A stretch of DNA of 64,000 bases, taken from contig OZ025256.1 in the NCBI GenBank assembly GCA_964019135.1, positions 42,814,035-42,878,034 on the forward strand, in the 5' to 3' direction. The DNA comes from Arenicola marina (taxonomy: Eukaryota > Annelida > Polychaeta > Arenicolidae). The translations under genes were made by a program, and so were the position numbers. Below, piece after piece: positions 1-64,000 of the stretch. Every line of letters begins with the position of its first letter. The stretch's first letter is position 1. The notes beneath the pieces were generated by a model. It was not told the origin of the DNA. It did no database searches and saw only the letters and a program-made list of their open reading frames with translations.

Positions 1-284
1 CATCACCCCCCCCCCCCCCCACCCCACCCGGGCACATTGACTGGCTATCTGGCTGGGAATCGGCTTAACAAAAGCCGTCCGTGTCTTTCACCGCGACATC
101 AATGCCGGCTTTTCCATCATCCCCCTTGCCCCCCCCCCCCCCCCATCAACCGCCTCCACCCCTCCCCCTCCCCCTTAACCGCCCCCTCCCCCTCTACCCA
201 CCCCCGCGCGCCACAACCGGCCCGTGAAACTAATGGAGCCAGTCTTAGAGACCGAGGATTCTATTGTGGCGCGGCCATCAGCGA

Positions 285-441
285 GGGGGACGGGCGGAGG
301 GGTCGGGAGGGGGGGGGGGTAGCGGATGGGGAGGCGGGGGGTGGGTAGCGGATGGGGAGGCGGGGGTTGGGTAGCGGATGGGGAGGCGGGGGGTGGGTAG
401 CGGATGGGGAGGGGGGGGGGTAGCGGATGGGGAGGCGGGGG
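285..441. repeat. G-rich minisatellite, unit about 24-31 bp
   Basis: Five to six copies of a unit built on GGTAGCGGATGGGGAGGCGG lie in tandem. The spacing varies because the G runs between units differ in length. The G-runs could form quadruplexes on the plus strand. Confidence 0.85.
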
Positions 442-1880
442 TTGCTGACGCTACAGTGTACGCCTCTCCCTCCCTTCCTCCGTCTTCTCTCCTATCTTCT
501 TTGTTTTTTCTGTTTGATATGGTGCACATGATGTCGTAGATAAAAAGCAATTTTCTCATTGTTTTTTTACCCTCGGACTTGTGCATGTGATCCGCGGTTA
601 AACGTTACAACGGCTTCCTACTTAAACTGTTAAACGACACCAGAACACGCGCGCGCACGCCGCACGGACGGGACAGGACGCGGGCGACGTGGTGCGCCCT
701 CATTCGTTTCAACGGCTCCAGCGATCGATGACGCGGTTGGCTAAGTGAGGTGGCAACCGGAGCCAAACCCCACCATTGATCTCTTTCGACCCCGAGTCGG
801 ATCCGGGTTTCTATGGCAGTGTGAAGGGGCTTTGTGCGTCCACTCGCCGTGCCGGACCGGGCGCCAGGGCCCGGGGGAGACGGCGCCGAGAGACTGAAAT
901 GGACCCTTTCCAGGAAGGAGATTGTGAACTGCACAAAAGTAGTAAATCGTGTCCAAGAGTTCAGACGCCGCTAAGTCCTTTCTTCGCGGTGTTATTAGTT
1001 TGAAGGTCATGAGGCTTCCGATGTCTCTAATTGATGCGCTGCTGTAATATTTGTAACGCGTGACCCCGAGGCGCATTGTGCTCGCGTCGCTGTGACCTTT
1101 AAATGACCTTGAAGGGTTTCAAACTAATTACGACTCGGCGTTGCACATATGTGATCTGTTTTCGCAATAATTCAAGGAATTTTCACTCGGGGATCTTTCT
1201 CGTGGTTTGTGTATGACGTCACCACTATATGTGTATAACGTAAGAGCAGTGATATCACAATAACCATAGAACTTTTACGCACTATTAAAGGCATCAGGGT
1301 CAAAGCTTCACTTATCAGAGCCACTTCAGCACACGATCAGTGACAATAACGAGATTGGTGAGTTCCGCGAGATCTGCCGCGTGATCCCCGGCGAGATTAG
1401 TGAGAGCTCAACGCGGTCACGTGGTATCACTCAATATGCGGCATACGAAGTTATAACGACCTTGACCTTGCCGCCGCGAGGTGGGGAAACACTTAGCGCC
1501 CTCGGGCGGCGGGTGTCGACTCACGTCACTTCCGGTCACGTGGTCAGTGGGGCAGTTCCGCCGTGGTCAATAGTTTGGCGGCACGGGGTTCAGCCTGGGG
1601 TGGGTGGGAGGTGGGTGGATGAGAGGGGATGGAGGGGGAGGGGGGGAGGGGTGTATAGAGCTATACGACTTGGCTACATTTAGATGGAGCGATGGATTGG
1701 TGTTCTAGGCCTGGTTCTTGTGCACACACGGGTTGAACTGGCGCCTGTTTCGCGACCGCAGTTTAGTCGGCTACGGGCCTTAGTCTGCTAATATCGCTCA
1801 TCATCACGGTAACTTTAGACGAGTAAGTCCGGTAGTCGGCTGAAGTGCGTTCGTGGATCCGGGGGGTGGGGTACAGTTTG

Positions 1881-2098
1881 TTGGTTGTATATTGAGGACG
1901 CTTTAACCACTTTTGGTCATATCGCGTCAATGGGAGCAGGAAGGAAGAGTGGAGCCATGTCCCCGGGGGTAACTCCCTTCTCCTTGTGAAGAAGGATATG
2001 GTATCTTTATCCTGCGACCATACAGACATGGCCACAGCGGGGCGCGAACCAGCGATCTCAACCTACGTACCTACAAAGCCAGAGAGGCGCCCTACAAT
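1881..2098 (-). mobile_element. tRNA-derived SINE (family 1), copy A
   Basis: This is the same family as the complete copy at 10702-10960, read on the minus strand. The tail begins with TTGGTTGTATATTGAGGACG and the degenerate tRNA-like head lies near 2060-2098. The body segment complementary to a tRNA-head plus GGATAAAGATACC-like block is conserved in all five copies in the window. Confidence 0.75.
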
Positions 2099-2261
2099 GA
2101 TATATATGTAGAGGTGATACGTCACAGCGGTTCGAACTCGCCACCAAACTGTTGGTCTGGGGTCGAGTAAGCTACCGCTCGACCACGCGTGCTTCCTCCA
2201 ACGTTGCAACAGTTGTCAGGATGTGGTGGGGATGGGGTGGGGTTGGGGGTGGGTGTGGGGT

Positions 2262-2446
2262 GGCAGTGGCGGATCCAGGGGGGGGGGGGGGAGGGGGCGC
2301 CGGGGGCGGGCGCCTCCCTTTCAGGGACGAGCCAAGCATTGTTGAAGTCGTATCTTTGAGGAGTGTTTTATGTAATAAATTCTCACACGGGGTCTGGCGC
2401 CCCCCCCCTTTCACAAGTTCCAGGATCCGCTACTGGGTGGCAACTA
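2262..2446. mobile_element. Small MITE-like element with GGATCC-containing ends
   Basis: The left end reads AGTGGCGGATCCAGG and the right end is its inverted relative, CCAGGATCCGCTACTGG. Both ends are followed inward by G or C runs and GGCGCC-type blocks. About 185 bp with no coding capacity fits a non-autonomous DNA element. The superfamily is not certain; the ends resemble those of some hAT-type elements. Confidence 0.55.
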
Positions 2447-4314
2447 GTAACACTGTTTAGGTCATGGCGCCAGGATCTGCGACATGAGACATATTCACAT
2501 TTGACTATTTGCTCCCACCTCTTGACTTGACAGATCATATGTTATAGTTGCTGCCCAACTGTTGCATGTGTTTTAACTCATAATCAGAAATTAATTATAG
2601 TCGAAAAGACGCGTCACTTCGCAGTAGCTATTAGAGCACTCTTTTCTGAGTACTACCATGTGATTCCACTTATGCCTTTACCCCCTTGACACCCCCCCCC
2701 CTTCTTGCGCCACCCTCCCCTTTCCTTCCCCACATCGCGACAGCGATTGGTTACGTCACGTGACATGAGTGGTTCATCAGCGAGGCGGTTGCGGGGGGGG
2801 GGGGCGCTGTGGTAGAGCGAGGGCACGACCCCCCCCCCCCTTCCCCCCCCCCACCGCGCGTTACGTTCGGGTGTTCCACACTAGCGCCATATATGGTCAT
2901 GATATCAGTGAAACCGAGACCAAGAGATTGGGAGAGAGAGGGAGAGGGGGATCCCGGGGGGGGGGGGTGTTAGGCTTATGGTGTTGGGCGGGTGGTGGGA
3001 GGGGTCGGGTGGTGGTGGAGATTAGTTATCCTGGGAAATCCGATGGATCGGTTTAACATGGGCGACAGGCTTGGCCGGGTGGCGTCGCTATGTGTAGCGT
3101 GGGAGGGGGTGGGGGGGGGGGGTGGGCGGTGGCGGGTTGGAGTGGGAGAGAGGGAGGGTAGGGGAGGGGTGGGGGTGGGGCAGAGTGGACTCCCCAATTT
3201 GTTTCCGCCCCGTGGAGAAGGACGGAGCGACATGTCTGAAGTAGATGTGAAGGAAGCGGTGGGCAAGACGCTGGTCCCCTCCCACCACCCCCTCCACCCC
3301 CAGGCTCTTACCCCTCCCCATCACCCCTCCACACCCAGGCCCTTACCCGCCCCCAATCCTATAATGGCAGGGAGGGCGAACGAAGCGAAGAATCAAGCAT
3401 GTGAAATGGCACTCATGTCTGGGTTAGCAGGAGGGTGGCGGGTGGTGGTGGGGGGGGATGGGGGGGGGGAGAGGGAAGTGCCGGTGGGGTAAGGAAATAA
3501 TAAAGAAGCAAAGGCGTGCGGTGGTGGGCGGGGGGGGGGTCTTTGGCCAGTCTATTTGAGGATGAAGGGGGGTGTGGTGGGGGTTGGGTGGGGCGGGAGG
3601 TATGTTGGGGGTGGGGATGGGTGGGGTAGTGGGGGGGTATCCCGCTGGGGTGTAATGTAATGTAATCCCCCTGTTGGTAGAGGTCACCTGGGTATGACCT
3701 TTAAGGTCCCGGTTATTCCGCGAGGCGGCTTTGGACTCGGGGTCCGGAACAACTAGATTTTGATCGGATGTAGGAGGGGTGGAAGGGCGGGGGGGGTGGG
3801 GGGTATTGGGAATAAAGGGGTGGCAAACAAACACGTAGCGGTAAGGCTTGAAGCACATTGGGCGGGTGAGGGGTCAGTGGGTGGGGACGAGGGAGGGGAG
3901 GGGAGCTAGGGGTAATAGCACGGTGATGATGAATCGGCTGAGAAGAAAATCTTGCGAGGTACAATGGTTGATGCGCGACGCCGCAGTTTTCTTGGTCTAC
4001 TGTGGGGCTGCCGTCTGAAAAAGAAGTCAGCGTCCAGATTAAATCTCTTGTATGGATCGAACCGGCCGACAACGAAAACCTCGAGTGGATTATTCTTCCA
4101 GCTTGATTACAAAACTGATGAACTACGGGGCGAGTTAAGAGTGGCGCCGTTAACATTGCCCAGAAGATTGCAGTGGCCGCGCGATTAAAACTGCCGCAGC
4201 ACTTGACCATTGTGTAGTTTAGGAGTGCAATAGGGGGGTAAAAGTGCCGAAAGATTTCATACAATCGAACGATTTAAAAATCCTGCCCGAACCGTAAAGC
4301 CGTAGGAATTAAAA

Positions 4315-4392
4315 CCTAAGCCTTCCGAAGGGGGGGGGGGAGGTGTCCATGCCTCAGATTTCCTAAATTTTGCATTAAAAAACAGCGTCAAA
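4315..4392 (+). mobile_element. Fragment of G-tract MITE-like family
   Basis: A G run is followed by a CCTCAGATTTCCTAAATTTT block and a TTGCATTAAAAAACAGCGT block. The same order occurs near 59850-59905 and, inverted, near 39600-39660. It is a truncated copy with no ends visible. Confidence 0.5.
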
Positions 4393-4527
4393 AGGTGGGG
4401 TGATGCTAAGTGAAATAGGTCTATAACTTGCAACTACTGTCAACGGCCGTACTACATTACGACACAAGTTAGACCTACTTCCGGTAGGAGTAACTAAGAT
4501 TCACTCGCGCCACTTTCCCGCTTACGG

Positions 4528-4676
4528 CTAATCTCTGACCCCTGCCTTCTCACAGAGCGCCCAGGTAATATCTGACCCCTGCCTTCCCACAGAGCGCCCA
4601 GGTAATCTCTGACCCCTGCCTTCTCACAGAGCGCCCAGGTAATCTCTGACCCCTGCCTTCTCACAGAGCGCCCAGG
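4528..4676 (+). repeat. 37-bp array with splice acceptor, 9-nt core and donor in each unit
   Basis: Four tandem units each contain a pyrimidine-rich stretch ending CCTTCTCACAG, then the 9-nt core AGCGCCCAG, then GTAAT. On the plus strand every unit therefore has a good 3' splice site, a possible 9-nt microexon (three codons, Ser-Ala-Gln) and a good 5' splice site. No parent gene was recognised on this strand nearby. It may be a relic of a gene's exon boundary or a chance sequence fixed by tandem duplication. Confidence 0.8.
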
Positions 4677-5265
4677 TAATTCATGCCGAGGCGAACCTAA
4701 TGTCGTCTGTCACACATGGGGTCCGTTGGTGCCTCGTTCTCGTCCCCTTGAGCCTCATTCTGGACGCAATTGGCTCGCCGTTAATTGAACCTCGTGTTGG
4801 GAACTGTCACGTGACCACGCGAGACCCGCAAGGTCACATTTTAGCGGAAGTAGTTACTGTATACATGGGGTGTCTAATTTTACAGACTTTGGTAAAGAGG
4901 TCAGGGTGACAGCTGATTGGTTCAGCGAGCCGGGCGATCATGGCCCCACTTGAGGGGGGCGTACGGGGCGACTCACATACCACATTGGTTTCTGAAGGAG
5001 AGAAGACATCACCATGACAATACACCGTTTTACACTCTGGCACTAAGCCCCGCCCACGCGTGAGTCCTTGTTTGTGAAGCGTGAGTATGAAATTGACAAT
5101 CATAGCTGATGGTAGGTACAAGTGTGAAGTACTCATCTCTGAAACTGACGACAAAGTGACACGCTGCTTTGTTTGTCCGACTTGTTGGTCAAATATAACG
5201 CACGTAGAAGATTTTTTCACCACATGATTGGATAGTCGCAACAGTGACGTCAATGAATGATTGAC
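4677..5265. other. Unassigned unique sequence
   Basis: No exon, transposon end or tandem repeat was recognised. A 69-codon open frame at 4700-4909 has no family resemblance that I can see. Confidence 0.5.
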
Positions 5266-5465
5266 NNNNNNNNNNNNNNNNNNNNNNNNNNNNNNNNNNN
5301 NNNNNNNNNNNNNNNNNNNNNNNNNNNNNNNNNNNNNNNNNNNNNNNNNNNNNNNNNNNNNNNNNNNNNNNNNNNNNNNNNNNNNNNNNNNNNNNNNNNN
5401 NNNNNNNNNNNNNNNNNNNNNNNNNNNNNNNNNNNNNNNNNNNNNNNNNNNNNNNNNNNNNNNNN
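5266..5465. other. Assembly gap of 200 N
   Basis: Exactly 200 unknown bases, the conventional size for a scaffold join of unknown length. The right flank begins directly with a G run, which probably caused the break. Confidence 1.
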
Positions 5466-5612
5466 GGGGGGGGGGGCGGGGTAAGAGGGGTCTCTCATCT
5501 CGGATCACAGAAATAAAATTCCTAAATCCCGCATCACGAAGGAAGAATGACGGCAGTTCACGATCACGGAAATAAGGTGCCCATCACAGATCACGGAAAT
5601 AAGCAGACTTGA
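5466..5612. repeat. Degenerate array built on ATCACGGAAATAA
   Basis: Four to five imperfect units of about 30 bp carry ATCACRGAAATAA-like cores. A related degenerate run recurs at 6498-6690, where the core reads AATCACGATCACGA, so the two are probably remnants of one older array split by later insertions. Confidence 0.6.
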
Positions 5613-5754
5613 CTTCATGTATAACGTTAGTAATTCAAAAGAATGTGTACGCCATAATGTGACAGATTATGACATTGGCAGTATGACAGTTGCCACATGA
5701 ATTTTCCTTTATTACGAAATGGCTTAATGACAAGGTACAATAAATCCCGTTTCG

Positions 5755-6190
5755 CACGTGACGATGTGAATGCTTTGTTTGTCATGAGCATGAGAGCGAT
5801 TGGCAGAAGAATTAAGAATGACCGTCAAATGGCTTTGCAAACGATATGAATGCCTTGTTTGTCGTGAGCGTGAGAGGGTTTTGGCAGACGATGTGAATTC
5901 TTAGTTTGTCATGAGCGCAAGATGGCTTGGCAGACGATGTGAAATCCTCGGGGGGGGGGGGGGGGAGGCACTATTATACAAATCTGGTGGGGGAGGGGGG
6001 GGGGGGTCCGCGGGTGTCTTGATGCCTGTAAGAGCGGATAGTTGATAGGCAGATGCTTGGCAGATGGTGTGAATGCTTGGTTTATCATGACCAAGAGAGG
6101 CCTTGAAATACCATGTGAATGTTTGGCTTGTCATGACCACCAGAAGGCATGGCAGACGGTGTGCCAATGCATGTTTTGTCGATGTGAAGG
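5755..6190. repeat. Degenerate 45-50-bp array with GATGTGAATGC core
   Basis: About seven diverged units share a core like GATGTGAATGCTTTGTTTGT followed by CATGAGC and a GGCAGA motif. A G-tract element at 5945-6052 interrupts the array. It is older than the neighbouring near-perfect arrays, judging by divergence between units. Confidence 0.65.
5945..6052 (+). mobile_element. G-tract element, copy 1
   Basis: A long G run is followed by GAGGCACTATTATACAAATC, more G runs, then GGTGTCTTGATGCCTG. The same sequence of blocks recurs at 56070-56185 and inverted at 39498-39590, which shows a dispersed repeat. Ends are unclear because they sit in homopolymers. Confidence 0.55.
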
Positions 6191-6367
6191 CGTGGTTTGA
6201 AACCAAAACACTTCGTGAACACTTCGTATGTCATCATCGTGAAGGGAATGGGAGACTGCGGACAGGGGGTGGGGTCGAGTTAATAGAAATTTATTATCGC
6301 TTCATCTCACATTCGGGAAATACTTACACATACACAATCATAAATAAATGAAAGGTTTGGTCTTTCC

Positions 6368-6450
6368 CCTTTTGATTTTCCCAGGAGTTTCTTGGTCTAA
6401 TTTAACTTCAATGTGCGCACAGGATGCCTAAGGCACCACCATTTCACTTC
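6368..6450 (+). mobile_element. SINE family 2, 3' end fragment
   Basis: The stretch holds TTTCTTGGTCTAATTTAACT, a TGTGCGCACA block and a CCTAAGGCACCACCATTTCA block. These match the 3' part of the clearer copy at 45844-45992. Only the tail half is preserved and no tRNA-like head is seen. Confidence 0.55.
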
Positions 6451-6497
6451 ATGCGCCGCTGTCCTAGTTCCGAGTAGGTGGGGTCGCTGTATGCTGA

Positions 6498-6690
6498 GCA
6501 TCCTTCAATCACGATATTAACTGTAGTGCAAATCACGGTCACAAGTGAAACGGAGGTCAGGAATCACGAAAACGATTGTTCCCAATCACACATCACCTAT
6601 TTGCAGTTTTACCCAAATCACGATCACGAGAATTACTTCGATCTCGAATCACGTAAATAACTCTCCTCAGTGCCCGATCACGATAATAAC
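6498..6690. repeat. Degenerate AATCACG array
   Basis: Six or more imperfect copies of an AATCACGATCACGA-type core are spaced 20-40 bp apart. It is related to the run at 5466-5612. Confidence 0.55.
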
Positions 6691-6779
6691 TGTCTGAATT
6701 AACGGCTTAGGCTATTTTTAGATATTGGCGGTGTTTTGAAACAAATGAAAGATACATTCTTCTGATGAGGACGCACTCA

Positions 6780-7065
6780 TGCTGTTAGCAACGGGAAGAC
6801 GTCGCAGAAGGAAGATGTATTGGATTCATCGCACTCTTCAAAGAAGACTGGCACTGGAGAATACCACAGGCTAATACAGGAGCTAAAAATGCAAACAATG
6901 AGAGGTTTCGGACCTAAATTTACTTCAAATTGACGCCAGTGCAGTTGCAGGAGTTGCTGGATCTGGTTGGGGGAGCCCTGTATCATGTCCCCACCAACTT
7001 TCGCGCGTCTTTGCGTCCGGAACAAAGGCTTTTGCCGCCATGTTGGAGAGTGTGCATCGCGCTGA
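6780..7065 (+). pseudogene. PIF/Harbinger transposase, N-terminal relic
   Basis: The plus-strand translation begins with an arginine-rich run (GRRRRRKMYWIHRTLQRR) typical of the N-terminus of Harbinger/HARBI1-like transposases. A segment with TPVQLQELLDLVGG, then VPTNFRASLRPEQRLL, follows; in this family the same place holds an F-x2-LL-x-LVGP helix and a TNFREPI-x-PEERLA motif. The reading frame is broken by stops near 6883 and 6911, and nothing of the DDE catalytic core follows. It is a decayed DNA transposon, not a working host gene. The GC-rich palindromic segment after it may be transposon-derived too. Confidence 0.7.
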
Positions 7066-7325
7066 ATTTCATTCTTTTTTCTGATTGGCTGAAATGTCGA
7101 CGGCGCGCCGACCGACGACCGAAAAATAGAACATGTCCTATCCCCTCCGCGGAGCCTCGACGGTACCGCGACGGCACCGCGTCGGTGCCGTCCCGCTGAC
7201 GCGTGCAGTGGGCGTTAGCCAAGCGCAACTCAACTGTCCTATTTTCCGCGCCGCGTCAGTTCCGTCGCCGCGCCGCAAACGCGTCCAGTGGGCGTTAGCA
7301 CTAACATGGGAGTTGTATGGTCAAG
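7066..7325. repeat. GC-rich segment with repeated CAGTGGGCGTTAGC block
   Basis: Two copies of an arrangement end in ACGCGT(G/C)CAGTGGGCGTTAG, one at 7199-7218 and one at 7279-7298. Each is preceded by CG-rich tracts that are partly self-complementary (for example CGACGGTACC against GGTGCCGTCC). It adjoins the Harbinger relic and could be its terminal or subterminal DNA. Confidence 0.45.
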
Positions 7326-7410
7326 TCGTTTAAGCGGTGCCATGAGATGGAGACATGGAGACATCAACAAGCATGATGCGTCCTGTTATAGGTCATGTCC
7401 AACAAGAAAT

Positions 7411-8297
7411 AGTGTGATAAACCAAGTTTATAGCCCAGTGTGTTAGAGCGCTTGCCTTGAGTGTGATAACACAAGTTTATAGTGTTAGTTGGTTAGAGCG
7501 CTCGCCTTGAGTGTGATAACATAACAAGTTTATAGTGTTAGTGGGTTAGTGCGCTCGCCTTGAGTGTGATAACATAACAAGTTTATAGTGTCAGTGGGTT
7601 AGAGCGCTCGCCTTGAGTGTGATAACACAACAAATTTATAGCCCAGTGGGTTAGAGCGCTCGCCTTGAGTGTGATAAATAACAAGTTTATAGTGTTAGTG
7701 GGTTAGTGCGCTCGCCTTGAGTGTGATAACATAACAAGTTTATAGTGTCAGTGGGTTAGAGCGCTCGCCTTGAGTGTGATAACACAACAAATTTATAGCC
7801 CAGTGGGTTAGAGCGCTCGCCTTGAGTGTGATAACACAACAAGTTTGTAGCCCAGTGGGTTAGAACACTCGCCTTGAGTGTGATAACATAACAAGTTTAT
7901 AGCCCAGTGGGTTAGAGCACTCGCCTTGAGTGTGATAACATAACAAGCTTATAGTGTTAGTGGATTAGAGCGCTCGCCTTGAGTGTGACAACACAACAAA
8001 TTTATAGCCCAGTGGGTTAGAGCGCTCGCCTTGAGTGTGATAACACAACAAGTTTATAGCCCAGTGGGTTAGAACACTCGCCTTGAGTGTGATAACATAA
8101 CATGTTAATAGTGTTAGTGGGTTAGAGCGCTCGCCTTGAGTGTGATAACACAACAAGTTTATAGTGTTAGTGGGATAGAGCGCTCGCCTTGAGTGTGATA
8201 ACACAACAAGTTTATAGTGTTAGTGGGTTAGAGCACTCGCCTTGAGTGTGATAACATTAGTTTATAGTATTAGTGGGTTACAGCGCTCGCCTTGAGG
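7411..8297 (+). repeat. 53-bp array made from the box A head of a SINE
   Basis: About 17 tandem units each contain a TAGCCCAGTGGGTTAGAGCG or TAGTGTTAGTGGGTTAGAGC block, then CTCGCCTTGAGTGTGATAAC. The core is the first 35-40 bases of the tRNA-derived SINE found whole at 10702-10960, including the pol III box A (TAGCCCAGTGGG). The array runs without a break into the rest of one SINE copy (8298-8505), so the expansion happened within that insertion. Confidence 0.9.
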
Positions 8298-8505
8298 GCT
8301 CTGGCCACCTGAGATCACGTGGATCGGTGGCTCACGCCCCGTTGTGGCCATCCATGTCTGTGGTCGCAAGATAAAGATTGCATGTCTTTCTTCGCAAAGA
8401 ATAGGGGGTTATCCCTGGGAACATGGCTCCGTTCTTTCCTTCCTTCTCCCATTGACGTGATATGACCAAAAGAGGTTAAAGCGTCCTGAAGATACAACCC
8501 ACCAC
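8298..8505 (+). mobile_element. tRNA-derived SINE (family 1), copy B body and tail
   Basis: The SINE body follows the amplified head. It has a box B-like remnant in ATCGGTGGCTCACGCC, the internal GTCGCAAGATAAAGATTGCA block, and a tail ending GCGTCCTGAAGATACAACCC. The plus orientation matches the array to its left. Confidence 0.8.
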
Positions 8506-9135
8506 ATTAAGTGTGTTTTCACTATATACTGAAGACCCATGGTCCATGGGTGGTGTTAGGCCGACGGTATATCAAATCAGGTGTATATCACACGCCATAG
8601 ACATCACATGAAGCCAATACCCATTAGGGAAATGTCACCAGGCTGGCCCCGCGCGAGGGTGCCAGAATTATCGCCTTATTTGGTCATGTCTGTCGGGCAG
8701 GGGTGTAATTCCGAGCAGGTTCTCCCATGTCTGTGTTGCGGCGCACTCTCCCCAGGTCTGTGTTGGGGCTGTCGTTACACATGGGACGCGGCCGGTCGTT
8801 CACTTTCTATTGGCTCTGCTGTCAGGGGCGTATCTTTATGAGTCTCTGGGGATGTGATAAGCTTGCTATGTATGGCACTACACAATGATTGGGAGGCTCC
8901 GTGCCGGGAGGCACCGGCGATGTCCTTCAGACTGACAGCGCCTGCTGCCAGACGGCTCACGGTATACACGTCATCATTGCAGCAAACCTCCTCTTATTAC
9001 CATTCACCTGGTTTTTACGGCTGTGATGTCGTTAGGAATTATTTTGGGAGGACATCTGACGGCAAGTCACTTAAACGTCAGCAGAATGGGGTTCACTAGA
9101 ATACAGATCTCTGTTGGCCTATTCATATCAGAAAT
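8506..9135. other. Unassigned unique sequence
   Basis: No tandem repeat or exon was recognised. Open frames are short and mutually overlapping on both strands. Confidence 0.5.
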
Positions 9136-9181
9136 AAATTGATGCCAACTCTCACAACGAATTTTAAGGAGGAAAAGGAAG

Positions 9182-10436
9182 CCAGCCTGCAGTCTCGTTA
9201 TGCTATAAGACAGGGCAAGGGAACCAGCCTTCAGTCTCGCTATGCTATAGGACGGGACAAAGGAACCAGCCTTCAGTCTCGCTGTGCCATAGGACGGGGC
9301 AAGGGAACCAGCCTTCAGTCTCGCTATGCTATAGGACGGGACAAAGGAACCAGCCTTCAGTCTCGCTGCGCCAGAGGACGGGGCAAGGGAACCAGCCTTC
9401 AGTCTCGCTGTGTCTCGCTATGCCATAGGACGGGTCAAGGGAACCAGCCTTCAGTCCCGTTGCGCCATAGGACGGGGCAAGGGAACCAGCCTTCAGTCCC
9501 GTTGTGCCATAGGACGGGTCAAGTGAACCAACTTTCAGTCTCGCTGCGCCATAGGACGGGGCAAGGGAACCAGCCTTTAGTCTCGCTGTGCCAGAGGACG
9601 GGGCAAGGGAACCAGCCTTCAGTCTCGCTGTGTCTCGCTGCGCCAGAGGACGGGGCAAGGAAACCAGCCTTCAATCTCGCTGCGCCAGAGGACGGGGCCA
9701 GGGAACCAGCCTTCAGTCTCGCTGTGAAATAGGACGGGGCAAGGGAACCAGCCTTCAGTCTCGCTGTGCCATAAGACGGGGCAAGGGAACCAGCCTTCAG
9801 TCCCGCTGTGCCATAGGACGGGTCAAGGGAACCAGCCTTCAGTCTTGCTATGCCATAGGACGGGGCAGGGGAACCAGCCTTCAGTCTCGCTATGCCATAG
9901 AACGGGGCAAGGGAACCAGGCTTCAGTCTCGCTGCGCCATAGGACGGGGCAAGGGAACCAGCCTTCAGTCTCGCTGTGTCTCGCTGCGCCAGAGGACGGG
10001 GCAAGGAAACCAGCCTTCAATCTCGCTGCGCCAGAGGACGGGGCAAGGGAACCAGTCTTCAGTCTCGCTGTGCCATAGGACGGGGCAAGGGAACCAGTCT
10101 TCAGTCTCGCTGTGCCATAGGACGGGGCAAGGGAACCAGCCTTCAGTCCCGCTGTGCCATAGGACGGGTCAAGGGAACCAGCCTTCAGTCTCGCTATGCC
10201 ATAGGACGGGGCAAGGGAACCAGCCTTCAGTCTCGCTATGCCATAGAACGGGGCAAGGGAACCAGCCTTCAGTCTGGCTATGCCATAGGACGGGGCAAGG
10301 GAACCAGCCGTCAGTCTCGCTGTGCCATAGGACGGAGCAAGGTAACCAGCCTTCAGTCTCGCTGTACCATAGGACGGAGCAAGGGAACCAGCCTTCAGTC
10401 TCGCTGTGTCTCGCTGTGCCATACGACGGGGCAAGG
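9182..10436. repeat. About 42-47-bp minisatellite, roughly 27 units
   Basis: Each unit contains ATAGGACGGGGCAAGGGAAC, then CAGCCTTCAGTCTCGCTGTG. Some units have an extra TGTCTCGCTG segment, giving a longer variant that recurs about four times and suggests higher-order duplication. Frames on both strands stay open (for example repeated GKGTSLQSRCAIGR), but this comes from the repeat and there is no sign of a gene. Confidence 0.92.
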
Positions 10437-10701
10437 GAATTGTGATGAAGCACCATCCACAGTCCAAAGGACAAAAATAACCTGGACGGTGCTATAGTAG
10501 TTTACAACGTAACCCGCCCGTCAGAGATTTGTCTATCCATACCCACAGCACCATTTCCCTCAGTCAGTGACCCATTAAGACAGGGTGACGGATGGCCTGG
10601 CGTTCGTCTGATTCAGGATTCAGAGGACCATAATACATTATTTAATGCCATGTTGTCGGAAAAGACGCAGGAACAAGACTCCCGTACTGCCACCATTAGG
10701 G

Positions 10702-10960
10702 TTGGTTGGTTGTATATTCAGGACGCTTTGACCACTTTTGGTCGTATCGCGCCAATGGGAGAAGGAAGGGAGAGTGGAGCCATGTCCCCTGGGGGTAATC
10801 CCCTACTCTTTGCGAAAAACGACATGGGATCCTTATCCTGCGACCACACAGACATGGCCACAGCATGGCTCGAACCACCGACCCACGTGCCGTTAGGCTC
10901 TCAGGTGACCAGAGCACTCAAGGCGAGCGCTCTAGCCCACTGAGCTATCGCGCCGGCCCC
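10702..10960 (-). mobile_element. tRNA-derived SINE (family 1), complete copy C with 12-bp target duplication
   Basis: The element lies on the minus strand and is flanked by identical CCACCATTAGGG copies at 10690-10701 and 10961-10972, a clear target-site duplication. The head reads GCGCGATAGCTCAGTGGGCT on the minus strand, with pol III box A, and a box B-like GGTGGTTCGAGCC follows about 60 bases later. The body then includes TCGCAGGATAAGGATCCCAT and the tail ends in ATATACAACCAA. The intact duplication and good promoter boxes suggest this is the youngest copy in the window. Confidence 0.92.
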
Positions 10961-10981
10961 CCACCATTAGGGCCAGGGGCG

Positions 10982-11160
10982 GCCGTACGCAAATGGATCT
11001 GGGGGGTGGGCTACGCCTACCGTACGGCCGTACGCACATGGGTCTGGGGGGGGGGGGGCTACGCCTACCGTACAGTCATACGCACATTAGTCTGGGGGGT
11101 GGGTTACGCATACCGTACGGCCGTACGCACATGGGTCGTGTGGGTGGGGGGGGGGGGGGG
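10982..11160. repeat. About 44-bp array with CGTACGGCCGTACG palindrome
   Basis: Four units each contain a GGTCTGGGGGG run, GGGCTACGCCTACCGTACGG and CCGTACGCACATGG. The CGTACGGCCGTACG block is a perfect dyad. The array directly adjoins the right side of SINE copy C. Confidence 0.85.
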
Positions 11161-11979
11161 TTCACGCCATGGCTGGAGGAGAGGATGTGCGGAGCGTAAT
11201 ACCATCCTTGTCCTGACACCAACCTACGGCGCCCTGCCACACCTGGACCCCGTCTCCTCACCCCCTGTGCCCCACTCCCCGCCCCGTCCCCCCTTTCCAC
11301 CCCCTTCTGTCTGCACCCAATGACCTGCTGTCTCCCAACGCCCATCCACCCCCTTCCCACCCCCCACCCCCCCCCCCCACCCTCTCTCTCCCTCCCTCTC
11401 CCTCTCTTGACGCAAGCTCCTTGGGTGACACTTTCACTCATGTTCAATAAAGGCCGGTCAGGTGAATTCTCTCCCGGAAAATGTCCACCGGGCCGCGCTG
11501 CCATGGCAACGGTAGTGGTGGCACCACACCACGGGCTGAGGAAGTGGAAGAGTTGGTCGGTGGTGGCTGCACGATGGCCGGGAAGTGGAGGGGGGGGGTG
11601 AGGTGGATGGGGGGGGGGGTGGAAGGGGAAAGGGGGGATACATACAAGGAACAGGTCGAGGGCGGCGAGGGCGGCGCTTGCTGTGGCCGGGGCTGAGCTC
11701 GGGCCGGCGGCACGATACATTCATCATCAGTTTTATCACGGACGGCATGTGTGTGCTAGAGTCCCAAGATTCCACCCCTGGGGCCGTAGGGCCGTGGTGC
11801 CGTGGGGCCTGGGGCTGTGGGGCCTACAGCTGCCAGCCCCCGCCGGTTGCAATTGGGTAACGACCTCTAACCACCCCCCTTACCCTGTACCCCTGGAAAC
11901 CCGACCCTGACAACCCATGCCCCAACGCCTTCCCGACCCACGAAACCCAAGTGACGACGAACTTCATAACACTCACAGC
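11161..11979. other. Unassigned G/C-rich sequence
   Basis: C-rich then G-rich low-complexity DNA with several homopolymer runs. Long open frames here on both strands are proline- or glycine-rich translations of these tracts, and no domain or splice pattern was recognised. Confidence 0.5.
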
Positions 11980-12372
11980 GCTTCAGGACTGAGTACTCAG
12001 CCACAGAGCGGCTTCAGGGCTGAGTACTCAGCCACAGAGCGGCTTCAGGACTAAGTACTCAGCCACAGAGCGGCTTCAGGACTAAGAACTCAGCCACAGA
12101 GCGGCTTCAGGACTAAGTACTCAGCCACAGAGCGGCTTCAGGACTAAGTACTCAGCCACAGAGCGGCTTCAGGGCTGAGTACTCAGCCACAGAGCGGCTT
12201 CAGGACTAAGTACTCAGCCACAGAGCGGCTTCAGGACTAAGTACTCAGCCACAGAGCGGCTTCAGGACTGAGTACTCAGCCACAGACCGGCTTCAGGGCT
12301 GAGTACTCAGCCACAGAGCGGCTTCAGGACTGAGTACTCAGCCACAGAGCGGCTTCAGGACTGAGTACTCAG
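11980..12372. repeat. 31-bp minisatellite, about 12-13 units
   Basis: Units read GGCTTCAGGACTGAGTACTC then AGCCACAGAGC, with G/A variation at the ACTGAG/ACTAAG and GGGCTGAG positions. Near-identity between units suggests recent expansion or ongoing homogenisation. Confidence 0.95.
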
Positions 12373-12570
12373 ACCCCACCAGTAACAACCCTCCAGTAAC
12401 AGATCCCACCAGTAACAGACCCCACAGTAACAGACCCCACCAATAACAAACCCCACCAGTAACAGACCCCACCGGTAACAGACCCCGCCAAAAACAGACC
12501 CCATCAAAAACAGACCCCACCAGTAACAGACCCCACACCCATCAGTAACAGACCCCACCAGTAACAGACC
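12373..12570. repeat. 16-17-bp minisatellite, about 11 units
   Basis: Units of the type CCCCACCAGTAACAGA abut the 31-bp array directly. Variants (AATAACAAA, GGTAACAGA, AAAAACAGA) indicate older divergence. Confidence 0.9.
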
Positions 12571-12775
12571 CCATCAGAGCGGCCACATCCAGCTGTTCAC
12601 CTACATGTATATGAGGGTCCGCACTTCACCACAGCTTAGCACCCAATTAAGGTAGACTCGACTTCATTCATTGGACATCTGTGCGACCGATAGACTTCGA
12701 TATTGCCTCTTGATGGGCGGCATCTCCACTAGAGGCGCCACTAATCATCATATAGACTGCATACAGTCGCACAAT

Positions 12776-13456
12776 GACAGACGGTACCTGTACCGCCATG
12801 TATATTGGCACAATGACAAGAGGGTACCTGTACCGCCGTGTATATTGGCACAATGACAAGAGGGTATCTGTACCGCCATGTATATTGGCACAATGACAAG
12901 AGGGTACCTGTACCGCCGTGTATATTGGCACAATGACAAGAGGGTACCTGTACCGCCATGTATATTGGCACAATGACAAGAGGGTACCTGTACCGCCATG
13001 TATATTGGCACAATGACAAGAGGGTACCTGTACCGCCATGTATATTGGCACAATGACAAGAGGGTACCTGTACCGCCATGTATATTGGCACAATGACAAG
13101 GGGGTACCTGTACCGCCGTGTATATTGGCACAATGACAAGGGGGTACCTGTACCGCCGTGTATATTGGCACAATGACAAGAGGGTACCTGTACCGCCGTG
13201 TATATTGGCACAATGACAAGGGGGTACCTGTACCCCCATGTATATTGGCACAATGACAAGAGGGTACCTGTACCGCCATGTATATTGGCACAATGACAAG
13301 AGGGTACCTGTACCGCCATGTATAGTGGCACAATGACAAGGGGGTACCTGTACCGCCGTGTATATTGGCACAATGACAAGGGGGTCCCTGTACCGCCGTG
13401 TATATTGGCACAATGACAAGGGGGTACCTGTACCGCCATGTATATTGGCACAGGTC
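12776..13456. repeat. 40-bp minisatellite, about 17 units
   Basis: Units contain GGTACCTGTACCGCCATGTA, then TATTGGCACAATGACAAGAG. Variation is confined to a few sites (CATG/CGTG, AGGG/GGGG). Because 40 is not a multiple of 3, all three minus-strand frames stay open as permuted peptides. This is expected of a stop-free repeat and does not indicate a gene. Confidence 0.95.
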
Positions 13457-14689
13457 AGACCGCGGTGAGAGCCTTAAATGGTAGCTGAACTCAAGGACCC
13501 GGTCAGACCTTCCAGCCAGACCCAGGCAGCTGATCAGTCGCCGTTAGGGAAGGAAGACACACTCGCCGCTGTATTGAAGCGAGACATCGATTGACTAGGT
13601 ACAAAACGTCCAATGCCGGCACGGCGGCGGCGGGAAAAACTGCCTAGAAACCCGCGCAGAATCCTATTTCCCCGCCGTCACATCAGTAAATCCAGCCCTA
13701 TCGGAAATCGTATAGGACAGGCTTGACGCGGAACTCTAAGCAATCAAGGAAAGCCGGCTCAGAGAATAGAATAGCTGGCACTTCAGGCGAAAAGTGTCCC
13801 GGTAAAGCATTTTAGGTTCCGCCGGCCTCAAAACTCCACCCAGAGCCCAATGGAAGGTGGTGGCCTCCACATTCCAGAGAATGTCTTCAATGCCGTCAGG
13901 GCAGCAGCCCCACTCTGCCCCACATGGGTCCAAGGAGGAGGCAAGCTGTAAGGGTAAAATGTGTGCAAGGGGGGGCTGGAGGAGGGGGGGGAGAGTGGAG
14001 GGAGGAGTGGATGGGGTGGGAGTCGAGGGGGTGGGGGTAAAGGGAAGAGTGGATGGGGTGGGGGTGGAGGGAGGAGTGGAGGAGTGGAGGAGTGGGGAGG
14101 GAGTGGAGTTACGCTCTCAAGCCTCTCCAGCTTTGAGATAATCAACGAGCGAAGCCCTGGTGAACGCCCAGCCCATCACTCAGACAGGCCAGCCTTTATC
14201 TCCTTCCAAGACGTTGGCCAGCCCAGAAGGATGTCCCTCACCGGCCCGATACCTATTCACCCCGGACACTTAGCACTCGATGTGGAGGTTCTAGACCCGA
14301 TTACCCGGGCGGGGTGCACCGCTAACATGACCCACGTGGTTAGCGCGGCGGCACCAGGCGGCAGATACCACCAAACACCGCCGCCCCCCCTCTCCGGAGT
14401 AGTGGCGGACACACACATATCTCAACGCGACACCTAACAAAGACGACCTCCCCGGGATTAAACGCTGTATTAATATATAGCAGCCCAGGGCAATAAACAC
14501 AACTGTGTCCACCCCCCCCCCCCCTGCCCCACCACCACCTGCCAGAGATTACACGCATACAGCCCAGGGCAATAAACAACTGTAAACCCAGCCCCCCCCC
14601 CCCACCCACGCCCCTCTCACCCTCCATCCCTGTTGGCTCGAATCTACTGCGTTGTCCCGCCATCCATGTCAAGGTCCTATCAAAAATGC
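13457..14689. other. Unassigned sequence with G/C tracts
   Basis: No exon was recognised although KIF13 exons 3 onward would be expected on this side of exon 2. Two copies of a CAGCCCAGGGCAATAAACA block lie near 14483 and 14560, about 80 bases apart, each followed by a C run. Confidence 0.5.
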
Positions 14690-14995
14690 TTCCATTGTAA
14701 TAGCTTCCATTGGTATAACTGCCAGCGTTATAGTTTCCAATGTTACAGCTTCCAGCTTCCATTGGTATAACTGCGAGCGTTATAGTTACAGCTATAGTTA
14801 TAGTTAAAGCTTCCATTGGCAGGAGCGCTAATGTTACAGCTTCCATTGTAATAGCTTCCATTTCTATAACTTCTAACGTCACACATTTCCCAAAGTGACA
14901 GCTTCCAACGGTTTATCTTCCAGTTCGCAATGTTAAAGGTTCTCATGTTCGTGCGTTAGCTATCAGTGTGACAGCTATCAGTGTGACAGCTATCA
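14690..14995. repeat. Degenerate array of AGCTTCCATTG / TATAACTGC blocks
   Basis: Around 15 imperfect units of 18-24 bp alternate AGCTTCCATTGTAATAGCTT and TATAACTGCCAGCGTTATAG types, ending with three AGCTATCAGTGTGAC copies. Divergence between units marks it as old. Confidence 0.7.
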
Positions 14996-15368
14996 TTGAT
15001 GGGCCATTATTTATCTTATTGGTAAACGTGGATACATGCATTGTAACTTCTAACACAGAAGTTTAGCTTCTCAGTTCCCACTTTTTTAGTAGACAATGTT
15101 GCCAATATGAGGGTGATAGATTTCCATGTTACTAGCAAAGATTAGACTTACCTGATGCAATTGTTACAATGTAGTTAACAGAAGTTAGATGCCAATGAAT
15201 CTGTTAGTAATAGAAGTTAGATGACAATCAATCTGTCAGTCATAGAAATAGGAAGATACAATGCCTCTGACATATGATACAACTCAACACAACATATGGG
15301 GCACAATGAATCTATGAGCTTCCTGGTACTACACTGGTTGCCATGGTGTCAGTGTTGACAGGGCTTAC

Positions 15369-18300
15369 CTCTCCTTTACCCCAGTCGACGGGTGGTAGAG
15401 AACTGTCTGACTCGCTTCCATGTCCACCACACATTTTGTACCGAGGTCCAACTCTGCAAAATCCCAAACAAGTCCTGTTTAAAAAATTTATACACATCAT
15501 TATTTATATAAATTTCCTTACAACATCCATGATATCATTACACAAGTCCAAGTTGGGAAATCCATACACATCATGATTTATATCATTTTAAGTTAGAACA
15601 TCCAATATCCATTTTGGCAATGTCTTTATATGTAGAATGTCACGTTTAGGACTTGTGCATAATTGTTGCTGTTAGCTAGTGGTTCACAATATTTAAATAT
15701 GTCATATTATACAAGTATTTATCGATAGATGTCAATACATAGACATAATAACCACCTACATAAATGCATCTTTGCAGGTGTTTCTTCTACAGCGAATAGT
15801 CAGTTGATCACAGCATGAACAAAGTCTAATTACAATGCAATCATGGTCAAATTATTTTGGAATGTTTATGATTGAAGACATATCCCCCGAGTATTACCTG
15901 CAGTAAAATAAAACTGTCCAGCTTGGTAGCTAAGTACTATCAACAGTAGTGTGTGTATATTCAAAGCAATCAATTATGTTGATAAACTATTCTGGTGAGC
16001 CTATCTGGTCTGAAGCGGCAGTACCACTCCGACAATACAAGTAACAGGACACAATCAGTCTGTTAGCTCCCATACAAATGTGGGGTCACCCTGCAGCCTA
16101 GTGGGGTAGCACATGTGGCTATTGTGCAGTGTGCTCTGCTAGGGAAGCCCAGTGTGGGGTTTGTACCCCACCCATGCAAATGTCAGTGTTAGTACAGGAT
16201 AAAGATCTCAGGTCTTTCTTCACAAAGAGTAGGGGGTTACCCCTTGACACCATGCTGTCCTGTTTCTGTGACCCTTCCCATTGTCAACATATGACCTACA
16301 CAGGTTAAAGTTAAACTCAATGAACATATATATATGACAACTCCATTTAACTATGAGTCCTTACAAGTCAAACTATTCTCTGGCCTATGACCTAATGTCT
16401 AGGCTGATAAAGATTCAGTCACATGTGACTTCTGTTAGGCTGACCCTATACCTGTTATTGAAGCTCAGCAATGGATATCATCATCGATCATGTGAGTGTA
16501 CCATATACAAGGAGTTCAGCCAAGTACCTTTACACCCATTAAAGAGCCTGTGTAGATATTGCTTATCTTAAGTAGATATATCTCATGATCAAACTGTAGC
16601 CTCCACAATGTTAATACTCAAAGGAATGCTATTGCAATGCTTATATGAGACAATAGTACTTATATAATATGCACACATGCCATTAATTATAAAGTTCACC
16701 TGTAATTTGCCTGGGTAAATTTCTTTGGGCCTGAATTTTTTAAATCGCAATTGCCATTGCAAGAATGGCTTTACTCATGTTACTGCATGCACACAAAGTA
16801 TAGGGCTATGATAGCATTGGCAAAAATACTAGACTTTTGTGAACATGAAGGATGTAGTTCAGTCATCAACCAGGCGACTAGCTTTGCCGATACTGGTCAT
16901 CTGGCTGGTATAAAGTGTGGTAACCATTGTTACATTTTGGCATGTTTTGGATGAGTGCCTCGGAATATAGTTGACAAATTTTCATGACTTGTTGGTTGAT
17001 GTTTTGTTTAGTGGTGCATGCATTCAGCATGGCTGCCAACGCAGAAGTGCCCAAGGCAGTGGGGAGAGATATCATGTGATACTCTGATGTAAGGGCAGAG
17101 GTCAGGTTAATTAGGTTATGTTAATAAGGAATCTAAACCAATTACATTTAAGCTTCACAATATAACAGCCATGAGCACCAGGTGAGTGAGAGAGTATGTC
17201 TCTGTATTCATATCATTGCCACGCTAATGTCGAATTCCATAAACATGATCATACATAGAATCTGGGTTGAAACTTGGCGCTAGCTTACTAGCACATTGCT
17301 ACCTATTTAGCTCTCTCTCGAGCAGAAATCTGAAAGATTGGAAAAATTTTATTTTCTTTAAAGACATATTGGAATGTTAAAGTTAATATGGCATTCATTA
17401 TCAATGAGTTCAAAGAGAACCACCTGTAAATGCCTCGATCATTGCCAAAAGTCCTGGCAATCTGTGTATAAAGCAGTATAAGAGATTGATGTCATTCAGA
17501 AGAATAAAGAAATAGTGCAACATTATATTAAAATCCCCTCTTTAGTTAGTTGCTCTTAATTTGTTAGCTTGATCATGCAGATTAGGTAACATTGATACCA
17601 TGGTACAACACTGCGACGTCTTCCATCATTTACATAACAGTGAAGGTCATGTACAAGTCATATTCACAAGAACTGAATTGTGTTATTTGCTATATATTAA
17701 CTTTACAGCAAGCAGTATTAACTCATAAAAAAAAATCTTAGAAAAATAAGCATTTTAGTTAAATATAACTTCTGTACCTGGTAGATATAAATCTGGAGAG
17801 AGATAATACCCTCAAGCTAATTCCTTGTTATCATATAAATATAATATATTTATCTGCTCAGGCTAATTTAAATATATAAAATATTTAGCATAGATATGTA
17901 GAATAAGTTTAATTTATGTAAACATTATAATAAATTTTGAAATTATAAATAAAGAAACTGGTAATTAAATTGTATTATCCTTTATAGTTATATTTATATA
18001 TAAGGATATAAACAAGATAAACAGCAATTGAGTAGATCTAGGTAAATACCAGTGATTGCATATTGAAGAAATATTTATAAGTAGTCGATCTAATAATAAA
18101 TAGATCAGTTAAAATTACCTTATTAGATACCTATTACATAAATTATGTCATTAAATAAAATCATAAATTGCATTGACTCAAGTAAGCAATCAGACAAATT
18201 ATCTTTGACTTTTCATCACCACTTCATTTTTTATATAGATCTAAGTCTTAACTTTTTTTTTTTAAATAAATGAATGAGACATTCTTGTATTTTTTTTATT

Positions 18301-18715
18301 AGATCTACGATAAGACAAGTTCTTTATATATAACAAGAGATGATATGCAACTATGGTTATTTTTGATTAGGTTATGTCAACAATGACAACATCATATAAG
18401 CTAAATCATGACATGTAAACAATCTCAATGAATAGATATAAGTTCTTATTAGGCCTATAAATAAATTATGAAAGACAAGACCTACAATTCTTCAGGCAAA
18501 ATCTTGATAGCTATGCCTGCTTCAGCTGAAGAAAAACTACAGAGGATAATGTTTGCTCACTCAAGCGTATTCACCCCAAGTGACTCAAGTGTTTAGCGTC
18601 CAATGTAAACAAAGTCTGACACCTGACATCGGATGACAGCCAGACGACAGAGCTCTGACTTACCTCGTCTGTTGAACGGGCGTACCCGCACGGCAACACG
18701 CACTTTATCACTCAT
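15369..18715 (-). CDS. KIF13: Kinesin-3 motor protein, KIF13-like, exons 1-2 only (5' part)
   Basis: Two minus-strand exons are supported. Exon 1 (18664-18715) starts ATGAGTGATAAAG and encodes MSDKVRVAVRVRPFNRR. It ends in phase 1 at a GTAAGT donor. Exon 2 (15369-15453) follows a TTTTGCAG acceptor, and its phase fits to give ELDLGTKCVVDMEASQTVL, ending at GTAAGC. This matches the start of the motor domain of KIF13A/B, microtubule plus-end transport motors, whose N-terminus runs VKVAVRVRPMNRREL and then TKCVVEMEGNQTVL. The nucleotide-binding P-loop lies in later exons that I could not find between 1 and 15.3 kb, so the gene is truncated here by the window edge, the N gap or misassembly. KIF16B or KIF1 are less good matches at the second exon. 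The 3.2-kb intron is AT-rich and mostly unique. Confidence 0.85.
15454..18663 (-). other. Intron 1 of the KIF13-like gene
   Basis: The intron is AT-rich and, apart from one old SINE, free of the tandem arrays and G tracts that fill the rest of the window. I saw no further exon or structured RNA in it. Confidence 0.75.
16090..16318 (+). mobile_element. tRNA-derived SINE (family 1), old copy D
   Basis: The internal block GATAAAGATCTCAGGTCTTT, then TTCACAAAGAGTAGGGGGTT, matches copies B and C in order, and the tail reaches ACACAGGTTAAAG. The head is strongly diverged (GTGGGGTAGCACATGTGGCT), which points to an old insertion in KIF13 intron 1. Confidence 0.7.
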
Positions 18716-19102
18716 TCTTACACGCGATTGAACGTTGGCGATGATATATTCCTTTAGTTCCTAATAGCGATCAATCTCATTTAAAGTACAAGTAAATTGT
18801 AGCTTAACAACGCCATATTCCAGAACATACAATCTGTCACTACTGCATGGACTAACAACCGGGCGCCATGTTTGATTTGCAATGAGCTGATATCCGGAGG
18901 TCAGAACGAGGCTGACCACAGGACGATGTCGTCATAGGCTGTCGTCTGCTAGGCCTAGACGGGCGTCTGGTTCTGTCTGAGACGCTTCCCTTTCCATGCG
19001 TGCGTTATGATGTGATACAACTTTGGGAAAATTCAGCTAAATATACAATGCACACCTTCTATGCAAATCGCTTGCCCGTAAACGCACTCGTTACGATCCT
19101 AT
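18716..19102. promoter_or_regulatory. Likely 5' UTR and promoter region of the KIF13-like gene
   Basis: This 390-bp stretch lies directly upstream of the kinesin start codon on the minus strand. It is locally richer in CpG than the intron. No TATA box or transcription start can be fixed from sequence alone. Confidence 0.4.
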
Positions 19103-19414
19103 ATGGAATGCCATGTCAGCGGTGCAATTAAGGGGACGGGACGTAATACAGTTTATGAAGGTTGGGAAACACTGGCACAGAGGCAAAAGAGAAGCCAGAT
19201 TGTTCTAATGCGCAAAATTGTTCACGGGTCAGCACCGTCATACTTACGTGAATTGCTTCCACCATCAGTGTCCCAGCGGAATCCATATAATATCAGGAAC
19301 TCCCAAAATCTGTCATTGCCTAAGAGCTTTACAGTATCCCACCACCAATCATCCCTCCCTGCAACGGTTAAACTGTGGAACAATGTAAAGTCGTCATCCA
19401 TTGACTTTAGATGA
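19103..19414 (+). mobile_element. LINE (non-LTR retrotransposon) ORF2 C-terminal fragment, part 1
   Basis: The translation contains GWETLAQRQKRSQIVLMRKI, then GSAPSYLRELLPPSVSQRNP, then YNIRNSQNLSLP, then SLPATVKLWNN. This order (WETL..RR..K...MYKI..G.APSYL..L.PP......YNLR) is the stereotyped region after the reverse transcriptase of jockey/CR1-type LINEs. No upstream RT core is present, so the copy is 5'-truncated as is usual. Confidence 0.75.
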
Positions 19415-20375
19415 AAATTAATTAATTAAATTAAAGTTAATAAAATGGTAAACACCACTAAGGGGTGCCGTACTTCTCGTTGTATGGTTCCCAGGCCCGG
19501 CCAGGGCGTGTACCGGCGTCTGGTCTTTTAGTGATGACAGTGTCCGGTCTCTATATGGTGTTTATTGGTCTTCGTAGTTTACAGATATATAATAAAATAT
19601 AACATATCATATGGAAGCGATTTGCCCACTCGCAGGTGGCGCGATCTACTCCCGCGGTCCAACCGGCACTCACGATGGTCTCTCCCCGACTGGCCACGAT
19701 CCTTCCTTCTCTCCCTCTGTATATGGAAACGATCCGCCCACTCGCAGGTGGCGCGCTCCGCTCCCACTCTCTCCCTATACTTTCACGGACCAACCCATGG
19801 CACAAAATCACAGCATGTTTCACTTCACTACTCACATATTTGCTTAGTTTTCTCAAGTGAAGGCTTAATCTTCTCGGGGTCTTCATTATTAATGACATCA
19901 TCGACAAGCGGTTTCGGGACCTTCATTATTATTAATGGTATCCTCGATAAACGGTTCCGGCACATCCATTATCAATGGCATCCTCGATACACGGTTCCGG
20001 GACCTTCATTATTAATGGCATCATCGATAAGCGGTTCCACCGTGGGGGTGGCACAATCCGTCGTGCGTCGGGGTTAATCTTGGAGGTTACCATGGGTCAA
20101 TCATTCAGTTCGTTTCTATGTGGTAAACAACCGGCAGTCCGCCTGGGTGGTACCGAGCAAGTTCTTACAGACAGAGCGTGAGGGAATTACCAGAAAGCAC
20201 CGTAGCTACTACAAGTGGAAAATCATACATAAGGCTTTTCGCATAATTAATAAAGTCGATTAAAATAGGAAACAAATCAGATTAATAAATCTTAAATTAA
20301 GTAAAGGCTTAATGAATATGATTAAAGATATTCAAAGATAATTAAAAATAATTAAAGGCGTGAAGAGCAAAGCCT
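19415..20375. mobile_element. Unidentified insertion between two LINE parts
   Basis: The LINE peptide stops at ...LWNN and appears to resume about 960 bases later at ..NNLPLEVRS, so this segment may be an insertion. It holds two copies of a CGATYYGCCCACTCGCAGGT block (near 19616 and 19730) and the 45-bp array at 19878-20038. I see no coding capacity or clear terminal repeats. Confidence 0.45.
19878..20038. repeat. 45-bp array, four units
   Basis: Four imperfect units contain a GACCTTCATTATTAATGGCA block and then TCATCGATAAGCGGTTCCG. Units differ by several substitutions and small indels. Confidence 0.8.
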
Positions 20376-20823
20376 TTACAACAACTTGCCATTGGAGGTC
20401 AGAAGTATTTCAGACCGTGGGGAATTCAAAAACCATCTAGCGGGGACGAAACCAAAAGTTGAACTGTTGAAATGTATGGGAACCAGGGCATTCTCCATTA
20501 TTTACGCTCAGCTTAGGATGCGTTGTAGCCCGCTTTGTGCTGACTTGTGTCGTATGCACATAATAGACTCACCAAAATGTCAGTTTGGGCATCTATACGA
20601 AGACGCTGATCACTATTTTTTCTGTTGTCCGTTATATGTCAAAGCTCGACGCCAGTTGTCTTCAATTCGTGTTCCACTCAGGGCATATAATATACACTCG
20701 ATTCTTCACGGTTCAGAAAACGTGCATGTACGTATTACTATGGAAGTTCAAATTTGTGTTCAAAATTTTATGATAGAAAGCGGACGCTTTGATGTTTTAT
20801 CTAGACGAAACAAGCACATATAA
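20376..20823 (+). mobile_element. LINE ORF2 C-terminal fragment, part 2
   Basis: The translation reads NNLPLEVRSISDRGEFKNHL, later IIYAQLRMRCSPLCADLCRM, then DSPKCQFGHLYEDADHYFFC and CPLY. The spaced C..C.....ED..H....C motif is the zinc-knuckle-like end of LINE reverse transcriptase proteins. The frame is open to a stop at 20821-20823 and is followed by an AT-rich 3' tail. It probably continues the fragment at 19103-19414. Confidence 0.75.
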
Positions 20824-21117
20824 ACAGTGTAACAAAATTTGTCGCTAACGTGTAATGTAACTATTAGATGTCAGTTGTTAGACTACAGCCTTGAATATTA
20901 GTATATGTCATTGTTGCTAAGTTTTCTCCACTTATTTGTCCAGCGGTCCACCAGCAAACCCGTTTATACCCACGAAAGGACTGTATCAGATCTTTCTGTT
21001 TATCTAATCGTGTTTAAATAAATATGTTTAAACCAATGAAACGTTTCTTTGTTATTTCGGGCGCATCGGCTGTTAACGTAAACGTAAAAATGCCTTCATA
21101 TGTAAAATTATGTATCT

Positions 21118-22181
21118 TAAGGTAAGCCACCCATAATGAGCCTCGGCGATTTTGAGCAGACCTCGGTAAACATCGGCAAACTTCGGTGGGCTGTAGCCCA
21201 GATATTTTAAGCAGTCTTAATGAAGCAAAGCTCGAATAAAACACAGCAAAAGGAGTGGTGACATAGATAAATAAATAGAACATCGTATAATAAGCTTCGG
21301 CGATTTAGAGAAGACCTCGGTAAACATCGACAAACATCGGCGGGTGTCAGTGAAAGGGGAATACCTAACTCGTTACGTCATTCACAGGGAATCTCCAATT
21401 CGTGACGTCATTCACAGGGCATTTCCCCGAGAATGGCTCTTCGTGATAAATTCCGAATATTCAAGAAAAAAACATGGGGAAAACGTGTACATAGTTTAGA
21501 AAACATTCGTGTAGATCATAATTATATCGGAGACCATTATATATAACCAGATTTATTAAAATGTGAGCACAAGGCGTAAATTACTGATAATTGGTGTGAA
21601 ATAAGCTGCTCCAAAAAATATTTCTGAAATAACATTTTCAAGTTTCAGGATGTGTTTCTCGGGAAATTTGCACGGCTACCTATATTTTTCTTTACAATTT
21701 ATTTTTATTACAAGAACTATGTTTTTAGAAGTTTTTAAACGTCGTTTGGTGTCAAGATTTCCATTTTTGATGAATTTATAGCCAATTTTGTGAAGGTGGT
21801 GATTTCGAATTTTGGCAAAAACGGTCCTGTTTTTGCATAACAGCACTTTATTATTGCTATTCTGTTATTTTTTGTGGCTACTATTTACATTGGTGAATAT
21901 CATTCCTGCATTGCACTAGGTTTAAGCTTTCCAAAGAGCTATTACTGATGATAATGACTTAATATTGAGCTGAATTGTAGCAAAATTATATATTCGTGGT
22001 AGGTGTCAAGTTTTGGTCATTTTGTGAAATGGGGGTATACTTGGAAAATGGAGAATATTTTTTTAACGGGACGGTAAAGTATCCTAAAAATTCACCAGAA
22101 GGTGTGTAATTAGGTACACTTTCATAAAATAATCACAAATACAGAGTTCTTTTACCTTGCTATTATGGGTGACTTACCTTA
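21118..22181. mobile_element. TTAA-flanked non-autonomous DNA transposon, about 1.06 kb
   Basis: The left end reads TTAAGGTAAGCCACCCATAA and the right end is its inverted partner, TTATGGGTGACTTACCTTAA. The terminal inverted repeats are about 17-20 bp and are bounded on both sides by TTAA, the target duplicated by Kolobok and piggyBac elements. No transposase frame lies inside, so it is a non-autonomous copy. The internal subterminal part has two CCTCGGTAAACATCG blocks (near 21168 and 21315) and two CGTCATTCACAGGG blocks (near 21375 and 21406). Confidence 0.82.
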
Positions 22182-22204
22182 ACAGAGAGTTTTGATCCTG
22201 TCGT

Positions 22205-22420
22205 GTAAACACTTACAGTGACTGGACGCTGGAGTACTGAACCGGTATTTGAGTTACTTTGAGTTACGCACGAAAAGTGTTTGTCGTGTAGTAGCCTCAC
22301 CAGGCGAGACGTGATGGGGAACTGGGCCAAGGGACTCATGCACAGGAACGACGAGGTGAATGAATGAAACACGCCTCAGACTAGGTGCCCGGGCCCCGGA
22401 TTCGAACTTGACCCAGCAAC
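22205..22420 (-). mobile_element. SINE family 2, copy with tRNA-like head
   Basis: On the minus strand the copy begins with a box B-like GGTCAAGTTCGAATCCGGGG, then CTAGTCTGAGGCGTGTTTCA, TTCATTCACCTCG and CCCTTGGCCCAG. The same order is seen at 45844-45992. The left end passes into diverged sequence and the box A half is not clear. Confidence 0.65.
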
Positions 22421-23909
22421 TACCCCCCCCCCCCGCCCCCCCACCACCCAACCCCTCTTGAAATATTATATGGTGTGCCCCATCATTGTACACTTATACT
22501 TTTGTATTGTGACCACTTGAACAGATTGGACAGTACGTTTCCGACGTATCGAACAAATGTCATTTCTTCAGTCTGTCATTTCTTTTGGCCTGTGGTTGTT
22601 GTAGGCTGATTTCTTGTCGCAAGAAAGGAGTTAAGTAATTGTTATAAGCATTTTCGTATTTAAGGTTGACATACGGCCTTTGTTTGACAATTCGTAGATG
22701 CTGAATGCGAATAAAATACTTCCCAAGCTGAGGTTTGAGTTTATTTATTACACAAATCTCTGTGCACAACAGCAGGACAGCAACAGCACTTCAATTCATC
22801 AATCAGTTTTTAATCTGTTTATTAAAATTTAATCAAGATTGGAAATAGAAATCAAACATGTCAAGGCTCTCGCATTTCAGATCATGCCATGTTAATGGAT
22901 CGCGCCCAACATTAACAAATTAGTAGAAGTGTAATAAGTATATCGCCTAGGATTGTGGACCTTCACACATCGATCAGTCCTATAAAAGCAGTCTGGAAGG
23001 GCTGGGAACGGGGCAGTGTCCAGTGTGGATTTTTCAAAATTCCCAGTGTTTCACGACGTTCCGCGTCGTTTTTCGGCAAAGTTCAGCTTAGTTTTTTTTT
23101 TTTAATCTGTGTCGATGTCGCTTTTTCAGATTCTTAGTGTCGGAATTTTGGGGTCAATGTCGAATGTCAATTTTTAAAATATGCCTGTGTCTCGAGTCGC
23201 CATTTAACCCCTTCCAGATCCCTTATAAACGTTCTGTTTAAACCACTTCACTTCACGGTTGAACAATAAGGCTTATAGCGCTAAAAATGTCATGGAATCT
23301 GCACAGTGGTTTCAACAAAATGCCTGACGTATCCACGATTCTTCTTGAACAAAGATGATATTTAATTGCCTGTGACTTCATCATTATTTATTGTTAAACT
23401 CCTAATTTCCTGTCTATTTATAACGTCAATTAGATACACTATTTACTGTCCACAACACACCATTCAAATAACATAGTATTAGAATCATTGTCTGGAATAT
23501 AATATCATGATTATTTCTCTTCATGTCATTAATAGTCAGATAAATAATATTAATGACAATGAACATGTGTTTATGGGGGGGGGGGGGTACTGAATCGAGA
23601 ATCCCCAAGAATTAGGGAGAGCAATATCGAATGTCCAAGTTTAGGGCATTTTAAATCTGGGCGCGGAAAAAAACGCCTCAATTGTGATAGCCCGAATATC
23701 AAGGAATTCCCAGACTGCTATAACGGATCGCGGTAAATAGGCAAGGGGTCTATGGGGCGCCAAGTGTAACCCCCTTCATTCCGTGGACAAAAAGGGGTCT
23801 GCGTGTTGAACCAGGAATAGTATGAATAACGATCCCCCAAAATTGCCAACCGCTGACTTCAAATCTGCAAGACTTCCTGGATGCCAATCGCTGAGATCGG
23901 ATGTGCCAT
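22421..23909. other. Unassigned sequence
   Basis: No exon, tandem repeat or transposon end was recognised, apart from C and G runs at 22423 and 23575. It is mostly AT-rich with short open frames. Confidence 0.5.
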
Positions 23910-24426
23910 TTACATGGTGCACACGGACCAGGTGAGTTCCATGCCATACTCATATCGCGGACAAGGGGGAGACCCACAGTGACACTCTACCGGGTGGAAC
24001 AGAGCACAGTTTTTCTTCCTGTACCGCACCCTCCTGTACCGTCAGCCTCTGGATTTGCATCCAGACAGATGTACGGGTTTGCCCCCGAGCGGTTGTTTCG
24101 CCTCCTCAGCAAGTAAACTGTGTACTCCAGCGTCCAGGCCGCGTAGCACTGGTTTCGCGCGGGAAGCATGATGACAGACGATCGCATGATGACGCTACAC
24201 ACCGCGCAGGGGACGTTGGGCTGCTTGAAGAAGCCAAAGAGTGTTTTATCACTCTCTTTGTTACGGCTGTCAAACGGGAAGGTGTCGACGAACCTGTATT
24301 CCCCTCTGTATAAGTTGCCTAGGCCGTCGAAAAGAGGCATTAAATAGGTCAACGGGTGGACCGGCAGACACCAGAAACTTGACCCCGCACCGGAATGAGC
24401 GTGTAACTGGCCAGCTGCAGCAACGC
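23910..24426 (-). CDS. Short-chain collagen C4-like protein, last exon, with a frame change
   Basis: A minus-strand exon follows the acceptor TTTCACTGTAG at 24427. Its translation starts VAAAGQLHAHSGAGSSFWCL. It continues with NLYRGEYRF, PNVPCAVCSVIMRSSVIMLP, ARNQCYAAWTLEYTVYLL and ICLDANPEADG. After one change of frame near 24010-24040 it ends LFHPVECHCGSPPCPRYEYG, MELTWSVCTM, stop. This is the cysteine-rich domain shared by short-chain collagen C4-like proteins of sponges, cnidarians and molluscs, from its W/L-C-LP segment to its C-terminal ELTC.VC end, here with W for the usual C. The family is extracellular; its molecular role is not established. The break lies next to a duplicated GGTACAGGA block and could be a real mutation (pseudogene) or a base-call error. 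No upstream exons with collagen repeats were found. Confidence 0.75.
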
Positions 24427-24649
24427 CTACAGTGAAATTATAAAGTACATTTTAAATATTATTGTATAAACTGATATATATAAATAGGTTTATGTTTGAT
24501 TATAGAGTCTATCTATCTGGCTTCAATTGACTCATCTATTTTTGTTTACGAAAATCTGGATAGGGGGGGCGGGGTCCGGTTTCGGTTTTCATATGTTAAA
24601 TGGTATACATTTCGGCCCCTAAAAGGGGGGGCCGGGCCCGGTCACCCCC

Positions 24650-25054
24650 CCTGGATCCGCCCATGGGAGCCTAAGGAAGACCGAGACTAAGGACAGCACT
24701 GTTGCCTGCGTGTGGCAAGCCTAAGCCTAAATTGTGGCCATGGTGCCAGTTAAATATCGCTTACCCACACCAGCCATTTCTGTGTCGTTAGGGCACTGAA
24801 TTCTATCCCAACCGCCCCCCGCCGCCCCCCCCCCCCCTCCTGGATCCGTCCGTGGGAGACTAAGGACAGCACTGTTGCCTACTTGTGGCAAGCCTAAGCC
24901 TACATTGTGGCGAAGGTGCCAGTTAAATATCGCTTACCCACACCAGCCATTTTTGTGTCGTAAGGGCACTGAACTCTATCCCAACCGCCCCTCACCCCCC
25001 CCCCCACTCCCCCCTGGATCCGTCCGTGGGAGACTAAGGACAGCACTGTGGCCA
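24650..25054. repeat. About 180-bp direct tandem repeat, two full units and part of a third
   Basis: Units begin CTGGATCCGYCCRTGGGAG and contain TAAGGACAGCACTGTTGCCT, GCCAGTTAAATATCGCTTAC and a C-run near the end. Unit starts are near 24650, 24840 and 25014. The GGATCCG ends resemble those of the window's G-tract elements, so this may be a nested or tandemly copied element. Confidence 0.85.
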
Positions 25055-25626
25055 CTGGGGGTCGGGGGTTGGCTGGGGGTCGGAGGTTGGCTAGGGGACG
25101 GGGGTTCCCTTGGGGTCGGGGGTTCCCTTGGGGACGAGGGTTGGCTGGGGGACGGGGGTTGGCTGGGGGACGGGGGTTGGCTGGAGGACGGGGGTTGGCT
25201 GGGGGACGGGGGTTGGCTGGGGGACGGGGGTTGGCTGGAGGACGGGGGTTGGCTGGGGGACGGGGGTTGGCTGGGGGACGGGGGTTGGCTGGGGGACAGG
25301 GGTTGGCTTGGGGACGGGGCTTGGCTGGGGGACGGGGGTTGGCTTGGAGACGGGGGTTGGCTGGGGGGTGAGGGTTGGCTGGGGGACGAGGGTTGGCTTG
25401 GGGGGGGGGGGGGGTGAGGGTTGGCTGGGGCACGGGGGTTGGCTTGGTTACGGGGGTTCCCTGGGGGACGGGGGTTCCCTTGGAGACGGGGCTGGGGAAC
25501 GGGGGTTGGCTGGGGGACGGGGGTTGGCTGAAGGACGGGGGTTGGCTGGGGGACGGGGGTTGGCTGGGGACGGGGCTTGGCTGGGGGACTGGGGTTGGCT
25601 TGGGGACGGGGGTTGGCTAGGGGTTA
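25055..25626. repeat. G-rich 18-19-bp minisatellite, about 30 units
   Basis: Units follow GGGGGACGGGGGTTGGCTG. Runs of four to five G recur every 6-12 bases on the plus strand, giving very high G-quadruplex potential. The long open frames (glycine/tryptophan or proline/asparagine repeats) are by-products of the unit length and composition. Confidence 0.93.
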
Positions 25627-25846
25627 CCTGGGGGACAGCGCTGGGAGATGACCCAGGGCTTAGCGAAGGATCGAGAGAAGAGATGAAACAATTCCCAGTT
25701 TTTTGGTCCCTTGATGTAATACTGGAATAAATAATGCAGGGAGGCGGGTGGGGCTGGGGAGGCAGCAAGGTAGTTTGTCGCATAAATACATTATTCTTTC
25801 AGTATCTGGAATAAAAACACTTCCTTCGAAATCTCGTGTTCCCCTC

Positions 25847-26046
25847 NNNNNNNNNNNNNNNNNNNNNNNNNNNNNNNNNNNNNNNNNNNNNNNNNNNNNN
25901 NNNNNNNNNNNNNNNNNNNNNNNNNNNNNNNNNNNNNNNNNNNNNNNNNNNNNNNNNNNNNNNNNNNNNNNNNNNNNNNNNNNNNNNNNNNNNNNNNNNN
26001 NNNNNNNNNNNNNNNNNNNNNNNNNNNNNNNNNNNNNNNNNNNNNN
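25847..26046. other. Assembly gap of 200 N
   Basis: Exactly 200 unknown bases immediately downstream of the array that follows SDHA exon 7. The right flank is the 23-bp array itself, so the true length of array and gap is unknown. Confidence 1.
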
Positions 26047-26836
26047 GGACTGACCTGTGGGCTGACATGGGACTGACCTGTGGGGTGACATGGGACTGAC
26101 CTGAGGGGTGACATGGGACTGACCTATGAGCTGACATGGGACTGACCTGTGGGGTGACATGGGACTGACCTGTGGGTAGACATGGAACTGACCTGTGGGG
26201 TGACATGGGACTGACATGCGGGGTGACATGGGACTGACCTGTGGGGTGACATGGGACTGACCTGTGGGGTGACATGGGACTGACCTGTGGGGTGACATGG
26301 GACTGACCTGCGGCGTGACATAGGACTGACCTGTGGGGTGACATGGGACTACCCTGTGGGGTGACATGGACTAACCTGTAGGCTGACCTGTGGGGTGACA
26401 TGGGACTGACCTGTGGGGTGACATGGGACTGACCTGCGGGGTGACATGGGACTGACCTGCGGGGTGACATGGGCCTGACCTGTGGGGTGACATGGGACTG
26501 ACCTGTGGGGTGACATGGGACTGACCTGTGGGGTGACATGGGACTGACCTGTGGGGTGACATGGGACTGACCTGCGGCGTGACATAGGACTGACCTGTGG
26601 GGTGACATGGGACTAACCTGTGGGCTGACCTGTGGGGTGACATGGGACTGACCTGTGGGGTGACATGGGACTGACCTGTGGGGTGACATGGGACTGACCT
26701 GTGGGGTGACATGGGACTGACCTGTGGGGTGACATGGGACTGACCTGTGGGCTGACATGGGACTGACCTGTGGGGTGACATAGGACTGACTTGAGGGGTG
26801 ACATGGGACTGACCGGTGGGGTGACATGGGACTGAC
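26047..26836 (-). repeat. 23-bp array anchored on the donor of SDHA exon 7
   Basis: About 33 units contain CACCCCACAG followed by GTCAGTCCCATGT on the minus strand. The first ten bases repeat the last ten bases of SDHA exon 7 and the next thirteen repeat the first bases of intron 7. Every intact unit therefore carries a CAG/GTCAGT donor, and the CCCCACAG can also pass as an acceptor. Units near 26310 and 26575 share a CGGCGTGACATAGG variant, evidence of a roughly 265-bp higher-order duplication. Confidence 0.95.
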
Positions 26837-29800
26837 CTGTGGGGTGGAACTGGACGAACTCCATGTCCTCGTTGGCGAGCCCGGCGCGGGTGGTCATGGC
26901 CGTACCGTCCCCGGTGCACGTGTGGGCGGCAGTGCACGAGAAGTATGTCCGGCCGTACCCCCTGCAAGAGGCCAATGGCAGAGCAGCTTAGCGGCGAGCA
27001 CGTGGCGAACACGTGGCGAGCACGTGGTGCACAACACAAATCAACAAAAATAAGACCAGCAAGAACAGGCCTCAGGTGATTGACCTCATAACAATATACG
27101 GGTAAAGCAGGGACATTTTTGCCCCAAAACGGGATGCATGGAAACAATGTAGGTCATCCTGAGTGATGATCATTGCTCAATGTAGCATTATCACCAAACG
27201 ATTTCTCCACCTTTGCTACAGAATCCAGTCCATCACTTTTTTTTTTTCATTACAAAGTCATCCAAAAATTACCATTAGAAGTTATTTATAGAAGTACATG
27301 TAACTGTACATGAGTATTAATCTCTACTTATTGCTTTGTTTTACAAATATCGCGATTGGATTGCGAGGAGGGGGACATGTTAAGCGACTTACTGCAAGCG
27401 TGCGAATATTTTTTAGTAGTTAGGGGTTAGTAGTCACGACAAGCCACGTTAGAAGTGTGTGTGGGGGGAGGTGGGGGGGGGGGGGTGAGAACCACCCTGA
27501 TTTGACCACCCTGAGGTGACCACCCCGAGGCGACCACCCCGAGATGACCACCCCGAGATGACCACCCTGAGATAGCCACCCCGAGGTGACCACCCTGAGG
27601 TCACTTACCCCGAGGCCAGGACGGTGTTGGTGGAGCGGAACCTGTGGATGTTGCCGTCCTCCATGCTGATGGCGATGACCCCCTTGCACTGTCCCTGCTC
27701 CATGATCAGATCCACGGCGAAGTACTCGATGAAGTAATCTGTGTCGTACATCAGCGACTGCAACAGTCATCACATCAGGTCACATCAGGTCACATCGTGT
27801 GACATCAGGTCACAACAGGTCACATCAGGTCACAACAGGTCACATCAGGTCACAACAGGTCACATCAGGTCCCTTTTCTGCCTTTCTTTTTTTGTCTCGT
27901 TTATTTTGCCTAAGTCTTTGGCTGTATGTTTTTTTTCGTGTCTTTTTTCCCTGTTGTTTTCGGTGTATTTCTTTTATCCAGGTTTTTATTTGTCTTGTTT
28001 CCTCGTCCGTCTCTTCTGTGTCGTTCCCTTCTTCATTAGAGCGGGATATGTGTACGTGTTTTTTAAAAATAAATAGCATAATAGTGTACATAATATTGCT
28101 TGGGTGTCTATACATTGTTTCCGTAAAGATTATCAGCAGCTATCATGATATTGATGACTTTTGTAAACGCAAGATTTGCGTTTAAAATTGATCCAACAAA
28201 TAAAATTGTGAAAACCCTAAATCTATTTGGCTGCAAAAAATCTGGCCAAAGCGGTCGTCATAAACACAGATAGCAAGGGTTCACTTTGATTTAGACTTAA
28301 TTAACTGAGGTTTAACAACACATTCAGCATCGAACTATAACCCTGGGTATTGCATTATTAATAGAGACGCGGAAGGCCTTCACAACCCATGCAAGCTTCT
28401 TAAACATGTATGTTTAATATAAAGGCGGATAAAATAATAAAAATAAATAACAAGATATATATATAGATATATATAAATATATAGAGAAGAATGTTTAGTA
28501 TAACAGCGGATATAATAATAACAAAAATAAATAAATAAATAAATATATATAAATAAATATATATATATAAATAAATATATATATATATAAAATAAATAAA
28601 TACGAGAAATGGGGGGAGGGGGATTCAGAGTGCTGACTGACCCGTCCGTACAGCGTGTGCAGCATGGAGTGTCCGGTCCTGTCGGCCACGCAGCACGCCC
28701 TGTGGGCCTGGCCGCCCTGCCCGTAGTCCAGACTCTGACCGCCAAAGGCGCGCTGGTAGATCTTACCGTTCTCCAGCCGACTGAACGGCATCCCGTAGTT
28801 CTCCAGCTACAATGTGATAGGGGGGGGTGAGTCAGGGTCAAGTCTTCGCATTAATTGAACCATGAGCCACATATATTGACTCGGTAAAGTACAAGTAACG
28901 CGCAGATACATCTAGAAACTGACGAAGTACAAGTAGCGCGCAGATACCTCTAGCAACTGACGAAGTACAAGCAGCGCGCAGATACCTCTAGCAACTGACG
29001 AAGTACAAGATGCGCGCAGATACTTCTAGCAACTGACGTTTTAAGTGCATTTCTCATGCAGCAACCATCGCATTAGAATTGGCAAATACTCAGCTTGAAG
29101 CGAAATGAAATAAAAATTTAAAATTATTGCTTCAATGCATATCTCAATATTACTGACAAATGTGCCAACGCCTGAATAGGCCAAATTTAAGCCCAACGCT
29201 GGCATAATATACCCAGAAAGTAATTATATACAGATAACTTGAGATGGTTCAATTACAGACCCTATGGAAACAGGATAACGTGACTGAAAACATAACTTCA
29301 TCCACAAATATTTATTCAACAATCCAACAAGAAGGTTAACAAAAGGCAGTGAAATAAATGAAGTCACCGATATTTCTCGATACATTTTTGGTGACATAAA
29401 TTTACTGACATGCACTACACTGCACTGGAGGTCACTCACCTCTATGACAGCCTTGGGGGCCTCCTCACACATGTACTGGGTGGATGTCACTCACCTCTAT
29501 GACAGCCTTGGGGGCCTCCTCACACATGTACTGGATGGATGTCACTCACCTCTATGACAGCCTTGGGGGCCTCCTCACACATGTACTGGATGGATGTCAT
29601 TCACCTCTATGACAGCCTTGGGGGCCTCCTCACACATGTACTGGATGGATGTCACTCACCTCTATGACAGCCTTGGGGGCCTCCTCACACATGTACTGGA
29701 TGGATGTCACTCACCTCTATGACAGCCTTGGGGGCCTCCTCACACATGTACTGGGTGGATGTCACTCACCTCTATGACAGCCTTGGGGGCCTCCTCACAC

Positions 29801-32800
29801 ATGTACTGGATGGATGTCACTCACCTCTATGACAGCCTTGGGGGCCTCCTCACACATGTACTGGGTGGATGTCACTCACCTCTATGACAGCCTTGGGGGC
29901 CTCCTCACACATGTACTGGGTGGATGTCACTCACCTCTATGACAGCCTTGGGGGCCTCCTCACACATGTACTGGATGGATGTCACTCACCTCTATGACAG
30001 CCTTGGGGGCCTCCTCACACATGTACTGGGTGGATGTCACTCACCTCTATGACAGCCTTGGGGGCCTCCTCACACATGTACTGGATGGATGTCACTCACC
30101 TCTATGACAGCCTTGGGGGCCTCCTCACACATGTACTGGGTGGATGTCACTCACCTCTATGACAGCCTTGGGGGCCTCCTCACACATGTACTGGATGGAT
30201 GTCACTCACCTCTATGACAGCCTTGGGGGCCTCCTCACACATGTACTGGATGGATGTCACTCACCTCTGACAGCCTTGGGGGCCTCCTCACACATGTACT
30301 GGATGGATGTCACTCACCTCTATGACAGCCTTGGGGGCCTCCTCCCACATGTACTGGATGGATGTCACTCACCTCTATGACAGTCTTGGGGGCCTCCTCA
30401 CACATGCACTGGGTGGATGTCACTCACCTCTATGACAGCCTTGGGAGCCTCCTCCCACCTGTACTGGATGGATGTCACTCACCTCCATGACAGCCTTGGG
30501 GGCCTCCTCCCACATGTACTGGGTGGATGTCACTCACCTCTATGACAGCCTTGGGGGCCTCCTCACACATGTACTGGGTGGATGTCACTCACCTCTATGA
30601 CAGCCTTGGGGGCCTCCTCACACATGTACTGGATGGCGCTCTGGTCACCCAGCCAGTCAGATCCCTTCACGGTGTCGTAGAAGTGGTATTCCCAGCGGTC
30701 CTGCTCCACGTTGCCTAGCGCAGCGTTGATTCCGCCCTTCAAACAAGACAATTCACGCACTGAGCGATGGATGTAGGGGGGACGCTTTAACCTCTGTCAA
30801 GGTCATATCGCCACAATGGCAAGGGTCAAGGACGAGAGGAGCCAGATCTCAACAAAACGCTACTCTTTGCCAAGAAAGATATGGGATCCTGATCCTGCAC
30901 AAACATTTGCACAGGGGAGATTCGAACCTGTCACCGGCCGCTTCGCTGGCTTAGCAGAGCACACCTTACGACGGCCGAACACGCTATCTACAAGGCCGCG
31001 GAGCGGCCCCCTTGGAACAGGCAAACCTGATGGCATACAAATTACAGGTACCCTCCATGTTTACCACTCGAAAGTCCAATTGGTTCAGTCTCATGTGCTA
31101 GAGCGTTTCGCAATAAAATTAAAACATATATATTAGGGAACTAGATAGGGATGTTATAGTGGATACACTGTCGCGCCAGACTGACCAGTGTCTCTTACGT
31201 GGCTTTCTTACGTACTATGTCATCAAAATTTGGAAACATGTTTTAAATATTACACGGGAGATAATGATAAATAAAATATTGTATTGGAATGTGGACTTCT
31301 TTTTTTTTTACTCAAGAACTTTAACAGGCTAAACAGCATGAGCATCATATCATTTAACACGATGACAATTACCATGACAACGTATATACTAAGATCGCAC
31401 CCTGTGAAAAGGTGCCAGAATTCACTCCAATGACAAGTAACATAATTAATCCTGGTGTCTGTATGTAATGCGAACGGCAGTTTTCTTCTGCACTCAACAT
31501 GAAGAAAATATACAGTGCGTCACATAAGGTTTTTTCCGGAAAAACTAGCAATGCAGTACATACAAATCATACGTGGTTGAAAATATCTATCAAACTAAGC
31601 CATTTCTGCACACGAGTTAAACATTTTTCTATCAAGTATATTCGTCTAATTTGGTTTATGGCACCTGCTAAACTGAGAGCCCGCTTTTACATCTGGTGGC
31701 GTAAAGATATTGTAGTTATTAGCCCTATATCGTATCTTCCCTTATAGAGTGGTGAAGAAGGTCTGACGTTTATAATTATACGATTGCAATATGGGGAGTG
31801 ACTTACTAATTAATAAGGGGGGCAAGTCTCGGTAACTTCAAGTTATAAACACAGTTGCCGTCATGTGATTATGAGGTTGATAGGGCGTGCTTTGCTAGGT
31901 TACTTTAGTTATTTATGTCGTCACATACAAATGAGAAACCAGGTAACGAAACCTTAATGTTATGATTGGAGTGGCAACTACTGATTTTCTCGTGGGTTAC
32001 TATTATTATTATCGCTGGGGATATCGGGTATAAATCGAGGTGGGATTAGCAGTCTTGTTTAATTCTGGGAAAATACTAATCAGTAAGTACATCTGTCTTT
32101 GTGACATAGGCGTAATAAATAATAATAATGTTTATAATTACTTAATTATCGTAATAAAGCTGTGTAGTGACGCGGAAAATAGGACTAAGGGGGACGACAG
32201 GGGTTTCGGCTAACCCCAAACCCTTATTTGCATAGTCGTGTATCTCCGGATGTTCTACATTTCCCGCGTCACCACAGCTCTATGTTCAAGTGAAAGACTT
32301 TGTTTACTGCCGCACCCGATCAAACATCTCCGAGCCGCATCGACGATACATTATTGCAGCACCGCATGGTTTATAATCGCCAGTGCATCACATAAGGTGT
32401 GACCAGTCTCCATAGCAGACATATCTTGGGGGTTGGGCCCTGCTTACCTGGGCCGCCACGGTGTGAGACCGGGTCGGGAACAGCTTCGTGATACAGGCAG
32501 TCTTGAAGCCCTTGTTGGCCAGGCCGAAGGCGGCTCGGAGCCCCGCGCCGCCCGCACCGACCACCACGGCGTCATACTCGTGGTCCACTACCGGGTAGTC
32601 ACGGGACACCTGCAGGGGTATATTATTATATATTATGTTATTATACATATATATTATGTTATTATATTTATATTATGTTATTATATATATATATTATGTT
32701 ATTATAAATACATTATATAAGTATACATTAGATTTCATCCATATGAGAGACCGGGGTATAGATTTAAAACACTATCAATGACATTTTGCACCATATATTT

Positions 32801-35800
32801 ACGGCACAAGTTACATGTTTGTTTAACTTGCTCAGTTTTTGTTTGTTTCCTTTACTGCTTTTCCTTTCTTTTTGTGTACTACGAGTAGGAAATAAATAAT
32901 TAAAAAAATAAAAATATAACAGGGATAGTACAGGAAATGACCAAGTACCCATAGTTACCTGACTCTTGTTGCTGTGCTTGGCGTTGCTACCCATAGTTAC
33001 CTGACTCTTGTTGCTGTGCTTGGCGTTGCTACCCATAGTTACCTGACTCTTGTTGCTGTGCTTGGCATTGCTCCCCATAGTTACCTGACTCTTGTTGCTG
33101 TGCTTGGCATTGCTCCCCATAGTTACCGGACTCTTGTTGCTGTGCTTGGCATAGCTACCCATAGTTACCTGACTCTTGTTGCTGTGCTTGGTATTGCTCC
33201 TCATAGTTACCAGACTCTTGTTGCTGTGATTGGCATTGCTACCCATAGTTACCGGACTCTTGTCGCTGTGCTTGGCATTGCTCCTCATAGTTACCAGACT
33301 CTTGTTGCTGTGCTTGGCATTGCTCCCCATAGTTACCGGACTCTTGTTGCTGTGCTTGGCATAGCTACCCATAGTTACCTGACTCTTGTTGCTGTGCTTG
33401 GTATTGCTCCTCATAGTTACCACTCTTGTTGCTGTGATTGGCATTGCTACCCATAGTTACCGGACTCTTGTCGCTGTGCTTGGCATTGCTACTCATAGTT
33501 ACCTGACTCTTGTTGCTGTGCTTGGCATTGCTACCCATAGTTACCTGACTCTTGTTGCTGTGCTTGGTGTTGCTACCCATAGTTACCGGACTCTTGTTGC
33601 TGTGCTTGGCATTGCTACCCATAGTTACCTGACTCTTGTTGCTGTGCTTGGCATTGCTCCCCATAGTTACCAGACTCTTGTTGCTGTGATTGGCATTGCT
33701 ACCCATAGTTACATAATTCTTGTTGCTGTGCTTGGCATTGCTCCCCATAGTTACCAGACTCTTGTTGCTGTGATTGGCATTGCTACCCATAGTTACCTGA
33801 CTCTTGTCGCTGTGCTTGGCATTGCTACCCATAGTTACCTGACTCTTGTTGCTGTGCTTGGCATTGCTACCCATAGTTACCTGACTCTTGTTGTTGTGCT
33901 TGGCATTGCTACCCATAGTTACCTGACTCTTGTTGTTGTGCTTGGCGTTGCTATTCTTGCCGTGAACACGGAAGCTGAAGTCCCTTGTTGCCGCCAGAGG
34001 TCGTGCCAAGGCAGACACCTAAGAGGCAAAGAATAAGAGTTCAACAAGTATTAAACGGCAAACAACATACATAACACAAAATGTATCTATTTACATACAT
34101 TTTAATTAGTCCAATGAAGTACCCGTGAGTAGAATACATAAACAACATTGGGAAATAATTTGATCATCATGTCAACTGGATACCGAAATAAACTGTTTAG
34201 GTTTGATGCTGCCTTTAGACCAGTGATAAATGGATTTGTTTTGATGTTGCCTTTGTGCACACATGGTTTATCACTGGAATCATGACATTTCAAGAATAAT
34301 GGCAATACTGATCATCCTTTTATTTTGCAACAGTGTTTGAATAGTAAATAAAGGGATTGGGAAATTGTTACTGATGACAATGAACATAGTCAAAAGAACG
34401 ATGATGTTGAAATTGATCACAGTATAGTCAGCAAGATGACAGTAACATAGAAAAACTGCTTCAATATTGCCTAGAACAGGAATGAAATTAATTAGTTGGT
34501 GACACACCTAAGGCACCTTTACTTTATATCAGCTTTTGCTTCACCCACTTGACCTCACTCATATTGCCCAAAGAAATTGGAAAAAGTACCTATTTATGGA
34601 GATGAAAAGCTGGATACTAAAACTGCAGTAGTAAGCAGCAAAACTCACAAGCAAGAATAGTATGAAATGTTGGACAAGACCATCAAGGAAATGTCAAGTG
34701 CAACAGAAATAAGACAACCTCTTCAGATTAGTCAGTAATAGATTGATCTTTGGATCCTCTATCATGCTCAGCTTATGGAGAGTGTTTCACCTATCATTGA
34801 TCTTCTTATCCTCCGAGGGTCATTGGCCTAATTTCACCAAATTCATATGTAAAGATTGATTACAACAGTAATTCATATATATTGATCTCAGATGCCATAG
34901 TTATCAACAATATGATATCTAAAGGCCACCTTCTAAGTAAATTTTCTTCTCAGTTATGTATCAATGGTGATCATTACAGGTACATGCCACAAGATGTGCT
35001 TACTCCAACCTGTCAAGAATTTGCTCTTACACAGCCAGCCTCAACTGTGCAGTTATGTGAAAAAAGCTACAAAATATGAAAATCTCATGTTGCGAAAGAC
35101 TGAAAAGTGGCATTCCAAAAGGCACCACTTTTGGAAGTGTCCAGGACATTGAAGAATAAATATTGATCAAGAAGAATTTGAGACCATTTCAAAAATAATA
35201 TGCAAGCATGATTAGACCAAATAGATTTTAGATATTTTAGACAGACATTCTTGTAAATACTTCAATTTATATATATAGTGCTTCAGGTTCTGGTTTAATA
35301 TATTGATTTCATATATTATATACAGGTTTTGTGATTGCCTCCGACCATACTGACTCACATATATATATGATTCACATATATTAGGATTTATATCCTGCAA
35401 ATTTCATAATACTGGTACTCTGCTTATAAATTTCATGGAACCCTCAGACCAAGAAGAGCAGGCAACCCATAGGCAATGTATGTATATCGATCTATATGTG
35501 TACTCAGTACCTACAGACAAGGAAGTAGTTACGTTAGATATCAATTAATACCTTAAGCATAATGATTAATTTTACCTGGTTACAATAAATAAACCATAAT
35601 CACTGAGCATTAATTGATAGAGATATAAATAATATCACCCAGTGATCTTACGCTGAACAGTGAATGATGCCATCAAGCAGATTGGTTGCTTCTAAGTGCA
35701 GCAGAGCAACATTTGCTTATATTATAATTGCAAATATTTCAGGAAAGAGGGAGGTTTTAGTGCAGATGGGTTAGGGATGGAGACCAGAGGGTGTGAATAA

Positions 35801-36502
35801 CACATTTGCTAATTGCAGTCTAGACGGAAAGGTCATATCTCATATATAAAGCTTGCACATGTAACATATTAATAGAAAATACTGTATACTATAATGCAGA
35901 GTTTGTATCTGTATGCATTATGTGCTTATACTGGTAATGGTGCCTAAATAAATAAATAATCATTAAGAACGTGTTTGCATAGATCTAGCAGCACCAGATG
36001 GTAAAAGGCATTACAGTTTCAAGATATTCGAGATTCCTTCTCCGTAATAGATATATATACCTTATTGAATAATAGATAATATTTTGTAATTCATAATGTA
36101 ACACTACCAATATGATATCCCTCAGCCCAGCCCTCTGTGGACCCCTCCAAGGATAGAATACGTAAACGTATAGAATACGTAAACACTATAATTGTTCGAG
36201 CACACATTATAATAAAAGCTACAGTCGATTCCTTACTAACGTCGAAAGATTTTAACATTGTTACCGTTGTACCCCTAGAGAAGCTGGCTTGCCTGGAGGC
36301 ACTTGCGCCAACTCATACCCCTAGTCCACCTATCCTAATCTTATGCATTGGGATTAGAGTCACTGGATCACTGAAATTACATATTTATATCTTTATGACA
36401 TGATTGGAGGCGGCAATTCTTATATTTATAACTTAAACTTACCACATTGGTAGTATGCGGCTTCCTAAGAAGGTTGCTGGAGAGTTTTAATAATGACGCC
36501 AT
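26837..36502 (-). CDS. SDHA: Succinate dehydrogenase flavoprotein subunit (mitochondrial), exons 1-7, 3' half missing
   Basis: SDHA oxidises succinate to fumarate in the citric acid cycle and passes electrons to the respiratory chain as part of complex II. Minus-strand exons are 36443-36502, 33923-34018, 32448-32609, 30593-30736, 28642-28806, 27609-27757 and 26837-26961. All have GT/AG ends and compatible phases. Exon 1 gives a targeting-type N-terminus ([16 protein letters not shown]). Exon 3 holds the FAD-binding [10 protein letters not shown] and the flavin-linked histidine in TRSHTVAAQ, residue 101 by this model. Later exons give [49 protein letters not shown] and FVQFHPTG. About 300 of an expected 660 residues are present. 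The rest of the catalytic core and C-terminus should follow, but I find no such exon down to base 1. Four of the seven donors adjoin tandem arrays. Confidence 0.95.
26962..27484 (-). other. SDHA intron 6, unique part
   Basis: It contains three close ACACGTGGCGA/GCACGTGGCGA-type copies just upstream of the exon 7 acceptor (26997-27027) and otherwise ordinary AT-rich DNA. No other feature is seen. Confidence 0.6.
27485..27608 (-). repeat. 15-16-bp array anchored on the donor of SDHA exon 6
   Basis: About eight units of the type CTCGGGGTGGTCACC are read on the minus strand directly after the donor. The exon ends CCTCGGG and the intron starts GTAAGTGACCTCAGGGTGGT, so the unit resembles the junction itself. 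Units alternate CTCGGGG and CTCAGGG versions. Confidence 0.85.
27765..27868 (-). repeat. 10-bp array upstream of the acceptor of SDHA exon 6
   Basis: Ten or so units of GTGACCTGAT or GTGACCTGTT on the minus strand end only about ten bases before the acceptor GACTGTTGCAG. Together with the donor-side array, exon 6 is enclosed by minisatellites on both sides. Confidence 0.88.
27869..28641 (-). other. SDHA intron 5 remainder
   Basis: AT-rich sequence with an (ATAA)n/(TA)n simple-repeat tract near 28450-28605. No exon or transposon was recognised. Confidence 0.6.
28882..29035. repeat. 38-bp array, four units, in SDHA intron 4
   Basis: Units contain GACGAAGTACAAGTAGCGCG, then CAGATACCTCTAGCAACT. 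It starts about 75 bases upstream of the exon 5 acceptor on the coding strand and does not include exon sequence. Confidence 0.88.
29430..30592 (-). repeat. 55-bp array carrying the end of SDHA exon 4 and its donor
   Basis: About 21 units run on the minus strand as TACATGTGTGAGGAGGCCCC, CAAGGCTGTCATAGAG, then GTGAGTGACATCCA. The first 36-38 bases of each unit copy the exon 4 end (encoding [12 protein letters not shown]) and the rest copies the intron start. Every unit keeps the strong donor GAG/GTGAGT. Because 55 is not a multiple of 3, use of a distal donor would shift the frame. The ORF-like reading of the plus strand ([12 protein letters not shown]) is a by-product. Confidence 0.96.
30764..30990 (-). 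mobile_element. tRNA-derived SINE (family 1), copy E, in SDHA intron 3
   Basis: On the minus strand the copy has a box B-like GACAGGTTCGAATCTCCCC and the body block GATCAGGATCCCATATCTTT, and it ends near GTTAAAGCGTCCCCCC. It inserted about 30 bases upstream of the exon 4 acceptor, in the same orientation as the gene. Confidence 0.75.
30991..32157. other. SDHA intron 3, unique part
   Basis: AT-rich DNA. An 82-codon frame at 31499-31747 on the plus strand has no recognisable relatives and no splice context. Confidence 0.55.
32158..32279. mobile_element. Small MITE, 122 bp, imperfect inverted repeats
   Basis: The left end AGCTGTGTAGTGACGCGGAA and the right end TTCCCGCGTCACCACAGCT are inverted copies with a few differences. 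The element lies in SDHA intron 3, has no coding capacity, and its target duplication is not clear. Confidence 0.65.
32610..32951. other. AT-rich simple repeat and unique part of SDHA intron 2
   Basis: The stretch at 32625-32720 is a run of TATTATGTTATTATATATAT-type units. The remaining 200 bases are AT-rich and unremarkable. Confidence 0.65.
32952..33922 (-). repeat. 42-bp array carrying the end of SDHA exon 2 and its donor
   Basis: About 23 units on the minus strand consist of AGCAATGCCAAGCACAACAA, CAAGAGTCAG and GTAACTATGGGT. The first 30 bases copy the exon 2 end and the last 12 copy the intron start. Each unit is exactly 14 codons ([14 protein letters not shown]) in the SDHA frame, so the reading frame runs on through most of the array. 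Most units keep the CAG/GTAACT donor; some have CCG, CTG or ATT before the junction, which would weaken it. Single-residue variants (AKHS, ANHS, TKHS) show older divergence. Confidence 0.96.
34019..36442 (-). other. SDHA intron 1
   Basis: 2.4 kb of AT-rich DNA. It holds one arm-like copy (36137-36320) of the foldback element found at 54788-55478. Open frames at 34882-35079 and 34964-35152 resemble no family I recognise. Confidence 0.65.
36137..36320. mobile_element. Single arm of the AAGTGCCTCCAGG foldback family
   Basis: It contains TAGAATACGTAAACACTATA, then ATAATAAAAGCTACAGTCGA, and ends GGCTTGCCTGGAGGCACTTG. The same blocks form both arms of the inverted repeat at 54788-55478. A second arm is not present here, so this is a solo or truncated copy within SDHA intron 1. 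Confidence 0.75.
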
Positions 36503-39497
36503 GATGTGGCCGGCCTGGAGTCTGTGGAAAAAAAATGTAGAGTTTTTATATTACTGCGCGACAACGATTGAAACGTCCTTACCCACCAGCCAGGCGAGGT
36601 TTCAAAGCCAACCAAACATAACCGGCCTTGGTTTGAAGTGTCAGTGACCTTTCAAAACATGCTTATAACACCGAACTGTCGAATAAGCAACACTTAAACA
36701 AACTGTCTATCTGTAAGGTGCAACTCTTTTAAGATCCGAGCATCAATTGGATAACAAATCACATATTGCAACATAACTGACACTTAAATTGCTACTTTTA
36801 TGCGGCGATATTCCTACATGTAGCTTACGTGCTTGCGGTTTCGACCTTGACCTCACCTCGAAAGCGGAACAGTGAATTTCCGAAAATGCGAATCGGCTAT
36901 GAGTTTGTATCGCCACAATAAATTATCAATATTTTTCAAATGAATATTGCTACAGATTGCAAACTCACTTCTATCTGACACCTCTATAAGTCAGCACGTA
37001 GTGGTACATTTCTACTTGCACAAATAGACTCAGTAAAATTATATTTAGCTTTATCCTATTTTAGGGGGTCATGCATATTTTCTATTTTAGTAGTACTCAC
37101 GAATTCTTATACGGTGTCCACTAAGGGTTATTTTGACCCTCGCAACCACGCGGTTCGGCCTCTGTGTGCGAAATAGCCCTGCGTGCATTGAAAGATACAG
37201 AGGGGGGAGGGAGGGGTGGGGGAGGGGGGCAACGAACGCACCCCGCCTTAATTACGCACTGAAGTTAAAAAGCAATTTTTTTGAACAGATGTCTCATTTT
37301 CGCTATTGTCAAGTTAGATCGATGAGCAGACACCAATTAATATTTGGAACAAGACATTATTTTCGCGACCCGGGCCTTAATTAAATCCCATCCTGATTTT
37401 TTCCTTTCAACTCCAACACCCCAACGTTCTGCTTGCGCCTCCATATCTCCCTTGGAAATCACTCACTCCCCCTCTTTTTTAAGCCTGTACATCTCATCTG
37501 CAGATCCTGATTTCGACTTCAGCTGGGTATCAAACCGGCCCCTGCCGTTACATACGTCACACATCATGGATATTTTGGAGACTAAGGGAGGGAGAGTGCC
37601 CACTGCCCCCCCCCCCCCCCCCCCCCGCGGGGCCACTTTGACGCCCAACCATCAGGGGTTACTACTCTTTTTAAGTCGACCATTCTATGTTTTCCGAACA
37701 AAAAACATTCACGCTTTCATGCAGATAACGCACATGTGACGTCATAATTATAATACACCAACCATACTATGACCTCACAGAACAAACGTTTCCGTGGCAA
37801 CGTCTTAAACAAAGCAAGCCAAGCATCATCACACATTTATCACATGAAGCTCATTATTACCGGCTGCAAACAGCTAGACTGTCAGTCGGACTGATTTAAA
37901 GTCGAGAACGGGTGGATGATTTAATCGCTGCACGGTGAGTTTAAAAACAGAATATGTTACTGAACATAGATTATGTTACCACGTGGAAAAACATTAGCAA
38001 GCTTAACAAACTGTTCACTATTTTTTTGGAACCGCAATTAGTATATTGGCCAACAGGAAGTTATTTTTCAGTCATTGGGAAATGGAAATGCATATTTTTA
38101 TGATGAGTTGTCACCGGTTCAACGGTTCCGACATGAAAAAGTTGGTTGATCTGGCAGAATAAGAGCGACCTTTATGTAAGCTCATACCCCCAACGAACAA
38201 CAATCTATGTGCACCAGACATCATGTCTTACCAAATAGTTCATTAGAAGGAAGCAATTTTTGTTTTAATATATTTTAAGCAATGCCTTTATCAGATGGTG
38301 ACTATAGGGTAGTGGTAAGAGAGACCTATTACACATTTACTCCTACAACACATGCAAGATCCACGTAAATTAGTTCCGTAGGGTTGGCTCTGACAATCTC
38401 TGAAGAGCTCTCATTTCATCAGTTGGATTGATGACCTGGGGAGGGGAGGAGGATGGGGGGGGGGGGGGGGGAGGTGTGCACGCACTCGCGTCAGTTGATA
38501 CCTCCGCAGTCATCGAGGGGTATGGAGAGGGGGGACTCTCGGAGGTGGGCTTTAGCAAAATAAAGGCTTGCTAAGCAGGACCTATATAAGCTCGGGGACG
38601 ATCCCCATCGAGACAATGTCCCAGAAACACCGTTCCAGACTCACATATTGGGTAAGGTGGTGCTATAGATTTGTGAACACATAATTTGAGTCTCAATAGA
38701 TGATGAAAACTTTCTGGAACTTTTTTTGATTAATGAACATTTTTCCATATTGGAATAAAAGTCCCTGGGACTTAATTGGTATTACACGTCATAATGATTT
38801 CATAATAATTGCTGTCATTGACAAGGTACGCTGTCAAGCCCCGTGTTGTATCTCGGAATGTATTCCATTTTAGTACATCATACCAGAATTTTGTCCCTGA
38901 AATAAAATAATTCTCTTTACATTGTGTACCGATTTATATAACTTCAGCATATGGTCAGCTGGCACGTAAGTAAGAAAACGCCAAATGAAATCGATTGTTC
39001 TGTTTTGATATCATATTAAAGGCAATTTCAGAGGTCGGCCTCAGATGGCCTAAATGTTTCATTGAAAGACGGTATTTTACCTCAAAGCAAACCTCATGGC
39101 ACAATGTTAGCTAGAAATAAATATTTTGATTACCAGTGAGTGCATTATAACTTGTATTGTACTCTGGTGGGATAACATGTTGTAGGCTTTCGATCAGTGG
39201 GGGGGGGGGGGGTGCTAAAAAGCCTGGCTTTAGAAGGGTTCCGCAGGAAAAGTCCCCCTTCCCCCCTTTCACCTTCAAAATCGACTAGGAAGGGGCATCT
39301 CTTTTCCATTGCTCTGCTATATATGTCGCCGGTCTATGCAGACCCGCTCGAACGATCTTTTGCAGGGAAAATAGCATTGATCTATGCTATTTTCCCTGTA
39401 AAACCCGCCCTATGGGCGCAAATTGTTTTCTTGTCCACTCTGTATAGGGTAACTTTTTCATCACTAATGTCCGCTCTCTCATGCATCACGAGGCCCC
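36503..39497. other. Region upstream of SDHA, no gene recognised
   Basis: The first few hundred bases should hold the SDHA promoter; the start codon context on the minus strand is CACATCATGG. Beyond that are C runs (37606-37626), a G run (38457-38471) and AT-rich unique DNA. No exon was recognised on either strand. Confidence 0.5.
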
Positions 39498-39830
39498 CAG
39501 GGACCCCCCCCCCCCCCCCCGCGCCATATTTGTATAATAGTGCCGAACGCCCCGATGTCGTGGTAGTTCCAGCAGTGGGCAGCCCCCCCCCCCCCCCCTT
39601 TTGAGGAGGAATGCCGTTTTTCAACGCAAAATTTAGGCCATCTGAGACGTGGACCCCCCCTCCCCCTCCCTTTTTGAGGCAGAACGCTGTCTGAGGCGGC
39701 GTGGACCCCCCCCCCCCCGCCCCCGTCCCCGGTCGTCCAAAAATTGGTAGATTGCCCAGTCGCAATTTAGTTCAGAGCAAGTTTGGATTCCTCACCCCTT
39801 TTACAATTCCAGGATCCGCCCCTGCAGACT
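39498..39830 (-). mobile_element. C-tract MITE-like element (inverted copy)
   Basis: Read on the minus strand it starts GCAGGGGCGGATCCTGGAAT, continues with AAAAGGGGTGAGGAATCC and then G-run blocks carrying GGCCTAAATTTTGCGTTGAA. The plus-strand copy at 59664-59905 has the same order. The left part (39498-39590) also matches the G-tract elements at 5945 and 56070, so at least two related elements are fused or nested here. Confidence 0.6.
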
Positions 39831-40265
39831 CAGAGTCAATGAACTTTAACGGTCGCACTAACTTCCTCGAAAGAGTGACGCCACGTCTGCGCCAGTTTGC
39901 GATAAATATGATAGCAACAAATCGAATTCCCGAATGTCTATACAACGGGTCAATATTCCATGTATGAACCCACGAAATGCATTATTGTTGTAAACATTAG
40001 GCGTGAGTAATACGAGAGCTATGCTGAAACAATGGTTCGCCCTTACATGGAAGAACGACCGTACCACGTCGTGTATTACAATTACGTCCAGTAACCCTGA
40101 CGACTAAGTCAATTTCATATTATTATGTTCTACAGTAGCCATGGCATCAGTGTGGATTGTTTTTTATGACTGTCATGTAATCTTATTCTAAAAATTAATG
40201 CCACATTATAGCCTATATCATTCGTCCTATAATAATCACGAAAGAGTCCATTTGATGTTATAACC
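39831..40265. other. Unassigned unique sequence
   Basis: About 430 bases between the MITE-like element and the 6.5-kb satellite. No exon or repeat was recognised. Confidence 0.5.
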
Positions 40266-43200
40266 GTCCAGCTACTATGGTGACATCGCTTTGGAGCTGC
40301 CGCGACACTGTCAAGTGGCAGCTTGATGCCATCCATTTGCAATGGCGACACCGTCCAGTTGCCATGACGATAGCATCAAGTTGCCACGGTGACATCGCCC
40401 AGTGGATGTCGTGTCATCGTCCAGTTGCCATGGCGACATCGTTAAGTGGATGTCGTGTCATCGTCCAGTTGCCATGGCGACATCGTTGAGCGGATGTCGT
40501 GTCATCGTCCAGTTGCTATGGTGACTTCGCCCAGTAGATGTCTTGATGCCATCCATTTGCAATGGCGACACCGTCCAGTTGCCATGGCGATATCATCAAG
40601 TTGCCACGGTGACATCGTCCAGATGCCATGGCGACATCGTCAGATCGCCATGGCAACATCGTCCAGTGGGTGTCGTGTCATCGTCCAGTTGCCATGGTGA
40701 CATCGCCCAGTGGATGTCGTGTCATCGTCCAGTTGCCATGGCGACATCGTTGAGTGGATGTCGTGTCATCGTCCAGTTGCCATGGCGACATCGTTGAGCG
40801 GATGTCGTGTCATCGTCCAGTTGCTATGGTGACTTCGCCCAGTAGATGTCTTGATGCCATCCATTTGCAATGGCGACACCGTCCAGTTGCCATGGCGATA
40901 TCATCAAGTTGCCACGGTGACATCGTCCAGATGCCATGGCGACATCGTCAGATCGCCATGGCAACATCGTCCAGTGGGTGTCGTGTCATCGTCCAGTTGC
41001 CATGGTGACATCGTCCAGTGGATGTCGTGTCATCGTCCAGTTGCCATGGCGACATCGTTGAGTGGATGTCGTGTCATCGTCCAGTTGCCATGGCGACATC
41101 GTTGAGCGGATGTCGTGTCATCGTCCAGTTGCTATGGTGACTTCGCCCAGTAGATGTCTTGATGCCATCCATTTGCAATGGCGACACCGTCCAGTTGCCA
41201 TGGCGATATCATCAAGTTGCCACGGTGACATCGTCCAGATGCCATGGCGACATCGTCAGATCGCCATGGCAACATCGTCCAGTGGGTGTCGTGTCATCGT
41301 CCAGTTGCCATGGTGACATCGTCCAGTGGATGTCGTGTCATCGTCCAGGCGCAATGGCGACATCATCCAGTTGCTATGGTGACATCGTCCAGTGGATGTC
41401 GTGTCATCGTCCAGTTGCCATGGTGACTTCTTTGAGTGGATGTCGTGTCTTCGTCCAGTTGCCACGGCGACATCATCCAGTTGCAATGGCGATATCGTTG
41501 AGTGGATGTCGTGTCATCGTTCAGTTGACATGTAGACATCGTCCTGCTGCCATGGTGACATCGTCCTGCTGCCATGGTGACATCGTCCTGTTGTCATGCT
41601 GACATCGTCCAGTTAACATGGTGACATCGTTCAGTTGCCATGGTGACATCGTCCAGTGGATGTCGTGTAATTGTCCAGTAGATATCGTGTCATCGTCCAA
41701 TGGATGTCGTGTCATCGTCTAGTGGCCATGGCGACATCGTTGAGTGGATGTCGTGTCATCGTCCAGTTGCCATGGCGACATCATTGAGCGGATGTCGCGT
41801 CATCGTCCAGTTGCTATGGTGACTTCGCCCAGTAGATGTCTTGATGCCATCCATTTGCAATGGCGACATCGTCCGGTGGATGTCGTGTCATCGTCCAGTG
41901 GATGTCGTATCATTGTCCAGTTGCCATGGCGACATCGTCCAGTTGCCATGGCGACATCGTCCGGTTGCCATGGCGACTTCACCCAGTGAATGTCGTGTCA
42001 CCGTCCAGTTGCCATGGTGACTTCACCTAGTGAATGTCATATCATCGTCCAGTTGCCATGGCGACATCATTGAGCGGATGTCGCGTCATCGTCCAGTTGC
42101 TATGGTGACTTCGCCCAGTAGATGTCTTGATGCCATCCATTTGCAATGGCGACATCGTCCGGTGGATGTCGTGTCATCGTCCAGTGGATGTCGTATCATT
42201 GTCCAGTTGCCATGGCGACATCGTCCGGTTGCCATGGCGACTTCACCCAGTGAATGTCGTGTCACCGTCCAGTTGCCATGGTGACTTCACCTAGTGAATG
42301 TCATATCATCGTCCAGCTGCCATGGCGACATCGACCAGTTGCAATGGTGACATCGTCCAGTTGCAATGGTGACATCGTCCAGTTGCCATGGCGACATCAT
42401 TGAGCAGATGTCGCGTCATCGTCCAGTTGCTATGGTGACTTCGCCCAGTAGATGTCTTGATGCCATCCATTTGCAATGGCGACATCGTCCGGTGGATGTC
42501 GTGTCATCGTCCAGTGGATGTCGTATCATTGTCCAGTTGCCATGGCGACATCGTCCAGTTGCCATGGCGACATCGTCCGGTTGCCATGGCGACTTCACCC
42601 AGTGAATGTCGTGTCACCGTCCAGTTGCCATGGTGACTTCACCTAGTGAATGTCATATCATCGTCCAGCTGCCATGGCGACATCGACCAGTTGCAATGGT
42701 GACATCGTCCAGTTGCAATGGTGACATCGTCCAGTTGCCATGGCGACATCGTCCAGTGAATGCCGTGTCATCGTCCAGTGTCCATGGCGATATCATCAAG
42801 TTGCCACGGTGACATCGTCCAGTGGATGTCGTATTATCGTCCAGATGCCATGGCGACATCGTCTTATTTCCATGGCAACATCGTCCAGTGGGTGTCGTGT
42901 CATCGTCCAGTTGCCATGGTGACATCGTCCAGTGGATGTCGTGTCATCGTCCAGTTGCCATGGCGACATCGTTGAGTGAATGTCGTGTCATCGTCCAGTT
43001 GCCATGGCGACATCGTCCGGTTGCCATGGCGACTTCGCCCAGTGAATGTCGTGTCACCGTCCAGTTGCCATGGTGACTTCAACTAGTGAATGTCATATCA
43101 TCGTCCAGTTGCCATGGCGACATCGCTGAATGGATGTCGTATCATCGTCCAGCTGCCATAGCGACATCGACCAGTTGCAATGGTGACATCGTCCAGTTGC

Positions 43201-46200
43201 CATGGCGACATCGTCCAGTGAATGCCGTGTCATCGTCCAGTTTCCATGGCGATATCATCAAGTTGCCACGGTGACATCGTCCAGTGGATGTCGTATTATC
43301 GTCCAGATGCCATGGCGACATCGTCTTATTTCCATGGCAACATCGTCCAGTGGGTTTCGTGTCATCGTCCAGTTGCCATGGTGACATCGTCCAGTGGATG
43401 TCGTGTCATCGTTCAGTTGACATGGCGACATCGTCCTGTTGCCATGGTGACATCGTCCAATGGATGTCGTGTCATCGTCCAGTTGCCATGGCGACATCGT
43501 CCAGTGGATGTCTTGACACCGTCCAGTTGTCATGGCGACATCGCCCAGTGGGTGTCCTGTCATCGCCGTGTTGCTATAGAAACATGGTCTAATAGATGTC
43601 TCTTACACCATCCAGTTGCAATGGCGACATTCTCGAGTTGCCATGGCGACCTCGTCCAGTGGATTTCGTGTCATCGTCCAGTTGCCATGGCGACATCGTT
43701 GAGTGGATGTCGTGTCATCGTCCAGTTGCCATGGCGACATCATTGAGCGGATGTCGCGTCATCGTCCAGTTGCTATGGTGACTTGGCCCAGTAGATGTCT
43801 TGATGCCATCCATTTGCAATGGCGACACCGTCCGGTGGATGTCGTGTCATCGTCCAGTGGATGTCGTATCATTGTCCAGTTGCCATGGCGACATCGTCCA
43901 GTTGCCATGGCGACATCGTCCGGTTGCCATGGCGACTTCGCCCAGTGAATGTCGTGTCACCGTCCAGTTGCCATGGTGACTTCACCTAGTGAATGTCATA
44001 TCATCGTCCAGTTGCCATGGCGACATCGCTGAATGGATGTCGTATCATCGTCCAGCTGCCATGGCGACATCGAGCAGTTGCAATGATGACATCGTCCAGT
44101 TGCCATGGCGACATCGTCCAGTGAATGCCGTGTCATCGTCCAGTTTCCATGGCGATATCATCAAGTTGCCACGGTGACATCGTCCAATGGATGTCGTATT
44201 ATCGTCCAGATGCCATGGCGACATCGTCTTATTTCCATGGCAACATCGTCCAGTGGGTGTCGTGTCATCGTCCAGTTACCATGGTGACATCGTCCAGTGG
44301 ATGTCGTGTCATCGTCCAGGCGCAATGGCGACATCATCCAGTTGCTATGGTGACATCGTCCTGTGGATGTCGCGACATCGTTGAGTGGATGTCACGACAT
44401 CGTCCAGTGGATGTCGTGTCATCGTTCAGTTGCCATGGCGACATTGTCGAGTAGCCATGGCGACATCGTCCAGATGCCATGGCGACATTATCCAGTTGCA
44501 ATGGCGATATCGTTGAGTGGATGTCGTGTCATCGTCCAGTTGCCATGGCGACATCATTGAGCGGATGTCGCGTCATCGTCCAGTTGCTATGGTGACTTCG
44601 CCCAGTAGATGTCTTGATGCCATCCATTTGCAATGGCGACATCGTCCGGTGGATGTCGTGTCATCGTCCAGTGGATGTCGTATCATTGTCCAGTTGCCAT
44701 GGCGACATCGTCCAGTTGCCATGGCGATATCGTCCGGTTGCCATGGCGACTTCGCCCAGTGAATATCGTGTCACCGTCCAGTTGCCATGGTGACTTCACC
44801 TAGTGAATGTCATATCATCGTCCAGTTGCCATGGCGACATCGCTGAATGGATGTCGTATCATCGTCCAGCTGCCATGGCGACATCGACCAGTTGCAATGG
44901 TGACATCGTCCAGTTGCCATGGCGACATCGTCCAGTGAATGCCGTGTCATCGTCCAGTTTCCATGGCGATATCATCAAGTTGCCACGGTGACATCGTCCA
45001 GTGGATGTCGTATTATCGCCCAGATGCCATGGCGACATCGTCTTATTTCCATGGCAACATCGTCCAGTGGATGTCGTGTCATCGTTCAGTTGACATGGCG
45101 ATATCGTCCTGTTGCCATGGTGACATCGTCCAATGGATGTCGTGTCATCGTCCAGTTGCCATGGCGACATCGTCCAGTGGATGTCTTGACACCGTCCAGT
45201 TGCTATGGCGACATCGTCCAGTTGCCATGGCGACATCGCCCAGTGGATGTCCTGTCATCGTCGTGTTGCTATAGAAACATGGTCTAATAGATGTCTCTTA
45301 CACCATCCAGTTGCAATGGCGACATTCTCGAGTTGCCATGGCGACCTCGTCCAGTGGATTTCGTGTCATCGTCCAGTTGCCATGGCGACATCGCCCGGTG
45401 GATATCGTGTCATCGTCCTGTTGCCATAGAAACATGGTCCAATAGATGTTTCTTACACCGTCCAGTTGCAATGGCGATATCGTCGAGTTGCCATGGCGAC
45501 TTCGTCCAGTGGATTTCGTGTCATCGTCTTGTTGCCATAGAAACATTGTCTAATAGATGTCTCTTACACCGTCCAGTTGCAATAGCGACATCGTCCAGTT
45601 GCCATGGCTACATCGTCCCGTTGCCATGGTGACATCGTCCAATGGATGTCGTGTCATCGTCCAGTTGCCATGGCGACATCGTCCAGTGGATGTCTTGACA
45701 CCGTCCAGTTGCTATGGCGACATCGTCCAGTTGCCATGGCGACATCGTCCAGTTGCCATGGCGACATCGCCCAGTGGATGTCCTGTCATCGTCGTGTTGC
45801 TATAGAAATATCGTCTAATAGATGTCTCTTACACCATCCAGTTGCGGTCCTGGGGTCGAATCCGGGCTCGGGCATCTAATCTGGGGCATGTTTCATTCCT
45901 TCATCCTTCATCGTCTCGGGAGGTTCCTTGGCCCAATTTAGCCTGTATGTGCACAAAAGTGGCCTAAAACACCAACATTCCATTCCATTCCATCCAGTTG
46001 CAATGGCGACATCGTCGAGTTGCCATGGCGACCTCGTCCAGTGGATTTCGTGTCATCGTCCAGTTGCCATGGCGACATCGTCCGGTTGCCATGGCGACAT
46101 CGCTCAGTGGATATCGTGTCATCGTCTTGTTGCCATAGAAACATGGTCTAATAGATGTCTCTTACACCGTCCAGTTGCAATGGCGATATCGTCGAGTTGC

Positions 46201-46740
46201 CATGGCGACTTCGTCCAGTGGATTTCGTGTCGTCTTGTTGCCATAGAAACATTGTCTAATAGATGTCTCTTACACCGTCCAGTTGCAATGGCGATATCGT
46301 CGAGTTGCCATGGCGACTTCATCCAGTGGATTTCGTGTCATCGTCGAGTTGCCATGGCGACATCGTTCAGTGAATATTTTGACACCGTCTGGTTGCCATG
46401 GCTACTTGGTCACACGGATGTCTGGTCACCATCCAGTTGACATTGAAACATTAGCCAGCGGTTACTTTGGCAAAGTGGCATTGTCAGGACACATACCAAG
46501 CAAATAAAGACATCATCCAGTGGATGTCCAGTTGCCATGGAAATCATGTCCAGTGCAGGTCTTGATACCGTCCAGTTGCCATGGCGACATGGTTCAGTAG
46601 ATCTAATCCATGGCGGCATAGTCCAGTGGATCTCTTAAATAAAAACGCTGTTGTTACCATAGATGCAATTACCATGAACACACATTGTCCAGTGGATGAC
46701 GTGGCAGCGTCGAGCTGCAACGGTGATATCATTTCATAGA
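40266..46740. repeat. 6.5-kb satellite of 20-24-bp units with X-box-like dyad core
   Basis: Around 280-300 units follow two alternating types, CGTCCAGTTGCCATGGCGACAT and CGTCCAGTGGATGTCGTGTCAT. The first contains the near-palindrome GTTGCCATGGCGAC. Higher-order structure is plain: a 308-bp block starting near 40446 repeats at 40754 and 41062 with few differences, and other blocks recur near 41744, 42030 and 42366 and again near 43703 and 44517. Open frames in all phases are by-products. A SINE at 45844-45992 interrupts the array. It lies between RPL19's 3' end and SDHA's 5' end. Confidence 0.96.
45844..45992 (+). mobile_element. SINE family 2, copy inserted in the satellite
   Basis: The insert starts GGTCCTGGGGTCGAATCCGG (box B-like), runs through TCTAATCTGGGGCATGTTTC and TTGGCCCAATTTAGCCTGTA, and ends in three ATTCC repeats. 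The flanking satellite reads CATCCAGTTGC before it and CATCCAGTTGC after it, which could be a target duplication or just two satellite units. It fixes the SINE as younger than the surrounding array. Confidence 0.8.
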
Positions 46741-48540
46741 ACATAATGTCGGCGATATTGAGTGCAGGTTAATTGTTTATCAATAATTCGTTTCGAATCG
46801 GACATTTTCTGGTTCATGTTTCAGTCAATGAAACGATAATACACGGAAGGTCAGTTACGGTTGATACGAAGACACGCACGTGACGTCCTGTCAAATACAA
46901 ATGGTTAGTCGACATCGACCTCCCGGCAGAGGGCGGTCCCTCTGCCCCACGTCAAATTTAACCATCAAAATTATCCTTCATACGCGAAATTTAAAAATCG
47001 TTTTTGAGTTGGTTCACGTTAGAGGGCGCTCGCTGGACGAGTGAGTTGCGCGAGCGCTCTCTGCCGAGATTGGGACGCAAACTATTGCGAACAAGAAATG
47101 CAATCTCGATCCCAGAGTTCCTTGCGCGAGGGCGCTAAGTAGATTGCCCAACAAGCTACTCTGTACGGAGATTGCAAGAAGTGGGGTTATAGCGAGCGCA
47201 AGCGAGCTCTTAAGGTAACATGCATGCAAATTCAAAGTCCATTTCAAGCATAGGCTTAGGACTTTCATTTCAGGTAACAGCCCCCATGAGACTTTTTCGG
47301 ATTCGGAGTAAATATCAGGTCGAAGCCTATTATGTCAAGTGTTTAATAATTAAATCAGCTGCCCCACAAAATTTACGAATAAATGATTCAATGTTAACAC
47401 TGGATGTAGATCTAGGCTTCAAATTAAAGTTAATTTATAAGCGACGCGCTAAATGTCTGTTGCCAAGCAGGGCGCTCTTGGTGACCGCCCAACGGCTGCT
47501 GTCATAGTGAGTAGTTGTGACGTCAAAATGTAATAAACATGACTTCACAATATGAGTTCCTAAGCAACCGAATTGAGATTAATTGTGAATATTATCTAGG
47601 TGTATCCCCTCGGAATATCTGAATTAATAAATATACGCTCGCATTTTTTAGGTGGCACCTATCCTTATTAATATTAAAATCTGGACTTCGATTGTTCTCT
47701 CAAGTAGGTCGTAAGTGTCGAGGAAATATTTATCCTTTTTTTTCCCTTATCAATATTTTACCCATCAGCTTTTGCTGCTTTTAAAATTATGGTTAATGTA
47801 CTGCAGTACCGTAATCCATCTCGGCTATAACATGGGAAGATAACAATTTGAAAGATATTGACTTGTACAATGACAAATGTACAATAAAGTTCCCTTGGCT
47901 TGCACCCTTGATCACGTGTCACAGATAGAATTTTCGTAAGGGTGCTTTCAATCTAAAATCCTCACAAAAAAACACCTTACATTCCTTATCATGGCCTATA
48001 CAGGGTAGTGTATATTATTGTAATTGTGAAACGAAATTGCCAGGTTACGATTAACATACGAAGTAACGGACAGCTTTGCGAGACTTCAATTGTGCAGATT
48101 TTATATTTTGGGACATGTGGACTACACAGAACCAACACAATGCCAACAACAATGGAGTGCTATGTTCCGTCCGTAATCCTAAATACATTCATGTTTAAGT
48201 TAACATTGTTATTCCCTAATGTTTGCCGTTTTGCTTCTGACGACATTGTTATTCCCTAATGTTTGCCGTTTTGCTTCTGACGACCATTTGAAATAGACCG
48301 ATTGAGGCTGTCAATCATGTAATTACGTCACTTGCTTTTTTTCCATCATGTGACAAAAAACGCCTCTCCACGTGCGTTAATCGGACAAAGCAGCGTGTCA
48401 CTTTATTGTCAGTTTCAGATAAGAGTACTTGCACCTGCCAGCAGCTATGATTGTCAATTTCATACTCACGGTAAAGGAAAAAGGAATCATGGGCGGAGCT
48501 TAGCTCGGAGTGTGGAACGGTGCATTACAAGACACAACGA
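46741..48540. other. Intergenic region between satellite and RPL19 3' end
   Basis: No exon was recognised. A 95-codon frame at 47220-47507 on the plus strand has no family resemblance that I can see. A perfect 41-bp tandem duplication lies at 48203-48285. Confidence 0.5.
48203..48285. repeat. Perfect 41-bp tandem duplication
   Basis: The block beginning ACATTGTTATTCCCTAATGT and ending TTGCTTCTGACG occurs twice in a row without a difference. It is very recent or an assembly duplicate. Confidence 0.85.
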
Positions 48541-48564
48541 CAGGCCAGATTCGTTCTCATTTTT

Positions 48565-48570
48565 TTTATT
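48565..48570 (-). terminator. RPL19 polyadenylation signal AATAAA
   Basis: On the minus strand AATAAA lies about 70 bases after the RPL19 stop codon, within GAAAATAAAAAAAATGAG. Cleavage is expected 10-30 bases further on, near 48540-48555. Confidence 0.8.
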
Positions 48571-48642
48571 TTCTGTGTCCATGCGGAATGGGTTGTTACA
48601 CCGTGTGAGAGACAGTCCGTGCGTTCAGCGGTGGCGGGGTCT

Positions 48643-51600
48643 CTACTTCTTGGCCGCCTCGTCCTCCTTGGCGAACGTCTTGAGCAGCTCGGCCTTCTTG
48701 AGGGCGATACGCTCCTCGCGGCGCCGACGGGCCTCCTTGACCTTGCTCCTGCGGGCATCAGCCTGGTCACTGTGGGCAGAGAGGGGGTCAGTGTGAGGGG
48801 GGTCAGTGTGAGGGGGGTCAGTGTGAGGGGGGTCAGTGTGAGGGGGTCAACATTGTGAAACAACAGTCAGCCAGGTCACTGTGGGCAGAGAGGGGGTCAG
48901 TGTGAAGGGGGTCAACATAGTGATACAGCATTCAGGCAGGAGGGGGTCAGTGTGAGAGGGGTCAACATAGTAATACAACAGTCAGCCTGGTCACTGTGGG
49001 CAGAGAAGTGTTGAGCGATTCAAAAGGGTTGGCACAGACAAACAAAACACAAAGACTTTAAACTGTAAATCAGTATTCTGTTATTGATTTGTTTGTATCT
49101 TGCATGGTTTTCCTCCCCTATTATGGACACATAGTGACTAAAGGAAGGTCATGGAATATGCAAGACCCAGCCCTCGCCAGACCACAGGGGACTGGGGACA
49201 CGGTTCATCTCCAACATTGTGACGAGGGTAAATAGCCTCCAGTCTGCCCCCTAGAGGGCAGCACTTCAGCTCCACAGAGCCACACAGACAGAGCCGGACT
49301 GGAGCCAGGCGAACCCAGCCAATCCAGATGTCTTATGTCGGTGTAAAACAATCAGATCTCCATACCACGTGCGCAATTAAGGTGTTTAAAAAACAAAAAC
49401 ACAGACACCAGCATAGCTTAATTGCGGACAGTAACTTGCATGAACTAATAATCTATATAAAGTAACTATTCATACAAATATAACCACCCCTACATCTCGC
49501 AGGTTTATTTCAGTTGGGTCGCTAGACAGTAATGCAGTATTTCTTGGCTGAAGAAAGCATGAAAGTTGATTTATTTGAAAAGAAGAGTTAGCATCCTAAA
49601 GTAAGCAGGATAATGACCAAGAATATGTGTTTATGTAAAGGAAATTGACTACAAGGTATACTTTACTATTCTGTTGTTGAACTGTATGTACCTTGCATGG
49701 TTTTCCTCCCCTATTATGGACACATAGTGACTAAAGGAAGGTCATGGAATATGCAAGACCCAGTCCTCGCCAGACCACAGGGGACTGGGGACACGGTTCA
49801 TCTCCAACATTGTGACGAGGGTAAGTAGCCTCAAGTCTGCCCCCTAGAGGGCAGCACTTCAGCTCCACAGAGCCACACAGACAGAGCCGGACTGGAGCCA
49901 GGCGAACCCAGCCAATCCAGATGCCTTATGTCGGTGTAAAACAATCAGATCTTCATACCAAATGTGCAAATTCAGCGGCTCAATTTTTTATACACAATAA
50001 AAAGACATTAAAGTTCAACTTGAAACCCTAAATAAGAACCGAAAACCAGCAAGAAAAGCAACTGCTCGTGTTTTACACCACTTTTGCAAACATAAAGAGG
50101 GAATAGACTACAAAACATCAAGGAACAATAGACATGATTGCACGAAGCATGCCTCAAATCCAGGACCTGTCGACATGCAGGCAAACTGGCTTATCAACAG
50201 GGTTAGGAAGGCTCAATACCAGATCAATATAAAGTTACTTAACTACATTTCTAGCCAATTAACTTGTTAAAAGAGTTTGTGAATTGCAACGAAAGTAGGC
50301 TTCCCAAAGGAACCAGCAGAAAATGAAACGAACTTGTGTATGTTAAGGATATGAGTTACAAGGCATAATTTATTATTTTGTGGTTGATTTGTACCTTGCA
50401 TGGTTTTCCTCCCCTATTATGGACACATAGTGACTAAAGGAAGGTCATGGAATATGCAAGACCCAGTCCTCACCAGACCACAGGGGACTGGGGACACGGT
50501 TCATCTCCAACATTGTGACGAGGGTAAATAGCCTCAAGTCTGCCCCCTAGAGGGCAGCACTTCAGCTCCACAGAGCCACACAGACAGAGCCAGACTGGAG
50601 CCAGGCGAACCCAGCCAATCCAGATACCTTATGTTGGTGTAAAACAATCATATCTTCATACCAAACTTGTGACTTAAATGGACTTTTTAAAAAAAAACGA
50701 CACCAAAGTTTAATTCCAAACAGAAACCAGAATGAATTACCCTAATAATCCACATAAAGGTACTCATTCATACAGAATATGAACTCCGCTATATCTATTA
50801 AATTTCTTATTTCACTTGGTCACTGGACAGTAATAGAGTAATTGGTGGTCTAAGAAGTTGTGAAAGTTTACAGGTCATTCGAAGGAGGAGGAGTAAGACC
50901 CATAAAGTGGACAGGACAATAAAAAAGAAATTAGTGTATGTCAAGAAAATGATTGAATGCAGGAATCTTAAACTGTATCTTGCATGGTTTTCCTCCCCTA
51001 TTATGGACACAGAGTGACTAAAGGAAGGTCATGGAATATGCAAGACCCAGTCCTCGCCAGACCACAGGGGACTGGGGACACGGTTCATCTCCAACATTGT
51101 GACGAGGGTAAATAGCCTCAAGTCTGCCCCCTAGAGGGCAGCACTTCAGCTCCACAGAGCCACACAGACAGAGCCAGACTGGAGCCAGGCGAACCCAGCC
51201 AATCCAGATACCTTATGTTGGTGTAAAACAATCATATCTTCATACCAAACTTGTGACTTAAATGGACTTTTTAAAAAAAAACGACACCAAAGTTTAATTC
51301 CAAACAGAAACCAGAATGAATTACCCTAATAATCCACATAAAGGTACTCATTCATACAGAATATGAACTCCGCTATATCTATTAAATTTCTTATTTCACT
51401 TGGTCACTGGACAGTAATAGAGTAATTGGTGGTCTAAGAAGTTGTGAAAGTTTACAGGTCATTCGAAGGAGGAGGAGTAAGACCCATAAAGTGGACAGGA
51501 CAATAAAAAAGAAATTAGTGTATGTCAAGAAAATGATTGAATGCAGGAATCTTAAACTGTATCTTGCATGGTTTTCCTCCCCTATTATGGACACAGAGTG

Positions 51601-54600
51601 ACTAAAGGAAGGTCATGGAATATGCAAGACCCAGTCCTCGCCAGACCACAGGGGACTGGGGACACGGTTCATCTCCAACATTGTGACGAGGGTAAGTAGC
51701 CTCAAGTCTGCCCCCTAGAGGGCAGCACTTCAGCTCCACAGAGCCACACAGACACAGCCGGACTGGAGCCAGGCGAACCCAGCCAATCCAGATGCCTTAT
51801 GTCGGTGTAAAACAATCAGACTTTTTAAAAATCCACACCGAAGCTAAATTCCAAACAGTAAGCAGAATGAATTAATAAACCATATGAAGGTATCCATCCA
51901 TACATAATATGACCTCTGCAATATCTAGTAAGTTTCTTATTCACTTGGTCACTGGACAGTAATAAGGTAATTAGTGTAACAAGAAGGCATGAGATTCATA
52001 TAGTAAACAGGACAATAGAAAGAAATTGGTGTATGTTAAAATAAATGATTGAATGCAGGCAATCTTGAACTGTATCTTGTATGGTTTTCCTCCCCTATTA
52101 TTGACACATAGTGACTAAAGGAAGGTCATGGAATATGCAAGACCCAGTCCTCGCCAGACCACAGGGGACTGGGGACACGGTTCATCTCCAACATTGTGAC
52201 GAGGGTAAATAGCCTCCAGTCTGCCCCCTAGAGGGCAGCACTTCAGCTCCACAGAGCCACACAGACAGAGCCAGACTAGAGCCAGGCGAACCCAGCCAAT
52301 CCAGATGTCTTATGTAGGTGTAAAACAATAAGATCTTCACACTAAAGTTATGACTCAAAGGATTTTGTTTAAAACCGACACCAATGCTAAATTCAAAGCA
52401 GTAACCAGAGTAAACTAATAATCATTAACCATCATTGTAACTTTCTTATTTAACTTGGTCACTGGACATAGCTGAATCAAGTCAAAGTTTCAAATGACCT
52501 CTTGCTAACTGCTAATAGCAGTCTCTGGTAATACTCACATCTGATGCATTGTGACACTCGCTTTGGAACTTGGATATAGCCAGCTATGTATATTACCATA
52601 AAACTATCTATTTGAAGCTGCACCCCAACTTTGGCAGCAAAACCGGGTTGGCAGGTCCCCAGAACCATTTCCGGCAAGCCAGATATTATAAGCCGCACCC
52701 GGACTTGCGACTCAAAACCGGGATATAAGCAGCTGCTTGAAAAAGGCAGTTTACGGTATGTTGAGGGATGGCGTAGGACAAAGATTGGTGGTTTATGCCT
52801 TCACACAACACACCAGCGCATGAAGCAACATACCTGAGCATCTTCGTCCTGGACTTCTCAGCCTTCTTCTTGTGGATGTACTCCATCAATACACGCTTGT
52901 TCTTGAACACGTTTCCTTTGCACTTCATGTACAAGAGGTGGTACCTAATATCGCAAAAACAGAAAACACCCCTTGAAGCATCAGTTTCAATCATTCTTTC
53001 AACACTCCTGTCAGGAACAAATTATCCAATGATAGCCTTGGCTTTTCTTTTAAGACAATGTTAAAAGCTTACTGTAATTTAGCTGCTTTCTTTGCCTTGT
53101 TAAAAACAAAACAATATTACCTTACACCCACCCAAAGATTTTTCCTGAATGTGGGTCCCTTTATATAACCAAATATTCTGCTTGATAAGACAATTTTACG
53201 ACAATTAATCCAGAGTGCACTTACAGATGCCTGTCAATCTTCTTGGCTTCTCTGTATCGCTTCAGAAGACGACGCAACACCCTCATGCGCCTCATCCAAA
53301 TGATCTTCTGTGGCATACGTGCATTGCGTGTACCCTTCCTCTTACCACGCCCAGTGTGACGGCCCTTGCGCCGAGCAAGAGTGTTCTTGCGGACACGCGC
53401 ACGCGAGTGGACTGCCACAGGCTTGCGGATGATCAAACCATTCTTGATCAGTTTACGGATGTTTTGCCCTAGAAATCAATAACATCCAATGAAATTGGTA
53501 CAAGGATTGAAATGCAAGCCACTAGTATGTTTTAGTAGATATAATAGTGTGGTAAGAAACATGAACTCTTTCACATACAAGTTCAGTTAGCATCAATGAA
53601 TACAACTGACACTTGATTCTGACTATCAATATACTTCATATGGGTTAATGATATCTTCATGCATATATAGTGAATGTAATTATCAGCAAAAAAATAAGAG
53701 CGGAGCCAAATTCGTTAATTACTTTAAAAAAAAAAAGCAAGAAGTATCTTGAGCTCTGCTTGTTACTGATCCATAAACATTTGCCAAATTGCTTAGGTCT
53801 TAGTGAAATCAATGGTAACATGATGAAAGGCTATTGTTAGCCCATAACTGAGGTAAATATGAGAAAGACTAAAGCTTACTTGAGTTGGCATTGGAGATCT
53901 CATTTGTCTCATTGGGATCAAGCCAGATTTTGTTTTTGCCGCACTTCAAAACGGCTGCGGCAAGCCGTTTCTGGAGTCGCAACGTACTGAAAACAAAAAG
54001 GACATATATTCAACGTTCTTGCCCATTTAGACAATTCATCTGCATTGACCAATTTTAACTTGGCCAAGGCTATATGTAATGCCTTGCTTCTCTTTCAAGA
54101 TGACTTTTATATCATTATCAAAAAATTATTTAAAATAACTTTGCTATTTGCAGTTCATTTCTGAAACTCTTAATAACCTTTGCATCGCCCAGATATCTTC
54201 AAATTGCATATTAAGGTCTTTCCCGCCAAGACACTTCAGTCTTTGTATTATCCAAAATTTCTTTTTGTCTATATTCCCTGCATAACAGACTGCCAAATGG
54301 GTCTTTAGGCATTGCATATGATTTCAATTTACCATAGGTTTGCAACTTAGTGGTAATCATCAGTTTTTAGGTTTGCAATGCTGCTACAGAGCTCTGCCGG
54401 ATACACGTTTGCTATAGCATAGCCAAAACGGCGTCGACAATCATATTTCTGAATTTATTAAATGAAACAATCAAGTTTTCTGTAAATTATGATATATATG
54501 TCGCCTGGGCTTAGATGTGGCAAGAAAATCTTAACAAGCAGCCTTCAATCTGCATATTATGAGTGGTATACAGTTTGAAACTTTTCCCATCTGAGATAAG

Positions 54601-57600
54601 GTCCCAAAAATAGGGGCTTGCTGGTTTAAAAATTAGGGGTGAAAGTTTTCCCAGTTTCTATATTAGTTTTGTTAGACTTTTCTGCATTGAGGTATAAAAG
54701 AAAAGTAATAAACTATAACTATAGCTATAAGCCTCCCTCTATTACGAAGAGTGCGTAACAAAACAGCGGCCATAGCACTGATGTTGTTTGGCACAAGTGC
54801 CTCCAGGCAAGCCTGCTTCTCTAGGGATAAAACAGTGTCCATGCAAGTTTGACTGTAGCTTTTATCATATAGTGTATGCGTACATAGTGTTTACGTATTC
54901 TATACACCTTGTACTATCTTCTGACATCAAGAAAGTGTGTCAACACTAGGTTGTTTCAGTTATAAGTTTGCTAAGAAATGTTGGAGCACATGACTTTTCC
55001 CAACCAACCATCTGCCATATTTGTGTTGTGCGGGTGCCGGTACCAGTGAATGCAACTTGGTTCCTCTGTTCCATTAGCATATGACTCCACTAGAGGGCGT
55101 TGTCAGTCGCTCACATTAAACTTAAGGACAACAGCTGGGCCCTCTGTCACAGGTAATTCCCGGTTATAAAGTTTGGGACCCAGGCTACAAATGGTGGCGG
55201 AACTCACCAGGTGGTGCTGCAAATGCATAGTGGTTAGTCGGGAAAAAACTATGCGCCAACATTTCTTCATGAAAATATAACCAAAACAACCTAGTTTTGA
55301 TACACTTTCTTGATGTCAGAAGATAGAACAAGGTATATAGAATATGTAAATACTAGGATCGTACTCGCACACATTACGATAAAAGCTACAGTAAATTTAG
55401 TGGAGTCTAAAGAACTTTGCATGGATACTATTGTGCCCCTAGAAAAGCTGGCTTACCTGGAGGCACTTTTGTTCCATAGATGTAACGTAGTCCGCTCCGA
55501 TATGGGTCCAGTCGCGGAACTACGTTATATCTCCTAACACTCTTTTTCCATTAGCAGAATCCTGCCCGAAATCTGGGCAGGCTTTACACAGTCATAAAAC
55601 TACTTTTCCACCTCGCTATTTAGCAATGAACTACATATTTACATAAAGTAACCTATTCTCTGTTGAATTGTTACCAATCTGGGATATGATGTTGCTTGAT
55701 GCTTGTGTTTTGATAACTCTTCCCTCTGCTGTGTGAATTCTGAGTTTTTTTGGCTGCCGCAGGCCCCATGTTTTGATTGGGGTTCACGCGTACAGGAAGA
55801 AATAATCGTTGGGCGCATGCGCATTTTTGGTTGGGAAATGTAAAGTACAGATTTTACATCACATCAAACAGCATGTCATGGTAGTTTAACAGGCGTTTGT
55901 TTCAAATGGTCTGACTTTACCAGATCAGTGACATCGTTGCATTAAAATCTTTGAAAGCATAACCTAAGTGGAAGTTCTTTCAGCGTTCCATTGATGTTTA
56001 ATTTGCATTCAAGACCATCTCACAGAACAAATGACAGCGGGAGGGGTGTGGATCTCGAAATATTTTAAATCGTCAGTAACCTGCCAGCCAGGGGGGGTGG
56101 GAGGGGAAGCCTTGTATACAAAGTTGGTGGGAGGGTTCTGTGGGGTGCCTTGATGCCAGAGTGTGCGGATATTTATGATGAAAAAGATATCCCTATATAT
56201 AGCCAATTTCGATGGTAAAACCTCGACCAAGCGGATGGGTGGGGCTTTACCGTGGACCCTCCCCACCCCAAACCGATCAATGAATTAAGTACCCCTCCCC
56301 TCCCAGAGCCCAGCGGCGGCCCTGGCCCCGGCCCGGTGACAGCGAAGCATGCACAGGCCAACGGTAACGGCCAACACGAGGAGTAAATAATTTCAGCTTC
56401 TGCCTACGCCAAAGTTACGCTTGTCAGTCTCGCGGTAGGGGGGAGGGGGTAGTTTTCATCAAAATACACCTTCAGAAATAAAAGATTTCTAAAAAAAAAG
56501 TAAATCCACATTTCATATGTAAACCAACATTAGAAGAGAACGTTTGGAAATTGTGGTTACATTTGGATGGGTACCCCATCAACCCCCTCTATACTATTCA
56601 TCACGCCAGGGACCCCGCAGCACGAAACCAGCAAGGAGTCTCTTTCAGTTACGGCGAGCATACAATTTGTATGTTAGGCCGCACCGCTTCTCGGCAGGAA
56701 GTGCAACTGCAAACATGGCAGATCTTGATTCGTTTTCGGTTGTTACTGGTGGAAAGTAGTTGTTTCTCGCACTCCAGAACGTCTGACAACAATTCTACCG
56801 CACAAAATTAGACGCTAATACCTTTTCCTGCAAGTTATATTGGTAAGAGAGCGCTGTACAATGTGTAGATTCACTTAAGCGATGCAAAACTTCGCTCTGC
56901 TAATGAGCGGGATGCGCTTGGAAGCAAGACGCTGTTCGCGGTAGCCACAGTGGCTACTTGCAGGACTAGAGGTACTTATGCCAATTATGTTGTTAAATTC
57001 CCATACTTAAAGTTGCATGTTGAGTTCTTTCCCGCCAAAACTAAGCATAGGCGAAATTTATATCAAAATTTGCAGAAAACTCGATTATTTCATTTTATAA
57101 ATTCAGAAACCTGATAAACATCGCCGTGTCAGCTGTGGTGTGGCAAACGTGTCTATCCCGGGACACCACAGAACTCGGTCGCGGCACTGCTACTTATACC
57201 AAAGCATCGCGAAGCATACAAACTGATGACATTTACCACTAAAATGAAAACTTGTGGTAAATTAATATCAGTCAAGGCTAAGAGACACTATTTGGCAGTC
57301 TGGTATGGATGGAGTATAGATAAAAGAAGTCTTGAATGATTCAAGGACTGATTCTTATATGTATTTTGACCTCATTAGTTTTGGCGGGAAAGAGCTCCAC
57401 ATGTAACTTTAAAACTTGCTAATTGAGTAAATTTACGTTGCGAGTGCTGAAAGTTGAGTGGTGGGCCTTGCTTCAGTTGTAAATGTTTTACGAAGGTTTC
57501 GTAGAAGGCAGGTAGATAATTGATTTGGAAATTCAGCCATTAAGCTAAAGTCAAAATCATAAATGCCGTAGACTCACGTTTGGGCCCATATTTTCCGCGA

Positions 57601-58617
57601 ATTTGGCGCGATCGCTCTAAAGATCACTGACCTGACAAAGCAACCCTGTGCAATTTTAATGATACCAAACTTACGTGTGTACTGTGAGCTTATCCTTTTT
57701 TAAGACACAAACAATATTTCTCCATGCTGACACTCCATTGGCAGCAGACACTTTGTCACAAATAGACTAAATCACAGACAATGAAAGGCTGTTGCCATGG
57801 CGCGCGTGGCTGGTGCAAGTATAGCTCAGAGCACGTTCGGCGCCATGGCAACTACGTCATTTTATGACGTGTGCTTTAGTATGTTTACGAAACCGTTTCG
57901 TGCCAATGGAGTGTCAGCACGGAGAAATATTGTTTTTGTCTTAAAAAAGGATAACCTCGCAGTACGCACGTAAGTTTGGTATCATTAAAATTGCACAGGG
58001 TTGCTTTGTCAGGTCAGTGATTTTTAGAGCGATCGCGCCAAATTCGCGGAAAATATGGGCCGAAACGTGAGTCTACAGCATTTATGACTTTGACTTTAAA
58101 TGGCTGGGGATGCTTTGAAAAACAGGTTAAGACAACAAGCAAAGGACTATCACGAATGCAGTTTTAGATTGGCTTGACAAGGTGAGCTGTACTCATTATT
58201 ATTACAGGAGCCCCAGTATTAATTCCGACCCCCTCCATTTTACTGTGCCGGTGGGCTACACCAAACGCATCATTTTCCTACAATCCTAGGTCAAGCATAT
58301 ATGTTGGGGATAGATAATTGTGTAGTTTTCGACCTGCTCTCTAAAAATCTATTTTTTTAAGGGCGAAAATAGGACCTTCCGTAATGCTTATTATTGCAAA
58401 ACGCGGTGCATGGTCAGCCGATTTCAGAACGCATGGGAAAATAAGCTAACAACGAACGGTTCAATATACAGTTCATATCATAACTTTAAGCAAACAAGAC
58501 ATAGCAAAAAGTCTAACAAGCAATAATCTTTTAAGTTACCGATATTTCAGTGACCTAACCTAAACTAATATACGTCAAAACTTGTAAAAGGCAGAACAAG
58601 GTAAATGACAACCTCAT
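48643..58617 (-). CDS. RPL19: 60S ribosomal protein L19 (eL19), complete, five exons
   Basis: eL19 is a structural protein of the large ribosomal subunit. Minus-strand coding exons are 58613-58617, 53880-53986, 53225-53468, 52834-52944 and 48643-48769. All have GT/AG ends and their phases join without error to give 197 residues, against 196 in human. Exon 1 supplies only ATGAG, a split after Met-Ser that is typical of this gene. Exon 2 gives [20 protein letters not shown]. Exon 3 gives [20 protein letters not shown] and [20 protein letters not shown]. Exon 4 gives [20 protein letters not shown]. The basic C-terminal tail ends AKEDEAAKK. The exon 1 donor is GTTGTC, weaker than usual, so that junction is the least certain. 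Intron 4 (48770-52833) hosts six U17 snoRNAs, and intron 1 (53987-58612) is swollen by inverted-repeat elements. Confidence 0.96.
48770..49005 (-). repeat. Duplicated RPL19 exon 5 acceptor and GTCAGTGTGAGGGG microrepeats
   Basis: The genuine acceptor reads CTCTGCCCACAG before TGACCAGGCTGA. The same acceptor with the first nine to twelve exon bases recurs at about 48869-48892 and 48981-49005. Between them lie five or more 16-bp GGGGGGTCAGTGTGAG units. The gene thus has two decoy acceptors within 240 bases upstream of exon 5. Confidence 0.88.
49091..49350 (-). ncRNA. SNORA73: U17/snR30 (SNORA73-type) H/ACA snoRNA, copy 1
   Basis: U17 (yeast snR30) is an essential box H/ACA snoRNA that does not guide modification. 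It pairs with 18S pre-rRNA and is needed for early cleavages that release 18S rRNA. On the minus strand this copy has GTTGGAGATGAACCG, then the terminal hairpin: CTTGCATATTCC, with the conserved m1 motif ATATTCC, and AAACCATGCAAG, with the m2 motif AAACCAT. The CTTGCAT/ATGCAAG arms pair, and ATACA supplies the ACA box three bases from the expected 3' end. The human RNA has the same order: GTTGAAGATGAA, CCTGCATATTCC, AAACCATGCAGG, AAACAT. It sits in RPL19 intron 4 in the sense direction, as expected for intron-processed snoRNAs. The 5' boundary is an estimate. Confidence 0.9.
49684..49947 (-). ncRNA. SNORA73: U17/snR30 H/ACA snoRNA, copy 2
   Basis: All diagnostic parts are intact: ATATTCC, AAACCAT and the pairing CTTGCAT/ATGCAAG arms. 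The tail reads GGTACATAC, so the ACA box is present although the base before it differs from copies 1, 4 and 5. The conserved block of about 255 bases ends abruptly on both sides in unrelated intron sequence, showing selection or gene conversion on the RNA and not on the spacer. Confidence 0.9.
50387..50650 (-). ncRNA. SNORA73: U17/snR30 H/ACA snoRNA, copy 3
   Basis: m1, m2 and the terminal stem are intact, and the tail is GGTACAAAT with an ACA box. The 5' half matches copy 4 exactly over its last part (TAAGGTATCTGG side on the minus strand). This copy and copy 4 are products of the 584-bp duplication described for this intron. Confidence 0.9.
50971..51234 (-). ncRNA. SNORA73: U17/snR30 H/ACA snoRNA, copy 4
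   Basis: All motifs are intact, with tail AGATACAGTT giving the ACA box. It differs from copies 1-3 by C for A in the TGTGTCC/TCTGTGTCC loop of the 3' hairpin (ACTCTGTGTCC), a change shared only with copy 5. Its downstream spacer is identical to that of copy 5. Confidence 0.9.
51555..51820 (-). ncRNA. SNORA73: U17/snR30 H/ACA snoRNA, copy 5
   Basis: All motifs are intact. The 3' hairpin half is identical to copy 4, whereas the 5' half (GGCTGTGTCTGTGTGGC and TAAGGCATCTGG) is closer to copy 2. The mixed pattern suggests unequal exchange or conversion with a breakpoint inside the RNA. Confidence 0.9.
52068..52331 (-). ncRNA. SNORA73: U17/snR30 H/ACA snoRNA, copy 6, one stem mismatch
   Basis: This is the copy nearest exon 4 on the coding strand. 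m1 and m2 motifs and the ACA box (AGATACAGTT) are present. The 3' strand of the terminal stem reads ATACAAG in place of ATGCAAG, which creates one C-A mismatch against CTTGCAT. It is the most diverged of the six and may be weaker or a pseudogene. Confidence 0.85.
54199..54555 (-). mobile_element. MITE with CTTTCCCGCCA ends, copy 1 (RPL19 intron 1)
   Basis: It is an inverted, diverged copy of the element at 57005-57413. Both share, in order, a TTTCTGAATTTATTAAATGA block, CAAGTTTTCTGTAAATTATG and GTCGCCTGGGCTTAG. The left end carries GGTCTTTCCCGCCAAGAC. No coding capacity. Confidence 0.65.
54788..55478. mobile_element. Foldback element with about 190-bp inverted arms (RPL19 intron 1)
   Basis: The left arm (54788-54980) runs from GGCACAAGTGCCTCCAGGCA to GTCAACACTAGGTTGTTT. 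The right arm (55275-55478) runs from AAAACAACCTAGTTTTGATA to GCTTACCTGGAGGCACTTTT. The arms are about 80% identical as reverse complements, and a loop of about 300 bp separates them. In the RPL19 pre-mRNA the arms could form a long hairpin. A single arm also lies in SDHA intron 1. Confidence 0.85.
55479..56069. other. RPL19 intron 1, unassigned
   Basis: No repeat or exon was recognised in these 590 bases. Confidence 0.5.
56070..56185 (+). mobile_element. G-tract element, copy 2
   Basis: Blocks are in the order CCAGCCAGGGGGGGTGGGAG, CTTGTATACAAAGTTGGTGG, GGGGTGCCTTGATGCCAG and TGCGGATA. They match the copy at 5945-6052. Confidence 0.55.
57005..57413. mobile_element. MITE with CTTTCCCGCCAAAACTA inverted ends, copy 2 (RPL19 intron 1)
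   Basis: Left end ACTTAAAGTTGCATGTTGAG then TTCTTTCCCGCCAAAACTA; right end TTAGTTTTGGCGGGAAAGAG then CTCCACATGTAACTTTAAA. The inverted repeats are about 38 bp with a handful of mismatches. The 409-bp element has no coding capacity. TTTCCCGCCAAA also fits an E2F-type site (TTTSSCGC), so the ends could bind E2F proteins. Confidence 0.82.
57535..58105. mobile_element. Foldback element with about 215-bp inverted arms near the RPL19 promoter
   Basis: The left arm starts AGCCATTAAGCTAAAGTCAA, and the right arm ends GACTTTGACTTTAAATGGCT. The arms share CATAAATGCYGTAGACTCAC, TTCCGCGAATTTGGCGCGAT, TTTGTCAGGTCAGTGAT-type and CCTTTTTTAAGAC blocks as reverse complements, about 90% identical. The loop itself contains a second dyad (GTTGCCATGGCGCG and CGCCATGGCAAC). 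It lies about 510 bases inside intron 1 from RPL19 exon 1. Confidence 0.9.
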
Positions 58618-58670
58618 GGCTGCGATCCACACGACCGGAAAAGAGGTCGAGGTACCGCTACTTCCGGTGA
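58618..58670 (-). promoter_or_regulatory. RPL19 5' UTR, TOP motif and ETS-type promoter site
   Basis: On the minus strand, CTCTTTTCC at 58637-58645 is a classic 5'-terminal oligopyrimidine start, as used by ribosomal protein genes for growth-dependent translation. It is followed by a short leader ending GGATCGCAGCC before ATGAG, very like vertebrate RPL19. Fifteen bases upstream ACCGGAAGTAGCGG (58660-58667 core) is an ETS/GABP-type site common in ribosomal and divergent promoters. The exact start within the C/T run is inferred. Confidence 0.75.
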
Positions 58671-59220
58671 GATTATTACCGTCTAAGAAAGTAGTTCTTA
58701 ATAAATAAAGAAAGTTAACTTATTTATAAACTATAAGAACACCACAGAGACTTCAGTTAGCGCAACAGTTATATTATAAACGGTGGAGTTGATTTTATCA
58801 GTGAATGAGTTCGTAAATATGTTTGTTTTCAATGATGTGCAATAACATGTCATGAGCATGAAAAGTAGTTCGTCAATTGCTCCTAGAGGGGTCTGTCTCA
58901 TTGATCAGTTGATACCCAAGCGGTGCTGCCATCTAGCGAATACCGTGGCTCCTCGACGTCTTCGGGAGTTTCCGGGTTTCTTCGGTAGTGGCACCCAGCA
59001 ACGTTACCTTCCCTTTTCGTCAAGGTCACGAACGTCAGTCAGCAGCTCCAGTGTGCGGGTCCAGATAACACCTGTGGACGAAGTCGGAAATCCTTGGCCC
59101 CGAAAGTTCATCATCCTAAAAGGGGGTATGGAGGAGTCATTGGCTGAAACACCCTCGGAGCTGCCAGGGCCGGAGATCAGGAGAGGGAACGTGAAATCAG
59201 GGCCAGACAGGAGAACCAGT
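58671..59220. promoter_or_regulatory. Divergent spacer between RPL19 and PFK
   Basis: About 575 bases separate the inferred RPL19 start from the PFK start codon, and the two genes run away from each other. The PFK leader must lie in the right half. The PFK frame is open upstream to an ATG at 58852, but the translated extension resembles no known PFK N-terminus. Confidence 0.6.
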
Positions 59221-59317
59221 ATGGCGGCAGTTCTCGGAAAAGAAGGGAAATTTGTTGCAAAGGGTTGCCATGTCGGGAAGGCTATCGCTATATTCACCAG
59301 CGGAGGAGATGCGCAAG
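59221..59317 (+). CDS. PFK: ATP-dependent 6-phosphofructokinase, exon 1
   Basis: PFK phosphorylates fructose 6-phosphate to fructose 1,6-bisphosphate, the committed step of glycolysis, in the cytosol. The exon encodes MAAVLGKEGKFVAKGCHVGK and AIAIFTSGGDAQG and ends in phase 1 at GTATGT. GKAIAIFTSGGDAQG matches the ATP-binding start of animal PFKs (GKAI.V.TSGGDAQGMNAAVR), and an intron after GDAQ-G is where animal genes have one. The start at 59221 is preferred over the in-frame ATG at 58852 because it has a good context (A at -3, G at +4) and gives the usual short N-terminus starting MAAV. The next exon (MNAAVRAV...) was not found before the window ends. Confidence 0.9.
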
Positions 59318-59663
59318 GTATGTAATAATATTATCAGGGATATCAGAACCAAGTCTAGCGACATCTTTGTAATTTTGTTTCCATAAATAATTTTTATTTT
59401 AGGGGCCTAAGGCTAAGATCTAAGGCCTAACGAATTTGTGAACTCATTTGACCCCAAACTTGGGCCAAAGGAATGTGTCAGCAATGTTTACCTGCCTAAC
59501 TCACTGCTAAATATACCAAGAAAAACTAAGCAACCAACGTTATGATATGAAGTTTCTCTGTCATTTTATATGTGATTAAAGATCTTATGATGGTGGAAAT
59601 ATTATTGACACAAATCAATTTAAGAAATAAATCTAAACCTATAATTTAAGTATAGATCTAACA

Positions 59664-59905
59664 GGGGTCGATCCAGGAATTTGAAAAGGGGGTGGTCCAA
59701 GCTTGCAACCTCAGGGGAGTCTCTGAACAAAATTGGGACCAGGGGTTCCACCAAGTTTTTTATGACCGGGTGGGGGGGTCTACTAAAAAGTTACAGCCAG
59801 AGGGGGGAGGGGGGGTTCAAGCTGCCTCAGATAGCATTCTTCCTCAAAAAAAAAGGGGGTCCATTCCTCAGATGGCCTAAATTTTGCATTGAAAAACAGC
59901 ATTCT
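59664..59905 (+). mobile_element. G-tract MITE-like element (plus-strand copy)
   Basis: It starts CAGGGGTCGATCCAGGAATT, continues with GTGGTCCAAGCTTGCAACCT and GGGACCAGGGGTTCCACCAA, and ends near CAGATGGCCTAAATTTTGCA. The block order mirrors the minus-strand copy at 39590-39830. Confidence 0.65.
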
Positions 59906-61436
59906 TCTGCCCTCGTATAAGATAACCTAGGTTGTTGGCCAGGTGAAATGTGAATTTTTCATCCTTACATGAACCTATATAAGGACTATGAAATAAACTA
60001 TTCTGGGCAGAGAGGCCATTCATCTCATAATTCATATTAAAAGGGTAGGGTAGGTATGTCACAACATGCCCCTTTCTGTTGGGCCTCGCTAACAAGGCAT
60101 TGTCAGTTAATTACCTTAAATCTGGTTGAATGGCTTACTATCAGGGTGGGTGCCATGTTTTCTAAATTAGTAATTATTCTTCATAGATGCTCTAGACTAC
60201 TTTGAATAGCTGGCAGTTTACTTAGTCATGTTAGTAGTCAGAAATTATGATGTATTATCAAGGTCGAAATAGTCTAGAATTATATAGTCAAGTCACATAT
60301 ATAATTGAGAGAAGATACTATAGATCTACTGAGCACCCTTGAAATAATATATATACCAAATATCTTTTAACCATGTTAACTGGTCACCAAACACCAGGAA
60401 CAACCAATGATGGCATGGCAACTTGAAACATATTTAACACACAGCTATATAAGTACCATTTTGTGATATTCATTTAATTGAATACATTTAAATATGAGTT
60501 TACTATCATTGGAGCAACTACCAGGTCTAAAGCATGTGGCTTAAATTTGGAGCTATAGACATGAGAAAAGGGTAAGATCTACACATGGTAGCTCAATATA
60601 TGCTTGCAACCATTGTTAGTCTATAGGTGGCAGCTTTCAAGTACCCTTATCGCATGCAGACTTCCTGTCCTTCTACTGGACCAAATGTATTTGATAAGCT
60701 TGGAGCATTATGATCAGTTAAATACCAAGGCATCAGCGGACAATGTTTTCTGAAAACCAGATCTGTGAGAAGGGTATAAAGTGCAATATGGATGGCCAGG
60801 TGAAGTACCTGAAGTGGCTATCATGGCTGTCACATAAAAACTACTTTCAAGTACCCTCAGCAAGACGTGACTGCCTTCCTGAATCTAGGCTACATGAGGA
60901 TCTTGGTATTAATCCAGGTGTGGCAAATAGCAAAAAATAATGGTAAGATCTAACACACAATCTGCAACAAGGTATGAAGTGGCAGGTTGGATAACATGTC
61001 TGATTTATTTCTGTTTAAATGGAACTGTACAATGGAGATGCAACTGAAATGGAATGAAGCATGTATATAATCCTTATAGATATATTCTTATTTTAACTTT
61101 TATAACTCCTATAGTGTATCATGTGAGCTCTATAGCTTCTGCATTCACTCTGGCTCATGATATGTGCATCAGTTATGTAAATTTTTTTAGCCTTCCCTGC
61201 AAAGATATATAAATGTCGTGATATGATTGATATTATAATCTGTGAATTATATATGCTGAACAGGACAGTTTGACACATGAACAAATTATTATTATAAATA
61301 CAGCATACAGTCCGGGGGCGAGGTGTACCCTTGGTGTACATACAGGTGTATGTTAGCATTCTATGCAGGGTGCATACAGCCACTGATATAACCGGATCCT
61401 GACCGTACATGCTTGACGATAAACGTGTGATTGATA

Positions 61437-61476
61437 CCCTATATATATATATACATATATATGTATATATATATAG
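61437..61476. repeat. (TA)n microsatellite
   Basis: About 40 bases of alternating TA with a few TACATATATATG interruptions. It is self-complementary and likely to vary in length. Confidence 0.9.
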
Positions 61477-61884
61477 CCCCACTGTACACGCTGTACGCAC
61501 ACCTAGCACAAGTCATCGGGTGGGAGTGTTAAGCAAGCCAAGACCGCAAGCTCCTGATACTGGCGTTAAAAAGTGTATCCCCTCTTCTTCCTGGTGTTTC
61601 ACTGTCAGCTGTACCGCCTCGGTACTTAAAATAGGAAGCCGAGTGTAGCTAACGAGGCCACTGGCTTGACCTGGAGCTGAGGTACACGTTACCCGGCTGG
61701 GCTCATTGCTTCCGGGATAGAGCGAAGCGTCCTGAATAACCAACAAGACCAATCCGGGATAGAGCGGCGGAATGGTCATAACGCCCCCATGCAAGATATC
61801 TGAACGCTCATAACGTACTCCTATTACTGTGACTTCACCCTAACACTCGATCGATATCAAAGGATTCTGGGCCTAGGGTAGCCC

Positions 61885-61947
61885 TGTAACATGGCCCATC
61901 GACCGCACGGCTTACAGTGCGCTCTGCGGCCGGTGGGCCATGTTACA
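61885..61947. repeat. Perfectly placed 63-bp hairpin
   Basis: TGTAACATGGCCCATCGACC on the left pairs with GGCCGGTGGGCCATGTTACA on the right with two mismatches, and the CGCA/TGCG continuation extends the stem. The loop is about 15 bases. It may be a tiny MITE or a structured RNA; no known family is recognised. Confidence 0.75.
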
Positions 61948-64000
61948 AAGTTAGGGGGAGGGGAGGGGGTAATTGCTAACTGCCACTTCACTTAATAAAC
62001 GCCGCCTGGCAGCGAGTGCTCACGCTAAGATTGTTTACTTCCGGCGAGCGGCGGAGCATTCAAAACGAAGCGAGAGGTGAAATAAATTGTCTGGATTACA
62101 AGAAAATACATTACCAAGCAAAGAAATGAAAGTGCGACGAAAGTCCCAAAAGCTTTAGGAACGTCGTGGCGCACATTGGCGGGTAGGCACTGTATATTTA
62201 TTCTGTTATGAACTTCAACTTGAGCCACCGGTCCGCGATTTCTGCCAATTTCTTGTTTTCGGCCGTGTCAGCGGCATGGCCCTCACCCTAGCTCCGTTTA
62301 CGGGCATGGTAAGAGAGGCATGTACCAGGGCTAGGCTGAATCTATCAGAACAGCAACCGAACGTCGTGGGTTCGGTTCCCGCTGTGGCCAGTGCCTGTTG
62401 GTGCCCAATGTAGCCATGAGGTACGTGGCTGCCAGCGGGACACGGGCGGGGGGTTGGGGGGGGGGGGCGCTCCGCTCCACCGTCTCGTGGGGAACTCGTG
62501 AGGGCCGTTTAGTTATTTCCTCTCATTTCTACAACGGTCCACTGCCCCGGTTGAGCCCATATTCGCACAGAGATGGAATAAAACCCCAACGCAACTTTAG
62601 CTTTCCGTTACGGACGCCGTGTGACCTTTAGTTACATTGATCGAGGAGCCTCAACACTAAGCAATCAACCGAAGCATTGGTTTAGCAATCACTTTCCCTG
62701 TAACGAAGCTGTATCGATATTTCCCTGCTGTCATCACGCAGTTCGCACAACTCAAAATGTTCACTTCTACAAATGTCAATAGTGTTATATTCTTGCTGCA
62801 TACTTTAGCATTGAATCCCACACGGCATGGAAGGAAAGTCACCATGGTTGCTATATACTTACGCTATTTTTGTCAAGGTCGAATGCTGAAGGTGCTGATA
62901 TACAATTAGGCTCTTCCACAGCCCCCCCCCCCTCTGTTCGCTCCGGAGTGAGCGTCTCACGTAGCGGGGGGAGGGGGCTGTCGAAGAGACTAATATATAA
63001 TGCGACCTTGGGGGGATGAGGCGCGAGGGGAGGGGGGGGGGGGAAAGCTTCTGTCATAATCCGCCCACCCCTTCTGTCGCCCCACCCACCCACGATTTGC
63101 CACAAACTACATTCAACACATTACATTATGAGCATTAACTTGTCTAATCTTGGCTAACATATAAGCCAGTGTCGGTACTGTCGCAGCCAGTCTAGCGGCC
63201 ATAGCCACGGCAATGCGCTGAATCCAGGTCAGTACAGATAGAACGCTGAACAAATATCCTTCTCAGATCTATCCGAGTATTTCTGAGTCAAACTGTTTCG
63301 ACGTGAAAACTTTGTGGATGACCGAAAACATCGCATATTCTCCAGGTTTACGACGTCCTTGCAGTCTCTGCGTGACGTACTTTGGGTCTCAGGTTACAGA
63401 CTCAATCGTTTCAAATGCTGCAGTTTCGGACCGACTTTGTGAATGCCGATCTCGGTTTTCCGACATCTCCCTCAGCCTCATGTCGACATCTCTGATATTG
63501 TGTATGTCTCCTGCTATATCACACAGATAACTCCCTATTTGATATCCGTTTGGCGCAGTCTCCACTTTAGTCTGGAGCAGTCCGCGTCATACGTACGCGA
63601 CAACAGGACTGACGACAAGACTGTGTTCACCCTCTGCTATCTGCTATCTACGAGCTGGCCCTCGCTGGGCTGTATGTGGTACTGTAGGTGCGGGTAGTCA
63701 GTGCCCTGCCCCTCCACCGCCATCCTCCTACCCAGCTGTTGGGCCACCCTGCCCCTCCACCGCCTCGCCAACGCCACCCTCCCACCCAGCGGCTCCACGC
63801 GCACGTATACGTTATTGACTGAGCGCTGTGGGTCAGTAGAGTCCTGGCATAGAGGGGGGTGGGGGGGCGTTTTTTGCGGTGGCTTCGTTGCGCTGATATG
63901 CGATGGAGGGGGGTTACTGTGGCACCAATGGGACTGTGCCTTGCGTCGAGTCACCATATAACTCGAGCGTATATCACACTACCAGATCGCACTTCAGTTA

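Follow-up and report, generated by a model that had tools for sequence, protein, structure and literature searches.

Tandem repeat arrays across exon–intron borders of SDHA and RPL19 in Arenicola marina and their likeness to the amphioxus mirages

The 64,000-nt stretch of Arenicola marina DNA analysed here (the window) carries exons 1–7 of SDHA and exons 2–5 of RPL19, together with tandem repeat arrays that in several places lie at or across splice junctions (Table 1). Joined at exon-proximal donors, the seven SDHA exons give 300 codons plus one base in a single open frame, and the 300-residue translation matches mitochondrial SDHA structures, with PDB 4ytp_A as the best match (E 4.4e-144). 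Residues 53–300 align without a gap in the two structure alignments shown, a span that takes in the exon 4–5 and 6–7 borders, and at exons 4 and 6 the protein alignment is compatible with use of the exon-proximal donor. It is not decisive at exon 2, whose end aligns poorly: the best structure match has a two-residue gap immediately before the junction, and the second match a one-residue gap further upstream of this border. A tblastn search of the window with a human query did not find SDHA exons 8 onward, and its best match (E 0.031) lies on the opposite strand and contains a stop. Given a run of Ns beside the exon 7 array and the failure to find the later exons, the SDHA locus is either incomplete here or misjoined.

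Table 1. Genes, arrays and assembly gap in the window (positions count from its first letter)
Feature	Position	Strand	Remarks
SDHA exons 1–7	26837..36502	(-)	homology and splice signals
SDHA exon 1	36443-36502	(-)	
SDHA exon 2	33923-34018	(-)	
SDHA exon 3	32448-32609	(-)	
SDHA exon 4	30593-30736	(-)	
SDHA exon 5	28642-28806	(-)	
SDHA exon 6	27609-27757	(-)	
SDHA exon 7	26837-26961	(-)	
Array across SDHA exon 2 donor	32946-33953	(-)	42 bp x 24.0, 31 exon bases
Array across SDHA exon 4 donor	29426-30636	(-)	55 bp x 22.0, 44 exon bases
Array across SDHA exon 6 donor	27491-27615	(-)	14 bp x 8.9, 7 exon bases
Array across SDHA exon 7 donor	26047-26846	(-)	23 bp x 34.8, 10 exon bases
Array near SDHA exon 6 acceptor	27770-27871	(-)	10 bp x 10.2, 12 bp upstream, 0 exon bases
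AT-rich array	32621-32728	(-)	11 bp upstream of SDHA exon 3 acceptor
38-bp array, SDHA intron 4	28887-29038	(-)	80 bp from exon 5 acceptor, off junction
AT-rich array	28523-28602	(-)	39 bp past SDHA exon 5 donor, off junction
Assembly gap (Ns)	25847-26046		adjoins SDHA exon 7 array
RPL19 exons 2–5	48649..53986	(-)	stop codon immediately past exon 5
RPL19 exon 2	about 53880-53986	(-)	
RPL19 exon 3	about 53225-53468	(-)	
RPL19 exon 4	about 52834-52944	(-)	
RPL19 exon 5	about 48649-48769	(-)	
Array across RPL19 exon 5 acceptor	48758-49006	(-)	~109-bp units, inner 15-bp repeat

Tandem Repeats Finder (TRF) and wraparound alignments established the arrays, including every one that a preliminary description of this DNA had placed at a splice junction: at the donors of SDHA exons 2, 4, 6 and 7, on the acceptor side of exon 6 and at the RPL19 exon 5 acceptor. 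Repeats cross the exon–intron boundary in five of them. The intrusion into the exon is smaller than one unit in each SDHA donor array (31 of 42, 44 of 55, 7 of 14 and 10 of 23 nt at exons 2, 4, 6 and 7), and 12 exon bases are included in RPL19. Exon sequence had been reported for the arrays of SDHA exons 2, 4 and 7 and RPL19 exon 5, all of which do contain it; the exon 6 donor, whose 7-nt overlap is the weakest case, brings the count from four to five. The SDHA donor arrays fill their introns with copies that bring a donor, and the unit at exon 2 has a length divisible by three.

The internal structure of the exon 2 array bears on how it grew. A block of five units recurs, as seen by eye, which is a sign of block-wise, multi-unit duplication. 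The exonic copy differs by one base from its neighbour and by up to seven from other copies, and no clear gradient of homogenisation was seen along this array, where mean differences show no steady rise with the distance between copies. The array edges fit short direct repeats, a feature that in a tandem array is indistinguishable from a partial unit. That the arrays are expansion errors of the assembly is very improbable. Near-identical repeats are prone to misassembly, the window holds 400 Ns, the exon 7 array runs into a gap where its far end is lost, and the later SDHA exons were not found; against this, the copies show ordered private variants as well as block duplications, and comparable lancelet PGBD5 repeats are described as confirmed by new sequencing data in the relevant part of PMC3902484.

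In RPL19 the array lies across an acceptor. Its three acceptor copies have AG ends at 48994, 48879 and 48770, of which the last is the real site, and both upstream decoys carry the 12 exon bases (with one mismatch in one decoy) and preserve CACAG (2/2). Separately, the intron between exons 4 and 5 contains six copies of the snoRNA SNORA73 (U17/E1) in the region 49091-52318 (-), all above the Rfam gathering score; this region includes two overlapping 845-bp blocks that lie 584 bp apart and are 99% identical. A literature search on the snoRNA found nothing.

Arrays are common in the window with or without known splice sites. The census of 26 arrays with a TRF score of at least 100 places 14 in 1-25,846, eight in SDHA, two in 40332-46402, one (48203-48284) past the RPL19 stop codon and one at RPL19 exon 5. 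The AT-rich array upstream of SDHA exon 3 is of low complexity and may be unrelated. Between SDHA and RPL19, the ~6 kb of 40332-46402 consist mostly of a 22/44-bp minisatellite off any known splice site. At 4529-4680 (+) a 37-bp array has a consensus unit in which TTCTCACAG/AG resembles an acceptor and CAG/GTAATC a donor (slashes mark the putative splice points), and is possibly a mirage, the published name for tandem copies of an exon–intron boundary, in a gene not found there. An interspersed repeat occurs at 1876-2057, 8322-8504 and 10701-10881 with 81–87% identity and in both orientations, and is possibly a short transposable element.

Open reading frames were filtered by length (at least 50 or 45 aa), by complexity and by an overlap with arrays under 30%. 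In 1-25.8 kb, a scan of low sensitivity covered 150 of 155 filtered ORFs and matched none of them to a Pfam family at E 0.01 or better. Between 52.3 and 64 kb, 88 of 110 filtered ORFs (the 22 in the RPL19 stretch were left out) yielded one weak match, MHC_II_beta (E 0.0049), which we take as chance. A short phosphofructokinase-like stretch is seen at 59278-59322 (+), with 13/15 residues, inside the ORF 58846-59322. We regard the scan as insensitive because this ORF yielded no family and the input left out the known exons as a positive control, so that 1-25.8 kb may still hold genes.

The placement of the arrays was assessed by reducing each to one unit and dropping the units at random, with a cut-off of TRF score 100 and a hand-merged list of 26 arrays that were both fixed after the arrays had been seen. 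Within SDHA, four of eight arrays span a junction against 0.41 expected, a count reached in 29 of 100,000 draws, and six of the eight lie within 15 bp of one against 0.86 expected (1 of 100,000 draws). A separate run of 200,000 draws gave P values of 0.00037 for spanning and 0.00002 for lying within 15 bp, and barring founders from lying wholly inside an exon gave 0.0004 and 0.000015 (200,000 draws). Removing the two AT-rich arrays gives 4/6 spanning (5 of 100,000 draws), adding two weaker arrays gives 4/10 (57 of 100,000), and without the exon 6 donor the P value for three or more spanning arrays is 0.006. Across the whole window, with the arrays in 1-25,846 scored as off-junction, 5 of 26 arrays span a junction against 0.42–0.43 expected, which was seen in 0 of 40,000 draws (exact 4.9e-5). 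The RPL19 exon 2 donor was placed one base off in this test, and the counts are unaffected because its neighbourhood is free of arrays.

Since the hypothesis was drawn from the same data, these P values describe the local pattern only. Could the clustering be a chance product of a minisatellite-rich genome, noticed after the fact? Such an account can point to the 26 arrays in 64 kb, to one gene picked for its pattern, to RPL19 by itself, which is not significant (1/1 spanning; 12,620 of 100,000 draws), and to the weaker value without the exon 6 donor, but it sits poorly with the whole-window excess and we consider it unlikely. Clustering of arrays at junctions, as put forward in the preliminary description, is supported within the window in both random-draw and exact tests; the placement looks non-random there, as a strong local pattern and not as a genome-wide law.

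What produced this pattern is a separate matter. Among seven array units, no word longer than 7 nt is shared, so that the arrays had separate origins, as had been proposed from the differences among them, and no single unit lies behind them all. One reading is that the arrays are seeded by a process of duplication that prefers exon–intron borders, for example through co-transcriptional R-loops or through U1- or spliceosome-linked breaks and template switching. In its favour, SDHA has roughly ten times as many junction-spanning arrays as expected, yet many arrays in the window lie away from known exons. R-loop seeding would call for a G-rich non-template strand, and the sense-strand G skew of six units is +0.10, +0.13, +0.20, +0.20, -0.43 and -0.80 (the RPL19 value being that of the inner 15-bp unit); with two of six negative, the sign is inconsistent and R-loop seeding is not supported as a general cause. 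A cause acting through U1 alone does not reach the spanned RPL19 acceptor. Border-preferring seeding is a tentative idea that we hold to be somewhat unlikely.

The copies within the donor arrays raise the question of which donor is used. Many decoys of SDHA exons 2, 4 and 7 equal the real site in a simple consensus count, and those of exon 6 are weaker; with equal counts, if the first copy is the one chosen, whatever selects it must be more than donor strength. At exons 4 and 6, read-through from the real donor hits a stop ahead of every decoy. At exon 7, eight decoys precede the stop and two of them are in frame, and at exon 2, 13 precede it and 11 are in frame, with decoys counted as exact matches in both cases. 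Read-through at exon 2 meets no stop for 555 nt, and use of the decoys there would give a 14-residue peptide repeat. With 11 decoys in frame and a poor alignment at the end of exon 2, some use of decoys at this exon is conceivable on the evidence of the reading frame.

Decoy sites could also be useful in themselves, if extra donors aid exon recognition and junction arrays are kept by selection. Of 85 complete SDHA donor decoys, 83 retain the GT and 2 have it broken, against 7.85 expected, and low breakage of this kind would fit selection on decoys; the donor window at exon 7 likewise has the lowest load of variation among 23 windows. As many as 6.6% of draws are equally low for broken GTs, so that selection on decoy donors is not significant by this test, and the exon 2 donor 9-mer is more variable than the rest of its unit (0.063 against 0.038 per cell). 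The donor windows of the SDHA arrays rank 32 of 42, 16 of 55, 1 of 23 and 5 of 14 in variation. Selection for spare splice sites is quite improbable, and we rank it below chance microhomology or a bias of mutation close to transcribed borders.

A further reading derives the arrays from intron birth, as remnants of tandemly duplicated exon segments bearing AG/GT. The donor units do carry a GT behind exon-end bases, and a model of this kind is in print for the amphioxus globins, in the part of PMC3087553 that treats them. The preliminary description had added that a border-duplicating process could make new introns or exons; at SDHA exon 2 this fails for the intron, the intron there being already at the human position, c.150+1. 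The variant c.150+1G>A appears in a table of PMC10804026. In the alignments, the last codon of exon 2 corresponds to residue 50 of the second matched chain, 8gs8_A. This chain we take to be human. The sizes of exons 3–7 (162, 144, 165, 149 and 125) equal those of the matching human exons, and only c.150+1 is confirmed as a human border within the window's SDHA, the other introns being judged by exon size. Another candidate border, c.622-2A, belongs to XPC. With the exon 2 intron at the human position, the array there did not create it; this comparison places the array in an old intron and argues against intron birth at exon 2. As an account of the arrays, intron birth is hardly credible.

Taken together, these observations are very probably best explained by mirages, that is, by border stretches that were tandemly duplicated, amplified and tolerated through exon-proximal splicing. 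A short stretch of an exon–intron border would first have been duplicated in tandem, and replication slippage, unequal exchange or gene conversion would then have amplified it. We infer that the spliceosome picks the exon-proximal copy in vivo and that the decoy copies are nearly neutral. A wider generalisation, in which exon–intron borders are genome-wide hotspots of tandem duplication in this lineage, tied to transcription or splicing, is rather doubtful. Were it true, exon-end coding sequence could turn over in step with the intronic decoys, because the exonic copy belongs to the array, and the 42-bp in-frame array at exon 2 could even lengthen the protein by 14-residue repeats by way of its 11 in-frame decoys. 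If junction enrichment were genome-wide, the lineage would offer a natural system of introns growing from their own splice sites, in which dozens of equal serial donors would allow direct tests of how donors are chosen and of how introns grow and are gained.

Several known systems invite comparison. Ordinary intronic minisatellites share tandem growth and block duplications with the arrays described here, but in the present case the unit takes in an exon end and the placement in SDHA goes beyond random insertion. Introner elements are likewise repeated DNA linked to splice sites, and they consist of dispersed units that insert, whereas the arrays here are local and mutually unrelated. Tandem duplication of AG/GT proto-splice sites has been proposed as a route to intron gain (Rogers 1989; Gao and Lynch 2009; through PMC3087553). 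It likewise involves a duplicated exon segment with a splice signal, but here an existing intron is enlarged, with no new intron position at exon 2.

The closest match is with the mirages of amphioxus, described in the globins and Adh3 as tandem copies of either exon–intron boundary, with units from 10–72 bp (Adh3) to 150–160 bp (BflGb6); in the parts of that report bearing on them, haplotypes differ, RT-PCR is said to suggest regular splicing, intron gain through mirages is modelled and further loci are cited (PMC3087553). A later report, in the corresponding passages, adds PGBD5 as a mirage and mentions TnC (PMC3902484). The preliminary description had known of no named system of this kind, which these passages contradict, and its proposal of new introns stands in them too. 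Like the arrays of the window, the mirages of Adh3, BflGb6, BflGb9, TnC and PGBD5 are described there as copies that span a donor or acceptor and hold exon bases and splice signals, with units of 10–160 bp and a unit of its own for each gene (PMC3087553, PMC3902484); splice signals are present in many of the published copies, not all. In the features compared here the window arrays fit this kind, as judged from their sequences. Among the papers listed by our literature searches none was on SDHA or RPL19 mirages, though the searches did not combine these gene names with the term. The present case differs from the published passages in its genes, in four donors of one gene being affected and in copy numbers of up to ~35, and the local placement statistic is absent from those passages on mirages. 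As it stands, a known oddity gains two genes, SDHA and RPL19, and a local placement statistic.
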